The notes under the pieces are model-generated. The model saw only the letters and a program-made list of their open reading frames with translations. It did no database searches and was not told where the DNA came from. The position numbers and the translations under genes are program-made. A stretch of DNA of 64,000 nucleotides from Psychromonas sp. Urea-02u-13. GTDB taxonomy: Bacteria > Pseudomonadota > Gammaproteobacteria > Enterobacterales > Psychromonadaceae. Shown piece after piece: positions 1 to 64,000 of this stretch. Positions within the stretch are counted from its first letter, which is position 1. Every line of letters begins with the position of its first letter. The DNA is taken from assembly GCF_002835995.1 (NCBI RefSeq), contig NZ_PJBZ01000034.1, positions 1 through 64,000 on the forward strand, read 5' to 3'.

Positions 1-75
1 TAATCGAAATGCCATTTTGCGCTTGTGCTTTGATTAAAGACGTAAAATAATATTTTTTAGAGTAAGCGGGATAAA

Positions 76-690
76 ATGAAAATAGCATTATTTGATTTTG
101 ATGAAACATTAGTAGAAGAAAATTCACTCGGTTTTTTGTTTAAGCATTTTTTAGGGAAAACCCCATTACCGCTTCAGTTGTTACCTTTATTGCTAAAATC
201 GTCAACCTATAAACAACCGATTAAAACATCTATTAAGACGCACTTTTATAAGCAATCGTTGAAGAGTAAAACCTCCGCAGAGGTTTTTGCGGCGGGAGAA
301 TTTCTGTTTCAAAAAGTCACTCCAATTGATGAAGTCGTGAATATGATGACGGCTTTACATGATATTGGCATTCAAGTGTGGATTGTCACTGCGTCACCAG
401 AACAATATATTGCCGGTATCGTCAAGCGATTGGGGTGGCCCGTTGAACGTGTTATTGGGACGACTATTATAGAAAAAAATGGCTACCTTACCGGGGACAT
501 TGACAGTGAGTGCCAAGAGCAAGAAAAAGTACGCCGTTTAGAGGCTATTTTTAGCGACAGTAGTATTTCCTTTCAGGTTGAACAAGCCTTCGGAAATTTA
601 CCTGTTGATATCCCTATGTTAAATATGGCTAACAAAAAGTTTTATGTATTAGACTGCAACGTTAAGCCCTATGAAGCCGATCCTGTGTAA
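76..690 (+). CDS. HAD-IB family phosphatase (SerB-like)
   Basis: A 204-residue protein with the haloacid dehalogenase fold. Motif I is DFDET at residues 7-11, giving nucleophile Asp7 and acid/base Asp9. Motif II is the Thr-Ala-Ser at 105-107. Lys151 is a plausible motif III, and motif IV is the GNLPVDIPML stretch at 173-182. In HAD-IB enzymes motif IV is normally GDSxxDxPML; here the first Asp is Asn174, while Asp178 is kept. Members hydrolyse phosphomonoesters such as phosphoserine or lipid and nucleotide phosphates; the substrate cannot be read from sequence. A purine-rich stretch (AGCGGGAT) sits just before the ATG. The gene stands alone and is followed by a mobile-element scar. Confidence 0.85.
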   Translation: MKIALFDFDETLVEENSLGFLFKHFLGKTPLPLQLLPLLLKSSTYKQPIKTSIKTHFYKQSLKSKTSAEVFAAGEFLFQKVTPIDEVVNMMTALHDIGIQVWIVTASPEQYIAGIVKRLGWPVERVIGTTIIEKNGYLTGDIDSECQEQEKVRRLEAIFSDSSISFQVEQAFGNLPVDIPMLNMANKKFYVLDCNVKPYEADPV

Positions 691-708
691 AGGACATACT
701 ATAAAAAC

Positions 709-783
709 AATCGGGGACAGCCGTAAACTGCAATACCTTAAACTATTGATTTTATATGATTGAAGTTATGGGTGTCCTCAATT
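709..783. repeat. 75-bp inverted-repeat element, copy 1
   Basis: This unit recurs at 921-995 with only two visible differences over 75 bases. Its ends are imperfect inverted repeats (AATCGGGGACAGCC against the complement of GGGTGTCCTCAATT), which is the form of a miniature transposable element or paired IS ends. No reading frame is carried. Confidence 0.75.
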
Positions 784-804
784 AGCCAGTGTCGTGTTAC
801 CCGT

Positions 805-835
805 CATTCCCGAGTTTTTTTATCGGGAATCTCTG
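805..835. repeat. Short palindromic repeat between the two 75-bp elements
   Basis: ATTCCCGA and TCGGGAAT flank a T-rich loop, forming a hairpin of a type (GTCATTCCCGA...TCGGGAATC) that is dispersed in many proteobacterial genomes. It lies between the two copies of the 75-bp element. Confidence 0.5.
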
Positions 836-920
836 TTGGGTTAATCTAAAAGATTGGATGCCCTCGATTGGCTGTTTTCTATGGCTGAAAAGGGCACATT
901 ACGAGATAGGAAAGGGTGTT

Positions 921-995
921 AATCGGGGACAGCCGTAAACTGCAGTACCTTAACCTATTGATTTTATATGATTGAAGTTATGGGTGTCCTCAATT
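921..995. repeat. 75-bp inverted-repeat element, copy 2
   Basis: Second near-identical copy of the unit at 709-783. Its right end abuts the truncated istB reading frame (in-frame stop at 995-997), so this element may mark the breakpoint that removed the istB 5' half. Confidence 0.75.
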
Positions 996-997
996 GA

Positions 998-1366
998 CAC
1001 ACCAGTAGTACAGCATTGGTGCAGCAACTACAAAAATCCCGGGAAGCTCTCGGCCTTGAAGATGCACTAAAAAAGTTAGATAAATATGAATTGCTGATTT
1101 TAGATGACATTGGCTATGTAAAGAAAAGTGACAGTGAAAGCCAAGTATTATTTGAATTAATAGCACACCGTTATGAACGAAGTAGTTTATTGATCACAAC
1201 CAATCAAGCATTTAGTGAGTGGGATAGTATATTTGGCGACAACATGATGACAGTTGCCGCCATAGATCGCCTTGTTCACCATGCTGATATTTATAAAATA
1301 GAAGGAGAGAGTTACCGTAAAAAAGAAGCTTTAAAATCAAACCAAGAAATCGGTCAAGTTAATTGA
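998..1366 (+). pseudogene. istB: IS21-family helper ATPase IstB, C-terminal remnant
   Basis: The frame encodes about 120 residues matching the C-terminal half of IstB, the DnaA/DnaC-like AAA+ helper of IS21 transposases. The Walker B region LLILDDIGYV, the sensor-like LLITTNQAFSEW and the terminal AIDRLVHHADIYKIEGESYR block are visible. IstB is normally about 250 residues, so the N-terminal domain and Walker A are missing, and no istA transposase is present. The best start is a TTG at 1016, and the frame is open back to a stop at 995-997. It is a degraded insertion-sequence remnant. Confidence 0.88.
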
Positions 1367-1391
1367 CGCCGATCGGTCAAAGTAATTGACG
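1349..1391. repeat. Paired IS21-type terminal repeats
   Basis: Two 20-bp copies, ATCGGTCAAGTTAATTGACG at 1349-1368 and ATCGGTCAAAGTAATTGACG at 1372-1391, are spaced by 23 bp. Each contains a GTCAA-N5-TTGAC palindrome. Multiple short terminal repeats are typical of IS21-family ends, so this probably marks the right end of the insertion next to the istB remnant. Confidence 0.6.
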
Positions 1392-1784
1392 TCTGATAGG
1401 TTCTACTAAATGAAGGAAATTACCAAGTTTATTGTAGTTTTTTGTTAACCATTTTACTGGCGGGATTTTTTGCTCACCTAACAGCAACCAACCGTCTTTT
1501 GGTGGGACATCTGTTTTTGCAAGATTAAACTCAATTTTACAACCACTAGCTGCTAATTCATCAATTTCTGAGAGCATTTTGATAGCTTTGTGTGGTTGCC
1601 AAGTTTCAACAATAGAACTGGGAATATTTTTGATACCATGTAAAAGCTTTTGGTAAACGATTGCTTCGATACAAAATCTTAGTTCAAGGCAAGCATAAAT
1701 ATGATCTGTAGTATTCTCTGAATCTAGAAGCTGCATTGCTCGGTGTAAGTGTGATTCTTTTTTATAGATACTAAATACTGACAC
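1377..1784 (-). CDS. Unknown protein, probably 3'-truncated by the IS21 end
   Basis: I do not recognise this 135-residue product. It starts at a GTG preceded by AAGGA at good spacing. The N-terminal 50 residues look helical and contain a Cys-Leu-Glu-Leu-Arg-Phe-Cys-Ile-Glu-Ala block that recalls HEPN-like helical bundles, though this is only a resemblance. The last nine codons (VEPIRRQLL) are read from IS21 terminal-repeat sequence, so the natural C-terminus has probably been lost. It lies 33 bp downstream of the HNH gene on the same strand and is likely its operon partner. Base composition is AT-rich compared with later genes. Confidence 0.6.
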   Translation of the reverse strand: MSVFSIYKKESHLHRAMQLLDSENTTDHIYACLELRFCIEAIVYQKLLHGIKNIPSSIVETWQPHKAIKMLSEIDELAASGCKIEFNLAKTDVPPKDGWLLLGEQKIPPVKWLTKNYNKLGNFLHLVEPIRRQLL

Positions 1785-1817
1785 GGGAGTCCTTAAAGCT
1801 AACGCCTTGTTAAATTT

Positions 1818-2603
1818 TTACTTGTACCACTTTTGATAAGAATTAGAAGTTACAGCTTCTCCTGCTTTTTTCTCATTCTGATTGCACTCTTTACACAATA
1901 ATTGGATATTTGTTACATCATTAAATCCATATTGCGCAAGTGCTACAATGTGGTCGTAATTTTCTTTGTTATCGATATTTACAATACCAGACAAATCTTT
2001 ATTACAAAGGACACATTGCCCTCGATCTCTAAAATATACAGCCCTCTTAACCCATTGCGGTATATGACCTCTTTTTAATCTACCTCGTTTAGTTATAAGG
2101 TCATTATCAACTTTTTTAAGACCTTCTCTTTCAAGTGCTCCAGAAACCATTAAATTAAATTCCATGAGAAGGTCTCGATTTTGAAAAAGAATATAAAAAA
2201 CTTCTTCAACTGTATGAGTTAATAATTGATCATATTCCTCACTCAGATGTTCCATATAATTATAAATAAGATCATCATTATGCTCTGTCTTACTTTCATT
2301 TTTTTCTATATAACTTTGAAATGATATATGCGGAATAGAGTGAAAGTTCAAAGCCCATTCAATAGGTAAATGCTTACTTTTATTTTCAGATAATTCGTTT
2401 AAATTCTCATAATAAATACGATCAATTACGAAATATAAATATTTATGGAAAAGTGAAATCTTAGGAAACGTTTCTATTAAATATGCAACATTACCACTAC
2501 CGTGAAATTCATCCAGAGCTCTAGCCATTGAAAATTGATTTTGAAGGGTATTCTTAATCACATTACAAAAATAATACGTTTCATAAAACTTAGCGTTTAA
2601 CAT
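1818..2603 (-). CDS. HNH endonuclease domain protein
   Basis: A 261-residue protein. The first 170 residues are a helical domain I do not recognise. The C-terminal 90 residues form an HNH nuclease: a CVLCNKDL zinc knuckle, the YDHIVALAQYG core with the catalytic His, then NIQLLCKECNQNEK with the second Cys pair and Asn. The start ATG is preceded by GGAGG at short spacing. Free-standing HNH proteins with a unique N-terminal domain occur in restriction, anti-phage and toxin systems, but nothing here shows which. It is AT-rich, next to an IS scar, and paired with a truncated downstream gene, so it is probably a horizontally acquired fragment. Confidence 0.8.
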   Translation of the reverse strand: MLNAKFYETYYFCNVIKNTLQNQFSMARALDEFHGSGNVAYLIETFPKISLFHKYLYFVIDRIYYENLNELSENKSKHLPIEWALNFHSIPHISFQSYIEKNESKTEHNDDLIYNYMEHLSEEYDQLLTHTVEEVFYILFQNRDLLMEFNLMVSGALEREGLKKVDNDLITKRGRLKRGHIPQWVKRAVYFRDRGQCVLCNKDLSGIVNIDNKENYDHIVALAQYGFNDVTNIQLLCKECNQNEKKAGEAVTSNSYQKWYK

Positions 2604-2945
2604 GAGCCTCCAAAAAAATCTAACAGTGTTATTAAGCAGAATTTATCAGTCTTTTATCGGACTAATGAAAGCGACTTATTCATTAAAAGTTTAATAAATA
2701 ATGATATAGGAATTCAATAGAAACTAAAAGTACAGTGGATTTTATTTGTGGTTTTTTTATTAATGAATTTATTACTTACTTTGTTGATTAGTCTATTGAT
2801 TATTTACTGAATTCATTGATAAAAGAAGATGGAAATAAGGGAGGGGAGCTGAGTGTTTTGGTGAGACTTAACTGCTAGAAAATTCACTAGCAAAAGAGAG
2901 TGTGACGTTATAATTACTTAACGTCACAGGTAACTGCTTAACTGT
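2604..2945. other. AT-rich intergenic stretch
   Basis: About 340 bp without a convincing gene. The left part should hold the promoter of the HNH unit. The only clear structure is the 9-bp inverted repeat at 2902-2927, listed separately. Confidence 0.5.
2902..2927 (-). terminator. Inverted repeat, possible terminator of the LysE gene
   Basis: GTGACGTTA and TAACGTCAC form a perfect 9-bp stem with an 8-base loop. It lies 19 bp past the stop of the minus-strand LysE gene. On that strand it is followed by a pyrimidine-rich run (ACTCTCTTTT) rather than a clean T tract, so termination is likely but not certain. Confidence 0.45.
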
Positions 2946-3587
2946 TTATCTGTTTATTGCGAGATAAGAGCCGGCGGCTATCATAATGCTACCTGCGCCT
3001 TGGTTTAAGCGTTTATGGGCGAGAGGGGTCTTGAGCATGTTACCCATACGACTTGCACCATAAGCAATCAACATAATGCCGGACATTAACGCAAGCGATG
3101 AAAGTATTGATACCAGTACAATGTCTTGTGCTTTTAATACGGTTAAATCAATAAAAGTGGGTAAGAATGAAATGTAAAAAAGAATCACTTTGGGGTTTGA
3201 GGCAGAAATCAAGAAACCTTGTGTAAAACTCGCTAGTGGTGAGTCTTTTGTCTGGGTTTCGGGTAGCGCTTCTGATCCTGTTTCAACGGCACTTTTAACA
3301 TGGGGTAAGGCTTTAAACATTTTGTAACCTAAGTAAATAAGGTAAGCCGCGCCTAAGTAGCGAATAACCAAAAACACCTCAGCGTAATTATGCGCAAGAC
3401 TGGCTAAACCAAAACAGGCGGCAATCAGGTACAGAAGGTCGCTACTAACCATGCCCATTGCCAGTAAATAGCATTTTCGCGGACCATAAACCATCGCACG
3501 CGCAAGAATGGCAAACACACCTGGGCCTGGGGTAATGCCAAAAATAAAGATGGCAATAAAAAAGGTAATCGCGGCTTCTAGTGACAT
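2946..3587 (-). CDS. LysE/RhtB family amino-acid exporter
   Basis: About 213 residues with five or six hydrophobic segments. The N-terminal FGITPGPGVFAILARAM segment is the family signature (PGP motif after the first helix), and the YLGAAYLIYLGYKMF segment is the conserved third-helix region. Members export amino acids such as lysine, threonine, homoserine or leucine across the inner membrane; the substrate is not predictable. I place the start at the ATG at 3587, with AAGGG upstream, rather than the in-frame TTG at 3608. The gene appears monocistronic. Confidence 0.9.
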   Translation of the reverse strand: MSLEAAITFFIAIFIFGITPGPGVFAILARAMVYGPRKCYLLAMGMVSSDLLYLIAACFGLASLAHNYAEVFLVIRYLGAAYLIYLGYKMFKALPHVKSAVETGSEALPETQTKDSPLASFTQGFLISASNPKVILFYISFLPTFIDLTVLKAQDIVLVSILSSLALMSGIMLIAYGASRMGNMLKTPLAHKRLNQGAGSIMIAAGSYLAINR

Positions 3588-3748
3588 ATTACAGCCCTTA
3601 TCAATCAATAAATTTAAGGACTATATCATAGAATATTCGTCGTGCTATAGGGGCTTTTAGCGGGCCGTTACGATTGAATTTCAAGTAAATATTACGTTAT
3701 TTTTTCGATGATATTTTGTAACTGTTTATATGTATTAGTTACAGGCAT

Positions 3749-3774
3749 TAAGCCTCTGTATTAAGCCTCTGCAT
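3749..3774. repeat. 13-bp direct repeat
   Basis: TTAAGCCTCTGTA is followed immediately by TTAAGCCTCTGCA in the gap between the LysE and solute-binding genes. It is a simple tandem duplication with no evident function. Confidence 0.6.
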
Positions 3775-3830
3775 TAACGGGTCAGCACGTTATCTTCGTT
3801 TTCTATGCTGGCACGTTAATAATAAGGGGC

Positions 3831-4589
3831 TTAGTCGAGGCCCATTTCAGCTCTGAAATCGCGTACGATTTCATCGTAAACGCCGTTATTTTTAATCTTA
3901 ATCAAACCTGCTTCAAAGCGTTCAGACATGACTTTTCCCTGCGGGTGCTCTTTGGAGAACGCGAGCCAAAATCCATCAATGGAGATAGTACCGACTTTGA
4001 CAACTTTGCCTGTCAGTCCTTTTTTCTTGATTCTAAGGTGGCCGGGCATTTCATTCATGAGAATAAAATCGACACGACCGTGATCAAGCATACCAATCAG
4101 TTGATAATCTGATCTGGCTTCAAAGCGGGTAATGTCGGGGTTTTCCATAAAAACAGTCGGGTAGGTATAACCAATTGTGATACCTACATTTTTACCCACT
4201 AGAGAGTCGAGTGTTAGGCCTCGTTGAGTTCGCTCTTCAAGGGAAAAAATAGACAGCTCTTCTTTAAATAGCGGGGTTTTATGCCAATAATATTGGTTAC
4301 GGTTTTTGTCTGTAATGGTGGCATTAAAACAGGCCAGTATGTCTTTGCTTTGGGCGACACGCATGCAACGAGAAAAGGGCATGGTTTTGAATTTAGCATG
4401 TAGGTTCTCTGCATCTAACACGGCATTCACCAGTTTAGGGGCTAACCCCACGGGCTCCGCGCTAATTTTATCTTTTTCGCTATAGGGGGCCCAATCGTCT
4501 TCGGCTGCAATTATTAAAGACTCACTCCAAGTTTCGCTACTGACCATTGAACAGGTAAGTAATAGCCAGCTTAACTGTGTCCATTTCAT
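3831..4589 (-). CDS. Periplasmic solute-binding protein, SBP_bac_3 type
   Basis: About 252 residues from the ATG at 4589, which follows TAGGAG and opens a signal peptide (hydrophobic LSWLLLTCSMV, cleavage near residue 22). The mature part begins with the typical IIAAEDDWAPYS strand of amino-acid-binding or MltF-type family 3 proteins, followed by GLAPKLVNAVL and a two-lobe pattern. No permease or ATPase gene is adjacent, so it may be an orphan binding protein or a sensory input. The C-terminal FEAGLIKIKNNGVYDEIVRDF is the common closing helix of the family. A second member lies at 7209. Confidence 0.82.
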   Translation of the reverse strand: MKWTQLSWLLLTCSMVSSETWSESLIIAAEDDWAPYSEKDKISAEPVGLAPKLVNAVLDAENLHAKFKTMPFSRCMRVAQSKDILACFNATITDKNRNQYYWHKTPLFKEELSIFSLEERTQRGLTLDSLVGKNVGITIGYTYPTVFMENPDITRFEARSDYQLIGMLDHGRVDFILMNEMPGHLRIKKKGLTGKVVKVGTISIDGFWLAFSKEHPQGKVMSERFEAGLIKIKNNGVYDEIVRDFRAEMGLD

Positions 4590-4903
4590 CTTTGTGCTCC
4601 TATTAAGTGCAAGGTAGTTAGCATTTAATAGTGTAGCAATCATTCTTAAAGTAGGGATTCTTTAGAATGTGCCTGATAGGCTAGAAAGAGGGCTTAAGTG
4701 ATATTTTTTAGTTATCACCTCTCATCGCTAAAAGTATGCCAATGGTTTGATTTCTAACCACTTTCAAAAGACGGCACGCCATTTTTAGGCAAAGAGAAAA
4801 CACTCTAAAAATAATGATTTTTATTTGTATTAGAATTTAGCTTTTTAAAGTAAGTGCGCTATATTATTATGAAATAAGAAGTCTCACACTAAGGTAACGG
4901 AAA
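4590..4903. other. Divergent intergenic region
   Basis: About 310 bp between two divergently oriented genes. It must carry both promoters. It is AT-rich near 4800-4870, but I see no operator or structured RNA that I can defend. Confidence 0.4.
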
Positions 4904-6070
4904 ATGTTTAAAAAAACATATATAGCAACAGCACTTATTACAGCATCATTCGGAATTCAAGCTGCAACACATAGCTTTGATGCTCGTTCAACGGGAATGG
5001 GGGGGATCGGTGCGTCGAGTGCAGACTACCTAACCGCAGCTTTCCATAACCCCGCTTTAGTCGCAAGATACAATGAAGATGACAATGTCGGTATTTTGTT
5101 GCCATATGTTGCTGCAAGTGCCCAAGATCCTGACTCAATTATGGATCAGTTAGATGATTTTTCAGACATCTATGATAACGCAGATACTTCTACAAACCCT
5201 GATGATGTTATTCAAGCATTAAGTGATCTAAATGGTAATTCAGGTCATGTTCAAGTGGGTGTTGGTGGCGTTATTGCAGTTCCAAATCATCTTTTATCCT
5301 TTAGTATTTATGCCAAATCATATGCTGATGCATTTGTTGTTGCTGATGTTCATGAAGATGATTTAGATAAGGACAGTTATTTAGATCCTAATTATAACCT
5401 GCAATCTCAAGGTGTGACGTTAGGTGTGGCTATTTTAGAGGGTGGGGTCGCGATTGCTAAAGACTTTAAATTTGAACAAGGCACATTTTATGTTGGACTG
5501 ACGCCAAAGTATCAACAGGTGACAACGATCAACTATGTGGTTGATCTTAATGATTATGAATTTGATGATTGGGATGATAAAAAGTATCAAAGTGAGGATG
5601 CTAATTTTAATGTAGATTTTGGTGTCGCTTACGCAATGCCTCAAGGGCTTGTATTTGGTCTTGTGGGTAAAAACCTGATTGAACAAAGCTATGAAACAGT
5701 GAATGTAAAAAATGTTCAAGCTAACTACACACTAAATCCTGTTTATACTGCATCGGCAAGTTATAACCATTCTTTGTTTACTGTTGGCTTGGATGTCGAT
5801 TTAAATGAGAATGAGCGTTACGACAATTTCACTGAAATCAGTGAAAAATCAGACAATACTCAAATGGCGGGCCTTGGTGCAGAGTTTAATGCTTGGGATT
5901 GGGCACAAGTGCGTATTGGTTACCAAACAGATATTGCTGACACGTTAGATGATCAAATGACTGCAGGTTTAGGGATATCACCGTTTGGTGTTTTCAGTCT
6001 TGACCTGGCAGCCACCTATTCTGGTGATGAACAGTTTGGTGCCGCTATACAAACTGCGTTTACATTCTAA
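4904..6070 (+). CDS. TraF-like outer-membrane beta-barrel protein (PF13729 type)
   Basis: A 388-residue exported protein with a clear signal peptide (residues 1-20, cleavage after GIQA). Right after it comes the family hallmark SFDARSTGMGGIGASSADYLTAAFHNPAL, shared by the conjugal-transfer TraF_2 and FadL-like barrels. The rest is alternating beta-strand sequence ending in an aromatic C-terminal residue (TAFTF), the signal for outer-membrane insertion. Despite the family name, no conjugation genes lie nearby, and these proteins are common in marine gammaproteobacterial chromosomes, so a porin or lipid-uptake role is as likely. AAGG-rich RBS precedes the ATG; a terminator follows. Confidence 0.8.
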   Translation: MFKKTYIATALITASFGIQAATHSFDARSTGMGGIGASSADYLTAAFHNPALVARYNEDDNVGILLPYVAASAQDPDSIMDQLDDFSDIYDNADTSTNPDDVIQALSDLNGNSGHVQVGVGGVIAVPNHLLSFSIYAKSYADAFVVADVHEDDLDKDSYLDPNYNLQSQGVTLGVAILEGGVAIAKDFKFEQGTFYVGLTPKYQQVTTINYVVDLNDYEFDDWDDKKYQSEDANFNVDFGVAYAMPQGLVFGLVGKNLIEQSYETVNVKNVQANYTLNPVYTASASYNHSLFTVGLDVDLNENERYDNFTEISEKSDNTQMAGLGAEFNAWDWAQVRIGYQTDIADTLDDQMTAGLGISPFGVFSLDLAATYSGDEQFGAAIQTAFTF

Positions 6071-6099
6071 TTTAGATTGTTAAATTAGAAAATTGCTTG

Positions 6100-6134
6100 G
6101 TGTTGTTGTTCTGTTGAATAACAACACTTTTTTA
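6100..6134 (+). terminator. Rho-independent terminator after the TraF-like gene
   Basis: GTGTTGTT at 6100-6107 pairs with AACAACAC at 6120-6127, followed by a run of six T. Confidence 0.75.
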
Positions 6135-6283
6135 TCTGTTCACGACACCTCTTATTATTTCCTATTTCCTTGTTTTTCTGCCATTTCAACTGCTTGTACA
6201 TTTCTTTTTCTTCGTGGTGAATCGCTTTTGAACTTATTTAAGCGCCCCCATTAAACTGTGTATCTGTTAGAAAAACTTGTTTT

Positions 6284-6886
6284 TTGAGGGGCGCTCATAT
6301 ATATATCTATTCTTTTAGAAATAGTCCTGTGCAGGTGGAAAAATTGAGAGAAGATAAAACGTCACATTTAGTGTTTGGTCGAGAATGCGGAGAGTGTACT
6401 GCTTGTTGTGTTGTACTGCTTATTGATGATGAAAATTTTAAAAAACCAGCTGATCAAGTTTGTTCAAACTTGATGGAGCAAGGTGGATGTAAAATTTATA
6501 CTACACGACCTTCGGTATGCCAAGAATGGTATTGTGCATGGCGTTTTATGGAGCAGTTAGACGAAACATGGCGACCTGATCGTTCTGGTGTTTTGTTACG
6601 CTCAGACGAAAATGGCATTATTTTTCAGCCAATACGTGATCCTAAAACAGTATTAACCACTGAACGTGCTATCGAGTTAATTGGTGGTGGTGTCGCCCAG
6701 GGGATTCCGATGTCGATGTCTATTCCGACAAAAGAGGGATTTCGCAGCTTTGGTTTGTCACTGAATGACTATTTAGAAGAGGCGGTGCAGTCAAGAAATC
6801 TGGTTACTATTCAAGAAAAAATGATTGAACTGATTGCGTATTCAGAAGCACAAAATACAGCAATGATCCCAATATTAGAAGGCTAA
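6284..6886 (+). CDS. YkgJ-family cysteine cluster protein
   Basis: About 200 residues or slightly fewer. The N-terminal half holds the PF03692 (CxxCxxCC) cluster: CGECTACC, then further Cys residues in GGCKIY and PSVCQEWYCAW, which is expected to bind Zn or an Fe-S cluster. Function of the family is unknown. The start is unclear: the frame opens at a TTG at 6284, with GTG codons at 6329 and 6335 and no early ATG. The conserved region begins near residue 28, so any of these would encode the full domain. Confidence 0.78.
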   Translation: MRGAHIYIYSFRNSPVQVEKLREDKTSHLVFGRECGECTACCVVLLIDDENFKKPADQVCSNLMEQGGCKIYTTRPSVCQEWYCAWRFMEQLDETWRPDRSGVLLRSDENGIIFQPIRDPKTVLTTERAIELIGGGVAQGIPMSMSIPTKEGFRSFGLSLNDYLEEAVQSRNLVTIQEKMIELIAYSEAQNTAMIPILEG

Positions 6887-6900
6887 AATCTCTTCTCTCA

Positions 6901-6936
6901 CACGCTGATGGTGACTCTTTATCAGCGTGAAATTTG
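6901..6936 (+). terminator. Probable terminator after the YkgJ gene
   Basis: CACGCTGAT at 6901-6909 and ATCAGCGTG at 6921-6929 form a perfect 9-bp stem. The following AAATTTGTT is a weak U tract. Confidence 0.55.
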
Positions 6937-7208
6937 TTATGGTAATTAACCACTTAGTCATAACGAATTACCATCACCATTCCTCATTATTCTTCATTTA
7001 TCTCGCTGATTAAACATGAACACATTTATCTATTACTCTCTCTTGCTACGATCTATGATACGGCCTATCGCTACGAGCTGTTAATGCGAGCACTACCCAA
7101 ATAGCGTACCACGGTCTAACATTAATCTAAGCGAGATAAACATGTTTCATTTGAAACGATGTGGGTTGCTAGAAGACAATCAAATAGTCATAAGTAGATG
7201 GGGTATTC
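6937..7208. other. Intergenic region without a recognised feature
   Basis: I see no gene here. A short palindrome GTTTCATTTGAAAC lies near 7144 upstream of the solute-binding gene and could be an operator, but this is weak. Confidence 0.3.
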
Positions 7209-7952
7209 ATGATGAGGGTATATTTAATACGAACAGTGTTTTTTATAATGACAATCCTAGTAAATGTCACTTATGCGCAGCCTATCCAAATAGTGACAGA
7301 ACAATACCCGCCTTATAATTACGAACAAGACGGTGAAATTAAAGGTATCGGAACAGAAGTTGTTCAGGCTGTATTTAAAGAAGCTGGCATGGCTGCAAAC
7401 ATAAAAGTATATCCCTGGGCGAGGGCATATAAAAATGCGCTGAAGAGAGAAAATGTACTTATTTATTCGATTAGTCGTACGCAACAACGAGAGAAATTTT
7501 TTAAATGGGTTGGGGTGATTGTGCCTATCGATTTTTATATCTATTCTTTAATAGAAAGAACGGATATTCATATTGACCAGTTAGAAGGTGCTCAGCAGTA
7601 CAGTATCGGGACGGTAAGAAGTGACGCATTAGAACAATTATTCACAGGTAAAGGCTTTTCAAAAGTGCATAAAAGTATCTCAAATAAAATCGTAATGGAG
7701 ATGTTATTTGCTGAGCGTTTAGATCTATGGCCAATCTCTGAACTTGCTGCAAACCATCTACTATTACAAAATAATCACGCGCTATCCTCCGTCAGAAAGG
7801 TTTATCACTTAGAAGGATTTTCGTCGGATGGGCTGTATATGGCCTTTGGGCTGCAAACCTCAGACAGTGTTGTATCAACATTTAAAGACGCGCTTGAAAG
7901 CATTAAACGTAAGGGAATTTACCAAGATATCATTGACAAATATGTCGAATAA
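7209..7952 (+). CDS. Periplasmic solute-binding protein, SBP_bac_3 type
   Basis: A 247-residue exported protein. Residues 1-23 are a signal peptide ending in TYA, followed by QPIQIVTEQYPPYNYEQDG, the first strand and loop of family 3 binding proteins. The VYPWARAYKNAL and SRTQQREKFFKWVG segments match the orphan amino-acid-binding-like proteins common in Vibrio, Shewanella and Psychromonas. There are no adjacent transport genes. Two ATG codons in tandem (7209, 7212) follow a GGGG-containing RBS. It is distantly similar in layout to the protein at 3831 but is not a recent duplicate. Confidence 0.82.
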   Translation: MMRVYLIRTVFFIMTILVNVTYAQPIQIVTEQYPPYNYEQDGEIKGIGTEVVQAVFKEAGMAANIKVYPWARAYKNALKRENVLIYSISRTQQREKFFKWVGVIVPIDFYIYSLIERTDIHIDQLEGAQQYSIGTVRSDALEQLFTGKGFSKVHKSISNKIVMEMLFAERLDLWPISELAANHLLLQNNHALSSVRKVYHLEGFSSDGLYMAFGLQTSDSVVSTFKDALESIKRKGIYQDIIDKYVE

Positions 7953-8255
7953 TCGCGTGAGATTTTATGTTCATGAGATATTGCTACGCTCTTTTAAATT
8001 AAAACCTGTTTTTACTTCTCACTACCTTGTGAAATCAGTGCCTTTATCTTCATCGATAGGCAGGTGAAAAAGAATAAAAAACAATCAGTTCAATGAAAAT
8101 CCACTGTATTTAGCGCTAACTGCCTAGCGCGCCTAGCTTTTCAACTTGCCAGCCACTACAATGCGCGCCATTTCCCATTTTAATGATTTTTTTTACAGCG
8201 TTATTATCAGGCTGTAACAATTTCAATAGTACGTAACTATATTAAGCAGATAACT
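7953..8255. other. Intergenic region
   Basis: About 300 bp with no supportable gene. It should contain the promoter of the following membrane-protein gene. Confidence 0.35.
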
Positions 8256-9320
8256 ATGATTGAACCATCCTCCAAACGTCTCCGCCATGCTAAAGGTCCT
8301 TTTGCAATGACCGTGGTTTATAGCTTTACTGGCGCCTCTATTTTAGCGTCTATTATCTTTTCACTGTTGTTGTTTCTGTCTATCGATAACGACCCGTGGA
8401 TGCAGTTCTTGTTTGGCGCATTAGCGGTGATTTTTGAACTCGGTAAGTTTTTTGCTTGGTATGAATTTGGCGAACGTTTAGCAAGACGTAACCTATACGC
8501 CGCAGTATCGGCCTTTACTTTTTATAGCATTTTAGCTGCTATTTCTATTGGTGGCAGTATCGGTGGTATTAATAGTGCGACCAATACGGCGCAGCGACAT
8601 GTTGATAGTCAGCAGAATAAAAGTGCTACTTTTGATTTACAAATTAACGCCATTGAAAAACAGATAGATTTGAATAATTTAGCGGCACAAAAATATATCG
8701 ACCTAAACCGTATTGCTACAGGGGTTGCGCGTATTCAAACTGAAAACACAGTGTTACGTGAACAGCAACTCACGCTGGCGATTGAACGCGATAGGTTACC
8801 TGTGGCAAGCCAAGGCTCTGTATTTGGATTAATTGGCAGTGTTGCGACGGCGTTAAATATCGACGCTAAAACAGCGCAGTTATCACTGGTTATCTTTTTA
8901 TCTGTTTTATTAGACTTGTTTGCTGCCTTTTTTGTTGGCTTGATTGGTGAAGAGCTACGTTTTAGTCGCACTTTAAAAGCGCAGCAACAAACAAAAAATA
9001 GCAATAAAAAGTCGTTGTTTTCACTTGATAATAATGAAGATGATAGCGATAACGGCCTACCCACTGAATTGGAACTGGCAAAAACTGAGGCCAGTGATTT
9101 ACCACGAAATGAAGACTTAATTGTGCAAGCCATCGCATTATTAAGCGCGGGTGATATTCGCTGCTCAAAAAAAGCATTAGCCGATAAATTACTGTTGAAT
9201 GCAGAAGACACGGATTTGCTATTTAGTAGTTTATTACAGCAGGGTCTCGTCACCCAAAAGCCTAATCGCCATTTTGTCTGGCAAGGTGATATGACTCAAT
9301 CTTTGAGTCAAGCGGCCTAA
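8256..9320 (+). CDS. Unclassified membrane protein with coiled coil and possible winged-helix tail
   Basis: I do not recognise this 354-residue protein. Visible layout: hydrophobic segments at about 18-43, 48-68 and 82-105; a hydrophilic, Gln/Asn-rich helical stretch at about 110-180 that could be a periplasmic coiled coil; another strong hydrophobic segment at about 205-230; then a charged linker rich in Asn, Asp and Glu. Residues about 285-345 (ALLSAGDIRCSKKALADKLL then FSSLLQQGLVTQKPNRHFVW) look like a winged helix-turn-helix. If so, the protein is a membrane-anchored DNA- or RNA-binding factor. It is monocistronic with a strong terminator. Confidence 0.6.
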   Translation: MIEPSSKRLRHAKGPFAMTVVYSFTGASILASIIFSLLLFLSIDNDPWMQFLFGALAVIFELGKFFAWYEFGERLARRNLYAAVSAFTFYSILAAISIGGSIGGINSATNTAQRHVDSQQNKSATFDLQINAIEKQIDLNNLAAQKYIDLNRIATGVARIQTENTVLREQQLTLAIERDRLPVASQGSVFGLIGSVATALNIDAKTAQLSLVIFLSVLLDLFAAFFVGLIGEELRFSRTLKAQQQTKNSNKKSLFSLDNNEDDSDNGLPTELELAKTEASDLPRNEDLIVQAIALLSAGDIRCSKKALADKLLLNAEDTDLLFSSLLQQGLVTQKPNRHFVWQGDMTQSLSQAA

Positions 9321-9358
9321 GGCTAAAAACCTTAATTGTTAACGTCATACACTATTTT

Positions 9359-9387
9359 AAAATGCTGACCTAGGTCGGCATTTTTTA
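9359..9387 (+). terminator. Rho-independent terminator after the membrane-protein gene
   Basis: AATGCTGACC and GGTCGGCATT form a 10-bp stem (one G-T pair) followed by TTTTTT. Confidence 0.85.
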
Positions 9388-9445
9388 TGCTCTCCCTTTA
9401 TTACATCCCTGTCAGTACCGCTACGGTAAAGCTCTATAAATGCAG

Positions 9446-9500
9446 TTCTTCGTGACCTTTGTGTAACGTAGTGGCTTCGTGGTCGGCTTTGGTTCGTTGG
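9446..9500. repeat. Dispersed CTTCGTGG repeat, partial copy
   Basis: The segment TTTGTGTAACGTAGTGGCTT followed by CGTGGTCGGCTTTGG is one half of the repeat that is found in fuller form at 51.4-51.8, 53.4 and 57.2 kb. Confidence 0.6.
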
Positions 9501-9639
9501 TTTTTTCTCTGTGCGTTGTTGATTTTTAAAAGAAAGTTGATTAATTAAAGCGCCTAATAGATAAATTAAATGTAAAAAACATCCTTAAAATTTGACTGTT
9601 TGACCTATATCACGTTATTGTGCGGTCACCTCTGGATAT

Positions 9640-9772
9640 CGTCTTAAAAACGATGCGTTTTAATAGTTTAAAACGTTTGGGAACTTGGTTAAAAGCCAAG
9701 GCTGCCCCCGCAACGGTAAAGTTGTTTATAGTGATATAAATGCCTAAGCCCGGATACCAAACCATTGGATGA
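9640..9772 (+). ncRNA. Cobalamin (AdoCbl) riboswitch aptamer
   Basis: The universally conserved core GCTGCCCCCGCAACGGTAA is at 9701-9719, preceded by GGGAAC at 9679 and followed by AAGCCCGGATACC at 9746-9758. A P2-like hairpin CGTTTTAA/TTAAAACG is at 9656-9675. These are the sequence hallmarks of the B12 riboswitch. It lies about 150 bp upstream of the first gene of the cobalt-transport and cobalamin cluster, so vitamin B12 is expected to repress that cluster. Exact 5' and 3' limits are approximate. Confidence 0.93.
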
Positions 9773-9793
9773 TACTTGCCCTCGAGGCAAGTA
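9773..9793 (+). promoter_or_regulatory. Hairpin in the riboswitch expression platform
   Basis: TACTTGCC and GGCAAGTA form a perfect 8-bp stem with a 5-base loop directly after the aptamer. No T tract follows, so control is more likely at translation or through alternative pairing than through a simple terminator at this hairpin. Confidence 0.5.
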
Positions 9794-9918
9794 CCGTGGT
9801 GTTGCGGAGGGCTTCACCGGCTGGTTAATTTGCATTAAAAGACGCGACTCATCTTTTAATCTGACGCGCCATCTCCTCCACAACTTCGCCTGTTATTTTT
9901 CAGACGGAGAATTTTCTC

Positions 9919-10728
9919 ATGTTACAACTCAAAAAACTGTTCAAACCGCTATTGTTAGCCACTAGCTGTGCTTTGTCTTTTTCTGCACACGCGCATTTTC
10001 AATTGCTTTATACCCCCGATTTACTGCGCGCTAAAGGCGGAGAAATCAATTTAAAACTGCCTTTTACGCATCCTGCTGCCAGCGGTCATGTAATGCCTGT
10101 TGATAAACCTGAAGCCTTTTATATGATCAAAAAAGGCAAAAAAACAGACTTAATACATACCATTTCTGATATCGAATGGGAAAGTGCTGTTGATAAAGAA
10201 CATGCCTACCAAGCCGATGTGAAGCTTCGTGGCCTTGGCGATTACGTATTCATTGTGCAACCTTCCCCGTATTTTGAAGCTGAAGAAGATATTTATATCC
10301 AACAGCTGACTAAAACCATTGTTAATGTGGGTAACTTACCCACTGATTGGAATGAAGACTTTAATCTAAGTGCTGAAATCGTCCCCTTAACCAAACCTTA
10401 CGCTATTTATGAAGGCGGTATTTTTAGTGCCGTGGTGAAATCAAAAGGTCAACCCGTACCATTTGCTGCCATTGAAGTTGAGTTCATGAACTATGTGCCT
10501 GACATGCAAAAAAATCAATTTGCTAAAGAACCTATCATGACACCACCTGCGGACGTGTTTATCACCCAAACTATTTATGCAGATGCCAACGGTACGTTTC
10601 ATTTCTCGTTGTTAAAAGCGGGTCAGTGGGGATTTGCCGCTTTAGGGATAGGGACTGAAAAAACCTATAAAGGCAAAGAACTTTCACAAGATGCTGTAAT
10701 TTGGGTTCAAGCGACTAAGTTACCTTAG
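9919..10728 (+). CDS. DUF4198 periplasmic protein of a cobalt ECF transporter (NikK/CbiK-like)
   Basis: A 269-residue exported protein with a signal peptide (cleavage after SAHA near residue 26), so the mature chain starts with His-Phe. It has the DUF4198 (PF10670) character: a beta-rich chain with HFQLLYTPD near the start and a C-terminal TIYADANGTFHFSLLKAGQWGF segment. Family members accompany NikM/CbiM-type nickel and cobalt transporters as accessory periplasmic metal-handling proteins. It is the first gene after the B12 riboswitch, and cbiM follows at 10796, which supports a role in cobalt uptake. GGAGAA precedes the ATG. It is not the anaerobic chelatase also called CbiK. Confidence 0.82.
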   Translation: MLQLKKLFKPLLLATSCALSFSAHAHFQLLYTPDLLRAKGGEINLKLPFTHPAASGHVMPVDKPEAFYMIKKGKKTDLIHTISDIEWESAVDKEHAYQADVKLRGLGDYVFIVQPSPYFEAEEDIYIQQLTKTIVNVGNLPTDWNEDFNLSAEIVPLTKPYAIYEGGIFSAVVKSKGQPVPFAAIEVEFMNYVPDMQKNQFAKEPIMTPPADVFITQTIYADANGTFHFSLLKAGQWGFAALGIGTEKTYKGKELSQDAVIWVQATKLP

Positions 10729-10795
10729 TATTCAGAATGGATAACGGTAGCTCGGATTAGACACCGACTTACCGTTTTAATTTAAAAGGATGTTT

Positions 10796-11407
10796 ATGCA
10801 TATTGTAGATGGGGCATTATCAGCACCTGTTTTAGCAGGGGGCGCGCTCTTAGCTATTGTGGGTATTTTTATTGGCCTGAAAAAAATGGACTACGACCAA
10901 TTGCCTTTAGTGGGCGTGTTAGCCTCTGTCTTTTTTATTGCTTCCTACATCCACCTTCCACTGGGTTTCTCTAGTGTGCATTTAATTATGAATGGCCTGC
11001 TGGGTATTTTATTAGGTTGGGTCGCTTTTCCGGCGTTATTAGTGGCGCTGTTATTACAAGTTATCTTCTTTGGGTTTGGTGGATTACTGGTATTAGGCGT
11101 TAATACTCTCAATATCGCCTTGCCAGCTGTTTTTATGTATTACCTCTGCTACCGCGGAATACGTCACGACAGTGCAAAAGTGGCCGCTATATGGGGCGCA
11201 ATTGGCGGTGCTGGCGCGATTGTTATCACCTCTATTATGGTTGCGTTTTCACTGGCCTTGTCTGGCGAGTCATTTGTATTAGCCGCTAAAGCGGTATTAC
11301 CCGCCCATATCCCGATTATGGTGGTCGAAGCCTTTGTCTCTTACTCTGCGGTTTATTTAATTCACTCGGTTAAACCCGATGCCATTCATAGGGATCTTAT
11401 TTCGTGA
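10796..11407 (+). CDS. cbiM: Cobalt ECF transporter S component CbiM
   Basis: The 203-residue membrane protein begins Met-His-Ile-Val-Asp-Gly, and the N-terminal Met-His forms the metal site in this family, so the start must be the ATG at 10796. The upstream ATG at 10790 overlaps the RBS AAAGGA, which sits 5 bases before 10796. About six hydrophobic helices follow, with the conserved GLLGILLGW and LQVIFFGFGGLLVLGVNTLN segments. It captures Co(II) for the CbiQ/CbiO module. The usual partner CbiN is absent; a NikL-like gene follows with a 4-bp overlap. Confidence 0.93.
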   Translation: MHIVDGALSAPVLAGGALLAIVGIFIGLKKMDYDQLPLVGVLASVFFIASYIHLPLGFSSVHLIMNGLLGILLGWVAFPALLVALLLQVIFFGFGGLLVLGVNTLNIALPAVFMYYLCYRGIRHDSAKVAAIWGAIGGAGAIVITSIMVAFSLALSGESFVLAAKAVLPAHIPIMVVEAFVSYSAVYLIHSVKPDAIHRDLIS

Positions 11408-11994
11408 AAACATTATTCGCCTGCGTGATTTTACTTTTGCTTAGTTTTAATCTTTCTGCGCATAACGTCGTGGGTGGCGTGTATGTCAGTGGCGCAGACA
11501 TTGAAGGAGAAGCCGGATTCTCTAATGGCGCGATGGCCAATGCTGGCACCTTAGTGAAAGTCTTTGATCAATCGGGCATTCCCTTAGGTGAAGTTGTCAC
11601 CGACGATGAAGGTTTTTTTATTTTTAGCGCTAAAAAGCGTATTACCCATGTCTTTGAAATCAATATGGGCGCGGGCCATACCTTAAAAATGCAACTACCC
11701 GCTGAGGAATTACCTGACAGTTTATCGGCTGAGGGTTTGACCACATCGGATGAAAATGCGCCATTAATTAGCACTTCTACAGCTATTGCATTGGATGAGC
11801 AGATAACCTCATTACTGTTAGAAAAGGCGATTGCTAAACAGATAAAACCACTGCGTAAAGAGATCCAAGCGTTAAAAGAAAAATCAGGGTTTCGCGACAT
11901 AATAGGCGGCGTTGGTTATATCTTTGGCCTGCTCGGTTTGGTGGTATTTATGCGTGAATATATGTCTAAAACTAAACAAAATGTTAAGGATTAA
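11404..11994 (+). CDS. NikL/CbiL-like accessory protein of the cobalt transporter
   Basis: A 196-residue protein with an N-terminal signal peptide (residues 1-19), a carboxypeptidase-regulatory-like beta domain at about 22-100 (VYVSGADIEGE, then GEVVTDDEGFFIF), a helical stretch and one transmembrane helix at about 167-184 before a short basic tail. This layout matches NikL, which replaces CbiN/NikN in some nickel and cobalt ECF systems. The GTG start overlaps the cbiM stop (GTGA). The first mature residues after cleavage include His (SAHN), which could help bind metal. It should not be confused with the methyltransferase CbiL encoded at 20632. Confidence 0.75.
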   Translation: MKTLFACVILLLLSFNLSAHNVVGGVYVSGADIEGEAGFSNGAMANAGTLVKVFDQSGIPLGEVVTDDEGFFIFSAKKRITHVFEINMGAGHTLKMQLPAEELPDSLSAEGLTTSDENAPLISTSTAIALDEQITSLLLEKAIAKQIKPLRKEIQALKEKSGFRDIIGGVGYIFGLLGLVVFMREYMSKTKQNVKD

Positions 11995-12000
11995 GGCGTA

Positions 12001-12795
12001 ATGTCACAAGGCTTAGAGCATAGCTTGACCTCGTGGTCAGGGCAGGCACTGAAACATCAATCTTCATGGATTGACGAGTTAGATGCGCGGGTGCGGGTTG
12101 TGTGTGCTGCACTTTTTGCTTTAGTGGTAGTTTCTAGTGTGAGTTTTGTAGCGGTATTGCTCGGTTTAAGTTTTGCGTTTTTTGTTGTTAAAGCGAGCAA
12201 ATTAAACATCAAACGCACTTTGCGTCGCGTAGTTGCGATGGACCTGTTTATGCTCACGCTGATTTGTGTTTTACCTTTTACCACACCGGGTGACACTATG
12301 TTTACCCTGTTTGGTTTATCAGCAAGCTGGCAAGGATTAACCCATGCTTTGTTAATTACCTTGAAAGCTAATGCGGTGTTATTAGTACTGTTTTCATTGG
12401 TGGCAACGATGAGTGCATCGACCTTTGGACACGCGTTAGCACATTTAAAGGTACCCGATAAATTGGTGCATTTGTTACTTTTTTTAGTACGTTATTTAGA
12501 TGTGATTAGCCAAGAATACAAAAAGATGCGCAGGGCCATGCAAGCACGTGCCTTTGTTATGGGCACCAATTTCCATACCTGGAAAAGCATTGGTTACTTG
12601 TTTGGCATGTTATTGATTCGCTCTATTGAACGTGCTGAACGCATTTTAGGCGCAATGAAATGCCGTGGTTTTTGTGGGCGTTTTTATCTTAACGATGAAA
12701 TGAAAATCACCCCTTTAGATAGACGCTTTAGCGCCTTCTTTTCGTGTTTTTTAATACTCTTAATAGGGATCAATGTAGATGACTTATTGCAATAA
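12001..12795 (+). CDS. cbiQ: Cobalt ECF transporter T component CbiQ
   Basis: A 264-residue membrane protein with about five helices. It carries the two short cytoplasmic Ala-Arg-Gly-type motifs of ECF transmembrane components: RRAMQARAF and the later AMKCRGF, which couple to the ATPase. A 6-bp gap separates it from the NikL-like gene, and it overlaps cbiO by 17 bp. It links the CbiM substrate subunit with CbiO. Confidence 0.92.
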   Translation: MSQGLEHSLTSWSGQALKHQSSWIDELDARVRVVCAALFALVVVSSVSFVAVLLGLSFAFFVVKASKLNIKRTLRRVVAMDLFMLTLICVLPFTTPGDTMFTLFGLSASWQGLTHALLITLKANAVLLVLFSLVATMSASTFGHALAHLKVPDKLVHLLLFLVRYLDVISQEYKKMRRAMQARAFVMGTNFHTWKSIGYLFGMLLIRSIERAERILGAMKCRGFCGRFYLNDEMKITPLDRRFSAFFSCFLILLIGINVDDLLQ

Positions 12796-13468
12796 ACCGT
12801 TAATCGAAATCGAAGATCTAAACTATGCCTACCCAAGGCGTGGCAGTGTATTAAAGGACATTAATTTCTTGTTATATCAAGGCGATCGCGTGGTAATTAA
12901 TGGGGATAATGGTGCAGGAAAAACAACGTTATTACACTTGATTGTTGGTTTGAAGAAAGCCAAACAGGGCGATATTTATGGCTTTGGTGAAATCTGTAAA
13001 ACTGAAAAGCAATTTAATCGATTACGCGCAAAAGCGGGTTTATTGTTCCAAGATCCTGATGATCAACTCTTTTGCCCAACGGTATTAGAAGATGTCATGT
13101 TTGGCCCGATCAACTTAGGGTTTACTAAAACACAAGCCATCGAAAAATCGATTGTTACTCTCAATCGTTTAGGTCTGCAAGGCTTTGAATCGCGTATTAC
13201 TCACCAGCTCTCTGGTGGTGAAAAACGCATGGTCACACTGGCCTGTGTATTAGTGATGGAGCCTGAAGTCTTAATATTGGATGAACCCACTAATGCCCTT
13301 GATGAGAAAGCTAAATTGCGTTTATTAAATGTATTAAAAACCTTGCCACAGGCGATGATCATCATTTCACACGATAAACCCTTTGCGCAGCAACTCGCGA
13401 CACGCACTTTGTTATTACAAGATGGTTTGTTAACAGAGCAGATAAACAACCACGAAGCCGTTGCGTAA
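12779..13468 (+). CDS. cbiO: Cobalt ECF transporter ATPase CbiO
   Basis: A 229-residue ABC ATPase. Walker A is GDNGAGKTT at about 42-50, the Q-loop is LLFQDPDDQLFCPTVLEDV (typical of CbiO/EcfA), the signature is LSGGEKR, Walker B is VLILDEPTNALD, and the switch His is in IISHDK. It is slightly shorter than many CbiO proteins (270 or more), lacking an extended C-terminus. It powers the CbiM-CbiQ transporter in the inner membrane. Confidence 0.94.
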   Translation: MTYCNKPLIEIEDLNYAYPRRGSVLKDINFLLYQGDRVVINGDNGAGKTTLLHLIVGLKKAKQGDIYGFGEICKTEKQFNRLRAKAGLLFQDPDDQLFCPTVLEDVMFGPINLGFTKTQAIEKSIVTLNRLGLQGFESRITHQLSGGEKRMVTLACVLVMEPEVLILDEPTNALDEKAKLRLLNVLKTLPQAMIIISHDKPFAQQLATRTLLLQDGLLTEQINNHEAVA

Positions 13469-13481
13469 AGAGGGGGTTAAT

Positions 13482-15356
13482 ATGGAAAATGACAAACACA
13501 GTAAAATGGACTCGATCAATCAATCACACAATAATGTTTTCCCGTTTACCGCGGTGCAAGGGCAACCGTTATTTAAACTGGCATTGTTATTAGCCACTGT
13601 AAATCCGTTAATTGGTGGGGTATTAATTTCTGGACCACGTGGCTGTGCTAAATCGACCTTGGCACGTGGTGTTGCGGATCTTTTACCTGCAAAGCAAGAT
13701 CTTACACCGCAGTTTGTGACGTTACCGCTCGGTGCGAGTGAAGAGATGCTTATTGGCACGCTTGATTTAGAGCAAGTATTAAATAACAAGTCGGTGCAGT
13801 TTTCTGCCGGTTTATTAAAAAAAGCACACGGTGGTGTGTTGTATGTGGATGAAGTGAATCTGCTGCCAGATCATTTAGTAGATCAGCTGTTAGATGTCGC
13901 CAGCAGTGGCGTTAATATTGTTGAACGTGATGGTATTAGTCACTCTCACGAGGCGGCGTTTACCTTAATTGGCACTATGAATCCCGATGAAGGCGAATTG
14001 CGTCCGCAGTTACAAGATCGTTTTGGTTTAATGGTTGAGCTAGATAATAACTACAGTTTAGATGAGCGCATTAATATCGTTAAAACACGCCAAGCCTTTG
14101 AAGCAGATAAAGGCCTTTTTTGCGATCAATACCAAGTACAACAAATAGTATTACAGCAGCAAATTAGCGATGCACAAAAGCGCTTAGTTGATGTGACCTG
14201 TGCCGAGCACTGTTTTATCGATATTGCTAAGCGTTGCCAACAAGCCAATGTTGAAGGTTTACGCGCAGATATTATGATGCATCGCGCCAGTATTACCCAT
14301 GCAGCATGGTGTGGCAGAAGCGAAGTTACTTTAGACGATATTGAACAAGTCGCACCTTTAGTCTTATTGCACCGTCGCCAATCAGGTGGAACACCGCCTA
14401 ATAGTGGAAAAGACAACAAGACAGAACAGAGCGAACAACAAAAAACAGAGCAAAATCAGCCAGCGACTAACAGTGGATTTTCACGTCCGCAAGTCCCACA
14501 AACACCCGCTCAAACAGAGCAATCAGAAACCGATGCTAATACTAACAGTGGCAACGAGAGTGGCAATGATAATGGCACTGGGAATGACAGCCACGAGAAC
14601 GTCGGTGAATGGGGCGCAATGCCAACACAAAATGCTGAAAGTCAGAAAACCGGTGAGGCGATTAACTTAACCTTGCCAGCTTTAACAACGCATTTGGCGA
14701 AACAGAGTAAAAACCAAGATAGCTTGGTTAAACGACACAGTGCACAAGATAAACAAACCAGTGCTCATGGGGCACAAAAAAGTGCGCTTGAAGGTGCTAA
14801 ACCCGATTGGTTTTCAACGATTTCAAATTCAATTGGGGCATGGCCACCGGCCAAATTCGCGTATAAAAAATTGGCCAAAGGGCAACAACATTGTCATTTG
14901 ATTTTATTAGATACCTCAGCGTCAACACTCAGTCAAAGTTTGTCGTCGTTGGCTAAATCAGTGGTGGTGAACATCGCACAAAGCGCTTATTTACAACGCG
15001 ATAAAATGAGCGTGTTAGGTTTTGGTAATGATCAAATTGAAACCATTATTAAAGCAGGACGTGCGCCTAAAAAGATAGAAAATCAACTTGATGAAATCTG
15101 CGCTGCGGGTGGTACGCCATTACGCTTAGCACTACAAAATGCAGCTAACAGAATTAACTCTCTGACTAAACAATATCCTAGCTTACAGCTGTTTTGTTAT
15201 TTGATAACGGATGGGCGTAGTCGTGTGGATCTTGAGGATCTTAAACTCAGCGTACCTACCTTATTGATTGATATTGAAAAATCGCAAGTAAAACGAGGCC
15301 GTGGCAAAGTATTAGCGACACAACTCGATGCGAGTTATTTAGCGATACAGGGCTGA
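13482..15356 (+). CDS. ChlI-ChlD fused chelatase motor (AAA+ plus VWA)
   Basis: About 624 residues. The N-terminal part is an AAA+ ATPase of the magnesium/cobalt chelatase type: Walker A SGPRGCAKST, Walker B VLYVDEVNLLPDHLVD, and GTMNPDEGELRPQLQDRFG. Residues about 310-400 are a Gln/Asn/Ser/Thr-rich acidic linker. The C-terminal part is a VWA domain with an intact MIDAS set (DTSAS, then GGTPLRLA, then ITDGRSR). Such fused ChlID proteins replace CobS and CobT as the motor for CobN, and cobN lies downstream. The ATG at 13482 with AGAGGGGG upstream is a better start than 13461. Confidence 0.88.
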   Translation: MENDKHSKMDSINQSHNNVFPFTAVQGQPLFKLALLLATVNPLIGGVLISGPRGCAKSTLARGVADLLPAKQDLTPQFVTLPLGASEEMLIGTLDLEQVLNNKSVQFSAGLLKKAHGGVLYVDEVNLLPDHLVDQLLDVASSGVNIVERDGISHSHEAAFTLIGTMNPDEGELRPQLQDRFGLMVELDNNYSLDERINIVKTRQAFEADKGLFCDQYQVQQIVLQQQISDAQKRLVDVTCAEHCFIDIAKRCQQANVEGLRADIMMHRASITHAAWCGRSEVTLDDIEQVAPLVLLHRRQSGGTPPNSGKDNKTEQSEQQKTEQNQPATNSGFSRPQVPQTPAQTEQSETDANTNSGNESGNDNGTGNDSHENVGEWGAMPTQNAESQKTGEAINLTLPALTTHLAKQSKNQDSLVKRHSAQDKQTSAHGAQKSALEGAKPDWFSTISNSIGAWPPAKFAYKKLAKGQQHCHLILLDTSASTLSQSLSSLAKSVVVNIAQSAYLQRDKMSVLGFGNDQIETIIKAGRAPKKIENQLDEICAAGGTPLRLALQNAANRINSLTKQYPSLQLFCYLITDGRSRVDLEDLKLSVPTLLIDIEKSQVKRGRGKVLATQLDASYLAIQG

Positions 15357-15362
15357 TCACAC

Positions 15363-16784
15363 ATGAACACTAATAAGATGAATACAAACATGAACAAAGC
15401 GAGTTGCCCGGCATTGTTTTTAGCCGCACCCGCATCAGGGCAAGGTAAAACAACTATAACAGCTGCCATCGCACGCTACTTTACGATGCAAGGAAAAGTG
15501 GTGCGTGTGTTTAAAACCGGGCCTGATTACCTTGACCCACAAATACTGGCGCAGGCATCTAATGCACATGTCGAGCAATTAGATATGTGGATGGCCGGTG
15601 AAAACTATTGCCAGCAGAAGCTTTATGAAGCGGCGCTTGAGGCTGATCTTATTTTAGTCGAAGGCGCAATGGGCCTGTTTGATGGTGAACCATCAAGTGC
15701 TGATTTAGCTGCTCGTTTTAACCTGCCTATCGCAATCGTGATGGATGTAAAAGGCATGGCACAAACGGCGGGCGCGATTGCGATTGGCTTGGCGAACTAC
15801 CGCGATGATTATGAATGTTATGGTTTAATCGCTAATAATTGCAGCACAGATCGCCATGCACAATTAATCAGAGAAGCACTTGCCGATAAACTACCTTTAT
15901 TAGCTTGCCTTAAAAAAGATGAAACGATTACGCTACCTGAGCGTCATTTAGGCTTAGTGCAAGCGAGTGAAGTGTTTGATGAGTTAGAAGAAAAATTCAC
16001 CCTCGCAGGTGAGTGGTTAAAAGAGGGAGTCATACGTGCAAACGCTTCGAGTCCCTTATTTCCGAACACTATATTAACCTTGCCTGCGCCTGTTGATTTT
16101 TATGCGACTGAATTACCCAGTGTTAAACCGTTATTAAAAGGCAAAACCATTGCGATTGCACGTGATCGTGCTTTTAGTTTTATCTATCAAGCTAATACAC
16201 GCTTGTTAGAAGAGATGGGCGCAAGGTTAGTTTACTTCTCACCGTTGACCGATACGCAGCTTCCTGAGACCGATGCGTTATGGTTACCGGGTGGTTATCC
16301 TGAGCTTTATGCTCAGCAATTGGCACAAAACCAAACCATTCAGCAACAAATACAGCAGTTTTATCAAAGTGATAAACCGGTATTAGCAGAATGTGGTGGC
16401 TTTTTATATTGTTTGAACGAGCTGATCGATTTGGACAATAAACACCATCAAATGCTTGGCCTCTTAGCCGGTAACGGCAGTATGTCGGGAAAACGTGGTT
16501 GTCAGGGCATGCAAAAAGCAATATTGCCAGAGGGTGAGATTCACGGTCACGCACATCATCGCTCACGCGCCATTATGGATATGGATGCCATGGGGTACGG
16601 GCAACGTCAACGCCACCCTGCACCGGGAGAGCCTATTTATCGTGATAAAAAACTCACGGCCAGTTATTTACACCTATTTTTCCCATCAAACCCAGCATTG
16701 ATTGCCAACTTATTTACAGGGCAACTTCAAGCGGTTGATAAAGAAAAATTAAACGCTTGGCAGCAAATAGCAGGTAACCAGTAA
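15363..16784 (+). CDS. cbiA: Cobyrinic acid a,c-diamide synthase
   Basis: A 473-residue amidotransferase that uses glutamine and ATP to amidate the a and c side chains of cobyrinic acid. It has an N-terminal BioD-like P-loop (ASGQGKTT) and a C-terminal class I glutaminase-like domain (LWLPGGYPE, then AECGGFLYCL with the catalytic Cys). The IHGHAHHRSR region is the conserved family segment near the C-terminal end, followed by ASYLHLFF. If CobN is active here, the same enzyme could also act on hydrogenobyrinic acid, as CobB does. Length is normal for the family. Confidence 0.93.
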   Translation: MNTNKMNTNMNKASCPALFLAAPASGQGKTTITAAIARYFTMQGKVVRVFKTGPDYLDPQILAQASNAHVEQLDMWMAGENYCQQKLYEAALEADLILVEGAMGLFDGEPSSADLAARFNLPIAIVMDVKGMAQTAGAIAIGLANYRDDYECYGLIANNCSTDRHAQLIREALADKLPLLACLKKDETITLPERHLGLVQASEVFDELEEKFTLAGEWLKEGVIRANASSPLFPNTILTLPAPVDFYATELPSVKPLLKGKTIAIARDRAFSFIYQANTRLLEEMGARLVYFSPLTDTQLPETDALWLPGGYPELYAQQLAQNQTIQQQIQQFYQSDKPVLAECGGFLYCLNELIDLDNKHHQMLGLLAGNGSMSGKRGCQGMQKAILPEGEIHGHAHHRSRAIMDMDAMGYGQRQRHPAPGEPIYRDKKLTASYLHLFFPSNPALIANLFTGQLQAVDKEKLNAWQQIAGNQ

Positions 16785-16786
16785 CT

Positions 16787-17959
16787 ATGTGGCCAGAATC
16801 AAGCGAAGAAGCAAAGCCATTACGTAATGGCCTCACCACAGGAAGCTGCGCAACCGCGTGTTGTGTTGCCGCTGTGCGCTTTTTACTGGCAAAAAAACAG
16901 CCTAGTACGGTTGAGATAACCTTACCTCGAGGTGAAAAATTTGATTTAGCCATCATCGATTATGTTGTACTTGATGGTGGTTCATCTGATGCTTGCATAG
17001 ATCTACAAGGCGTACGCACTTCAACCATTAAAGATGCAGGAGATGATCCCGATGCCACCCATGGTGCAACCTTATTTGTTGAGCTGCGTTTGCTCAAAAC
17101 ACCGGGTATTTCTTTTAAAGCGGCAGCGGGTGTCGGCACAGTAACACGCGAAGGATTAGTGCTAGATATCGGTGAGCCCGCTATTAATCCGGTTCCTAGA
17201 AAAATGATGACCGAACATCTAAATCATTATGCACTTACTTATCAGTACCCAGGTGGCTTTGAAGTCTCAGTGGGTATCGAGAACGGCGAGCAGATTGCTA
17301 AACATACAATGAATGGTCGTTTGGGCATTATTGGCGGTTTATCCATTTTAGGCACAACGGGTATTGTGCGTCCTTATTCTTGTTCGGCTTATATCGCCTC
17401 TATTCATCAAGGTATTGATGTTGCTCAGGCAAATGGTTTTACACACCTTGCTGCCTCAACGGGTATTGCCAGTGAACGTGCGATTCAAGAACATTATCAG
17501 ATGAACGAAATAAGTTTAATTGAGATGGGCGATTTTGTCGGCGCAATGCTTAAGTACCTGCGTCGAGAAAAAAATGCGCCCGACGTGCATAAACTATCGA
17601 TCAGTGCGGGTTTTGGAAAACTAAGCAAATTAGCCAATGGCCACCTAGATCTCAACAGTCGCCAATCAAGTATCGATTTTACGCAATTAGCCAATATTGC
17701 CAAATCATTAGGCGCATCGGCAGCCTTACAAGACGAAATTATTAACGCCAATACCAGTATTGAAGTATTAAATAAAACCAAAGCTGCAGGTTTAGACATC
17801 GCCAGGGTTATCTGCCAAGACGCGTTAAAAGTCGCCCAAGCGATTGTTCACCCATCGATCGAAGTAGAAGTCTGGGCCGTTGATAGAAAAGGCCTTTTTG
17901 TTGCTAATGCAAAGCAAAAGGCAAAGCAAGATCCGATGTTCACAGAGGAAGATCTATGA
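16787..17959 (+). CDS. cbiD: Cobalt-precorrin-5B C1-methyltransferase CbiD
   Basis: A 390-residue protein starting with the signature LRNGLTTGSCATACCVAA, followed by EITLPRGE, DDPDATHG, GVGTVTREGL and the GRLGIIGGLSILGTTGIVRP block. CbiD adds the C1 methyl group in the oxygen-independent pathway. It begins 2 bp after cbiA and overlaps cbiJ by 4 bp. Note that CbiD is also retained in some aerobic clusters (Pseudomonas), so on its own it does not prove an anaerobic route. Confidence 0.95.
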   Translation: MWPESSEEAKPLRNGLTTGSCATACCVAAVRFLLAKKQPSTVEITLPRGEKFDLAIIDYVVLDGGSSDACIDLQGVRTSTIKDAGDDPDATHGATLFVELRLLKTPGISFKAAAGVGTVTREGLVLDIGEPAINPVPRKMMTEHLNHYALTYQYPGGFEVSVGIENGEQIAKHTMNGRLGIIGGLSILGTTGIVRPYSCSAYIASIHQGIDVAQANGFTHLAASTGIASERAIQEHYQMNEISLIEMGDFVGAMLKYLRREKNAPDVHKLSISAGFGKLSKLANGHLDLNSRQSSIDFTQLANIAKSLGASAALQDEIINANTSIEVLNKTKAAGLDIARVICQDALKVAQAIVHPSIEVEVWAVDRKGLFVANAKQKAKQDPMFTEEDL

Positions 17960-18726
17960 AAATTTTAGTTATCGGTGGCACCGCTGACGGTCGCCATCTA
18001 ACCAGTGCTTTATTTGAATCTGGCTTTGATGTCACTTATAGCATTGCGGGTATTGTGCGCAAAGCCACGCTGCCTTGCTCGGTGATTAGTGGCGGGTTTA
18101 CGCAGTTTGGCGGATTAGCGCAATATGTATTGGATAACAACATCACCCATTTGATTGATGTTACTCATCCCTTTGCGCAAAAAATGAGTAATAAAATTTC
18201 ATTAGTCAGTGAAGACTTAGCAATCGCTGCTATTCGTTTTCACCGCCCTGAATGGCCAAAACATGTGCACGATAAGTGGATCGAAGTTAACGATTGGCCT
18301 GAATTGATAACAGCGGTGAATACTGCAAAACATCAATCACTGTTTATGACCGCAGGGCAAGTGACACAATCTGTGATTGATGCACTCGCGAGTCAGGCGA
18401 AACATGTTTTATTGCGCACTGCGATGCCGGTAAAAATCCATTTACCCAACAATGTCACATGGGTAAAAGCCATTGGTCCTTTTCAATTAGACAATGAAAA
18501 GCAGCTGATAGAGCAATACCAAATAGATGCCATTATCAGCAAAAATAGTGGCGGTGATCCAACTTATGCAAAAATTGAAGCTGCGCGCGACTTGGCTATT
18601 CCGGTCTACCAATTTAAACGCCCCACACTAGCACCGACGCAATACCAATGTGATAACCAACAAGGCTGTTTTGATCTGTTAAATATCCTAGCTTCTAATG
18701 AAAATAAAAGTAATGAGTGTAACTAA
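17956..18726 (+). CDS. cbiJ: Precorrin-6A reductase (cobalt-precorrin-6A reductase)
   Basis: A 256-residue CbiJ/CobK protein: N-terminal ILVIGGTADGRHL, the DVTHPFAQKMS motif, ITAVNTAKHQSLFMTAG, then IISKNSGGDPTYAKIEAARDL near the C-terminus. It reduces the macrocycle with NAD(P)H. It overlaps cbiD by 4 bp and cbiC by 1 bp. Confidence 0.92.
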   Translation: MKILVIGGTADGRHLTSALFESGFDVTYSIAGIVRKATLPCSVISGGFTQFGGLAQYVLDNNITHLIDVTHPFAQKMSNKISLVSEDLAIAAIRFHRPEWPKHVHDKWIEVNDWPELITAVNTAKHQSLFMTAGQVTQSVIDALASQAKHVLLRTAMPVKIHLPNNVTWVKAIGPFQLDNEKQLIEQYQIDAIISKNSGGDPTYAKIEAARDLAIPVYQFKRPTLAPTQYQCDNQQGCFDLLNILASNENKSNECN

Positions 18727-19379
18727 TGACTGAAAAAATGAACTTTGATTATATCCAGGATCCAAAAAAGATTGAAGTGGAAAGCTTTCGCCAAATCCGT
18801 GAATTAACGGCATTGGATCACCTGTCAATTGAAGCGCAACAAGTGGTGATGCGTATTGTGCACAGTGTTGGTTTTCCACATATTGCAGCGCAGGTGAACT
18901 TTAGTGAAAATGCTTGTCAGTCTGGCATTGCTGCGCTGAAAAAAGGCATGCCCATTCTTTGTGATGTAGAGATGGTCAAACAAGGCATTACTAAACGTAT
19001 GATCAAAACGGATCCACTGTGTTTTCTAAACCAACAAGGTGTCGCTGAGCGTGCAAAAGAGCAGGGCGAAACGCGCACTATGGCAGCGGTTGAATCTTGG
19101 TTGCCACACTTAGCGGGCAGTATTGTGGTGATTGGCAATGCACCCACGGCGTTATTTCGTTTATTAGAGATGATTGCTCAAGGTGCACCTAAACCGGCGC
19201 TCATTATTGGTATGCCGGTTGGATTTGTCGGGGCTGCAGAATCTAAACAAGCGCTCTGGGATATTCATCAACAACTTGATATCGAATGTATTACTTTGCT
19301 CGGCCGTGAAGGTGGTAGTGCGGTTTCAAGCGCAACCTGCAATGCCTTATTACGTTGTATTAAAGGTGAGATTTACTAA
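18726..19379 (+). CDS. cbiC: Precorrin-8X methylmutase (cobalt-precorrin-8 methylmutase)
   Basis: A 217-residue CbiC/CobH. The catalytic His is in VMRIVHSVGF, and GNAPTALFRLLEM plus IIGMPVGFVGAAESKQAL are the conserved family blocks. It moves the methyl group from C11 to C12 to give (cobalt-)cobyrinate or hydrogenobyrinate. It starts at ATG 18726 on the cbiJ stop (TAATG) and shares one base with cbiET. Confidence 0.94.
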   Translation: MTEKMNFDYIQDPKKIEVESFRQIRELTALDHLSIEAQQVVMRIVHSVGFPHIAAQVNFSENACQSGIAALKKGMPILCDVEMVKQGITKRMIKTDPLCFLNQQGVAERAKEQGETRTMAAVESWLPHLAGSIVVIGNAPTALFRLLEMIAQGAPKPALIIGMPVGFVGAAESKQALWDIHQQLDIECITLLGREGGSAVSSATCNALLRCIKGEIY

Positions 19380-20635
19380 TGCAGCCGGTGAAAATAATCA
19401 GTGTTATTGGTTTAGGTGTTGCTGAAAATGCAGCGCTGAGTGCAGAGGCGATCAGCGCATTAAATAATGCCCAATTAGTGATTGGCTCAGCGCGCCAGTT
19501 ATTAACTCTCGCGAATATATTAACCACTCAAAAAACAGCACATTTACCTAAGCTCAATGCCCTGAAAGCGCTTATTGAAACGGCATCCTCTGTGGTGGTA
19601 TTAGGCTCTGGCGACCCACTTTATTACGGTATTGGCAGTTGGTTAAGCAAACAATTTACCAGTAGCCAATTGCATTTTTATCCTGCGATATCGAGCATTA
19701 CTCAAGCCTGTCATAGCTTGGCGATTGGCCAGCAAGATGTCACGGTTTTAAGTTTACATGGGCGTCCATTAAATAAATTGAAAGTGGCGTTAAAGGCGAA
19801 TCAAACCTTATTACTGCTCACGGATAAACACAGTCAGCCATCAAATATTGCGGAAGTGTGTTTAGAGACGGGTTTTGATCAGGCTGAAATTATTGTCTGT
19901 GAACGTTTAGGTTATAGCGATCAAAAGATCTCGCGCTTTATATTAGACGCGTTAATTAATACCGAACACTCTTTTGATGCTTTGCATGTCTCCTTTGTGA
20001 TTTGTCATCAAAACCAAGGTTATTTACCTGAGTTTCCGGGCATCAAAGATCAATATTTTGAAACCGGTGAATTGGGCAGTAAAGGCATGATCAGCAAACG
20101 TGAAGTACGTTTGGCTATTTTGTCTTTATTACAGTTGCAAAAAGAGGATCTGCTTTGGGATATCGGCGCGGGGTGTGGCGGTGTTTCTGTCGAGTTGGCT
20201 TATTGGCAGCCTAAGGCAACGGTTTATGCCATTGAGCATCATCAGCAACGTTTTGAGTGTTTATTAAAAAATCGTGAAAAATTTGGTGTGGTGAGTAATT
20301 TAAAACCTATTTTTGGCCGTGCACCTGAGCAGTTATCTTCATTACCTGCTGCGAATAAGATCTTTATTGGCGGCAGTGATGGTGAGTTACCTGTGTTGTT
20401 AGCATCGCTTTGGCAAGCCTTACCCGAAGGCGGTAAAATTGTAGTGAGCGCGGTGATGGAAAGCACTAAATCTCAACTCTTTGATTTTTATTCGCTTCGA
20501 TCTGATAACGAGGATTGCCAAGCGGAAACCTTACAAGTTGCCATTAATAAAGGTGCCACCTTGGCTGGGCAACTGATTTATCGTCCTGCGTTACCCGTTA
20601 ATCTGTTTAGCTTTATCAAAAGGAAAACATCATGA
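19379..20635 (+). CDS. cbiET: Fused CbiE-CbiT (CobL-type) methyltransferase/decarboxylase
   Basis: A 418-residue fusion. Residues 1 to about 210 are a CbiE tetrapyrrole methyltransferase (IGLGVAENAALS, VVLGSGDPLYYGIG). Residues about 220-410 are CbiT, with the SAM site DIGAGCGGVSVELAY and IFIGGSDGELPVLL. It methylates C5 and C15 and decarboxylates the C12 acetate. The fusion is the form called CobL in aerobic producers but also occurs in anaerobic ones. It overlaps both neighbours. Confidence 0.94.
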   Translation: MQPVKIISVIGLGVAENAALSAEAISALNNAQLVIGSARQLLTLANILTTQKTAHLPKLNALKALIETASSVVVLGSGDPLYYGIGSWLSKQFTSSQLHFYPAISSITQACHSLAIGQQDVTVLSLHGRPLNKLKVALKANQTLLLLTDKHSQPSNIAEVCLETGFDQAEIIVCERLGYSDQKISRFILDALINTEHSFDALHVSFVICHQNQGYLPEFPGIKDQYFETGELGSKGMISKREVRLAILSLLQLQKEDLLWDIGAGCGGVSVELAYWQPKATVYAIEHHQQRFECLLKNREKFGVVSNLKPIFGRAPEQLSSLPAANKIFIGGSDGELPVLLASLWQALPEGGKIVVSAVMESTKSQLFDFYSLRSDNEDCQAETLQVAINKGATLAGQLIYRPALPVNLFSFIKRKTS

Positions 20636-21360
20636 GTGGTTTGTTTATTGGCGTGGGTGTGGGTCCGGGTGATCCTGAATTACTGACCTTAAAAGCCTAT
20701 CGTGCGATTCAAAACGCCGATGTGATCTGTTATTTAGAAAACGAATCAGGGCACTCTCAAGCACTGACTATTGCCGTTGAGGCGTTAAAAGATCCGATTA
20801 AAGATCAGCAGTTTTTAACTGTTTCTTTTGCCATGTCGCGTGAACGAATCGCGGCTAATCGTGCTTATGATAAAGCCATTGGCCAAATTCAAGCACAACT
20901 TAAGCTAGGCAAAAGTGTTGCTTTTTTATGTGAAGGTGATCCGTTGTTTTTTGGCTCATTTACTTACTTGCTTGAACGTTTAGACAGTGAATATGCATCA
21001 CAAGTTATTCCAGGTATTCCTGCCTTTATCGCGGCTACTGCGCAGCTACAAATGCCATTAACGGTATTAAAGCAATCTTTTGCGGTGATCACGGGCCGAC
21101 ATGAAGATCAGAAAATTCGCGCTGCATTGCTTGAACACGATGCGGTAGTGATCATGAAAGCAGGCATTGAAAGACCACGATTAATTAAGTTATTAAAAGA
21201 AACCCAACGTTTTGATGATGCCAATTACTTGGAATACATCAGCCGTGATAATCAGAAAGTCATTACTGATTTAACACAACTTGAAGATAAAGCGGGCCCA
21301 TATTTCTCCTTATTTGTAATAACCCGACCTGAGAAAAAAACAGGGGAGTTAATACTATGA
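20632..21360 (+). CDS. cbiL: (Cobalt-)precorrin-2 C20-methyltransferase
   Basis: A 242-residue SAM methyltransferase with the N-terminal GVGVGPGDPELLTLKA signature and VAFLCEGDPLFFGSFTYL. CobI and CbiL cannot be separated safely by eye. The ATG overlaps the cbiET stop (ATGA) and follows AAAGGAAA. Confidence 0.93.
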   Translation: MSGLFIGVGVGPGDPELLTLKAYRAIQNADVICYLENESGHSQALTIAVEALKDPIKDQQFLTVSFAMSRERIAANRAYDKAIGQIQAQLKLGKSVAFLCEGDPLFFGSFTYLLERLDSEYASQVIPGIPAFIAATAQLQMPLTVLKQSFAVITGRHEDQKIRAALLEHDAVVIMKAGIERPRLIKLLKETQRFDDANYLEYISRDNQKVITDLTQLEDKAGPYFSLFVITRPEKKTGELIL

Positions 21361-22115
21361 TACGCATTATCTGTTTAACAGAGCCGGGTTTACAACTCGC
21401 TAAACGGTTAAATAAAGTCTTAATAAACAGTGATATTAGTTTTAAAGCGCAGCCTTTTAAAGAAACAGTGCAAGGCTATTTTGAACAGGGTGATCAACTG
21501 ATCTTTATTTGTGCCACGGGTATTGTGATGCGCACGTTAGCCCCTGTTATCAAAGACAAACACAGTGATCCTGCCGTATTAGTGCTTGATGAGTTAGGCA
21601 AGTTTGTGATCCCGCTGTTATCCGGTCATGAAGGCGGTGCTAATGAGTTTGCTCGCCAAGTGTCTGCCTTGCTTGAAAGCCAATTGGTGATCACCACGGC
21701 AAATAACTATTTAAAACCTGTTTATGTGGTCGGCATGGGCTGTGAGCGAGATTGCCCTGAAGCGGTGTTATTGGGTTTATTAGAGGAGTGTTTACAAAAA
21801 TCCAATCTCACTATGGAGCAGGTTTCTGCCATTTGCAGTATTGATATTAAAGATGACGAACTAGGACTTATTTCTTTAGCGAGTAACTTAGCAAAACCTT
21901 ATCTGACCTTTGATACAACACAACTGGCACAAGTTGAAGATCAACTATCAACTAAATCAGATTACATTTTTAACACCGCTGGTGTGTATGGCGTTGCAGA
22001 ATCTGCCGCCCTTTATCAAGCAGAAGTGGCGACCGGAAATAGCAGTGAATTGTTCTTAAACAAAAACAAGAATAAACAGGCGACCTGTGCAATAGCGAGA
22101 TCATATAGCTTATAG
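21357..22115 (+). CDS. cbiG: Cobalt-precorrin-5A hydrolase CbiG, compact form
   Basis: A 252-residue CbiG that opens the delta-lactone and releases acetaldehyde in the oxygen-independent pathway. The N-terminal domain shows LIFICATGIVMRTLAP and PLLSGHEGGANEFA. The C-terminal domain shows VVGMGCERDCP, GVYGVAESAAL and CAIARS. Many CbiG proteins are around 340 residues with a middle domain; here the two conserved domains follow each other directly. It overlaps cbiL by 4 bp. A 112-bp spacer with AGCT-rich sequence separates it from cbiH. Confidence 0.92.
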   Translation: MIRIICLTEPGLQLAKRLNKVLINSDISFKAQPFKETVQGYFEQGDQLIFICATGIVMRTLAPVIKDKHSDPAVLVLDELGKFVIPLLSGHEGGANEFARQVSALLESQLVITTANNYLKPVYVVGMGCERDCPEAVLLGLLEECLQKSNLTMEQVSAICSIDIKDDELGLISLASNLAKPYLTFDTTQLAQVEDQLSTKSDYIFNTAGVYGVAESAALYQAEVATGNSSELFLNKNKNKQATCAIARSYSL

Positions 22116-22210
22116 GTTATAGCTACGAGCTTTTAGTTTCTAGCTTCGAAATTCAAGTTGTTATCTCGCAACCCGACTATCGACACTCGAAGCAAGTGGC
22201 TCGAAGCATG
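22105..22210. repeat. AGCT-rich intergenic spacer
   Basis: Imperfect repeats of TAGCT/AGCTT/CGAAGC units (TATAGCTTATAGGTTATAGC, then TTTCTAGCTTCGAA) fill the cbiG-cbiH gap. Similar low-complexity spacers occur near 23.27, 29.81, 31.03, 37.71 and 51.0 kb. Confidence 0.5.
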
Positions 22211-22239
22211 GAATATATTTAACGGATATGGGAAATAAA

Positions 22240-23025
22240 ATGAGTAATAAAAAACAACTTTTTGTCGTAGGCATGGGACCGGGTGATTCAGAATTGGTTG
22301 CGCCTAAAGCATTAAAAGCGGTACAGCAAAGTACTGACTTAGTGGCTTATGGTCTGTATTTAGATCTATTAGGCAGTCCTTGTGATAACAAAGTGCACCA
22401 TGACTTGCCTTTAGGCGAAGAGATTGCGCGTGCACGATTAGCGTTAGATTTAGCGGCCAGTGGTAAAACCACTGCACTGATTTCAAGTGGTGATATCGGT
22501 ATTTATGCGATGGCAACCTTAGTCTTTGAATTGCTCGACAGACAATTACAAGGGCTTGAAAATCATCCAGAATGGTTAGATGTTGAGATTGATGTAGTGC
22601 CGGGTATTTCTGCGATGCAAGCGGGTGCAAGTCGCATCGGCGCTATGTTAGGTCATGATTTTTGTACAGTGAGTTTATCGGATTTATTAACCCCCTGGGA
22701 AACCATCAATAAACGTATTCATAGTGCAGGTGAAGGCGATTTTGTTATCTCTTTTTATAACCCTGTGTCTAAAAAACGTGATTGGCAACTTAACCATGCA
22801 CGTGATGTATTGCTTAAATACCGTCCAGCATCGACACCGGTATTAATCGGCCGTCAATTGACTCGTGAAGATGAAAGCATTCGTATTATTCGCCTTGATG
22901 AATTGGACGCAAAAGACGTAGACATGTTTACTTTAGTGAGTGTCGGTAATAGTGAATCAAGACATATCGTTAACGGCAATAAACACTGGGTATACACCCC
23001 TCGAGGCTACAAAAAGAAATTATAA
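22240..23025 (+). CDS. cbiH: (Cobalt-)precorrin-3B C17-methyltransferase
   Basis: About 261 residues. The N-terminal FVVGMGPGDSELVAPKA, STDLVAYGLYLDLL, LISSGDIGIYAMATLVFEL and the FYNPVSKKRDWQL block with RQLTREDE near the C-terminus identify CbiH/CobJ, the ring-contraction methyltransferase. It acts at C17. I prefer the ATG at 22240 (after GGGAA) to the in-frame ATG at 22228; the difference is four residues. No C-terminal ferredoxin-type extension is present. Confidence 0.92.
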   Translation: MSNKKQLFVVGMGPGDSELVAPKALKAVQQSTDLVAYGLYLDLLGSPCDNKVHHDLPLGEEIARARLALDLAASGKTTALISSGDIGIYAMATLVFELLDRQLQGLENHPEWLDVEIDVVPGISAMQAGASRIGAMLGHDFCTVSLSDLLTPWETINKRIHSAGEGDFVISFYNPVSKKRDWQLNHARDVLLKYRPASTPVLIGRQLTREDESIRIIRLDELDAKDVDMFTLVSVGNSESRHIVNGNKHWVYTPRGYKKKL

Positions 23026-23054
23026 CTTTGGCGTCGTTATGTTCGATTATTTAT

Positions 23055-23157
23055 GAAGTACATCCATGTACTTCATCGCTTTGCGACTGGCTAAAGCCAT
23101 TCAAATAGGTTCCGTACCTATTTGTCTGCGTTAAAAGTGCTCACTTGGTAAACCAAG
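23055..23157. repeat. Three consecutive hairpins inside the cobalamin operon
   Basis: GAAGTACAT/ATGTACTTC (23055-23074, 2-base loop), CAAATAGGT/ACCTATTTG (23102-23124, 5-base loop) and CTTGGT/ACCAAG (23144-23157) follow one another in the 280-bp cbiH-cbiF gap. None has a T tract. They look like a dispersed palindromic element of marine gammaproteobacteria, with possible effects on mRNA processing. Confidence 0.6.
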
Positions 23158-23210
23158 CTCCGCGCTTTCGCCTTGAACTAAACGCACATAACTTATCCAA
23201 AGATAAATTT

Positions 23211-23248
23211 ACCGTGTTCTCTGTTTAACGCAGTGACTTCGTGGTAAT
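23211..23248. repeat. Dispersed CTTCGTGG repeat, half copy
   Basis: GTGTTCTCTGTTTAACGCAG followed by TGACTTCGTGGTAATT matches the right half of the repeat family seen at 51.4-51.8 kb. Confidence 0.6.
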
Positions 23249-23305
23249 TAACGAACTTAAACTGACGGCTAACAGCTGAATGCTGACAGCTATAAAGGAA
23301 GAGAA

Positions 23306-24106
23306 ATGACCGTTTATTTTATCGGTGCTGGGCCGGGTGATCCTGAATTGATGACTCTTAAAGGGGCGCGTTTATTAAAGCAGTGTCCTGTGGTGTTGTA
23401 TGCAGGATCCTTGATTCCGCGTGAGATCTTACAAGAAGTAGAAGACAGCGCTGAGTTGATAATTGATACCGCAAAAATCAATCTGGATGAGATGGAAGCG
23501 TATTTTGTTGAAGCTGCTAATGCGGGCAAAGATGTTGCGCGTCTGCAGTGTGGTGATCCTGCTTTATATGGTGCGATTGCAGAGCAAATTCGTCGCCTTG
23601 AAAAGCATGGTATTGATTATCAAATCATTCCTGGTGTGAGTGCAACGGCGGCCTCTGCAGCTTATTTGGGTAAAGAGTTAACACTGTCAGGGGTTTCACA
23701 AACGGTGATCATGACACGTTATGAAGGTAAAACACCGTTTCCTGAGCGTGAGCGTTTACCGCAATTAGCACAAAGTGGCGCAACACTGGCGATTCACCTG
23801 GGTATTACTAAGATTCGAAAAATAGTGGCTGAATTGATTCCACACTATGGCGAAGATTGCCCGGTTGCAGTGTGTTATCGAAGCTCGTGGCCTGACCAAG
23901 ATAAAGTGACGGGCACGCTGGCTGATATTAGCGAAAAGGTGGAAGCGAAAGGGTTTAAGTTAACCGCGCTGATTCTTGTCGGGCATGTTTTAGACACCAC
24001 CAATTTCCAAGATTCTTACCTTTATCATAAAGATAAACCCAATATTTTCCGTCGTCGTAAAGGCGCATTATCACTTCAAGAATTAGAGGCACAAAATGTC
24101 AAATAG
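23306..24106 (+). CDS. cbiF: (Cobalt-)precorrin-4 C11-methyltransferase
   Basis: A 266-residue protein with VYFIGAGPGDPELMTLKG, VVLYAGSLIP, ARLQCGDPALYGAIAEQI and PGVSATAASAAYLGKELTLSG identifying CbiF/CobM. AAGGAAGAG precedes the ATG. It overlaps cobW by 11 bp. Confidence 0.95.
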   Translation: MTVYFIGAGPGDPELMTLKGARLLKQCPVVLYAGSLIPREILQEVEDSAELIIDTAKINLDEMEAYFVEAANAGKDVARLQCGDPALYGAIAEQIRRLEKHGIDYQIIPGVSATAASAAYLGKELTLSGVSQTVIMTRYEGKTPFPERERLPQLAQSGATLAIHLGITKIRKIVAELIPHYGEDCPVAVCYRSSWPDQDKVTGTLADISEKVEAKGFKLTALILVGHVLDTTNFQDSYLYHKDKPNIFRRRKGALSLQELEAQNVK

Positions 24107-25193
24107 CATCTTATTAAACAAAATACCTACCACTGTTGTTACTGGTTTTCTTGGTAGCGGTAAAACAACCTTATTAGCTAACTTGCTTAAAAAAGCAAAA
24201 GGTAAACGCATTGCCGTGATCATGAATGAGTTTGGTGAATTGGATATCGATTCTGAATTGTTACGTAGTTGCCCATTTGAAGAGGGCGAGTGTGAAGATG
24301 ATGCTGGTCAATTAGTCGGTGCTGGTGATGGCATTTATGAATTAGCCAACGGCTGTATTTGTTGTACGGTTGAAGAAGAGTTTTTACCTGTGATGAAAAA
24401 ACTGGTTGAGCGTCGCGATCAAATTGATCACATTCTCATTGAAACATCGGGTCTTGCGTTACCTAAACCTTTAGTACAAGCCTTTAACTGGCCGGGTATT
24501 AAAGAGTTTTGTACCGTTGATGCGGTGATCACTGTGGTGGATGGTCCTGCGATTGCCGCTGGTCGTTTTGCCGATGATGAAGATAAAGTAAAAAGTCAGC
24601 GCGCTGCCGATGAAAGCTTAGATCACGACCCAAGCTTACAAGAGTTATTAGATGACCAACTTAATTCCGCGGATTTAGTGGTGGTGAGTAAAAGTGATTT
24701 ATTAAACGAAGCTGATGTGAATAAAGTAAAAGCAGTGATTGAAAAGCGTCTACCAAGCACGGTTAAAACGGCTTATGTTAATCACGGTAATGTCCCGCTT
24801 GAAGTGTTAATTGGTATTAACGCTGAATCTGAAAAAGCCATTGATGCTGTGCATAATCATCACGATCATCATCATGCGCACGCTGCACATCACGACCATG
24901 CCCACGATCATTTTGATTCAATGGTTATTCGCATTGGCACTGTTGATGCTGCTAAATTAAAACAAAGCGTAGAGCAACTGCTTAACGACTTTAATATTTT
25001 CCGTATTAAAGGCTTTGCTGCAGTTGAAAACAAACCGATGCGCCAAGTATTACAAGCTGTGGGTAAACGTTTAGAAACACATTTTGACCGTTTATGGGCA
25101 AGTGATGAAACGCCAAAAACAGAATTAGTGTTGATCGGTAAAGGCTTAGATGAAGCTACTGTCACTGCTATTTTAAAAAGCGCTGAGGTGTAA
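24096..25193 (+). CDS. cobW: CobW-type G3E GTPase (metal chaperone)
   Basis: A 365-residue COG0523 GTPase. Walker A is GFLGSGKTTLL, the metal site is ELANGCICCTV (CxCC), Mg/switch motif ETSGL, and the guanine site is VSKSDL. A His-rich stretch at about 251-272 (HNHHDHHHAHAAHHDHAHDH) is a likely metal reservoir, and the CobW_C domain follows. It has an acidic insertion after the first domain (EEGECEDDAGQ). CobW is proposed to deliver cobalt to CobN, and cobN is the next gene. Confidence 0.94.
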   Translation: MSNSILLNKIPTTVVTGFLGSGKTTLLANLLKKAKGKRIAVIMNEFGELDIDSELLRSCPFEEGECEDDAGQLVGAGDGIYELANGCICCTVEEEFLPVMKKLVERRDQIDHILIETSGLALPKPLVQAFNWPGIKEFCTVDAVITVVDGPAIAAGRFADDEDKVKSQRAADESLDHDPSLQELLDDQLNSADLVVVSKSDLLNEADVNKVKAVIEKRLPSTVKTAYVNHGNVPLEVLIGINAESEKAIDAVHNHHDHHHAHAAHHDHAHDHFDSMVIRIGTVDAAKLKQSVEQLLNDFNIFRIKGFAAVENKPMRQVLQAVGKRLETHFDRLWASDETPKTELVLIGKGLDEATVTAILKSAEV

Positions 25194-25288
25194 ATATTAA
25201 TCGCTAGGTCGGTGTATAGGCCACAAATTAGCAGGTGATGGGAATAACCCGGCCTAGGATTCAATATTTTAAAAAGGTAAAAGTTTTA

Positions 25289-28200
25289 ATGCATCTATTA
25301 GCGGCACAACCAGGTGGTTTTGTAGAGCAAGAAGGCATTGTGGATTTAGCACAATCGCCAGCACCATTAATCATAATGAGTGCGGCTGATAGTCAATTAA
25401 CCGCGCTTTCTGCGGGTTTTAAATTGGCTAATCAGCAACATCAGCTCACTGAAATGCGTTTGGTTAATTGGACAAATCTACTTAAACCTGCTGCCTTTGA
25501 TCTTTATGAAGATAAAGTATTAGAGCAGGCAAAAGTGGTAGTGGTGTCGTTATTAGGTGGCAAAGGTTATTGGTTATACGGTGTTGAGGCGTTAGTGCGT
25601 TGGTCGCAACAAGTGGCTGGGCGCACGCTTATTTTGGTGCCCGGTGATGACAATGTTGATCCTGAACTGATTTCGTTATCAACGGTGTCAGAACAAACGC
25701 AGCGTCAAGTGTGGCGCTACTTTCGCAGTGGCGGCATTGATAATAGTAAACAGCTATTTGGTTTTTTAAATCAACACTATTTTTCTCTGCCGAGTGATTA
25801 CAGCGAACCAGCGTTTTTGCCCGTTGCACAGTTTTATAATGAACAAAATATTCATTGGCGTGACAATCAAGATGTCGTGGGACTGATTTTTTATCGTAGT
25901 CATCTTCAATCGGCGAATTGCCAGATGTTTGATGATCTGATTGCGTTAATGTCTAGCAATGGCTTAAACCCATTACCGATTGTGATTAGCTCACTCAAAG
26001 AAAAGCAAGTCATTGAAACGGTAAATAATTTATTAATAACACACCATTGTCAGCTGATTTTAAACAGTACCGGTTTTGCTTCTAACGCGGTCAGTAGTCC
26101 CGATTTAAGCTCACAACCGAATAGTTTTAAACGCCTGTTTAGTGTTGATATCCCGATTTTACAGTTAGTGCTTTCAAGCACCACATTGCAAGATTGGCTG
26201 GACTATAAACAAGGCTTACGCAGTCGTGATATTGCCATGCAAGTGGTATTGCCAGAGATGGATGGCAAAGTATTAACCCGCGCTATCAGTTTTAAAACCG
26301 AGGCGTTCTTTGATGAAAAAACGCAGATTTCCTTGGTGCAATATCAGCTTCATCCTGAGCGTGCGTTATTTGTGATTGAACTGGCTAAAAAGTATGTTGA
26401 GCTGGCCAACAAAGCCAATAAAGATAAACGCATTGCCTTGATTCTAGCGAATTATCCTACCAAAGACGGACGTATCGGTAACGGTGTGGGCTTAGATACA
26501 CCGAACTCAACGGTGAATATATTACAGACGTTAAAAGCCGCGGGTTACCCCGTTGGAGATGTGCCTGAAAATGGCAATCAGCTGATTGAGCAATTATTAC
26601 AATCTGTGACAAACAACCCTAATACCTTGCATCATCTTGCCTGTTGGCAAAGCTTGTCATTAAGCGATTATAAAAAGGCCTTTGCGAATTTACCATTGGT
26701 TAGTCAACAAGCGATTATAGCGCGCTGGGGTGAGCCCGAAGCGGATATTAAATGTCGTGATGGGCGTTTAATGATTTCCGGCATCCGTTTAGGTGAAACC
26801 TTTGTTGGTATTCAGCCTGCACGTGGTTTTAATGTCGATTTACTGGCTAATTATCACGATCCGGATCTTGTGCCACCGCATAACTATTTAGCTTTTTATT
26901 TTTGGTTACGTTTTAACTATCAAGTGAATGCGGTTATTCATGTGGGTAAACACGGTAATTTAGAATGGTTACCGGGCAAAGGTTTGGCGCTTTCTAATGA
27001 GTGTTGGCCCGATGCGGTGCTTGGTCCGATGCCCCATTTTTACCCGTTTATTGTTAATGACCCCGGTGAAGGTGCACAAGCTAAAAGACGCACGCAAGCG
27101 GTGATTATTGATCACCTTATGCCACCCATGACACGCGCTGAAACCTATGGTGAATTAGCGGAACTCGAAGGACTGGTGGACGAGTATTATCAAGCGCAGG
27201 GCTTAGATACACGTCGTGAAATTTGGTTACGCGAGCAGATACTAAACAAAGTACAAGAAACACATGTTTTAGATGAACTGAATGCATCGCAACGCGAAGA
27301 TGATAATGAAGTTCTTGAACAGTTAGATACTTACCTCTGTGATATTAAAGAAGCGCAAATCCGCCATGGGTTGCATATTCTTGGCCAATTACCAGAGCCG
27401 ATAAAAGTGGCGAATACCTTAGTGGCATTATTACGTTTACCGCGCGGTGAAGGGCTGATTAATCAAGGTATTTTGCACAGTGTGGTGTATGACTTTTCAT
27501 TAAAACATGAAGGTGAGTTGTTTGACCCCTTAGAGGCGGGGCGTGAACCTTGGCTAGGCGAAATGCCAATTTTGTTAAAAGAGATCACTGATGTGTTATG
27601 GCGCACCACGGCAGATACCCGCGAACGATTAGAATTGTTAGTTTTACATTGGGTACAATATTACCTAATTGAAGGGCATGATTTAAGCGAATTAGCCCCT
27701 TATGCCAAAACACATGCGCTGTTTATTTATGCGCAGAATACCATTCAAGTGGCACTGCAACAGAGTGTTGAAAATGAACTGAGTGCCATTGTTGATGGCC
27801 TCGCGGGTAAATTTATTGACGCGGGCCCTAGTGGCGCGCCAACAAGAGGGCGTTTAGATACCTTGCCAACGGGGCGTAATTTTTACTCCGTTGATAACCG
27901 TGCTATTCCTTCAAAAGCGGCTTGGGTATTAGGTCAACAATCGGCACAAGCGCTGATTAACCGCCATTTACAAGAACAGGGTGATTATCCGAAACAGTTA
28001 GGTTTATCGGTATGGGGCACGGCAACGATGCGTACAGGCGGTGATGATATTGCGCAAGCCTTTGCGTTAATGGGCGTAAAACCCTTATGGGCGCAGGGCA
28101 GTAATCGTGTTATCGATTTTGAAATAATTCCTTGCCAGTTATTAGGCCGTCCAAGAGTGGATGTCACGCTACGTGTTTCAGGTTTTTTTAGAGATGCCTT

Positions 28201-29089
28201 TCCTAATGTGATGTCATTATTTGATGCCGCTGTGGTGGCAATTAGTGAGCTACAAGAGCCTGGAAATGGTAATATCATCAAACAAAATATTCAGCGACGC
28301 GAAGCGCAGTTAATTGCCGATGGTCTGAGTATTAGTGATGCTAAACGCCAAGCGAGTTATCGTGTCTTTGGCTCTAAACCCGGCGCTTATGGTGCAGGTT
28401 TACAAGGCTTGATTGATGAACGCTGTTGGGAGCAAAAAAGCGATTTAGCAGAAGCCTATTTAAACTGGGGTGGTTACGCTTACGGAAACTCGAATGGAAA
28501 CGGGGACAAAGATGGCGTAGAGGCAAAAGAGGCGTTCCAATATCAATTAAGTCATATTGAAGTAGTGGTGCAAAACCAAGATAACCGCGAGCATGACTTG
28601 CTTGATTCCGATGATTATTACCAGTTTCAGGGGGGCATGAGTAACGCTGCACAAGTCTATTCTGGGACAGCACCGACTATTTACCATAGCGATCACAGTA
28701 ACCCCAGTAAACCGATTATTCGCACCTTAAAAGAGGAACTTAATCGTGTATTACGCTCTCGTGTTTTAAATCCAAAATGGATACAAGGCATGCGCGAACA
28801 TGGTTACAAAGGCGCTTTTGAAATGGGCGCAACCGTTGATTATCTGTTTGCCTATGATGCCACCACGGATTTGATTGCCGACTACCAATATCAACAAGTC
28901 ACCGATACCTTGTTATTGGATGAAACGAACCAACAGTTTTTGCGTGATAATAACCCGCAAGTGATGGAAGAGATGGCCGAGCGATTAATGGAAGCAGCGC
29001 AACGCGGTTTATGGCAAGCACCCGGTGAGTATCAAGATAAATTACAAGATCTCCTGTTAGAATATGACGAAATGCGAGAATCAAAGTAG
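25289..29089 (+). CDS. cobN: Cobaltochelatase large subunit CobN
   Basis: About 1266 residues, the usual size. Conserved blocks: HVGKHGNLEWLPGKGLALS, GAPTRGRLDTLPTGRNFYSVD, VWGTATMRTGGDDIAQAFAL, and RPRVDVTLRVSGFFRDAFPN. Related to BchH/ChlH, but the cobalamin context and block details favour CobN, which inserts cobalt into hydrogenobyrinate a,c-diamide with an ATPase motor (here the ChlID at 13482). The ATG at 25289 follows AAAAAGG; the frame opens earlier at 25235 but has no good RBS there. Presence together with CbiX is unusual. Confidence 0.94.
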   Translation: MHLLAAQPGGFVEQEGIVDLAQSPAPLIIMSAADSQLTALSAGFKLANQQHQLTEMRLVNWTNLLKPAAFDLYEDKVLEQAKVVVVSLLGGKGYWLYGVEALVRWSQQVAGRTLILVPGDDNVDPELISLSTVSEQTQRQVWRYFRSGGIDNSKQLFGFLNQHYFSLPSDYSEPAFLPVAQFYNEQNIHWRDNQDVVGLIFYRSHLQSANCQMFDDLIALMSSNGLNPLPIVISSLKEKQVIETVNNLLITHHCQLILNSTGFASNAVSSPDLSSQPNSFKRLFSVDIPILQLVLSSTTLQDWLDYKQGLRSRDIAMQVVLPEMDGKVLTRAISFKTEAFFDEKTQISLVQYQLHPERALFVIELAKKYVELANKANKDKRIALILANYPTKDGRIGNGVGLDTPNSTVNILQTLKAAGYPVGDVPENGNQLIEQLLQSVTNNPNTLHHLACWQSLSLSDYKKAFANLPLVSQQAIIARWGEPEADIKCRDGRLMISGIRLGETFVGIQPARGFNVDLLANYHDPDLVPPHNYLAFYFWLRFNYQVNAVIHVGKHGNLEWLPGKGLALSNECWPDAVLGPMPHFYPFIVNDPGEGAQAKRRTQAVIIDHLMPPMTRAETYGELAELEGLVDEYYQAQGLDTRREIWLREQILNKVQETHVLDELNASQREDDNEVLEQLDTYLCDIKEAQIRHGLHILGQLPEPIKVANTLVALLRLPRGEGLINQGILHSVVYDFSLKHEGELFDPLEAGREPWLGEMPILLKEITDVLWRTTADTRERLELLVLHWVQYYLIEGHDLSELAPYAKTHALFIYAQNTIQVALQQSVENELSAIVDGLAGKFIDAGPSGAPTRGRLDTLPTGRNFYSVDNRAIPSKAAWVLGQQSAQALINRHLQEQGDYPKQLGLSVWGTATMRTGGDDIAQAFALMGVKPLWAQGSNRVIDFEIIPCQLLGRPRVDVTLRVSGFFRDAFPNVMSLFDAAVVAISELQEPGNGNIIKQNIQRREAQLIADGLSISDAKRQASYRVFGSKPGAYGAGLQGLIDERCWEQKSDLAEAYLNWGGYAYGNSNGNGDKDGVEAKEAFQYQLSHIEVVVQNQDNREHDLLDSDDYYQFQGGMSNAAQVYSGTAPTIYHSDHSNPSKPIIRTLKEELNRVLRSRVLNPKWIQGMREHGYKGAFEMGATVDYLFAYDATTDLIADYQYQQVTDTLLLDETNQQFLRDNNPQVMEEMAERLMEAAQRGLWQAPGEYQDKLQDLLLEYDEMRESK

Positions 29090-29157
29090 GGCGAGTGAGC
29101 CCTTTATATTAAGGCGTCAATCGGTGTTAGTCGCTGACTGATGACAAGAGTAAATAG

Positions 29158-29808
29158 ATGAAAAGTAAACATAGTTATAGCGAAATAGAAAAACAGGCCG
29201 TGTACCGTGTTATCGCGGAACGCCGTGATATGCGTCATTTTGTTAAGGCACCCCTTGAAGAGGGTGTATTAACGCGTTTATTAACCGTAGCTAATCAAGC
29301 CCCGAGTGTGGGTTTGATGCAACCTTGGCGTTTTATTCGCATCACCGACGCTAATTTAAAAAACGCGATTAAAGGGTTGGTAGAAACCGAACGAAATACC
29401 ACTGCTGAATTATTAGATTCACGTAAAAGTGAATTTTTAAAACTTAAAGTGGAAGGCATTTCAGAGTGTGCTGAGCTGATCGTGGTTGCCTTACCCGATG
29501 GACGCGAGAAACATATTTTTGGACGCCGTACTATGCCTGATATGGATCTCGCCTCTGTTTCTTGTGCAATTCAGAATATGTGGTTAGCGGCCCGCGCAGA
29601 AGGCATTGGCCTTGGTTGGGTATCGCTGTTTGATCCTATCGAACTGGCCACATTATTAAACATGCCTGAGGACAGCCGACCGGTGGCGATTTTATGTATT
29701 GGCCACGTAGAAAAATTTTATGAAAAACCGATGCTGGTGGAACAAAACTGGTGTCAGCCTGCAGAGATTGAAGAATTTTTGTTTGAAAATAGCTGGCCAA
29801 CTAAATAA
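29158..29808 (+). CDS. bluB: 5,6-Dimethylbenzimidazole synthase BluB
   Basis: A 216-residue nitroreductase-fold flavoprotein with the BluB pattern: ERRDMRHF near the start, NQAPSVGLMQPWRFI, RRTMPDMDLASVSCAIQNMW and GIGLGWVSLFDP. It converts FMNH2 and O2 into the lower ligand of cobalamin, so it needs oxygen. Located between cobN and cbiX in the same orientation. Confidence 0.95.
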   Translation: MKSKHSYSEIEKQAVYRVIAERRDMRHFVKAPLEEGVLTRLLTVANQAPSVGLMQPWRFIRITDANLKNAIKGLVETERNTTAELLDSRKSEFLKLKVEGISECAELIVVALPDGREKHIFGRRTMPDMDLASVSCAIQNMWLAARAEGIGLGWVSLFDPIELATLLNMPEDSRPVAILCIGHVEKFYEKPMLVEQNWCQPAEIEEFLFENSWPTK

Positions 29809-29858
29809 CTAGAAGCTAACAACTAATTACTAACAACTTGATATGGAATGAGTGCAAA

Positions 29859-31037
29859 ATGAATGCAAAAGTAGCTAAAAAAGGGATCATGGTTTGTGGT
29901 CATGGTAGCCGTGATAAAGATGCAGAAATGGAATTTGGATTAGTGGCTCAAGGGCTGAAAAAACGTTTTCCTGACATGCCCATTGAATATGGTTTTTTAG
30001 AGTATTCTGCGCCGAATATCCACATGGGATTAAACAGTCTTATTGCTCAAGGTGTGGATCATATTTACGCCGTGCCTGGTATGTTATTTGCGGCGACACA
30101 TGCAAAAAATGATATCCCTTCGGTATTAACTACCTTTGAAGATCAAAATGCAGGGTTGAATGTTAGTTATGGGCAAGAGTTGGGTTTACAAAAACCAATG
30201 ATTGAAGCATTCCAAGCACGTATTTATGAATCATTAGGTTTGGATGCAAGCAATCCACCTGCTGAGCTTTACGATACAATGTTAGTGGTTGTTGGCCGTG
30301 GTACATCAGACAGTGAAGCTAATGCAGAAGCGGCTAAGCTCACGCGTATTGTGAGTGAAAATATGGGTTTTGGTTGGGCTGATACGGTTTATTCTGGTGT
30401 GACGTATCCCTCTGTTGGTGTGGGTCTTGAGAAGCTCTTAAAACTCGGTTACAAGCGCATTGTTGTTGCGCCATATTTCCTTTTCACAGGTCGATTAATT
30501 AAACGTATTTACGGTTACATTGATAAAGTAGCGAGTGAAAACCCAGGGGTAGAATTTATTAAAGCCGGATATTTACGCGATCATGAAAAAGTCATTGATG
30601 CCTTTGAATTTCGTGTACGTGAAATTATGGAAAACAAACAAAGCAACGATGAAAACCTCATGGATACCTTTAAACGTCGTTTAGCCGCTGGCGAAATCGA
30701 TGTGCATCATCATCACGCTGAATATCAAGATCCAGCGTTAGCTGAGAAAGCACATACGCATGACCATTCACACGATCATAGCCATGAACACTCGCATAGT
30801 CATTCACACAGCCATGCTGATAATCACGCCAACAGTCACGCTCATAGCCATGACAATGTTGAACCGCACAGCCACGGTGTTTACAAGCATATTTGGCACC
30901 CATTAGGGCCTCGAACTATGATTGGCGAAGGCATCTGTAACTGCTTTATGAGTCAGTTCCCGAAAGAACTGTTAGACGAAGAGATTGAACGCATCAATAA
31001 TGGCGTACAAGGTGAAGCGTTAGCTCATAGGAAATAG
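29859..31037 (+). CDS. cbiX: Sirohydrochlorin cobaltochelatase, long CbiX
   Basis: About 392 residues. Two CbiX half-domains in tandem: the first with VCGHGSRDKDAEMEF and PGMLFAATHAKNDIP, the second with LVVVGRGTSDSEANAEAAKL and VVAPYFLFTGRLIKRI. A His/Asp-rich tail at about 295-345 is followed by a conserved C-terminal piece with GICNCFMSQFPKELLDEEI. It inserts cobalt into sirohydrochlorin at the start of the early-insertion pathway. The MxCxxC iron-sulfur motif described for some long CbiX proteins is not visible. The ATG at 29859 is chosen over 29838 because the conserved part starts there. Confidence 0.92.
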   Translation: MNAKVAKKGIMVCGHGSRDKDAEMEFGLVAQGLKKRFPDMPIEYGFLEYSAPNIHMGLNSLIAQGVDHIYAVPGMLFAATHAKNDIPSVLTTFEDQNAGLNVSYGQELGLQKPMIEAFQARIYESLGLDASNPPAELYDTMLVVVGRGTSDSEANAEAAKLTRIVSENMGFGWADTVYSGVTYPSVGVGLEKLLKLGYKRIVVAPYFLFTGRLIKRIYGYIDKVASENPGVEFIKAGYLRDHEKVIDAFEFRVREIMENKQSNDENLMDTFKRRLAAGEIDVHHHHAEYQDPALAEKAHTHDHSHDHSHEHSHSHSHSHADNHANSHAHSHDNVEPHSHGVYKHIWHPLGPRTMIGEGICNCFMSQFPKELLDEEIERINNGVQGEALAHRK

Positions 31038-31080
31038 CTGTTAGCTGCCAGTTATTAGCTGTCAGCATAAAACTGCTCAT
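31034..31080. repeat. AGCTGTTAGCTG-type spacer repeat
   Basis: AATAGCTGTTAGCTGCCAGT followed by TATTAGCTGTCAGC is the same low-complexity class as the spacer after sucD (51.0 kb) and before cbiF (23.27 kb). Confidence 0.5.
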
Positions 31081-31140
31081 TTTTCCATATGGAAGCGGGA
31101 CTTTAGTCCTGCCAATATTTGTATAAGAAAAAGATAAAAC

Positions 31141-31725
31141 GTGAATAAAAAAACTATTTTCCACCTTGCTCGTCATGGTCAGACAGCTTGGAACATTGAA
31201 CACCGTATTCAAGGGCTGCTTGATAGCTTGCTGACCACAGAAGGTGAGGCGCAGGCATTACAGCTCGCAACGTTATGTTTACCTTTAAACATCAGCCAAG
31301 TATTAACCTCATCATTGGGCCGTGCGATGCAAACGGCGACGATTTGCTCACAACGATTGCAAGTAGAAGCAAAAATCGTAGAGGGCATTGAAGAGCGTAA
31401 TTTTGGCGCGTGGCAAGGAAAGTTAACGCCTGATATGCAGTCACATGAGAATTATGTGGAAATCACTTCACAGGTAACGGATTGCAAACCCGAGCAGGGC
31501 GAAAGTGCGAAACAGTTATTAACTCGTTTTGAAGCTGCGCTAAAAAAACAATGCCAAACATCCCCTAATGAAGTTTGCTTAATTATCACGCACGGTGATG
31601 TATTGCGCTGTTTTATGGCCAATCTTTTACAAGAAGGTTTATCAAAAACTGGTTACGACTACAAAAATGGACAGCTTATTTCCATTAGTTACGATCAACA
31701 AAGCGGCTGTTTCACGGCTTTATGA
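31141..31725 (+). CDS. cobC: Alpha-ribazole phosphatase (histidine phosphatase family)
   Basis: A 194-residue phosphoglycerate-mutase-like protein: ARHGQTAWN with the phosphorylated His, TSSLGRAMQTA, EGIEERNFGAWQG and the second catalytic His in IITHGDVLRCF. In this context it most likely removes phosphate from alpha-ribazole 5'-phosphate or adenosylcobalamin phosphate. The start is GTG with only a weak RBS. The stop overlaps the cbiB start (ATGA). Confidence 0.88.
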   Translation: MNKKTIFHLARHGQTAWNIEHRIQGLLDSLLTTEGEAQALQLATLCLPLNISQVLTSSLGRAMQTATICSQRLQVEAKIVEGIEERNFGAWQGKLTPDMQSHENYVEITSQVTDCKPEQGESAKQLLTRFEAALKKQCQTSPNEVCLIITHGDVLRCFMANLLQEGLSKTGYDYKNGQLISISYDQQSGCFTAL

Positions 31726-32690
31726 TGTTATCGTTTACTTTGTTTGCCGCCCTTATTGTGGATCATTTCATCGGTGAGCCAAAGCGATTTCATCCACTGG
31801 TTTTATTTGGAAAAGTGGCGAAAAAAATAGAGCGAAAATTAAACCACGGTTCAAACAGAAAGCGTTTTTTAGGCGGTATGCTCGCTTGGAGTTTGTTGGT
31901 TTTACCTATTCCATTGCTTTATGTTGGGCTAACGCTTATTTTTCCCTATTATCTTTTGGTGATAATTAATGTTTATATTGTTTATTGGGCAGTCGCACTC
32001 AACAGCCTCAATGTACATGGCATGAAAATCTACAATCCGCTGCAAGAAAACGACCTCACACAAGCGCAACATTATTGTGGTTATATTGTAAGTCGTGATA
32101 CCAGCGAACTTGATGCGCAGGCGATTAGTCGGGCCACCACTGAATCCATGCTAGAAAATGGCCATGATGGTGTGACCGCGACCTTGATCTATTTTGTACT
32201 TGGTGGCGCGCCTCTGGTAATTATTCATCGTTTGAGTAATACCCTGGATGCGATGTGGGGTTATCGCACTGAGCAGTTTAATTATTTTGGTAAATTCAGC
32301 GCTCGCTTGGATGACATCTTAGGTTTTGTCAGTGGTAAAATTACGGCGTTATTGTTTGCGCTTTTAGGTTTCGTAAAAGGAAATGTAACCACTGTGGGTA
32401 AGGCTTTAAGCAATGCTTATCAACAAAGTAAGCAGTACAAAAGTCACAATGGTGGTTGGGTAATGGCATCGGGTGCGACTGTGTTAAATGTCTGTTTGGG
32501 CGGTAAAGCGGTCTATTTTGGAAAAACCGTGCAATCACCTCAATTAGGTGAAGGTGAAGTGGTGCAAAGTAAGCATATTAAAGGCAGCTTAATACTAGTA
32601 AAACAAGCGACTTTACTGTGGTTATTATTGGTCTTCATTAGTGAGATAATAGCTATATCGACAGGCATCTTAATAGGACAAGTCACTTAA
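31722..32690 (+). CDS. cbiB: Adenosylcobinamide-phosphate synthase CbiB
   Basis: A 322-residue membrane protein with LIVDHFIGEPKRFHPLVLFGK at the start, RDTSELDAQAISRATTESML, ENGHDGVTATLIYF and GGWVMASGATVLNVCLGG. It attaches aminopropanol or its phosphate to cobyric acid in the inner membrane. Confidence 0.94.
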   Translation: MMLSFTLFAALIVDHFIGEPKRFHPLVLFGKVAKKIERKLNHGSNRKRFLGGMLAWSLLVLPIPLLYVGLTLIFPYYLLVIINVYIVYWAVALNSLNVHGMKIYNPLQENDLTQAQHYCGYIVSRDTSELDAQAISRATTESMLENGHDGVTATLIYFVLGGAPLVIIHRLSNTLDAMWGYRTEQFNYFGKFSARLDDILGFVSGKITALLFALLGFVKGNVTTVGKALSNAYQQSKQYKSHNGGWVMASGATVLNVCLGGKAVYFGKTVQSPQLGEGEVVQSKHIKGSLILVKQATLLWLLLVFISEIIAISTGILIGQVT

Positions 32691-33706
32691 TGGCTATTTT
32701 ACATGGTGGGCAACTCAGTCGTGTTGCGTTGCAGTACAACATTCCCGAAACACAGTGGTTAGACCTATCAACGGGTATTGCCCCCTTTAGTTATCCGATT
32801 ACTGATATTCCTTTAAAGGTATGGCAAGACTTACCTACAGTGTCAGAACAGTTCTTACATGTCGCAAAACAGTATTACCAAGCACAGTATTGCTGGCCAG
32901 TGTCTGGTAGTCAGGCATTGATTGAAAAGTTGCCTGCGCTTTGGCGAAAAAAACACCCCTCAGCAGGGCATGTTTATTTACCCAAAGTCGGTTACAAGGA
33001 GCATCAACACGCTTGGCAACAAGCCGGTTATGAATTGCATTTTTATCAGAAAAATCTGCCTAAAACATTACATGAAAATGCTGTTGTGGTGGTGATAAAC
33101 CCCAATAATCCGCTCACAGATACCTTCTCTATTAAGCAATTATCGCAATTACAGCAACGCTGTGACATTCAAAACAGCCTATTGATTATTGATGAAGCGT
33201 TTGCTGATATATTTGAACCTGCATTTAGTTTTGTAACACAGATCAAAGCCGATACCGACAATGTCATTGTATTGCGCTCTTTTGGTAAGTTCTTTGGACT
33301 GGCGGGATTACGCATCGGTTTTGCTTGTTGTAGTTTAAGCTGGTTTGAAATAATCAAAACAACGAGTGGCCCTTGGGCGGTTAATGGCCCGGCTTTGTAT
33401 ATTGCAGAGCAAGCACTGCAAGACAAAAGTTGGCAACAAGCACAAACAAAACGCTTACAAACTCAAAGCCAGCAGCTACAAAGCTTATTAGAAAGCGCTT
33501 TGATGGTGAGTCGCATTGAAGCGAATGCGTTGTTTATGACTGTGTTTTTGGACAATGCACCGGCTATTTATGATCAATTATGCCAAAAAGCGATTTACGT
33601 GCGCCTAACCGATGAAAATGATGCCTTACGTTTTGGCATTGCTGATGAAATACAGCTTGCAAGGTTACGCTTGTTATTGGAACCATCATCACTTATAAAA
33701 CAATGA
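32690..33706 (+). CDS. cobD: Threonine-phosphate decarboxylase (CobD/CobC-type PLP enzyme)
   Basis: A 338-residue class I/II aminotransferase-fold enzyme. It opens with HGGQLSRVALQYNIP, typical of cobalamin-pathway members; LLIIDEAFAD and the PLP-lysine segment RSFGKFFGLAGLRIGF are intact. It makes aminopropanol phosphate for CbiB, whose gene it follows with a TAATG overlap. It is the last recognisable cobalamin gene of the cluster. CbiP, CobU, CobS and CobT are not found in the window. Confidence 0.92.
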   Translation: MAILHGGQLSRVALQYNIPETQWLDLSTGIAPFSYPITDIPLKVWQDLPTVSEQFLHVAKQYYQAQYCWPVSGSQALIEKLPALWRKKHPSAGHVYLPKVGYKEHQHAWQQAGYELHFYQKNLPKTLHENAVVVVINPNNPLTDTFSIKQLSQLQQRCDIQNSLLIIDEAFADIFEPAFSFVTQIKADTDNVIVLRSFGKFFGLAGLRIGFACCSLSWFEIIKTTSGPWAVNGPALYIAEQALQDKSWQQAQTKRLQTQSQQLQSLLESALMVSRIEANALFMTVFLDNAPAIYDQLCQKAIYVRLTDENDALRFGIADEIQLARLRLLLEPSSLIKQ

Positions 33707-33779
33707 TTCATTAAGCACTGGCTATTAAAAATTGTCTATAAATGAACGTCATTATTCACTCTCTAAAAAGAACTCTCTT

Positions 33780-34640
33780 ATGAAATTAAGCCTTAAACCT
33801 GCCGTTATTTTTCTTTTATCTATGCTGACGTTGGTGGCGAGTAGCCAAGCTGATGTATTAACAGAGAAAATTAAAAGCGTAGAAAAAAAACTTGGCGCCC
33901 GCATTGGTGTTGCTGTTTATGATACTCAAAGTAAGGCGTTATGGAGTTACAAGGGGGATACGCGTTTTCCTTTGATGAGTACCTTTAAAACACTCGCCTG
34001 TGCGAAGTTATTGGCCGATGCTGAAAGTGGTATTGTGGACATCAATAGCACCACGATGATCGATGCTGATTCACTCATTACTTGGTCACCAGTGACAGAA
34101 AAACGTGTCGGTGAAACCATGAGCCTCAAGCAAGCGTGTACTGCCACTATGGTGATGAGTGATAATACGGCTGCCAATATTGTACTTGCTGGTATTGATG
34201 GACCGAGTGGATTAACCAAGTTTATGCGTGCTATCGGCGATGATGTGACACGACTTGATCGTATTGAACCATATTTAGGTGAAGCTATTGATGGCGACCC
34301 ACGTGATAGCAGCACCCCCAATGCGATGGTGGCCAGTTTGAATAGACTGTTATTTGCTGGGGTATTATCGACTGAGGGTAAAGTACAACTCAAACAATGG
34401 ATGATGGATAACAAAGTATCGGATGCTTTATTACGCTCAGTGTTACCGCAAGGGTGGTCAATTGCCGATCGCTCTGGTGCGGGTGGCTATGGATCAAGAG
34501 GTATTACTGCCGTTGTGTGGTCAGAGCAGCGTCCTGCGCTAATTATTAGTATTTATTTAACACAAACAACGGCTTCTTTTGCACAACGTAATGATACGAT
34601 TGCCACGATCGGCAAGCATATATTTACGGTCTATCAATAA
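33780..34640 (+). CDS. Class A beta-lactamase, carbenicillinase-like, with Gly170
   Basis: About 286 residues with a signal peptide (residues 1-24) from the ATG at 33780. Active-site motifs: FPLMSTFK (Ser70, Lys73), MSDNTAAN (Ser130-Asp-Asn), the omega loop RIEPYLGEA (Glu166; Ambler 170 is Gly instead of Asn) and DRSGAGGYGSRG where Arg replaces Lys234, as in the RSG/RTG (CARB/PSE) subgroup. Cys77 and Cys123 are both present (TLACAKLL, KQACTAT). It hydrolyses beta-lactams in the periplasm. No mobile element or integron is near it, so it is probably intrinsic. Spectrum cannot be predicted from sequence. Confidence 0.9.
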   Translation: MKLSLKPAVIFLLSMLTLVASSQADVLTEKIKSVEKKLGARIGVAVYDTQSKALWSYKGDTRFPLMSTFKTLACAKLLADAESGIVDINSTTMIDADSLITWSPVTEKRVGETMSLKQACTATMVMSDNTAANIVLAGIDGPSGLTKFMRAIGDDVTRLDRIEPYLGEAIDGDPRDSSTPNAMVASLNRLLFAGVLSTEGKVQLKQWMMDNKVSDALLRSVLPQGWSIADRSGAGGYGSRGITAVVWSEQRPALIISIYLTQTTASFAQRNDTIATIGKHIFTVYQ

Positions 34641-34682
34641 TCTTCTCTTGGCTATTATTTTCTCGGCTATTTATTACGAGAA

Positions 34683-35546
34683 TTAAAATTGAGAGAGTAA
34701 AAAATCAATCAGTAATCGAACGCGATGTGGAATAAGGTCTTTCTTTGGATAGACCAGCCAAGTTGCGTTATCGCTGACTTGATAGTCATCAAGAAGATAA
34801 ACAAGTTTGCCTTGGTCAACCAAAGGTTGCGCGAGATCTTTAGCAAGATGCGCAATACCTAAGTCGGCAATACAGGCTTGTTTTATCGCATCACCATTAT
34901 TACTGCGCCAATTACCCTGTACTTTTATCTCTTTGACTTTACCCTCAACATTAAAACGCCAACGGTTAGTGATGGCAATTAAACAGTTGTGATGGACTAA
35001 ATCGTCGGGTGTATCGGGTGTGCCATATGTTTCAAGATAATGTGTTGTTGCCACTAAACTCATATGCCGTGTGGTAAGAGGGCGTGCGATAAGATTAGAA
35101 TCTTGCATGCGACCGAAACGAATAGCCAGGTCAAAACCTTCTTCAATCAAGTTGACGTTACGCCCGCTAAAATCGATTTCTATGTTAACTTGTGGGTAGG
35201 TCTTCATAAAGGTAGCAAGCAGTGGGGCTATTTGATTAGACATGAAATCGCCAGCACCGGTAAGACGAATTAACCCTTTAGGTGATTGCTGCGTGCCTTG
35301 TAAATGATCCGTTGCATCATTGAGCGCCTGACGAATCGTTTTAAGGCTAATGAGGTATTGATGGCCGGCATCCGTTAAGCTTATTGTACGCGTTGTGCGA
35401 TTAATTAATCGTGTATCAATACGTGTTTCTAACTGGGTGAGTTGACGGCTGATATGTGATGTTGAAACATCTAATACCTTGGCCGCTTTGGTAAAACTTC
35501 CCTGCTCAACTACTTGAAAAAATTCTTCTAAGCCTTGCCAAATCAT
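34683..35546 (-). CDS. LysR family transcriptional regulator
   Basis: About 287 residues. N-terminal winged helix: FFQVVEQGSFTKAAKVLD, STSHISRQLTQLE, TRLINRTTRTISLT; the C-terminal two-lobed effector domain begins near residue 90 (GLIRLTGAGDF). The subgroup resembles the small-aldehyde/quinone-responsive LysR regulators next to oxidoreductases. GGAG is 7 bases upstream of the ATG at 35546, so I prefer that to 35552. It is divergent from the yqhD-type gene, whose promoter it probably controls. Confidence 0.9.
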   Translation of the reverse strand: MIWQGLEEFFQVVEQGSFTKAAKVLDVSTSHISRQLTQLETRIDTRLINRTTRTISLTDAGHQYLISLKTIRQALNDATDHLQGTQQSPKGLIRLTGAGDFMSNQIAPLLATFMKTYPQVNIEIDFSGRNVNLIEEGFDLAIRFGRMQDSNLIARPLTTRHMSLVATTHYLETYGTPDTPDDLVHHNCLIAITNRWRFNVEGKVKEIKVQGNWRSNNGDAIKQACIADLGIAHLAKDLAQPLVDQGKLVYLLDDYQVSDNATWLVYPKKDLIPHRVRLLIDFLLSQF

Positions 35547-35733
35547 ATTCATACTCCGTTATTAAAACTGTTATCTAAAGTGCTCAGGTAAAATAGTCAT
35601 CTAAAGTTATAATTTAATAATATCATGGTTATTGTTGCACCTGTGCAAAAGTGATTGGTTGAAATAACACTTAACGAATTCTTTTTTGAATCTATAATGA
35701 ACGCATCTTTTTAAATAAGCAGGTGTGCAAACC

Positions 35734-36888
35734 ATGTTAAATTTTACTTTTTCAAATAAAACGCGTATCCATTTTGGCGAACAGCAAATTAAACAAGTTA
35801 CCCAAGAAATCCCATTAGACGCAAGAGTATTAATTACTTACGGCGGCGGTAGCATTAAAAAGAATGGTGTTTACGATCAAGTGATCGCAGCATTAACTGG
35901 ACACACTGTTTTTGAATTCTCTGGCATTGAGCCAAACCCAAGTTATGAAACATCGATGAAAGCAGTGGCACTGGTAAAACAAGAAAACATTGATTACATT
36001 CTTGCTGTTGGTGGTGGTTCGGTAATTGATGCAAGTAAATTTATTGCGGCAGCTGCTCACTTTAACGGTGAACCGTGGGATATCTTAATTAAAGGCGCGG
36101 CGGTTGAATCTGCTATCAAACTTGGTGCAGTATTAACATTACCAGCAACGGGCTCTGAATCTAACGGTGGTTCAGTGATTACAAAATTAGCGACTAAAGA
36201 TAAACTTCCCTTCATGAGCGCACATGTTTTACCTCTGTTTGCGGTACTTGACCCAAGTGTTATGGACAGCTTACCAGCGCGCCAATTAAGTAATGGTGTG
36301 GTGGATGCTTTCATTCATACGACAGAGCAATACTTAACTTATGATGTTGACGCGAAAATTCAAGACCGATTTGCTGAAGGTATTCTATTAACCCTCATAG
36401 AAGAAGGTCCAAAACTATTCTCTGCTGAAAAAACCAATGCGGTTAACGCAAATGTTATGTGGAGTGCAACACAGGCTCTAAATGGTTTAATTGGTTCAGG
36501 CGTACCGCACGATTGGGCAACACATATGATTGGCCATGAATTAACAGCGAGCTTTGGTCTTGACCATGCACAGACATTAGCGATTGTATTACCTCGTTTG
36601 ATGTGGGAAATGCGCGAATCAAAAGAAGGCAAGTTATTACAATACGCTGAGCGTGTTTGGGGCATCACAGAAGGCGATGTAGAAACACGTATTAAACAGG
36701 TGATTGAAAAAACTGAACAGTTCTTCCATTCAGTACAAATGAAAACACGTTTATCTGATTACGATTTAGATGCAACATCGATTGATGTGGTTATCGAGCA
36801 ATTAGAGCGTCACGGTATGACACAGCTAGGCGAAAGACAGCTTGTGACACTTGAACGTAGCCGTAACATTCTAATGAACAGTCTATAA
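35734..36888 (+). CDS. yqhD: Iron-containing alcohol dehydrogenase, YqhD-type aldehyde reductase
   Basis: About 384 residues. It starts MLNFTFSNKTRIHFG like E. coli YqhD, has the nucleotide loop YGGGSIKKNGVYDQ and AVGGGSVIDASKFIA (NADP-type GGGS), and the metal-binding residues in DAFIHTTEQYL and GHELTASFGLDHAQTLAIVLP. It reduces toxic short-chain aldehydes. The ATG at 35734 follows AGGTG at 8 bases; the frame extends to a GTG at 35725. A divergent LysR gene is next to it. Confidence 0.93.
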   Translation: MLNFTFSNKTRIHFGEQQIKQVTQEIPLDARVLITYGGGSIKKNGVYDQVIAALTGHTVFEFSGIEPNPSYETSMKAVALVKQENIDYILAVGGGSVIDASKFIAAAAHFNGEPWDILIKGAAVESAIKLGAVLTLPATGSESNGGSVITKLATKDKLPFMSAHVLPLFAVLDPSVMDSLPARQLSNGVVDAFIHTTEQYLTYDVDAKIQDRFAEGILLTLIEEGPKLFSAEKTNAVNANVMWSATQALNGLIGSGVPHDWATHMIGHELTASFGLDHAQTLAIVLPRLMWEMRESKEGKLLQYAERVWGITEGDVETRIKQVIEKTEQFFHSVQMKTRLSDYDLDATSIDVVIEQLERHGMTQLGERQLVTLERSRNILMNSL

Positions 36889-36922
36889 TAGTTAACCATA
36901 TTGCCCATTAAGATATGCTAAT

Positions 36923-36963
36923 CAGGCCTTCGTTCAGTTTTTACTGACTAAGGCCTTTTTTCT
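36923..36963 (+). terminator. Rho-independent terminator after yqhD
   Basis: AGGCCTT and AAGGCCT form the base of the stem, with CAGT/ACTG pairing inside it, then six T. Confidence 0.85.
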
Positions 36964-37090
36964 TTGTGGTTAATTGTTTCGAAACTTATGTAAACCACAC
37001 TAAACCTGCAGCACAAGAGTTGTATAATTGACTACTATTCAGCGCTAAGATTCATTACAATCCTTGCAAATTCAACTACTCAAAGCCTCT

Positions 37091-37702
37091 ATGACCGATT
37101 CCGTTAGCACTAAAAAACATACCTACTTCGAAGATGCTCAAGCTTTTATTATTGGCACTTTACTCATCTCATTAGGGGTTAACTTGTACAGTAGTGCGGG
37201 TCTACTCACGGGGGGCACGGCAGGTATTGCTTTTCTTATTAAATATGCGAGCCAGCTCAGCTTTGGCCAAGCCTTCTTTTTAGTCAATATCCCTTTTTAC
37301 TGGTTAGCACTGAAACAAATGGGCGCTGAATTTACGATAAAAACCTTCATTTGTGTGGCTTTGTTATCGTTATTTTCAGAAATTACGCCACTGTTCATTC
37401 AATTCGAACTGCTGAATGTAGTTTACGCGAGCATTATTGGGGGGTTATTAATGGGATCTGGCTTTTTAATGTTGTTTCGACACAATGCAAGTTTGGGTGG
37501 GTTCAATATTTTAGCGCGCTATTTATCCAAAACACGAGGTATATCTATTGGTAAATTTCAAATGGCAGTTGATTGTGTGGTGGTCTTTATGGCTATATTT
37601 ATCGTTAATTGGCAGTTGATTTTGTTTTCTGCGATTGGCGCTATCTCATTAAACTTAATTATTGCAGTGAACCATAAACCAGGCCGTTACACGATTGTAT
37701 AA
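37091..37702 (+). CDS. YitT family membrane protein (DUF161)
   Basis: About 203 residues with five or six hydrophobic helices. The GTLLISLGVNLYSSAGLLTGGTAGIAFL segment (Gly/Thr-rich loop after the first helix) and SGFLMLFRHNASLGGFNIL are typical of the first domain of YitT proteins. The C-terminal DUF2179 of many members is missing, which is common in this short proteobacterial form. Transport function is unproven. I take the ATG at 37091 as start. Confidence 0.88.
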   Translation: MTDSVSTKKHTYFEDAQAFIIGTLLISLGVNLYSSAGLLTGGTAGIAFLIKYASQLSFGQAFFLVNIPFYWLALKQMGAEFTIKTFICVALLSLFSEITPLFIQFELLNVVYASIIGGLLMGSGFLMLFRHNASLGGFNILARYLSKTRGISIGKFQMAVDCVVVFMAIFIVNWQLILFSAIGAISLNLIIAVNHKPGRYTIV

Positions 37703-37732
37703 AAAGCGATGAGCTTCTAGCATGAAGGCTTG

Positions 37733-37788
37733 AAGCTCAAAGCTCGAAGCTCAAAGCTCAAAGCTCAAAGCTCAAAGCTCGAAGCTCA
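37733..37788. repeat. 7-bp tandem repeat (AAGCTCA/G) x 8
   Basis: Eight perfect-length units: six AAGCTCA and two AAGCTCG (units 2 and 7). It lies between two convergent genes, right after the YitT stop and before the DUF2058 stop. Confidence 0.9.
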
Positions 37789-37799
37789 AATGCTGATGC

Positions 37800-38342
37800 T
37801 TACCAAATTAAATCATCAGGTATCGCAAACTCTGCGTACGGGTCATCTTCATCAATCGCAGCCACATCCACTTTTTCATGTAATGCTACTAATACAGACG
37901 CATCAATCGCTGTCAGCTTTTCAGTTGCTTCTTTATTGATAAGATAAAAATCTTCGTTTAAGACACAAATCGCTAAGCGGCCAGCCGTTAGACTCTTTTG
38001 TGTTTCATCGTTAATCGCAATACGTTTAACTTTCTGTGCGTAGGTAAAGTGGTAATCGATTTCACCTTGGTAATTTTCCTCACAGTGCTGCGCAATCATT
38101 TGGATTAACTTGCCGTGTGCTGAACGCGCATCTAAATCCGCTTGAGCGGCTCTGTTTTTTTCTAAATCTTGCTGTTTAAGCAACTCTGTTTGTTCATTGA
38201 TAGCAATTTGCACATCAGAAACTTCAACAGTGCCTTTTTTCTTTTTTTGTTTCGCTTTGCGACGTTTATCGGTTTGCGCTTGCTTGGCTTTTTGCTTATT
38301 GATAAGCCCTGATTTCATCAGCTGATCTTGTAGAGAGGCCAT
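37800..38342 (-). CDS. DUF2058 family protein (YaiL-like)
   Basis: A 180-residue soluble protein. N-terminal SLQDQLMKSGLINKQKAKQ, a very basic KRRKAKQKKKKG stretch at about 26-37, then a coiled-coil-like helix, then the compact C-terminal domain with FTYAQKVKRIAI and DPYAEFAIPDDLIW. It matches DUF2058, found widely in gammaproteobacteria; nucleic-acid binding is plausible from the basic region but function is unknown. Confidence 0.92.
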   Translation of the reverse strand: MASLQDQLMKSGLINKQKAKQAQTDKRRKAKQKKKKGTVEVSDVQIAINEQTELLKQQDLEKNRAAQADLDARSAHGKLIQMIAQHCEENYQGEIDYHFTYAQKVKRIAINDETQKSLTAGRLAICVLNEDFYLINKEATEKLTAIDASVLVALHEKVDVAAIDEDDPYAEFAIPDDLIW

Positions 38343-38475
38343 GAGTTACCTTGATATTGAATTTAATTGCCATCATTTTAACGACAAAGATAGTGGAAGG
38401 AAATTTATTATTGTAAAAAATCGACAAACAGTGAAAACAGATTAAGCTTAAACTACATAAAAGAGGGGGAAGTCT

Positions 38476-38880
38476 ATGAATAACTTACAAGTTTCCGAGT
38501 ATATGATCGGTAAAAGTTTGTCTTTTAAAAAAGAGATGACCATTGAAACTGCCGTTGAAATTTTACTGGCAAGTAAACAAATTGGCGGCCCCGTTATTGA
38601 TACTGCAGGGCGTGTAGTGGGTTGGTTATCTGAACAAGATTGTTTAGCAAAAATGATAGAAGCCAGTTATTACTGTGAATTAGTCGCGCTAGTTGAAGAT
38701 GTGATGTCTAAAAAAGCGGTCACGGTTAAAAAAGAGATGAGTATTGTCGATTTGGCGCAATTAATGCTGAAAACCGCACCTAAAATTTACCCTGTGGTAG
38801 ATGATGAAGACCATTACATTGGGCTGATATCACGAAAAAATGTATTAGGTGCCATGAGCAAGCAAATTGCTAAGTGCTAA
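38476..38880 (+). CDS. Two-CBS-domain protein
   Basis: A 134-residue protein that is just a pair of CBS repeats (EYMIGKSLSFKKEMTIETAVEIL and VMSKKAVTVKKEMSIVDLAQ). Such proteins bind adenine nucleotides and regulate partners. AGAGGGGGAA gives a strong RBS. No partner is evident nearby. Confidence 0.9.
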   Translation: MNNLQVSEYMIGKSLSFKKEMTIETAVEILLASKQIGGPVIDTAGRVVGWLSEQDCLAKMIEASYYCELVALVEDVMSKKAVTVKKEMSIVDLAQLMLKTAPKIYPVVDDEDHYIGLISRKNVLGAMSKQIAKC

Positions 38881-38956
38881 CTCTGGCTAATTTATGTTAA
38901 TTCAGAATAACTTAGGTTTATTCAGCCAGATTAATTCAGTAAATAGAAGGAAAATA

Positions 38957-39670
38957 TTAGAGTTTGATAACAATCGATTGCTTATTCCAGCAATTTTCTT
39001 TTAATGGCTCATCTCGCGTTGCGTGCAAACGATTGACAAAATCTGCACGTGACAGGGCATTAACACCCAAGCTCTTGAGATGATCCGTTTGCATTTGGCA
39101 ATCAATGAATTTCCCACCCACAGAATGAAAATGCTGATTCAAGGCAATAAAAGCGAGCTTTGAACTGTTATCCATTTGACTAAACATTGATTCACCACAG
39201 AACAACTGTCCGATACAAACACCGTATAACCCACCCACGAGTTTATCTTCACACCAAACTTCAATAGAGTGTGCTACGCCGAGTTCATGTAACTCACTAT
39301 AGGCGTCCATCATTTCCTGTGTTATCCACGTTTCTGCCTGTGTTAAGCGTGGCTGTGCACAGGCCTTAATGACCTGTGAAAAACAATGATTGAGGGTGAT
39401 GGTAAATTTATTTTTGTTAATAAAACGTTTCATACTTCTACTGATATGCACTTCACCAGCAGCAATGTTGGCACGCTCACTGGGGCTCCACCACAATAAT
39501 GGCTCTCCTTCGCTAAACCAAGGAAAAATACCATTGTAATAAGCATTGTTGATACGTTCAGGGCTGAGGTCGCCTCCCATCGCTAATAATCCATCAGGAT
39601 CTTCTAACGCCTCTTCTAGTGCGGGAAATAAACGTGGATCGTCACAAAGCTGGGGTAGGTAGATAGTCAT
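38957..39670 (-). CDS. aat: Leucyl/phenylalanyl-tRNA-protein transferase
   Basis: About 237 residues: GLLAMGGDLSPERINNAYYNGIFPWF and LLWWSPSERAN near the N-terminus, TQEMMDAYSELHELGVAHSIEVW and LYGVCIGQLFCGESMFS in the core. It attaches Leu or Phe to N-terminal Arg/Lys of N-end-rule substrates for ClpAP. The frame opens at 39730, but this lies inside the gltA terminator hairpin, so the ATG at 39670 is the likely start. Confidence 0.95.
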   Translation of the reverse strand: MTIYLPQLCDDPRLFPALEEALEDPDGLLAMGGDLSPERINNAYYNGIFPWFSEGEPLLWWSPSERANIAAGEVHISRSMKRFINKNKFTITLNHCFSQVIKACAQPRLTQAETWITQEMMDAYSELHELGVAHSIEVWCEDKLVGGLYGVCIGQLFCGESMFSQMDNSSKLAFIALNQHFHSVGGKFIDCQMQTDHLKSLGVNALSRADFVNRLHATRDEPLKENCWNKQSIVIKL

Positions 39671-39710
39671 TGTTTTCTCTAACTGAAATAGAGCCATAAA
39701 TTTTAGGCAC

Positions 39711-39737
39711 AAAAAAGCCAGTGTAAACACTGGCTTA
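39711..39737 (-). terminator. Rho-independent terminator of gltA
   Basis: On the minus strand AGCCAGTG/CACTGGCT is a perfect 8-bp stem with a 4-base loop followed by six T. It separates gltA from aat. Confidence 0.9.
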
Positions 39738-39772
39738 ATAGATTGAAATAACTATTTGTTAATCACAATCGT

Positions 39773-41065
39773 TTATTTACAACGTACATCTACGTGATCA
39801 AATTGTAAGTCTGTTTCACCAGTATATAACTGACGTGGACGACCAATTTTTTGACCTGGTTGATCTAACATCTCTTTCCAATGTGAAATCCAACCCACTG
39901 TACGAGAAGTCGCAAAGATAACCGTAAACATTGAACGGGGGATACCCATTGCACGTAAAACGATACCTGAGTAGAAATCAACATTAGGGTAAAGTTTTCT
40001 TTCAACGAAGTATGGGTCTTCAAGCGCAATACGCTCAAGTTCCATTGCAACGTCTAATAATGGATCGTCAACTTTAAGCTCGTCTAATACTTCATGACAC
40101 GTTTTGTTCATTACTGTTGCACGTGGATCATGGTTTTTGTAAACACGATGACCAAAGCCCATTAGGCGGAACGGGTCATCTTTATCTTTTGCTTTTGCGA
40201 TGAATTCAGGAATGTTATCAACATGACCAATTTCAATCAGCATATCTAAACATGCTTCGTTGGCACCGCCGTGAGCAGGCCCCCATAAAGAAGCAATACC
40301 AGCAGCAATACATGCAAATGGGTTAGCACCTGATGAACCGGCTAAACGTACTGTAGACGTTGACGCATTTTGTTCGTGATCGGCATGTAGAATTAAGATT
40401 TTATCCATTGCACTTTCAAGTACAGGATTCACAACATATTCTTCACATGGCACAGCAAACATCATTTTCAGGAAGTTACCTGCATATGACAGTGAGTTAT
40501 CAGGGTAAACAAACGGTTGACCGTGAGAGTATTTGTAACTCATTGCTGCAATTGTTGGCATTTTTGAGATTAAACGGAAGGCAGCGATTTCACGATGCTT
40601 TTCGTTTGTGATGTCTAAAGAGTCATGGTAGAAAGAAGACAGGGCGCCTACAACACCAACCATGATAGCCATCGGATGCGAATCGCGACGGAAGCCTTTA
40701 TAAAATTGCACTAATTGTTCGTGTAACATTGTATGTGTTAGCACGATACGGTGGAAATCATCATACTGCTTTTTATCAGGTAATGAACCATTTAAAAGAA
40801 GATAACAAACTTCAAGGTAATCTGATTTATCAGCCAATTGGTCAATTGGGAAACCTCTGTGCTGTAAAATACCTTCATCGCCATCTATAAATGTAATTGC
40901 TGATTCGCAAGATGCCGTTGCTAGAAAACCTGGGTCATAAGTAAAGTAACCTGTTTGTCCTAGTGTACGAATATCAATAACGTCATTACCAGCAGATCCT
41001 TTAAGGATGGGTAGCTCGACTGGCTCCTGTCCTGGTAAATGAAGTATTGCTTTTTGATCTGACAT
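39773..41065 (-). CDS. gltA: Citrate synthase
   Basis: About 430 residues, the hexameric Gram-negative type. Catalytic segments: [20 protein letters not shown], the [15 protein letters not shown] loop and [13 protein letters not shown], plus the Asp in FYSGIV region. The start ATG at 41065 follows AAGGAG at 6 bases; an upstream in-frame start at 41107 has no RBS. It is divergent from sdhC, the arrangement seen in enterics. Confidence 0.97.
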
Positions 41066-41438
41066 TTGATGCTCCTTTAGCTTTTTTTTATATTGCTTGA
41101 ATTCCAATGCACATATTTTTACAGACTAAAAAGTACCTTGTCAATTTTAACATATCAACAATGAGACATGGGTAATTGGCAAGATATAGAACGTTTGCTT
41201 AATGTACAATGTTACCCCTAGGCAACTTGGTAAGGCATTGATAAACCCCTTGAAAATGCACTGAGTGGCGGTTTTGGTAGAATAGAAAAATCTGTAATAT
41301 AGGTCACAAAATCGAGCTCAGTTTTAACTGTTACATCACAAAAAAAAGGCATAACACTGTCACAACACTTTAACATTATGCTAACAATGGTCCCCGTTAC
41401 CAAACCCTTCGTTTTAGCCAAGTAGAAAGAGACAAATT
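41066..41438. promoter_or_regulatory. gltA-sdhC divergent control region
   Basis: About 370 bp between divergent TCA genes. It holds a CRP-like site, TGTAA-N6-TCACA, at 41293-41308, matching both half-sites of the consensus in 9 of 10 bases. In E. coli this same region is controlled by CRP, ArcA and Fnr; only the CRP-like site is clear to me. Confidence 0.45.
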
Positions 41439-41813
41439 GTGCGCAGAGAGAGACCTAAAAATTTAGACCTAGCCACGGTCAAATTTCCTATCACAGCAAC
41501 AGCTTCCATACTGCATCGTGTATCAGGAATTATCGTTTTTATTGCTTTAGCAATATTCCTTACCTTATTAAATTACTCATTAACTAGCGAAGCGGATTTT
41601 TCTCGCGTTGTAGGTTATTTTGATAATTTTTTGATTGAATTTGTGATGTGGGGCTCATTAACGGGTCTTGCTTACCATGCCGTGTTTGGTGTGCGTCACA
41701 TGATTCAAGATCTTGGGGTTTGGGAAGAGATGGATAGTGCATCTTTAAGTGCTAAAGTTGGATTTGTAATCACAGCGGTATTATCTGTATTAGCGGGGAT
41801 TTTAGTATGGTAA
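41439..41813 (+). CDS. sdhC: Succinate dehydrogenase cytochrome b556 subunit
   Basis: A 124-residue membrane anchor with three helices. ERPKNLDLATVKFPITATASILHRVSG is the family N-terminal signature (Ser and Arg near the quinone site), and LAYHAVFGVRHMIQD holds the haem-ligand His. The start is a GTG. It overlaps sdhD by 7 bp. Confidence 0.95.
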   Translation: MRRERPKNLDLATVKFPITATASILHRVSGIIVFIALAIFLTLLNYSLTSEADFSRVVGYFDNFLIEFVMWGSLTGLAYHAVFGVRHMIQDLGVWEEMDSASLSAKVGFVITAVLSVLAGILVW

Positions 41814-42151
41814 AGGTTGCCGGTACGTTTGGACGCAGTGGCGTTCATGATTATATTTTATTACGTGCAAGTGCACTCATTTTACTTGCATACACGTTGT
41901 ACTTAGTGGGTTTTGTTGCTTCAAGCGACATTACCTATGCAACGTGGTCAGGTTTCTTTTCATTAACAATGACTAAAGTGTTTTCATTATTTGCACTGAT
42001 TGCAATGTTAGTACATGCCTGGATTGGTCTGTGGCAGGTATTAACGGACTATGTTAAATGCACTAAATTACGTGGTGCATTACAGTTTCTTCTAACATCA
42101 GTCGCATTTATCTATGTTCTTTCTGGTTTTGTAATTTTGTGGGGTGTTTAA
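41807..42151 (+). CDS. sdhD: Succinate dehydrogenase membrane anchor subunit
   Basis: A 114-residue three-helix subunit. [24 protein letters not shown] at the start and [16 protein letters not shown], with the conserved His and the quinone-site region, are typical. It begins within the sdhC stop region. Confidence 0.94.
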
Positions 42152-42152
42152 G

Positions 42153-43919
42153 GTGAGTTTACCTATTCGTGAATTTGATGCGATTGTAATTGGTGCTGGT
42201 GGCGCAGGTATGCGTGCAGCACTATCTATTTCGCAAGAAGGCAAAAGTTGTGCGTTGATTACTAAAGTATTTCCAACGCGTTCTCATACAGTATCTGCAC
42301 AAGGTGGTATTACCGTAGCATTGGGTAACTCACATCCAGATAACTGGGAATGGCACATGTATGACACCGTTAAAGGTTCTGATTTTATCGGCGACCAAGA
42401 CGCGATTGAGTTTATGTGTAAAGACGGCCCTGATGCGGTTCGTGAACTAGAAAATATGGGTCTTCCATTTTCTCGTTTCGAAGATGGCTCTGTTTACCAG
42501 CGTCCTTTTGGTGGTCAGTCTAAAGAATTTGGTGGCGAACAAGCAGCCCGTACTGCGGCTGCTGCCGACAGGACTGGTCATGCTTTGTTACATACGCTTT
42601 ACCAACAAAACATTAAAAACAACACCACTATCTTCTCTGAGTGGTATGCGCTTGATTTAGTTAAAAACGACGACGGTGATGTTGTTGGTTGTACGGCTAT
42701 TGATATCGAAAGCGGCGAAGTGGTGATGTTCAAAGCACAGGCAACGGTACTTGCAACAGGTGGCGCGGGTCGTATTTACGCTTCTACTACTAATGCACAC
42801 ATTAATACCGGTGACGGTGTTGGCATGGCATTACGTGCTGGTGTACCAGTGCAAGACATGGAAATGTGGCAGTTCCACCCTACCGGTATTGCGGGTGCGG
42901 GTACGTTAGTTACAGAAGGTTGTCGTGGTGAGGGTGGTTATCTTTTAAATAAAGATGGCGAACGCTTCATGGAACGTTACGCGCCGAATGCTAAAGATTT
43001 AGCCGGTCGTGATGTTGTTGCACGTTCAATTATGATTGAAATCCGTGAAGGCCGTGGTTGTGAAGGTCCTTGGGGAACACATATTAAATTAAAACTCGAT
43101 CACTTAGGTGAAGAAGTTTTAGAATCTAAACTGCCGGGTGTTTGTGAATTATCACGTACATTTGCGCACGTTGATCCAGTTAAAGAGCCGATTCCAATTA
43201 TTCCAACATGTCATTACATGATGGGTGGCGTACCTGCTACGGTTAACGGTCAAGTATTACGTGTTGACGAAGATGGCAAAGACGTTGAAGTAAAAGGTCT
43301 GTTTGCTGTTGGTGAGATTGCTTGTGTATCTGTACATGGCGCAAACCGCTTAGGCGGTAACTCATTACTTGATTTAGTGGTATTTGGTCGCGCAACAGGT
43401 AAACATCTTGGTGAAGTATTAACCCGAGAAAATACATTAAAAGAGCCGACAGAAGCGAACATTGAAGCAGCTATGACACGCTTAAATCGTTGGGAAAATG
43501 GTAACGGCACTGAGTGTCCAAACCAAATCCGTAAAGATTTAAAAGAGTGTATGCAAAACAATTTCGGTGTATTCCGTGACGGTCCTGCAATGGCTGAAGG
43601 ACTTGCTGAACTTGAAAGTATCCGTAAACGTTTAAATAACGCAAAACTAGGCGATAAGAGCAGTGAGTTTAATACTGACAGAATCGAATGTTTAGAGTTA
43701 GATAACCTAATGGAAACAGCAATTGCGACTGCAAAAGCTGCTAACTTCCGTACAGAGAGCCGTGGCGCACATAGTCGCTTCGATTTCCCTGATCGTGATG
43801 ATGTAAATTGGTTACACCACAGTTTATATAATCCATTGACAGAAAGCATGAGTAAACGTGACGTTAATATGGCGCCAGTACTACGTGAAGCTTTCCCACC
43901 TAAAGCGCGTGTTTACTAG
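42153..43919 (+). CDS. sdhA: Succinate dehydrogenase flavoprotein subunit
   Basis: About 588 residues. FAD dinucleotide fold [12 protein letters not shown], covalent FAD His in [10 protein letters not shown], catalytic [30 protein letters not shown], and [15 protein letters not shown] set the start at the GTG at 42153, giving [13 protein letters not shown] like E. coli MKLPVREFDAVVIG, with GGGG 8 bases upstream. Confidence 0.96.
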
Positions 43920-43934
43920 AAGGTTTTTTTAGCT

Positions 43935-44648
43935 ATGAATGTTAATTTTTCAATTTACCGTTACAACCCTGATGTTGATAACAAACCTTACATGCAAGAT
44001 GCTTCATTAGATGTGCCTGAAGGTTCGGACATGATGGTACTTGATGCACTTATCTTGTTAAAAGAGAAAGATGCAACACTGTCATTTCGTCGTTCATGTC
44101 GTGAAGGTGTTTGTGGTAGTGATGGTGTCAACATCAATGGTAAAAATGGACTTGCGTGTATTACACCTTTGTCTGATGTGTTATCAAAAGGCAAGATTGT
44201 TATTCGCCCATTACCGGGTTTACCCGTAATACGTGATTTAGTTATCGATATGGCACAATTTTATACTCAGTATGAAAAAATTAAGCCATATTTAATCACT
44301 GATGCGAGCAAGCCACCTGCAGGTGAGTTCAAACAATCACCTGAAGAGCGTAAACATTTAGATGGATTATACGAGTGTATTTTATGTGCTTGTTGTTCAA
44401 CTTCATGTCCTTCTTTCTGGTGGAACCCTGAGAAGTTTATCGGACCTGCTGGTTTATTAGCGGCTTATCGTTTCTTAATCGATAGCCGTGATAGTGCAAC
44501 AGAAGAACGCTTGTCTAATTTAGACGATGCATTTAGTGTTTTCCGTTGCCATGGCATCATGAACTGTGTCAGTGTTTGTCCGAAAGGATTAAACCCGACA
44601 AAAGCAATCGGCAAGATCAAATCGATGTTATTACAGCGCGCAATTTAA
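43935..44648 (+). CDS. sdhB: Succinate dehydrogenase iron-sulfur subunit
   Basis: A 237-residue subunit with all three clusters: CREGVCGSDGVNINGKNGLAC for [2Fe-2S], CILCACCSTSCP for [4Fe-4S] and CHGIMNCVSVCPKGLNP for [3Fe-4S]. It passes electrons from SdhA to ubiquinone at SdhCD. Confidence 0.97.
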   Translation: MNVNFSIYRYNPDVDNKPYMQDASLDVPEGSDMMVLDALILLKEKDATLSFRRSCREGVCGSDGVNINGKNGLACITPLSDVLSKGKIVIRPLPGLPVIRDLVIDMAQFYTQYEKIKPYLITDASKPPAGEFKQSPEERKHLDGLYECILCACCSTSCPSFWWNPEKFIGPAGLLAAYRFLIDSRDSATEERLSNLDDAFSVFRCHGIMNCVSVCPKGLNPTKAIGKIKSMLLQRAI

Positions 44649-44735
44649 ACGATTAACAATGAAGCGTGTGTCGCCATGGCACATCGCTACATTGTTATGT
44701 TATAAAAAATAAAATTCGAATTTTAAGGAATGTTA

Positions 44736-47543
44736 ATGCCAAACAATGTGATGAAAGAATGGTTAGCCTCATCTCATCTTTCCGGGGCAAATTCTACCTA
44801 TATTGAAGATCTGTATGAATCCTACCTAGAAGATCCCATCTCTGTTGATGCCAATTGGCGCAACGTGTTTGATGAGCTACCAAAAGTTAATGACCTGCCT
44901 GAAGAAGCCCATTCAGTGATTCGTGAGCAAATGAAACATGCGGCTAAAGCGCCAAAATGTTTTACCCCGCCAACTGGCGCGGTGCATAACGATGCAAAAC
45001 AAGTCAAAGTATTACAGTTAATCGGTGCTTTTCGTAACCGTGGTCACGAGGTTGCTGCCTTAGATCCACTCGGTTTAATGAAACACGAAACGATTAAAGA
45101 ACTTGACCCTTTCTACCATGACCTTGAAGGCTCTGATTTAGACGCAAGCTTCAATGTTGGCTCTTATGCCGCTTCTAATGAAACCATGGTATTACGCGAT
45201 CTTGTTGCTTCATTGAAAAAAACTTACTGTGGTTCGCTGGGTGCAGAATACATGCACATTACCAACACAGAAGAGAAACGCTGGTTACAAAACCGCATTG
45301 AATCTTGTGAAAGTAAACCTTCATTTAGTGAAGAAGCTAAACATCGTTTCTTAGAAGAGTTAACAGCAGCGGAAGGCCTAGAGCGTTACATCGGCTCTAA
45401 ATTCCCTGGTGCAAAACGTTTCTCACTGGAAGGTGGTGACTCATTTGTATTAATGCTTAAAGAGCTTATTCGCCGCGCGGGTGAACAAGGTGCAAAAGAA
45501 GTTGTTTTAGGCATGGCCCATCGTGGTCGCTTAAACGTACTGGTTAATGTATTAGGTAAAAAACCGGCTGATTTATTTGATGAGTTTGCGGGTAAACATG
45601 CCGCTCACGAAGGCTCAAGTGATGTTAAATATCACCAAGGTTTTAGTAGTGACTTTAAAACACCTAAAGGCAACGTACACCTATCATTGGCATTTAACCC
45701 GTCTCACTTAGAGATTGTTAATCCAGTGGTATTAGGCTCTGTACGTGCACGTCAAGAACGTCTAAATGGTATTGCAGAAAGTGTATTACCGATCACTGTT
45801 CACGGTGATTCTGCCATTGCTGGTCAAGGCGTCGTACAAGAAACTTTTAATATGTCACAAGCGCGTGCATTTAAAGTGGGCGGTACAATACGTATTGTTA
45901 TCAACAACCAAATTGGCTTTACGACATCTAATCCAGAAGATACACGCTCTACGCGTAACTGTACTGATATCGCTAAAATGGTTCAGGCACCTATCTTCCA
46001 TGTTAATGGTGATGATCCTGAAGCGGTTATCCTAGCAACACAAATTGCCCTTGATTTTAGAAATACCTTCAAGCGTGATGTGGTGATTGATTTAGTTTGT
46101 TACCGTCGCCATGGCCATAACGAAGCAGATGAGCCAAACGCAACACAACCCTTGATGTACCAAAAAATCAAAAAACATCAAACGCCACGTGAACTGTATG
46201 TTACACAGTTAGAAGGCGAAGGTGTTATTAATCAAGGTTTCGGCAAACAGCTCGTTTCTGATTACCGTGATGCACTGGATAACGGCGAATGTGTTGTTAA
46301 AGAGTGGCAAGCGATTAAACACCACAGCATTGATTGGTCTCCCTACCTTAAGCACGATTGGGATATTTCTTATGAAGCACAATTCCCACATGCACGTTTA
46401 ACTGAATTGGGTGAGTCAATCAGCCAATACCCAGAAGAGCATGTTCAACATTCACGTGTTAAGAAAATTTATAACGATCGTCAGTTAATGGCACGTGGTG
46501 AAAAAATGTGTGATTGGGGTTTTGCTGAAAACCTAGCTTACGCAACACTGCTTGATTCAAAATATAATATTCGTTTAGTAGGGCAAGATTCTGGCCGTGG
46601 TACGTTCTTCCATCGTCATGCTGTTTTACATGAACAAAAAGAGGGTAAAACTTACCTTCCTTTACAAAACTTATCTGATGACCAAGGACATTTTGATGTC
46701 TACGATTCAGTATTGTCAGAATGTGCTGTGTTGGCTTTTGAATATGGTTATTCAACCGCTGCACCAAAAGGTCTTTGTATCTGGGAAGCACAGTTTGGTG
46801 ATTTCGCCAATGGCGCTCAAGTAGTTTTCGATCAGTTCTTATCATCGGGTGAGCAAAAGTGGGGCCGTATGTGTGGTCTTACAGTTATGTTGCCACACGG
46901 TTATGAAGGTCAAGGCCCTGAGCATTCATCGGCACGATTAGAGCGTTATTTACAACTTTGTGCTGAACATAATATGCAAGTCTGTGTTCCTTCAACACCG
47001 GCACAGGTTTACCACATGTTACGCCGCCAGGTTGTACGTAATATGCGTCGCCCATTGATCGTGATGTCGCCTAAATCGTTATTGCGTCATCCGTTAGCTG
47101 TTTCTAGTTTAGAAGAGCTGTCTAATGGCACATTCCAAAATGCAATTGATGAAATTGATGAGCTTGATAATAAAGCCGTTGATCGCGTTATTTTGTGTAG
47201 CGGTAAAGTATATTACGAGTTACTTGAAAAACGTCGCACAGAATCTTTAAATAATGTGGCCATTGTCCGTATTGAGCAATTATATCCTTTCCCTGCTAAT
47301 GAGTTAGGTGATATTTTAGAACAATACAGCAATGTAAAAGATGTTATTTGGTGTCAAGAAGAACCACAAAACCAAGGTGCTTGGTACTGTAGTCAACATC
47401 ACTTTAGAACGGTATTACCGAATAATGCAAAACTGCATTATGCAGGGCGTGAAGCGTCAGCTTCTACTGCTGTTGGTTATATGTCTTTACATGTTAAGCA
47501 GCAAAAAGCATTAATTAACAAAGCACTGGGTTTCGAAGAATAA
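44736..47543 (+). CDS. sucA: 2-Oxoglutarate dehydrogenase E1
   Basis: About 935 residues, close to the 933 of E. coli. WLASSHLSGANSTYIEDLYE at the start, GMAHRGRLNVL and HGDSAIAGQGVVQETFNMS for the ThDP site, and EAQFGDFANGAQVVFDQF near the C-terminal half. AAGGAA is 6 bases before the ATG at 44736; the ATG at 44730 overlaps that RBS and is rejected. It follows sdhB by 87 bp. Confidence 0.97.
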   Translation: MPNNVMKEWLASSHLSGANSTYIEDLYESYLEDPISVDANWRNVFDELPKVNDLPEEAHSVIREQMKHAAKAPKCFTPPTGAVHNDAKQVKVLQLIGAFRNRGHEVAALDPLGLMKHETIKELDPFYHDLEGSDLDASFNVGSYAASNETMVLRDLVASLKKTYCGSLGAEYMHITNTEEKRWLQNRIESCESKPSFSEEAKHRFLEELTAAEGLERYIGSKFPGAKRFSLEGGDSFVLMLKELIRRAGEQGAKEVVLGMAHRGRLNVLVNVLGKKPADLFDEFAGKHAAHEGSSDVKYHQGFSSDFKTPKGNVHLSLAFNPSHLEIVNPVVLGSVRARQERLNGIAESVLPITVHGDSAIAGQGVVQETFNMSQARAFKVGGTIRIVINNQIGFTTSNPEDTRSTRNCTDIAKMVQAPIFHVNGDDPEAVILATQIALDFRNTFKRDVVIDLVCYRRHGHNEADEPNATQPLMYQKIKKHQTPRELYVTQLEGEGVINQGFGKQLVSDYRDALDNGECVVKEWQAIKHHSIDWSPYLKHDWDISYEAQFPHARLTELGESISQYPEEHVQHSRVKKIYNDRQLMARGEKMCDWGFAENLAYATLLDSKYNIRLVGQDSGRGTFFHRHAVLHEQKEGKTYLPLQNLSDDQGHFDVYDSVLSECAVLAFEYGYSTAAPKGLCIWEAQFGDFANGAQVVFDQFLSSGEQKWGRMCGLTVMLPHGYEGQGPEHSSARLERYLQLCAEHNMQVCVPSTPAQVYHMLRRQVVRNMRRPLIVMSPKSLLRHPLAVSSLEELSNGTFQNAIDEIDELDNKAVDRVILCSGKVYYELLEKRRTESLNNVAIVRIEQLYPFPANELGDILEQYSNVKDVIWCQEEPQNQGAWYCSQHHFRTVLPNNAKLHYAGREASASTAVGYMSLHVKQQKALINKALGFEE

Positions 47544-47645
47544 AAATAGTATTTGCACGGTTAAAGTGACCTATGTTTTTGATCACTTTTTCATGTGAAT
47601 GACTCAACGAATTTTATAAAAGACTTTTACCGTAGGACACACATT

Positions 47646-48809
47646 ATGATTGATATTTTAGTACCAGAACTTCCAGAATCAGTAGCAGATGCAACGGTTG
47701 CTACTTGGCAAAAACAACCTGGCGATTTCGTTGAGCGTGATGAAGTATTAGTAGAAATTGAAACTGATAAAGTGGTACTAGAAGTACCTGCTACTGCATC
47801 AGGTATTTTACAAGAAATTACACAGGATGAAGGTGCTACGGTACTTTCTAAGCAACTTATCGGTAAGCTTAAACCTGCTGATGCGCCTGCTGCTAAACCA
47901 ACAGAAGTGGTTGTTGAAGAAGACGCTGGTGTTGCTGATGCAAGTCCATCGGTACGCCGTTTAATGTTAGAAGAGGGTATTAAATCTTCAGATGTTAAAG
48001 GTTCTGGTAAAGGTGGCATGATCACACGTGAAGACGTTGATAAATTCCGCGAATCTAAAAACAAAGCAGAAACACCAAAGCAAGTTGATATTGTTGCGGC
48101 CGTTGCTGCCCGTAGTGACAAACGTGTACCAATGACCCGTTTACGTAAACGTGTTGCTGAGCGTTTATTAGAAGCTAAAAACTCAACAGCAATGTTGACT
48201 ACTTTTAACGAAGTAAACATGAAACCAATCATGGACCTTCGTAAACAGTACCAAGAAGTATTTGAGAAAAAACACGGTATCCGTTTAGGTTTCATGTCTT
48301 TCTACATTAAAGCGGTGACTGAAGCACTTAAACGTTACCCAGAAGTAAATGCAGCAATCGATGGTACTGATATTGTTTACCATAACTTCTTCGATATCAG
48401 CATTGCCGTATCGACACCACGTGGCCTAGTAACACCGGTGCTTCGTGATACAGATACATTAAGTGTTGCTGAAATTGAAAAAGGCATCCGTGCATTAGCA
48501 ATCAAAGGTCGTGATGGCAAGTTAACGGTTGATGAAATGATGGGTGGTAACTTTACCGTGACAAACGGCGGTGTATTTGGTTCGTTATTATCAACGCCAA
48601 TTATTAACCCACCACAAGCGGCTATCTTAGGGATGCACAAAATCCAAGAGCGCCCAATGGCAATTGACGGTGAAGTGAAAATTTTACCAATGATGTACCT
48701 TGCACTTTCATACGATCACCGTTTGATTGATGGTAAAGAATCAGTTGGTTTCCTAGTGACAATCAAAGAATTACTCGAAGATCCTACTCGCCTATTATTG
48801 GATATCTAA
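47646..48809 (+). CDS. sucB: 2-Oxoglutarate dehydrogenase E2 (dihydrolipoyl succinyltransferase)
   Basis: About 387 residues. One lipoyl domain (lipoylated Lys in ETDKVVLEV, near residue 43), a peripheral subunit-binding domain ([13 protein letters not shown] to GMITREDV) and a catalytic domain ending with the active-site [16 protein letters not shown]. It starts at the ATG at 47646, since lipoyl domains start at once with [12 protein letters not shown]3 (lpd) is not in this operon. Confidence 0.97.
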
Positions 48810-48947
48810 TTATCTAAAATAAAAGCGTGAGCGGTTATTGATTTATATCATTTTTTATTAGTAATCGTTGCACGCTTTAGTAGTATTACTCCACCAAATC
48901 GGTTACCTCGGTGGCCTTTAGATCAACTCAACATATGGATAAGAATC

Positions 48948-50114
48948 ATGAATTTGCATGAATATCAGGCAAAGCAACTGTTCAAAGAATATGGCCTTCC
49001 TGTTCCACAAGGGATCGCATGTGATAGCGCAGAAGAAGCAGTAAATGCAGCATCTACTCTAGGTGGTGATAAATGGGTTATTAAATGTCAGGTACATGCA
49101 GGCGGACGTGGTAAAGCGGGCGGTGTTGAACTTGTAAAAACTAAAGATGGCTTACGTGACTTTGCACACAAATGGTTAGGTAAAAATCTTGTTACTTACC
49201 AAACTGATGCAAACGGCCAACCGGTAAACAAACTATTAGTTGAGAGTTGTTCTGATATTGCTAACGAGCTTTACTTAGGCGCAGTGATTGATCGTGCTTC
49301 ACAGCGTGTTACTTTCATGGCATCTACTGAAGGTGGCGTTGAAATTGAGAAAGTAGCAGAAGAGACTCCTGAGTTAATTCATACAGCAATCATCGATCCA
49401 TTGGTTGGCGCACAAGCGTACCAAGGTCGTGAACTCGCATTCAAATTAGGTCTATCTGGTAAACAGGTTGGTCAATTTACAAAAATCTTCCTAGGTCTTG
49501 CGACTATGTTTGAAGATAAAGATTTAGCGCTTTTAGAAATCAACCCATTAGTGGTTACAGCGCAAGAAGATTTAATCTGTCTTGACGGAAAAATCACAAT
49601 CGATTCAAATGCAATGTACCGTCAAAAAGAGCTTCACGCGATTAATGACACAACGCAAGATGACGAACGTGAAATGCACGCAGCACAGTGGGAACTTAAC
49701 TACGTAGCACTTGATGGTAACATCGGCTGTATGGTTAACGGCGCAGGTCTTGCAATGGGTACAATGGATATCGTGCATTTGCATGGCGGTAATCCGGCTA
49801 ACTTCTTGGACGTTGGCGGCGGTGCTACAAAAGAGCGCGTAACAGAAGCATTCAAAATCATTCTTTCTGACGACAAAGTTGAAGCTGTTTTAGTTAACAT
49901 CTTTGGCGGTATCGTACGTTGTGATTTAATTGCTGACGGTGTTATCGGCGCAGTTGAAGAAGTAGGTGTTTCTGTTCCTGTTATCGTTCGTTTAGAAGGT
50001 AACAACGCAGAACTAGGTCGTAAGATCCTTGCTGAATCGGGTCTAAATATTATTGCAGCAACATCTTTAACAGATGCAGCTCAGCAGTCTGTGAAAGCGG
50101 TAGGTGGCAAATAA
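48948..50114 (+). CDS. sucC: Succinyl-CoA synthetase beta subunit
   Basis: A 388-residue ATP-grasp protein: [20 protein letters not shown], the [13 protein letters not shown] nucleotide loop, [11 protein letters not shown], and [17 protein letters not shown]. Its stop overlaps sucD (TAATG). Confidence 0.98.
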
Positions 50115-50986
50115 TGAGCATTTTAATTAATAAAGATACAAAAGTAATTTGTCAGGGTTTCACTGGCGGCCAAGGTACTTTCCACTCTGAGCAAGCGATT
50201 GAATACGGCACAAAAATGGTCGGTGGTGTTTCGCCTGGTAAAGGTGGTCAAACACATTTAGGTCTTCCTGTATTTAATACAGTACGTGACGCAGTAGAAA
50301 CAACTGGCGCAACAGCATCAGTTATCTACGTACCAGCACCATTTTGTAAAGATGCAATTCTTGAAGCGATTGATGCGGGTATTAAACTTATCATCACTAT
50401 CACTGAAGGTATTCCAACATTAGATCTTGTTGCTGTTAAAGTTAAACTTGATCAAGCTGGTGTTGTCATGGTTGGTCCTAACTGTCCGGGTGTTATCACG
50501 CCTGGCGAATGTAAAATCGGCATCATGCCTGGTCACATTCACCAGAAAGGTCGCGTAGGTATTGTTTCTCGCTCAGGTACGTTAACGTACGAAGCTGTTA
50601 AACAAACGACTGACGAAGGTTTTGGTCAGTCTACTTGTGTTGGTATCGGTGGTGATCCAATTCCTGGTTCAAGCTTCATTGATATTCTTAAATTGTTCCA
50701 AGAAGATCCACAAACTGAAGCGATTGTAATGATCGGTGAAATTGGTGGTACTGCGGAAGAAGAAGCGGCTGCTTACATTAAAGCAAACGTAACTAAACCT
50801 GTTGTTTCTTACATTGCCGGTGTTACTGCACCTGCTGGTAAGCGTATGGGTCATGCTGGCGCAATCATCGCTGGCGGTAAAGGTACTGCAGAAGATAAAT
50901 TTAAAGCACTAGAAGATGCAGGCGTGAAAACGACTAAATCTCTTGCTGATATCGGTAAAGCATTACGTGAAATTACTGGTTGGTAG
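50114..50986 (+). CDS. sucD: Succinyl-CoA synthetase alpha subunit
   Basis: A 290-residue CoA-binding and phosphohistidine subunit: [47 protein letters not shown] and the active-site His in [17 protein letters not shown]. The last codons of this gene (REITGW) and its terminator are repeated twice downstream. Confidence 0.98.
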
Positions 50987-51039
50987 TATAACAATAGCTG
51001 TCAGTTTTTAGCTGTCGGCTATCAGTAAGTTCAAATTCA

Positions 51040-51067
51040 AGCCTCGCTAATTAGCGGGGCTTTTTTG
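51040..51067 (+). terminator. sucD terminator 1
   Basis: AGCCTCGCTAA/TTAGCGGGGCT is an 11-bp stem followed by six or more T. Confidence 0.92.
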
Positions 51068-51155
51068 TGTCTGAATTTTGGCGTGAAATTACTGGTTGGT
51101 AGTATGCCAATAGCGGTCAGTTTTTAGCTGTCAGCTATCAGTAAGTTCAAATTCA

Positions 51156-51183
51156 AGCCTCGTTAATTAGCGGGGCTTTTTTG
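51156..51183 (+). terminator. sucD terminator 2 (duplicate)
   Basis: The same stem as at 51040 with one C-to-T change in the left arm (a G-T pair), followed by six T. Confidence 0.9.
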
Positions 51184-51322
51184 TGTCTGAATTTTGGCGT
51201 GAAAACGACTAAATCTCTTGCTGGCTTTTAATGAATACGAGGGCAAAGCATTACCTGAAATTACTGGTTGGTAGGAATGGTAATAGCTGTCAGTTTTTAG
51301 CTGTCGGCTATCAGTAAGTTCA

Positions 51323-51349
51323 AGCCTCGTTTTTTAACGGGGCTTTTTT
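51323..51349 (+). terminator. sucD terminator 3 (duplicate)
   Basis: AGCCTCGTT/AACGGGGCT with a four-T loop, followed by six T. The most diverged copy. Confidence 0.88.
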
Positions 51350-51368
51350 GTATCTGAAATTTAAAGCT

Positions 51369-51840
51369 ATTCACCACAAAGAAAAAGAAAGTTGAGGGTC
51401 TTACTTCGTGGTTGGCTTTGGTTTTATCTTGTTCATTTTTTTGCACTGTCAGCACCTCTAACAAGTTCAAAAGCGATTCACCACGAAGGCACGAAGAAAA
51501 AGAAGCTTGAAGGTCTTACTTGGTGTTCTCTGTGTAGCTTCGTGGTTAGCTTTGTTTTTATCTCGTTCATGTTTTACTTCGTGTTCTCTGTGTAGCGTAG
51601 CGGCTTCGTGGTCGGCTTGGGGTTTATCTTTGTTCATGTTTTATTTGCACAGTTAGCGCCTGTAACAAGTTCAACGGCTATTCACCACGAAGGCACGAAG
51701 AAAAAGAAGGTTAAAGCTTTACTTGGTGTTCTCTGTGTAACGCAATGGCTTCGTGGTTAGCTTTGGTTTTATCTTTATCTTCGTTCATGTTCTATTTACA
51801 CAGCACGCGTTCGTGGTTGGCTTGGGTTGTTTGGTCTTAT
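51369..51840. repeat. Clustered CCACGAAG/CTTCGTGG dispersed repeats
   Basis: At least three consecutive, imperfect copies of a unit that starts TTCACCACGAAGGCACGAAG and ends near TCTGTGTAACGCAGTGGCTT plus CGTGGTT. The ends are inverted repeats. The 40 bases at 51460-51499 recur exactly at 53426-53465. About 660 bp from 51370 to the helicase start hold no supportable gene. Confidence 0.85.
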
Positions 51841-52031
51841 TTATTAAATGAAAGGCGATTTGTAGAATGTGCTGTTTGTCTTAATTGAGGCGAGAGAGTA
51901 ATGATTAATATTATCAGGGTGTTATATCTGTTTTGAACTGATTTGTTAATTTAAGCGATTTCACTAACTCAAGCGGCTATAAATACGCTAAAATGCGCGG
52001 CTATTATCTTATTTTAGAGCCCACTATATTA

Positions 52032-53321
52032 ATGACCGCTATTACAATACCTGCCAACTTTACAGAACTTGGCCTTATTCCTCCTTTATTAGCTCGCTTA
52101 ACTGAGCTGGAATATCAACAGCCAACGCCTATTCAAGCTCAAGCTATCCCAAGTATTTTAGCTGGGCGTGACTTAATTGCAGGTGCTAATACCGGTTCAG
52201 GTAAAACAGCTACGTTTGCATTGCCTTTATTACAACAAATACACGCAGAAAAACCACTAAGCAGTAAAAACAGCAAAGGTAACTATGTTACTGGCCTGAT
52301 TTTAGTGCCGACGCGTGAGCTTGCTAAGCAAGTTGCTGATAGCATTAAATCTTACGCAGTGCATTTTAACGGTAGCATCAAAACAATCGCTGTTTTTGGT
52401 GGTGTATCGGTTAATACACAAATGCTTGCATTACGTGGTGGCGCAGATATTTTAGTGGCAACACCGGGTCGATTACTGGATCTTATTTCGAGTAATGCTA
52501 TCAAGCTAGACTTAGTTAAAACTTTAGTATTAGACGAAGCTGATCGCATGTTAAGCCTTGGCTTTACTGAAGAGTTATCTGCAATACGTGCATTATTGCC
52601 AAAGAAAAAACAAATCTTACTGTTTTCTGCGACCTTCCCAGAAGAAGTGAAATCGTTAACAGAAGAATTACTTAACGATCCGATTGAAATACAAGTACAA
52701 AGTGCCGATGCGAGTACCTTAGTACAGCGTGTATTTACGGTTAACAAAGGTCAAAAAACAGCTTTGTTAGCGCATTTGATCAAAGAAAATAAATGGCGCC
52801 AAGTGCTTATTTTCGTTAATGCAAAAAACAGCTGTAATCACTTAGCAGATAAACTCTCTAAGCGTGGTGTTACTGCTGAAGTATTCCATGGTGATAAAGG
52901 TCAGGCTGCACGTAGTCGTGTTCTTGAAGCCTTTAAATCAGGCGAGATTGATGTATTAATTGCCACTGATATTGCTGCCCGTGGTTTAGACATCGAAAAA
53001 CTGCCTGTTGTTATCAACTTTGATTTACCAAGAAGCCCATCTGACTACATGCACCGTATTGGTCGAAGTGGCCGTGCTGGTGAAGTTGGTTTAGCATTAT
53101 CGCTTATCGATCATGAAGATTACCATCACTTCAACGTGATTGAGAAGAAGAACAAAATCAGACTTGAGCGTGAAGAAGTCGCGGGTTTTGAAGCGGGTGA
53201 ATTTACCCGTGATGCATTTTCTGCCCCAGAAAAACCGATGGCTAAGCCAGAAGGTAGTGGCAAGAAAAAGAATAAAAACAAAGTGCAAATCAACGCCGAT
53301 ATTTGGTTAAGAAACTCTTAA
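52032..53321 (+). CDS. DEAD-box RNA helicase, RhlE-like
   Basis: About 429 residues. Q motif (YQQPTPIQAQAIP), motif I GANTGSGKTA, PTRELAKQ, GG, TPGRLLDL, DEAD in VLDEADRML, SAT in LLFSATFP, and helicase C motifs (VFHGDKGQAAR, TDIAARGLDIEKLP, HRIGRSGRAG). A Lys-rich tail (GSGKKKNKNK) could bind RNA. Subtype is RhlE/SrmB-like; I cannot fix it. The ATG at 52032 is preferred over the frame start at 51993. Confidence 0.9.
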   Translation: MTAITIPANFTELGLIPPLLARLTELEYQQPTPIQAQAIPSILAGRDLIAGANTGSGKTATFALPLLQQIHAEKPLSSKNSKGNYVTGLILVPTRELAKQVADSIKSYAVHFNGSIKTIAVFGGVSVNTQMLALRGGADILVATPGRLLDLISSNAIKLDLVKTLVLDEADRMLSLGFTEELSAIRALLPKKKQILLFSATFPEEVKSLTEELLNDPIEIQVQSADASTLVQRVFTVNKGQKTALLAHLIKENKWRQVLIFVNAKNSCNHLADKLSKRGVTAEVFHGDKGQAARSRVLEAFKSGEIDVLIATDIAARGLDIEKLPVVINFDLPRSPSDYMHRIGRSGRAGEVGLALSLIDHEDYHHFNVIEKKNKIRLEREEVAGFEAGEFTRDAFSAPEKPMAKPEGSGKKKNKNKVQINADIWLRNS

Positions 53322-53350
53322 TTAATTCAGCTAAAAGCACAAAAAAAGAA

Positions 53351-53388
53351 ACAGAGGCATCACATAGTGGTGCCTCTCTTTTTTTTAT
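53351..53388 (+). terminator. Rho-independent terminator after the helicase gene
   Basis: AGAGGCA(T)CAC and GTG(G)TGCCTCT form a stem with loop ATA, followed by a long T run. Confidence 0.9.
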
Positions 53389-53425
53389 CCTTTTGGCGGG
53401 AAGTTAAAACATGAACCTCAACGCT

Positions 53426-53530
53426 AACAAGTTCAAAAGCGATTCACCACGAAGGCACGAAGAAAGTGAAGGTTAAAAGGCTTACTTTTTATTCTCTGTG
53501 TAATGCAGTGGCTTGGTGGTTTTCTTTGCT
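53426..53530. repeat. Dispersed CCACGAAG/CTTCGTGG-type repeat
   Basis: A single copy in the gap before helD. The first 40 bases are identical to 51460-51499; the right end reads GCAGTGGCTTGGTGGTT. Confidence 0.85.
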
Positions 53531-53641
53531 TGTTTTTTCTTATTTAGCAATCTGCTTTTTTATATCAATACGCTGTGTTAATTTAATCGCATTTCAGTTT
53601 CATGGTGATGGTTTGCCATCTTTGTTTAGGTTTCTTTTTAA

Positions 53642-56572
53642 ATGCACAACATCTCATCAAGTTTCTTCGGCCGACTGTTTGGCAACGCAACCCATCTCTC
53701 TCTCAATCATGACGGTTTAACGGTCACGGTTAAAGGTGTAAGCAGCGCATTAATATGGCAAGACTTAATATCACCTCCGGTATTTACTTTGCATTGGTTG
53801 GGGCAAACCGTGACCTTTTCTACAGCCGATAAACACTATGTGCTCAGTAAATTGGCCTATCAAAGTGATAAAAAACAGAAGGTGCTTGCTGAGCAATACT
53901 GGATAGCTGCACATGCACAGCGATTGGAAAGACTACTCACTAAAATAGATACGTTTGTCCATGGTCGTTATTTACGCCAATCGGGTGTTAAGCGTATTCA
54001 AGTTGCGGTTCAAGCTGAATATGCTCGCTGGTTTCCCTGGGCAACGGTGAGTCAGGCTTTGGGAGAAAGCGCTGAGCTTGTGCAACTGTTAGCAAATTAT
54101 CAGCAATGGCAAACACACGATATTAACGATTTCCGTGAAAGCTATATAGATAAGCAACTGTCATTACATCAACACTTCTTTGATAACGTAGAATCAAACC
54201 CGTTAACACTAAAGCAACGTCGAGCTTGTATCATTGACGATGATAATAATCTGTTACTAGCCGGGGCAGGTACGGGTAAAACCAGTGTGATGGTTGGCCG
54301 AGCAGGGTATCTCATCAACAGCCAACAAGCCTCTCATCATGAATTGTTATTACTCGCCTACGGAAAAAAGGCGGCGGATGAAATGGATGGGCGCATAAAA
54401 GAAAAGTTAAATACGCACAAAATTAGCGCGACCACGTTTCATCAACTGGGTTTGACTATTATCGCCCAAGTCGAAGGCGAGAAACCCAATATTTCTGTGT
54501 TTGCTGAAGATGAGAAAGCCAAGGCTAAATGGGTACAAGGTTGTTTTGAGCAGTTCATTAATGACCAAGCGTCTTATCGCCATTTAGTATTAGACTATTT
54601 TAGTCGATATTATTATGCCGAAAAGAATGCCGTTGATTTTGAGTCTTTGGGTGATTATTACCAATATTTAACCGATAACGATATTCGCAGTTTAAAGGGT
54701 GAAAAAGTAAAAAGCTTTGGTGAATTACGCATCGCTAATTGGCTTTTCCAACAGGGTATTGAATATCGCTATGAACAAAATTATGCGATTGCAGTCAATA
54801 CGATGGCGCGTAAACAATACCAACCTGATTTTTTTCTACCTGCGCTGAATGTCTACATTGAGTATTTTGGCATTGATGAACATGGCGACACGGCTTCGTA
54901 TATTGATAAAGACGAGTATCACGCCTCCATGTTATGGAAGGAGCAAACTCACAAGGACAATAATACGCAATGTATCAAGCTGACTTATGCGCATCATAAA
55001 CGTGGGGCATTGCTTAAGACGTTAGACAAACAGTTATCAATACAACAAAAGGCGTATAACGCACCCCCTTATGAAGCGTTGCCCGATGAGGTGTTATTAG
55101 CAACGCTTAAAGAAACCGGGCGTATTACCTTGTTAGCGGAGATTTTCGCTAAACTGCTCGGGCTTTATAAAAGCGCCTGTGTAGATGATGTTTCAGAGCA
55201 AGTTATCATTGAGCAAGCAGCTGATCCTAAACAGATGTACAAAGCCTTTGAATTATTAAGCCCGATTTATGACGCTTATCAAAAGCGCTTAGCCGAGAAT
55301 AATGAAATTGATTTTGAAGATATGATCAGTAAAGCACTGGAGTATATCAACACGGGGAAATTTTGTTGCCCGTGGCGTTTCATCATGGTCGATGAGTTTC
55401 AGGACATCTCAGAGCCTCGTGCGCGATTAGTTAAAGCATTACGTGATAATAACAAAGGTTGTTCTGTTTTTGCGGTAGGCGATGACTGGCAAGCCATTTA
55501 TCGCTTTAGTGGCGCGGATGTTACGTTAACCACCTCATTTACAGATTATTTTGGTGATACAGCACAAACCACGCTGGATACGACGTTTCGTTTTAATAAC
55601 CGTATTGGCGATGTTGCCACGGCGTTTGTGAGTAAAAACCCTGCACAAATTAGTAAAACCATTCGCTCAATTCACAGTGTCGAAAAACCTGCTGTATCGC
55701 TATTAAGAAAAACAGTGTCTAACACGGCAAGTCAAGGTCAACAGGTGATTGATGAAATCGCCAATGGTGCATTGCATGACGTCTTAAAGGCGATTAGCCA
55801 GCAGGTGAACAAACCCGTCAGTGTTTATTTGTTAGCGCGTTTCTGGTTCCAATTACCCAATGCTGCTACGCTACAAACCTTAAAAAATCACTACCCAACA
55901 CTTAATATTCAAACGCAATCATTCCATGCATCAAAAGGTAAAGAAGCCGATTATGTGGTTATGCTTGGACTGACGTCAGGTAAACATGGTTTCCCTTCTG
56001 TTAAAGCAACGCCTGCTATCTTAGAGGCATTATTAGCAAAACAAGAACCCTTTGAACACGCAGAAGAGAGGCGATTGTTTTATGTTGCGTTAACCCGTGC
56101 TAAACACCGCGTCTATATTATTGCTGATATGGGCCAAGCCAGTGTCTTTGTTAAGGAATTAATCGATGAGCATGATGTTGAACTTAATGAATTTGGCATT
56201 ACAGTCAATCAAGCGTTTGTGGATCAAATTAACTGTTTAGTCTGTGAAACGGGTTCATTAAAACCCCGTGTTGGTCATTACGGACCTTTTTACGGCTGTT
56301 CTCATTTTCCACGTTGCGATCATAAAGAGCGCGCCTGTGTAAAATGTGAAAGTGTCATGAGCAAGAACAAATACCCTGGTTTTAAAGTCTGTTTAAATGA
56401 GAGTTGCAATGAATTACTGCCTATTTGCAAATTGTGTGGTGCGGAGATGGCCTTAAGGAAAAGCGCAAAAGGCAGTTTTTGGGGATGCAGAAACTACAAA
56501 GGAAATGAGCCACAAAGTTGTAAAAATGGTATCGATCATTCAAAAATTCAGTGGCCGAAAATAAACAGTTAA
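53642..56572 (+). CDS. helD: Helicase IV (HelD)-like UvrD-family helicase with nuclease-like insert and zinc tail
   Basis: A 976-residue SF1 helicase; E. coli HelD has 684. The N-terminal region and helicase motifs resemble HelD: Walker A LAGAGTGKTS (206-215), DEFQDIS, VGDDWQAIYRFSGAD, HASKGKEADYV and ALTRAKHRVY. Between motif Ia and II, residues about 357-440 insert a domain with FGELRIANWL (Glu361), QPDFFLP (Asp396) and YIEYFG (Glu407), the spacing of a PD-(D/E)xK-type fold. The last 100 residues carry topoisomerase-like zinc ribbons (CLVCETGSL, CSHFPRCDH, CVKCES, CKLCGAEM, GCRNYKG). Monocistronic. Confidence 0.88.
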   Translation: MHNISSSFFGRLFGNATHLSLNHDGLTVTVKGVSSALIWQDLISPPVFTLHWLGQTVTFSTADKHYVLSKLAYQSDKKQKVLAEQYWIAAHAQRLERLLTKIDTFVHGRYLRQSGVKRIQVAVQAEYARWFPWATVSQALGESAELVQLLANYQQWQTHDINDFRESYIDKQLSLHQHFFDNVESNPLTLKQRRACIIDDDNNLLLAGAGTGKTSVMVGRAGYLINSQQASHHELLLLAYGKKAADEMDGRIKEKLNTHKISATTFHQLGLTIIAQVEGEKPNISVFAEDEKAKAKWVQGCFEQFINDQASYRHLVLDYFSRYYYAEKNAVDFESLGDYYQYLTDNDIRSLKGEKVKSFGELRIANWLFQQGIEYRYEQNYAIAVNTMARKQYQPDFFLPALNVYIEYFGIDEHGDTASYIDKDEYHASMLWKEQTHKDNNTQCIKLTYAHHKRGALLKTLDKQLSIQQKAYNAPPYEALPDEVLLATLKETGRITLLAEIFAKLLGLYKSACVDDVSEQVIIEQAADPKQMYKAFELLSPIYDAYQKRLAENNEIDFEDMISKALEYINTGKFCCPWRFIMVDEFQDISEPRARLVKALRDNNKGCSVFAVGDDWQAIYRFSGADVTLTTSFTDYFGDTAQTTLDTTFRFNNRIGDVATAFVSKNPAQISKTIRSIHSVEKPAVSLLRKTVSNTASQGQQVIDEIANGALHDVLKAISQQVNKPVSVYLLARFWFQLPNAATLQTLKNHYPTLNIQTQSFHASKGKEADYVVMLGLTSGKHGFPSVKATPAILEALLAKQEPFEHAEERRLFYVALTRAKHRVYIIADMGQASVFVKELIDEHDVELNEFGITVNQAFVDQINCLVCETGSLKPRVGHYGPFYGCSHFPRCDHKERACVKCESVMSKNKYPGFKVCLNESCNELLPICKLCGAEMALRKSAKGSFWGCRNYKGNEPQSCKNGIDHSKIQWPKINS

Positions 56573-56612
56573 GTTACTCTCTCACTTTTTCTAACCGACA
56601 CAGGACAAATGT

Positions 56613-57164
56613 ATGACTACAACACAAGATATGATTAAACACACTGAAAACTGGGTGAGTGATGTGATTGTTAAATATAACATTTGTCCCTTTGCACGCA
56701 GAGAAGTTGAGCGTGGTTCAATTCGTTATGCCTTAATTGAAGAATCGAAAAAAAAGAAAGTGCTGCAATCGTTATTAGATGAATGCCGTTATTTAGACGA
56801 ACACAGTGAAACAGAAACAACATTGTTTATTATGCCCAGAGGTTTTGAAGGTTTTTATGCTTTTTTAGACTTAGTGGATATGGCTAATGACTTGCTTGAT
56901 TTAGAAGGGTACGAGGGCGTTTATCAACTGGCTAATTTCCATCCTGATTATTGCTTTGCTGATGAACCTCAAAGCGAACCTTCAAATTATACTAATCGCT
57001 CGCCTTACCCTACCTTGCATATTATTCGCGAGAAAAGCATGGAGATGGCGATTAATAACCATCCCGATGTTGATGCCATTCCTGAACGAAATGTTGAGTT
57101 TGCCAATAAAAAAGGTAATAACTTTTTTGCGACCTTACTGGCGAGTTGCTTACTCAATAAATAG
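56613..57164 (+). CDS. DUF1415 family protein
   Basis: A 183-residue soluble protein: NWVSDVIVKYNICPFARRE, LFIMPRGFEGFYAFLDLVD, YQLANFHPDYCFADEP and NRSPYPTLHIIRE are the conserved DUF1415 blocks. Function is unknown. It lies 40 bp after the helicase gene and may be co-transcribed. Confidence 0.93.
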   Translation: MTTTQDMIKHTENWVSDVIVKYNICPFARREVERGSIRYALIEESKKKKVLQSLLDECRYLDEHSETETTLFIMPRGFEGFYAFLDLVDMANDLLDLEGYEGVYQLANFHPDYCFADEPQSEPSNYTNRSPYPTLHIIREKSMEMAINNHPDVDAIPERNVEFANKKGNNFFATLLASCLLNK

Positions 57165-57237
57165 CGTTTTAAAGCGGCGTTTACAGGGCAAATGCATTAT
57201 AAATGCTATTAAACAATTTAAATAAATTCAAAAGAAA

Positions 57238-57298
57238 TTAACCACGAAGGCACGAAGAAAAAGAAGGTTCTCTGTGTAACGAAGTGGCTTCGTGGTCG
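57238..57298. repeat. Dispersed CCACGAAG/CTTCGTGG repeat, short form
   Basis: About 60 bp reading ACCACGAAGGCACGAAG, a purine stretch, then TCTGTGTAACGAAGTGG and CTTCGTGGTCG. It lies between two convergent genes and could fold into a hairpin that serves as a bidirectional end. Confidence 0.85.
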
Positions 57299-57301
57299 TT
57301 T

Positions 57302-60046
57302 TTATGAGGCTCCCAGATGATTAATCTGGCGAACATTTTTGACTGTTTGTAAGCGCATATATTCTTTAAACGCTTCCACTGTTTTTGGCTGTGCAAAATA
57401 ATACCCTTGGAACTGTTCACAGCCTTTTTCAGTTAATAATTCCATTTGCTCTCTGTTTTCAACCCCTTCGGCGATCACGTTCAGGTCTAAGTGTTTAGCC
57501 ATGGCAATAATGGTTTTAACAATCATGGCATTTTTAGGATCATGAACAATATCGCATACAAAGCTTTGATCTATTTTCAACTGACTTAATGGCAGCTCTT
57601 TAAGGTATTTTAGTGAAGAGTAACCGGTACCAAAATCGTCAATAGAGATGCTAACACCGAGTGATTTTAAGATGGTCATTTTGTTAATGGTATCTTTGAT
57701 ATCATCAATCACAATACCTTCTGTTATTTCAAGGGTGAGTTGATTTGCCGATAAATGATGTTTTTCAAGCGCTTCACGTATGGTATTCACAAAGTTGAGA
57801 TGCCTGAATTGTTTAGGGCTCACATTGACTGAAATCTTATCTAAATAAATATTTTCTTCTGACCAGCGTTTAAATTGAGCACAACTTTCCTCTAATACCC
57901 AAGTCCCTATTTCTATAATGAGGCCTGATTCTTCGGCAATACTAATAAACTCAAGAGGGGATAACAGACCTTTGATGGGATGCTTCCAGCGGATAAGTGC
58001 TTCAACACCAAAGCAGTGTCCTTTATTATCAACCTGTGGCTGATAGACCAAAAACAGCTCTTTACTGATTAATGCGACACGTAATGCTTCTTCAATATCA
58101 ACACGTTTGTGTGCTTGTTCTTGCATTTCAGTATTGAAGAAACAAAAACAATTTTTGCCTTTTTCTTTAGCGCGATACATTGCCGTGTCTGCTTGGCGGA
58201 GCAATTCATCGGAGTTACTCTTATGGCTGGCAAATACCGTGATGCCTACACTAATGGTCATGTGATGTGGGCTACCTTTGAGTATGATCGGCGCTTTCAT
58301 GGCGTTGACCAGCTTTTGTGCAACCAGTGTGGATTCATGGTTAAGTTTTCGCGAGTAAGCTTGATTTTTAATGATCAATACCACGAACTCATCGCCGCCT
58401 AAGCGTGCCACGGTATCTTCAGCACGAATACAATCAGAAAAACGCTCAGAAACACGTAACAATAACTCGTCACCCATCGCATGACCCAAAGAATCATTTA
58501 TCCATTTAAAGTTGTCTAAATCAATGAATAACAAGGCGCCGTAAGACTGTTGTCTATCACACATTGCCAGTTTTTCGTTTAAGCGGTTAATCAGAAGACG
58601 ACGATTAGGTAAACCGGTGAGAATGTCAAAATGTGCTAATTTCTCGATCTCTTTTTTGCTGGATAATAATTGCCCGGTACGCTGATTAAAAATTTCAACC
58701 AGTGAATTGAGCTCTCCTCTACCAGAAGTATTAAACAGTGCCATGTCTTCACTGCTGTTATTGTTATCGACTTGTGCTTGAACTTGTTTCGCTAAATGAC
58801 TAATAGGTGAAGTGACCACGTAGCGGATGAATAACCAAATAATGAAGATGGTAATAATTAATGCAACCAGTGTAGAAAGCATGAGGCGTTGATAGGTCGC
58901 GGTGATTTTTTCTATGCCGATGCTGTAGGGCATCACGGTAATAATTTTCCAATAGGTCTCGGGCATCATGGAAATAGAAACAAAAACGGGTTCGTTGAGT
59001 ATCGGGTCGTTATCTAAAAACAGGTTGCTGCGTTTGGGTAACGCATTATTGCTGTCATTACGATTATTAAGCAGTGAGGCGACAACGAGATTAGCCTCTT
59101 GCTTGTTTATTTGATAACTCGCTAGTGCCATTGTATCGGTGAGTTTTTTACCAAATTGGCTGTTGTGTAATAGGTTTTCAAGTAAATCATTACGTTGTGA
59201 ATCTAAAATATTGGAAAAGCTTTCAAATTGCGGGTGTTTTTTGGCCAGATCTTTATAATTTATAAAAGATTGTAATTCACTGCCATCTCTGTTTTTAACC
59301 GTTGTAATCACTTGTTGTATTTTTGGATAGGAAAGAAAGGTGCCATTACGATCAATCGCAAAAGCATAACCACTAAAGGAGCGGGTTGCTTCTTTTAATA
59401 GATGTTGCAGACCCAGTAGTTTTAAATCGATGGTGGCTACGCCGATATTTTTTTTATCTTTTATCAGTGGTGCACTGACGGTAACCATAGGTTGTAGCGA
59501 GTAAGGGTCGGTATATGATTTTGACCAGTACGTCTCACCTTCTAATAGGTGGGTAGCGGGTACATACCATTCTTCCTGATGGTAACCATTGCCTTGTGGT
59601 TGATTATAATCATCGTAAAAAGTCAGTTGGCCAAATTGATTACGTGCCCAGAAGAAACTATTGCGCTCTTTTTTTTCATCAAATTGATAAGGCGCAGGCC
59701 AAATTCCACCCCCTGCAATAAAGGCTTCTGTGCCTTTGTAATTGAGTAATTGTGGTACCAGTGAGTGGTATGATTCGTTTGTATTAGGCAGGGCTTCCGC
59801 TAAGTTAGCCATCGCATCCACTAGGGTTGCACTGAGTACCGTGTGTCTTTCTAACTCTGAAATGACTTGGTTATTGGCTTCGTTTAAGCGTAAATAGGCT
59901 TCTTCTTCAATAATTTGATCACCGAAGGTTTTTAGTATCATAAAGACCGACAGGGCGATAAAGAAAAAAAGTACCACGAAGATAACTGCCATCTTAAACT
60001 GTAGACCGTCATACCATTTAAACGAAAACGTAGATTTATTGTCCAT
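57302..60046 (-). CDS. Cache-HAMP-GGDEF-EAL c-di-GMP signalling protein
   Basis: About 914 residues. N-terminal helix near 10-35, a large periplasmic Cache-type sensor to about 355, a second helix, HAMP (RYVVTSPISHLAKQV), GGDEF domain with intact RLGGDEFVVLI, and an EAL domain with VEALIRWKHP, then DDFGTGYSSLKYL and AEGVENREQ. Both catalytic signatures are complete, so synthesis and breakdown of c-di-GMP are both possible. The frame opens at 60124; ATG 60046 follows GGTGATG and starts just before the charged N-terminus. Confidence 0.93.
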   Translation of the reverse strand: MDNKSTFSFKWYDGLQFKMAVIFVVLFFFIALSVFMILKTFGDQIIEEEAYLRLNEANNQVISELERHTVLSATLVDAMANLAEALPNTNESYHSLVPQLLNYKGTEAFIAGGGIWPAPYQFDEKKERNSFFWARNQFGQLTFYDDYNQPQGNGYHQEEWYVPATHLLEGETYWSKSYTDPYSLQPMVTVSAPLIKDKKNIGVATIDLKLLGLQHLLKEATRSFSGYAFAIDRNGTFLSYPKIQQVITTVKNRDGSELQSFINYKDLAKKHPQFESFSNILDSQRNDLLENLLHNSQFGKKLTDTMALASYQINKQEANLVVASLLNNRNDSNNALPKRSNLFLDNDPILNEPVFVSISMMPETYWKIITVMPYSIGIEKITATYQRLMLSTLVALIITIFIIWLFIRYVVTSPISHLAKQVQAQVDNNNSSEDMALFNTSGRGELNSLVEIFNQRTGQLLSSKKEIEKLAHFDILTGLPNRRLLINRLNEKLAMCDRQQSYGALLFIDLDNFKWINDSLGHAMGDELLLRVSERFSDCIRAEDTVARLGGDEFVVLIIKNQAYSRKLNHESTLVAQKLVNAMKAPIILKGSPHHMTISVGITVFASHKSNSDELLRQADTAMYRAKEKGKNCFCFFNTEMQEQAHKRVDIEEALRVALISKELFLVYQPQVDNKGHCFGVEALIRWKHPIKGLLSPLEFISIAEESGLIIEIGTWVLEESCAQFKRWSEENIYLDKISVNVSPKQFRHLNFVNTIREALEKHHLSANQLTLEITEGIVIDDIKDTINKMTILKSLGVSISIDDFGTGYSSLKYLKELPLSQLKIDQSFVCDIVHDPKNAMIVKTIIAMAKHLDLNVIAEGVENREQMELLTEKGCEQFQGYYFAQPKTVEAFKEYMRLQTVKNVRQINHLGAS

Positions 60047-60520
60047 TACATCACCAGAGTTGAATGAGTTTGATATTTTATCAGGCACGCTATTATTAGC
60101 ATGGCTAGAATATGAGTTAAGCACACATCAAAATTAATGCTTATAAAAAGTCAATAATTTACAAAACTTACAAGTCAGGTCAATGATAAGCCACAGTTTA
60201 TTGCGAATAACCAATTTGACAATAAATTCACGTTTTTATTGTGGGCGTACTAATACTCTACTGTTATCTGCAATAACGCCGGTTTACCTGTTGGCGAGAG
60301 TTTGAGCTTTGATTAATAAGCATACTGACAACACATTAATAATTGATTAATAAAAGCGCGTATTAACGTGATCTGCATCTAAAACAAATAAGTAATGTAA
60401 TGTTTTAATTCAGTTGTTGTGATCAATGTCCTACCTGTGTAATCTGTTGCGACTTTCAGGTCTTGGTTTTCACAACCAGAGTCTATTTTCTAAATTAATT
60501 TTATATATAAAGGATATCTG
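60047..60520. other. Divergent intergenic region upstream of ackA
   Basis: About 470 bp between divergent genes. AT-rich stretches such as TTGATTAATAA near 60311 and 60347 could be promoter or ArcA/Fnr-type sites, but none matches well enough to list separately. Confidence 0.35.
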
Positions 60521-61717
60521 ATGAGCAATAAGCTGATCCTAGTACTTAACTGCGGTAGTTCTTCATTAAAGTTCGCAATCATTGATAGCGAAAATGGAGA
60601 TGAAAAATTATCTGGCCTTGCTGAATGTTTACATTTAGAAAATGCTTCAATGAAATGGAAGTTAGAGGGTGTAAAAGGGAAAGCTGAGCTAGGTAATGGC
60701 GCTGCACATAAAGAAGCATTATCTTACATCGTAGATGAAATCTTAGGCGATAAAGCTGAGCTAAAAGCAAGCTTACACGCTATCGGCCATCGTGTAGTAC
60801 ACGGCGGCGAGAAGTTTACTGCTTCTGCTGTTATCACTGATGACGTGATGAAGGGTATTAAAGAATGTATCGCATTAGCGCCTCTACATAATCCTGCACA
60901 CATCGTGGGTATTGAAGCTGCACAACAAGCATTCCCTGCATTACAAAATGTAGCTGTGTTTGATACTGCTTACCACCAGACTATGCCTGAGCAAGCTTAC
61001 CTTTACGCACTGCCGTACAAGTTATACTCACAACACGGTATTCGTCGTTACGGTATGCACGGAACAAGCCATTACTTTATCAGCCTAGAAGCCGCTAAAG
61101 TACTTAACAAGCCAGTTGAAGAGCTAAACATTATCAATTGTCATTTAGGCAATGGCGGTAGTGTTTGTGCAATTAAAAACGGTAAATCTGTAGATACTTC
61201 AATGGGTATGACACCACTTGAAGGTTTAGTAATGGGAACACGTTGTGGTGATATCGACCCTGCAATCATCTTCCATTTACACGATGAGTTAGGTTACAGC
61301 GTTGCAGAAATCAACACTATGCTAACAAAAGAATCTGGTTTATTAGGTTTAACTGAAATCACAAGTGACTGTCGTTTCGTTGAAGATAACTACGATACTG
61401 AACTTGTTGCAAAACGTGCAATGGACCTTTATTGCTACCGTTTAGCTAAATACATCGCAGGTTACACTGCTGCATTAGACGGCCGTTTAGACGCTGTTGT
61501 ATTTACAGGTGGCATCGGCGAAAACTCTGCGCCAATTCGTGAACTAACGTTGAACCGTTTAAGCCTTCTTGGTTTTAAAGTAAATGATGAAGCAAACACA
61601 GCGTTCCGTTTTGGTAAAGAAGGTATTATTACTGAAGCTGACAGCACAGTTGCGATGGTCATTTCAACAAACGAAGAATTAGTGATTGCACAAGATACGT
61701 TCTCACTAACAAAATAA
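60521..61717 (+). CDS. ackA: Acetate kinase
   Basis: A 398-residue ASKHA kinase: [12 protein letters not shown] at the start, [46 protein letters not shown], and [15 protein letters not shown]. It interconverts acetyl phosphate and acetate with ATP. AAAGGA precedes the ATG. The usual downstream partner pta is not present; a terminator and an efflux operon follow. Confidence 0.97.
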
Positions 61718-61740
61718 CTATCTGTAAAGATATGTGAATT

Positions 61741-61769
61741 AAAAAACCAGCGCTTAGCTGGTTTTTTTA
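61741..61769 (+). terminator. Rho-independent terminator after ackA
   Basis: AACCAGC/GCTGGTT is a 7-bp stem with a 5-base loop followed by seven T. Confidence 0.9.
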
Positions 61770-62091
61770 TATCTATTAAAAACAGAGCATTTAATATCAA
61801 TGACAATAAATAAACTGTCTGTTTTTTAAACATTCATGTGTCAAACTATGTCAGATGAACAGATTGTCACAAACGTTCACAACTGCGCTTATTTTTGGCA
61901 AACTTCAGACAACTCTTTTTGCTTTAATAAGCGCATTAGTTAAATCCACTGTATATATATAAATTAATTGATAACCATTTGTAATCACTATTAAACCTAC
62001 TTTAAGTATGTTAATTTCACGGCGCAATGGATTGCCCCTATTTTTTTTGCTATTCGCATTAATAACCCGTCAAAACCAGAAGAATCCAATA

Positions 62092-63252
62092 ATGAATAAA
62101 CCTGCTTTATTAACCTCGATACTTATCCTGTTTTCTGTATTAACAAGCTCAGTCGTAAGTGCAAAGCCTAATGCGCGTGGCAAAGCTCGTTCTGCTGTAC
62201 CTGTTTATAGTGAGGTGGTTAATTACCATCAAGTATCACAAAGCTTGTCATTGATTGGAAAATTACAGTCGGATAATTTTGTCAGTATCGCCACAGAAGT
62301 GGCCGGAAAAGTCAGCTCCATTTCAGTAAAAGCCAACCAAAAAGTACAAGAAGGGCAACTGCTATTCACATTAGATGATAGAAAAGCACAAGCGGCTTTA
62401 CTTGAAGCGCAGGCCTATTTAGCCGATGAAAAACGTAAATTGAGTGAATACAAACGTCTCGTAAAAAGCAATGCGGTGACACAATCAACGTTAGATGCGC
62501 AAAGTGCGCTGGTGGATATTGCGCAGGCCCGTTTAACGGCGGCACAAACTGGGGTGAGTTATCATCATCTATTAGCACCTTTCTCTGGCACCATTGGTTT
62601 ATTGGATTTCAGTCGTGGTCAAATGGTCTCGGTAGGCAGTGAATTATTAACCTTAGATGACTTATCGGTAATGCAATTGGACTTACAAATCCCAGAACGT
62701 TACCTGTCGTTAATCTCAAAAGGCATGAAAGTACAAGCGAAGAGCCGTGCTTGGGCCGGCGAATCATTTTCGGGTAAAGTGGTTGCTATCGATTCTCGTA
62801 TTAACCCTGACACACTAAATTTGCGTATTCGTGTGCAGTTTGATAACCAAAATAACAAATTAAAACCGGGCATGATGATGTCTGCCGAAGTGGTATTCCC
62901 TGCCATTAATGAACCCATTATCCCGGTGCAAGCATTAGAATATTCCGGCACTAAACGTTTTGTTTATCTGATTGATGCAACCAATAAAGTACGCCGCACA
63001 GAAGTGATGTTAGGCGGACGTATTAAAGACAGTGTGTTGATTGAATCGGGTATCGAGGTTGGCGCGCGTATCGTGGTACAAGGTTTAGTGAATATGTCTG
63101 ACGGTTTATTAATTAAAGACCTGAGTGAAAGTGAAGCTCTTAGCCAAGATAAAGATCTTAATGATAATAAAGTTCTTAGTGAAGATGAAGCTCTTAGCCA
63201 AGATAAAGCCCTTAGCGAAAATCTAATCACTAAAACCCAGGAGACTAAATAA
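62092..63252 (+). CDS. RND efflux periplasmic adaptor (membrane fusion protein)
   Basis: About 386 residues. Signal peptide 1-24 (ILILFSVLTSSVVSA), then the adaptor core: VSIATEVAGKVSSISVKANQKVQEGQLLF (lipoyl-type half), a helical hairpin about 100-150, and APFSGTIGLLDFSRGQMVSVG (second half). The last 40 residues contain two copies of EALSQDK and read like a degenerate, acidic repeat tail. It overlaps the RND pump gene by 1 bp. I take the ATG at 62092, since the frame start at 62008 gives an odd N-terminus. Confidence 0.92.
   Translation: MNKPALLTSILILFSVLTSSVVSAKPNARGKARSAVPVYSEVVNYHQVSQSLSLIGKLQSDNFVSIATEVAGKVSSISVKANQKVQEGQLLFTLDDRKAQAALLEAQAYLADEKRKLSEYKRLVKSNAVTQSTLDAQSALVDIAQARLTAAQTGVSYHHLLAPFSGTIGLLDFSRGQMVSVGSELLTLDDLSVMQLDLQIPERYLSLISKGMKVQAKSRAWAGESFSGKVVAIDSRINPDTLNLRIRVQFDNQNNKLKPGMMMSAEVVFPAINEPIIPVQALEYSGTKRFVYLIDATNKVRRTEVMLGGRIKDSVLIESGIEVGARIVVQGLVNMSDGLLIKDLSESEALSQDKDLNDNKVLSEDEALSQDKALSENLITKTQETK
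63133..63208. repeat. 22-bp direct repeat in the adaptor gene tail
   Basis: A perfect 22-bp repeat starting GAAGCTCTTAGCCAAGATAA lies at 63133-63154 and again at 63187-63208, 54 bp (18 codons) apart, within the 3' end of the adaptor gene. Confidence 0.85.
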
Positions 63253-64000
63253 TGTGGATCTCCGATACCGCCGTTAAGCGTCCGGTTGTTGCAATTGTAT
63301 TAAGTCTTTTATTATGTGTCTTTGGGTTTGTTTCCTTTGAAAAACTCGCCGTACGTGAGATGCCCGATATAGAAAGCCCAGTTGTTACTGTGATGACTCG
63401 TTATGATGGGGCTGCAGCTTCCATCATGGAAAGTCAGGTAACCTCGATCATTGAAGATCAAATCACTGGTATCAGTGGTATTGATGAAATTCAGTCCGTG
63501 ACGCGTAATGGTATGTCGCGTATTACCGTGACTTTCGATTTAAGCTGGGATTTAACCGAAGGGGTCAGTGATATACGTGATGCGGTCGAAAAAGCCAAAC
63601 GTAACTTACCTGATCAAATTGACGATCCCATTGTGTCTAAAAACAACGGCAGTGGCGAGCCGTCGATTTACATCAACTTAAACTCCAATAAAATGGATCG
63701 TGTGCAATTAACCGATTATGCGCAACGTGTCTTAGAAGATAGATTTAGCTTAATCACGGGTGTTAGTTCTGTTGATCTTAGTGGCGGTTTATACAAGGTT
63801 ATGTACATTAAATTGTTTCCTGATTTGATGGCGGGCAGGGGTGTTACCAGTAACGATATTATTGATGTATTAAAAGAGGAAAACGTTGAGAACCCAGGCG
63901 GCGAAGTACGTAACGATACAACCGTAATGTCAGTACGTACCGCACGTTTATATGCACAACCGAGTGATTTTGATTATTTAGTGGTGCGTAAAGCAAAAGA
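63252..64000 (+). CDS. RND efflux pump inner-membrane transporter, 5' part
   Basis: The first 249 codons of an AcrB-type transporter that runs past the window end. It begins MWISDTAVKRPVVAIVLSLL with the first helix, then KLAVREMPDIESPVVTVMT, a proton-driven pump N-terminal signature, and GISGIDEIQSVTRNGMSRITV. The start overlaps the adaptor stop (TAATG). It forms a tripartite pump with the adaptor and an outer-membrane channel. Substrate unknown. Confidence 0.94.
   Translation, partial: MWISDTAVKRPVVAIVLSLLLCVFGFVSFEKLAVREMPDIESPVVTVMTRYDGAAASIMESQVTSIIEDQITGISGIDEIQSVTRNGMSRITVTFDLSWDLTEGVSDIRDAVEKAKRNLPDQIDDPIVSKNNGSGEPSIYINLNSNKMDRVQLTDYAQRVLEDRFSLITGVSSVDLSGGLYKVMYIKLFPDLMAGRGVTSNDIIDVLKEENVENPGGEVRNDTTVMSVRTARLYAQPSDFDYLVVRKAK

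Follow-up and report, generated by a model that had tools for sequence, protein, structure and literature searches.

Gene content and transcription of the cluster

The window (the whole stretch of DNA that was analysed, 64,000 nucleotides of a Psychromonas-like marine genome) carries a single co-directional cobalamin cluster that includes CbiX, CobN, a fused ChlID, CobW, CbiD and CbiG (Table 1), all as the original prediction had described; also as it had claimed, no cluster gene was best named CobG or CobF in a profile search of the cluster. The cluster opens with a gene for a DUF4198 protein, a type that is a frequent neighbour of cobalt/nickel ECF transporters. The best matches of CbiJ and CbiC lay under strict equivalog cut-offs, and the domain search of CbiG found no match for its middle domain. 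Homology begins downstream of the first in-frame start in both CobN (at about ATG 25289) and CbiX (at about ATG 29859).

Table 1. Cobalamin-related features of the window, with positions, strand and best supporting matches
Feature	Position	Strand	Match
Cobalamin riboswitch aptamer (RF00174)	9634..9779	+	56.6 bits, gathering 31.5; full-length model; 5' of first gene
DUF4198 protein	9919..10728	+	PF10670 153.4 bits
Cobalt ECF transporter: CbiM, NikL-family CbiN-like, CbiQ, CbiO	10790..13468	+	profile match
Fused ChlI-ChlD motor	13461..15356	+	AAA+ and VWA; likely start ATG 13482
CbiA/CobB a,c-diamide synthase	15363..16784	+	401.2 bits, cut-off 254
CbiD	16787..17959	+	472.6 bits, cut-off 348; TIGR00312 358.6 bits, cut-off 200
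CbiJ, CbiC, fused CbiE-CbiT, CbiL	17956..21360	+	profile match
CbiG	21357..22115	+	N-terminal PF11760 115.2 bits; C-terminal PF01890 104.7 bits
CbiH/CobJ	22228..23025	+	TIGR01466 285.6 bits, cut-off 246
CbiF/CobM	23306..24106	+	TIGR01465 311 bits, cut-off 260
CobW GTPase metallochaperone	24096..25193	+	458 bits, cut-off 332
CobN, late cobaltochelatase large subunit	25235..29089	+	TIGR02257 1565 bits, cut-off 822
BluB, dimethylbenzimidazole synthase	29158..29808	+	246.3 bits, cut-off 150
Long CbiX (CbiX-L type)	29838..31037	+	two PF01903 domains; likely start ATG 29859
CobC-type phosphatase (under curated cut-off), CbiB, CobD-type decarboxylase	31141..33706	+	

On either side of cbiH lies an intergenic gap (112 and 280 bp), so that a single transcript is only presumed; terminator-like sites numbered 21 on both strands, against 13.1 ± 4.3 in shuffles. 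At gathering score there was no second cobalamin riboswitch in the 64-kb window. In G001 and G152, two genomes in which cbiX and cobW-cobN are separated from the rest of the cbi genes, the stretches with the pair (L161 and L163) had no cobalamin riboswitch, and the cbiX-cobW intergenic spaces shared no palindrome. These searches gave no sign of a switch dedicated to the late enzyme.

The early gene set and the missing parts of the late route

For the cobalt-early route we found a predicted class II cobaltochelatase (CbiX, the alternative being CbiK), CbiG with its N-terminal domain alongside CbiD, and the set CbiL, CbiH, CbiF, CbiJ, CbiET, CbiC and CbiA. The hallmarks of the cobalt-late route are an oxygen-dependent enzyme of ring contraction, CobG or CobZ, together with CobF and with CobN partnered by CobS and CobT. 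The original prediction had suggested looking for cobG and cobT elsewhere in the genome; neither was present above cut-off in the whole genome, and CobN was found with a ChlID motor instead. A hidden CobG was rejected, the three weak matches in this genome scoring 53.4, 28.6 and 28.3 bits (cut-off 234.8) in frames of 587, 877 and 861 aa; judging by length, we take them to be sulfite/nitrite reductases, as presumably are the matches of 112-163 bits, under cut-off, in other genomes. A hidden CobZ was rejected as well, the best score in the whole genome being merely 23.7 bits against a cut-off of 372.6. CobG and CobZ are the known metal-free ring contraction enzymes (PMC7242693), and the CbiG step has been described as cobalt-dependent (PMC8305020).

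A cell able to switch between entry points for cobalt, one option of the original prediction, is thus unsupported as a full switch, because the known metal-free ring contraction enzymes are missing. A two-route arrangement, early without oxygen and late and metal-free with oxygen, would need an unrecognised CobG substitute. The operon does contain BluB, whose reaction consumes oxygen, and the motifs of CobN, ChlID and CobW are present. Most of 50 CobN genomes (see below) also have neither CobG nor CobZ above cut-off, and the possession of both routes is described as usual in facultative anaerobes and aerobes (PMC9227772). We nonetheless regard such an arrangement as unlikely, since no CobG or CobZ passed its cut-off in the genome, both routes would share one methyltransferase set and one riboswitch, and CobG and CbiX-L are mutually exclusive in the 50 CobN genomes.

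CbiX is of the long type

CbiX resembles the CbiX-L of Bacillus megaterium in having two CbiX domains, a pair of chelatase-type His residues within the first domain (His22 and His88 by the numbering of the listed ORF, or 15 and 81 counted from ATG 29859; His14 and His79 in B. megaterium, PMC7689651) and a His-rich tail. It differs in the tail motif, where C-N-C-F-M stands near the end in place of the 4Fe-4S motif MxCxxC; the sole Cys residues of the tail are 367 and 369. MxCxxC was present in the CbiX tails of four comparison loci (L151, L154, L195 and L196).

Two observations could suggest that CbiX here is a sirohydrochlorin ferrochelatase rather than a cobaltochelatase: its two top matches in a solved-structure search are sirohydrochlorin ferrochelatases (~102 bits), and a CbiX of Paracoccus turned out to be the siroheme enzyme (PMC4063343). 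We consider this very unlikely. Siroheme is served by CysG, which is present in the same genome, and the His pair lies in the first domain, whereas that of Paracoccus CbiX is reported in the second (PMC4063343). Moreover, the His-rich tail fits CbiX-L, and cbiX lies within the B12 operon and, in four rearranged genomes (G001, G079, G152 and G264), is divergent to and beside cobW-cobN.

The late cobaltochelatase

CobN is, as judged from its sequence, a genuine cobaltochelatase-type large subunit. It is full-length, scores above the curated cut-off (Table 1) and failed to reach the BchH cut-off (698 bits against 829); its top solved-structure match is a CobN at 1166 bits, vs 409 bits for ChlH; and in our tree it belongs to the CobN clade, apart from BchH, where its relatives enclose the CobN of L072, a genome that has CobG. 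A magnesium chelatase relative was rejected on model scores, structure matches and tree, and the branching of CobN with magnesium chelatases, which the original prediction had named among the outcomes that would count against it, did not occur. CobW scores above its curated model and has the CxCC motif of a metallochaperone (CICC at residue 87) together with a His-rich stretch. The ChlID motor carries GPRGCAKS at residue 58, DTSAS at 484 and TDG at 583, and its best NCBIfam match is TIGR02442, 'putative cobaltochelatase', at 453 bits, under the cut-off of 779.

The original prediction had also allowed that CobN/ChlID/CobW serves another tetrapyrrole. A CobN/ChlID pair acting on another metal or tetrapyrrole, or stripping metal as HmuS does, could find an argument in HmuS itself, a heme de-chelatase that the solved-structure search returned as a CobN relative, and in distant CobN-like proteins (30-36% identity), which occur in 11 of the 295 genomes sampled from the order, these 11 having no orthologue; G152 and G264 carry such proteins as second copies. 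Such a role is opposed by the grouping of CobN with the CobN of CobG-route bacteria, by the structure matches, by a CobN model score far over cut-off, by an adjoining CobW with CxCC and by an operon shared with B12 genes, and we hold it to be highly improbable.

Across 14 cluster genes pN/pS ranged from 0.062 to 0.312. CobN is under purifying selection (0.148), and cobW (0.136) is likewise among the more constrained genes; chlID, at 0.312 over three loci, was the least constrained of the 14. The chlID value might hint at a CobN/ChlID relic undergoing loss, an idea we find extremely improbable given the constraint on cobN and cobW, the intact motifs of CobN, ChlID and CobW, and the orthologous CobN found in every one of the 20 genomes with CbiX-L in the sample of the order.

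Co-occurrence across genomes

CbiX-L and orthologous CobN occurred in the identical 20 of the 295 genomes of the order, spread over 5 of the 99 genera sampled. CbiD without an orthologous CobN was found in 11 of the 295, and CbiK was present in all seven of those clusters that were examined. This co-occurrence comes partly from operon inheritance, and independent events are few.

Among 50 genomes hand-picked for having CobN, CbiX-L was present in 42 and CobG in six plus one probable case (L075, with CobG in two pieces under cut-off and no CbiX-L), with an overlap of zero. Given this zero overlap, a genome seems to have either the early module or CobG, and CobN accompanies both. The CobZ model was passed by four of the 50 (G336, G339, G329 and G341), and the two of these that were checked, G336 and G339, proved to be TcuA, with TcuB adjoining.

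The same exclusion means that CbiX-L behaves like a CobG substitute, and it could be proposed that CobN/ChlID/CobW is the main cobalt entry, with CbiX-L in some other role, such as providing a metal as scaffold while the ring contracts, or replacing CobG; the CobN tree, in which CobN is kept while the front end changes, fits this proposal. We find it distinctly unlikely: ordinary chemistry gives the same exclusion, early cobalt making CobG unneeded; the chelatase His pair is kept in CbiX-L; and the tree holds merely two changes between CobG and CbiX-L. A double-chelatase route would amount to a third kind of corrin pathway, in which the metal from CbiX-L, taking the place of CobG, enables ring contraction by CbiH and CbiG, and CobN/ChlID/CobW then makes the definitive, cobalt-specific insertion, both chelatases being needed for every molecule. 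This would account for CobN never being absent beside CbiX-L in the order sample, for the CbiX-L/CobG exclusion among the CobN genomes examined and for the persistence of CobN as the front end changes, and we rate it as very improbable.

Strong cbiX matches were present at 27 loci, of which 22 entered the distance comparison. The P. megaterium match sits in a siroheme cluster and was left out. Correlations for cbiH (~0.3) were set aside as arising at least partly from a wrong ORF at L049 (12 aa). At L119, the place and size of the longest ORF suggest CbiC.

A proposed second entry for cobalt

The reading we favor, with a probability of about one half, is that cobalt enters early through CbiX and that CobN/ChlID/CobW is maintained as a further point of entry, serving metal-free corrin diamides that arise by leakage or salvage. 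That is, CbiX-L would put cobalt into sirohydrochlorin, and CbiL, CbiH, CbiF, CbiG, CbiD, CbiJ, CbiET, CbiC and CbiA would then construct the ring. In the late enzyme the corrin would be held by CobN, with fused ChlID as the ATP motor and cobalt delivered by CobW, so as to recharge metal-free corrin a,c-diamides that may come from leakage past CbiX, at scarce cobalt or with oxygen, or from uptake. A cobalt-specific second entry would accord with reports that CobNST is cobalt-specific, whereas class II chelatases seem not to be metal-specific (PMC7689651), and that CobW is of help under limiting cobalt (PMC7895991).

Some points count against a second entry. CobN seems to be kept with CbiX-L more strictly than one would expect of an occasional salvage role, and ChlID lies under the cut-off of its best model. 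Further, we know of no metal-free CobN substrate from a CbiG-type pathway. The 'salvage or repair' of the original prediction is compatible with our findings as a possible role, and the same suggestion has been published for haloarchaea (PMC8305020).

Predictions of which bacteria produce B12 with or without oxygen and cobalt draw on the early/late division of its synthesis. An early front end and a late chelatase stand together in a set of marine Proteobacteria, including roseobacters, and where both are carried the route cannot be read from CobN or CbiX alone. Because the pairing is strict within one genus, with relatives having neither, gene removal would be a direct test of what the puzzling late enzyme CobN does in a cell that inserts cobalt early. 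The pairing had been noticed earlier in other microbes, but here the arrangement is shared and conserved.

Comparison with known systems

The pairing of CbiX with CobN is already published for haloarchaea and, in general form, for bacteria; what is apparently new here is its strictness and the variant CbiX tail. For Haloferax the pairing is in print with a suggestion that the late enzyme serves salvage (PMC8305020). The clusters of Haloferax volcanii (HVO_B0050-B0061) and Halorubrum lacusprofundi (pHLAC01) resemble the window in having CbiX, CbiG, CobJ/CbiH, a ChlID-type protein and CobN at a single locus. They are archaeal, differ in gene order, and have a CobN ~33% identical to that of the window and a CbiX tail with MxCxxC; the stretch read has CbtA/CbtB rather than CbiMQO, and no CobW was seen in it. 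Plasmid 2 of Deinococcus deserti likewise has a single cluster with a CbiX domain, CbiD, BluB, CobN, a CobW-like GTPase and a ChlID-like VWA protein, but its CbiX domain is fused with precorrin-8X methylmutase, its CobN is 38% identical and MxCxxC is present.

Roseobacter-type genomes share CbiX-L beside early genes (in the nine stretches read), a CobN in the genome and no CobG above cut-off, and differ in the CbiX tail and in having cobN outside those nine stretches. With the late pathway of the Pseudomonas denitrificans type (CobNST, CobW, CobG) the window has the CobN and CobW families in common, but it has a ChlID motor and no CobG or CobT above cut-off. Plasmid pSZ77 of Geobacter lovleyi has, as here, a CobN of the late type alongside genes of the cobalt-early pathway (PMC3403914); it differs in using CbiK, in the TonB-type genes beside cobN and in that CobS and CobT homologs were reported absent (PMC3403914).

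The cobalamin cluster and its parts

We regard the cluster as a real, well-conserved instance of a known and unexplained pairing, that of CbiX with CobN. Behind a cobalamin riboswitch, and all on the forward strand, come DUF4198, cbiM, a NikL-type gene, cbiQ, cbiO, chlID, cbiA, cbiD, cbiJ, cbiC, cbiET, cbiL, cbiG, cbiH, cbiF, cobW, cobN, bluB, cbiX, cobC, cbiB and cobD. This order bears out the original prediction of one co-directional cluster holding CbiX, CobN, ChlID, CobW, CbiD and CbiG. At 15 of the 21 junctions the genes overlap or are separated by no more than 6 bases; the widest intergenic gaps flank cbiH (112 and 280 bp) and follow cbiX on its 3' side (103 bp).

Judged by sequence, the parts match their assigned names. 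CobN reaches 1565 bits against the curated CobN model, misses the BchH model cut-off, has a CobN as its top solved-structure match, and finds its nearest named relatives in Psychromonas (83–85% identity). CobW exceeds its curated-model cut-off and carries the CICC motif. Motifs recognised in the fused ChlID are a Walker A-like one, D-x-S-x-S and T-D-G. The top model for ChlID, 'putative cobaltochelatase', is matched under its cut-off, so that the ChlID–CobN pairing is based on gene neighbourhood and family, with no equivalog test passed. The genome (a 4.75 Mb draft) encodes a single PF02514 protein.

Features in and around the cobalamin cluster (window positions unless stated)
Feature	Position	Strand	Remark
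Cobalamin riboswitch	9634-9779		heads the cluster
cbiH-cbiF gap	23026-23305		non-coding
Perfect inverted repeat (at least one in the gap)	23055-23074		within a 31-base piece found once in the window
cbiX	29859-31037	+	long CbiX
Class A beta-lactamase gene, CARB/GMA kind	33732-34640	+	immediately 3' of cobD
LysR-type regulator gene	34683-35552	-	convergent with the beta-lactamase gene
Short CbiX-like gene, 121 aa	195-560 of locus L036		own genome (G000), contig C5

Cobalt entry and the role of CobN

Genome-wide searches found no CobG, CobZ or CobT above cut-off. The draft genome has one CysG and a CbiG with both N and C domains. CobG (or CobZ) prepares the metal-free ring contraction (PMC7242693), and published work gives the step of CbiG as dependent on cobalt (PMC8305020). 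Under known chemistry, CbiG, CbiD and CbiX without CobG or CobZ therefore make a cobalt-early route, and cobalt most likely enters early, via CbiX.

CobN would then offer a second, cobalt-specific entry, and its most likely role is the recharging of metal-free corrin diamides, which might benefit a cobalt-early cell under oxygen and low cobalt. Published work describes class II chelatases as lacking metal specificity and CobNST as cobalt-specific (PMC7689651), and CobW is given as crucial under limiting cobalt (PMC7895991). Recharging does not fully explain the constant presence of CobN in the long-CbiX genomes of the order sample; for this reason we keep the alternative of a double-chelatase corrin pathway, in which CbiX would supply metal for ring contraction and CobN/ChlID/CobW the definitive cobalt, though we think it quite improbable.

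A Marinobacter plasmid locus (L155) has a distant CobN-like gene whose neighbours are corrinoid-uptake-like genes and those for cobyrinate a,c-diamide synthase, CobO and cobyric acid synthase, a possible salvage context.

Distribution of the two chelatases

CobN matched at threshold in 31 of the 295 order genomes, of which 20 had orthologues (at least 65% identity in best pieces) and 11 only distant forms (30–36%); two of the 20 (G152 and G264) had an extra distant copy each. Long CbiX occurred in 20 of the 295, the identical set. CbiD occurred in 31, namely those 20 and 11 others lacking orthologous CobN (one, G023, has a distant CobN-like gene), and all seven clusters inspected from the latter 11 had CbiK. 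Thus, in the order sample, long CbiX goes with CobN and CbiK, where seen, goes without. Few independent events underlie this, since the 20 genomes fall in five genera, with 12 in the window's own. Within that genus, 11 of 23 sampled genomes (own included; two of the 11 only 79 and 85% complete) lack both long CbiX and orthologous CobN; strict pairing together with such relatives makes the CobN question testable. The two chelatases stay together despite operon rearrangement in G001, G079, G152 and G264, where cbiX is divergent from cobW-cobN; the remaining cbi genes of G152 lie about 30 kb off.

The distant CobN-like proteins, with frames of up to 1580 aa, were seen at L030 (genome G247) and in 10 other order genomes, all without long CbiX.

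A second sample was chosen for CobN (50 of 80 named loci, whole genomes read) and shares genomes with the first (e.g., G037/L048). CobG was above cut-off in six of the 50 and probable, in two pieces, in one further (L075), while long CbiX (at least 244 bits) was present in 42, including Psychromonas, Oceanospirillaceae, Hahella, a Vibrio, roseobacters and an Aquificaceae MAG; the other eight scored at most 36 bits. No genome had both, and one (L076) had neither.

CobN phylogeny and co-inheritance

In a CobN tree built from 59 rows by a quick method under LG+G4, the window CobN was placed with Psychromonas and BchH stood separate, so the branching with BchH that was to be checked for did not appear. 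Warnings of long branches (archaeal, Deinococcus, Marinobacter and BchH rows) and uneven letter make-up led us to use the Pseudomonadota part alone. The Natronospirillum CobN (L072), from a CobG genome, is nested among CobNs of long-CbiX genomes, and two changes of CobG/CbiX state suffice (three if 'neither' is a state).

The pN/pS ratios against nine Psychromonas loci were 0.148 (cobN), 0.136 (cobW) and 0.165 (cbiX); the 14 genes compared (chlID from three loci) spanned 0.062 to 0.312. With synonymous sites near saturation, these values are meaningful as order only. CobN protein distances correlated at 0.77–0.96 with those of CobW, CbiC, CbiG, CbiL, CbiD and CbiX (22 loci plus the window), lowest for CbiX. 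Neither measure gave signs of CobN decay or recent gain.

A Psychromonas-type cluster in an uncultured Vibrio sp. (L063), whose CobN is 78% identical and groups with Psychromonas, suggests horizontal transfer.

The CbiX tail

The window CbiX has two CbiX domains and a His-rich tail, with the chelatase-type histidines in its first domain, as likewise reported for B. megaterium CbiX-L. The MxCxxC (4Fe-4S) motif known from CbiX-L is present in four long CbiX proteins (L151, L154, L195 and L196). The window protein and its near relatives form a sub-type without it, ending in H-P-x-G-P-R-T-M ... C-x-C-F-M, with both tail cysteines kept in 23 of 23 aligned rows; the order genome G001 (L161) has lost C-x-C, and roseobacter tails take a further form. 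The short CbiX-like protein elsewhere in the genome has its best NCBIfam matches under cut-off, and no B12 genes were recognised beside its gene in a 2-kb stretch.

Comparison with known systems

A B12 specialist would find the pairing itself unsurprising. In Haloferax volcanii, CbiX and CobN occur together with ChlID; according to the authors of PMC8305020 the late pathway is not used by haloarchaea, and they offer salvage as a speculative role for the late enzyme. CbiX and CobN are paired in one locus, as here, on Halorubrum pHLAC01 and on Deinococcus deserti plasmid 2. Geobacter lovleyi (PMC3403914) and an Antarctic Chlorobium (PMC8620254) are described as having CbiK with CobN. Among the papers listed in our search of the open-access literature, none dealt with this operon in Psychromonas or with CbiX-L/CobG exclusion.

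The inverted-repeat element between cbiH and cbiF is possibly a small mobile repeat. Against the CARB/PSE/RTG model the beta-lactamase downstream reaches 409 bits, short of the cut-off of 430; against the general class A model its 287.9 bits exceed the cut-off of 200.
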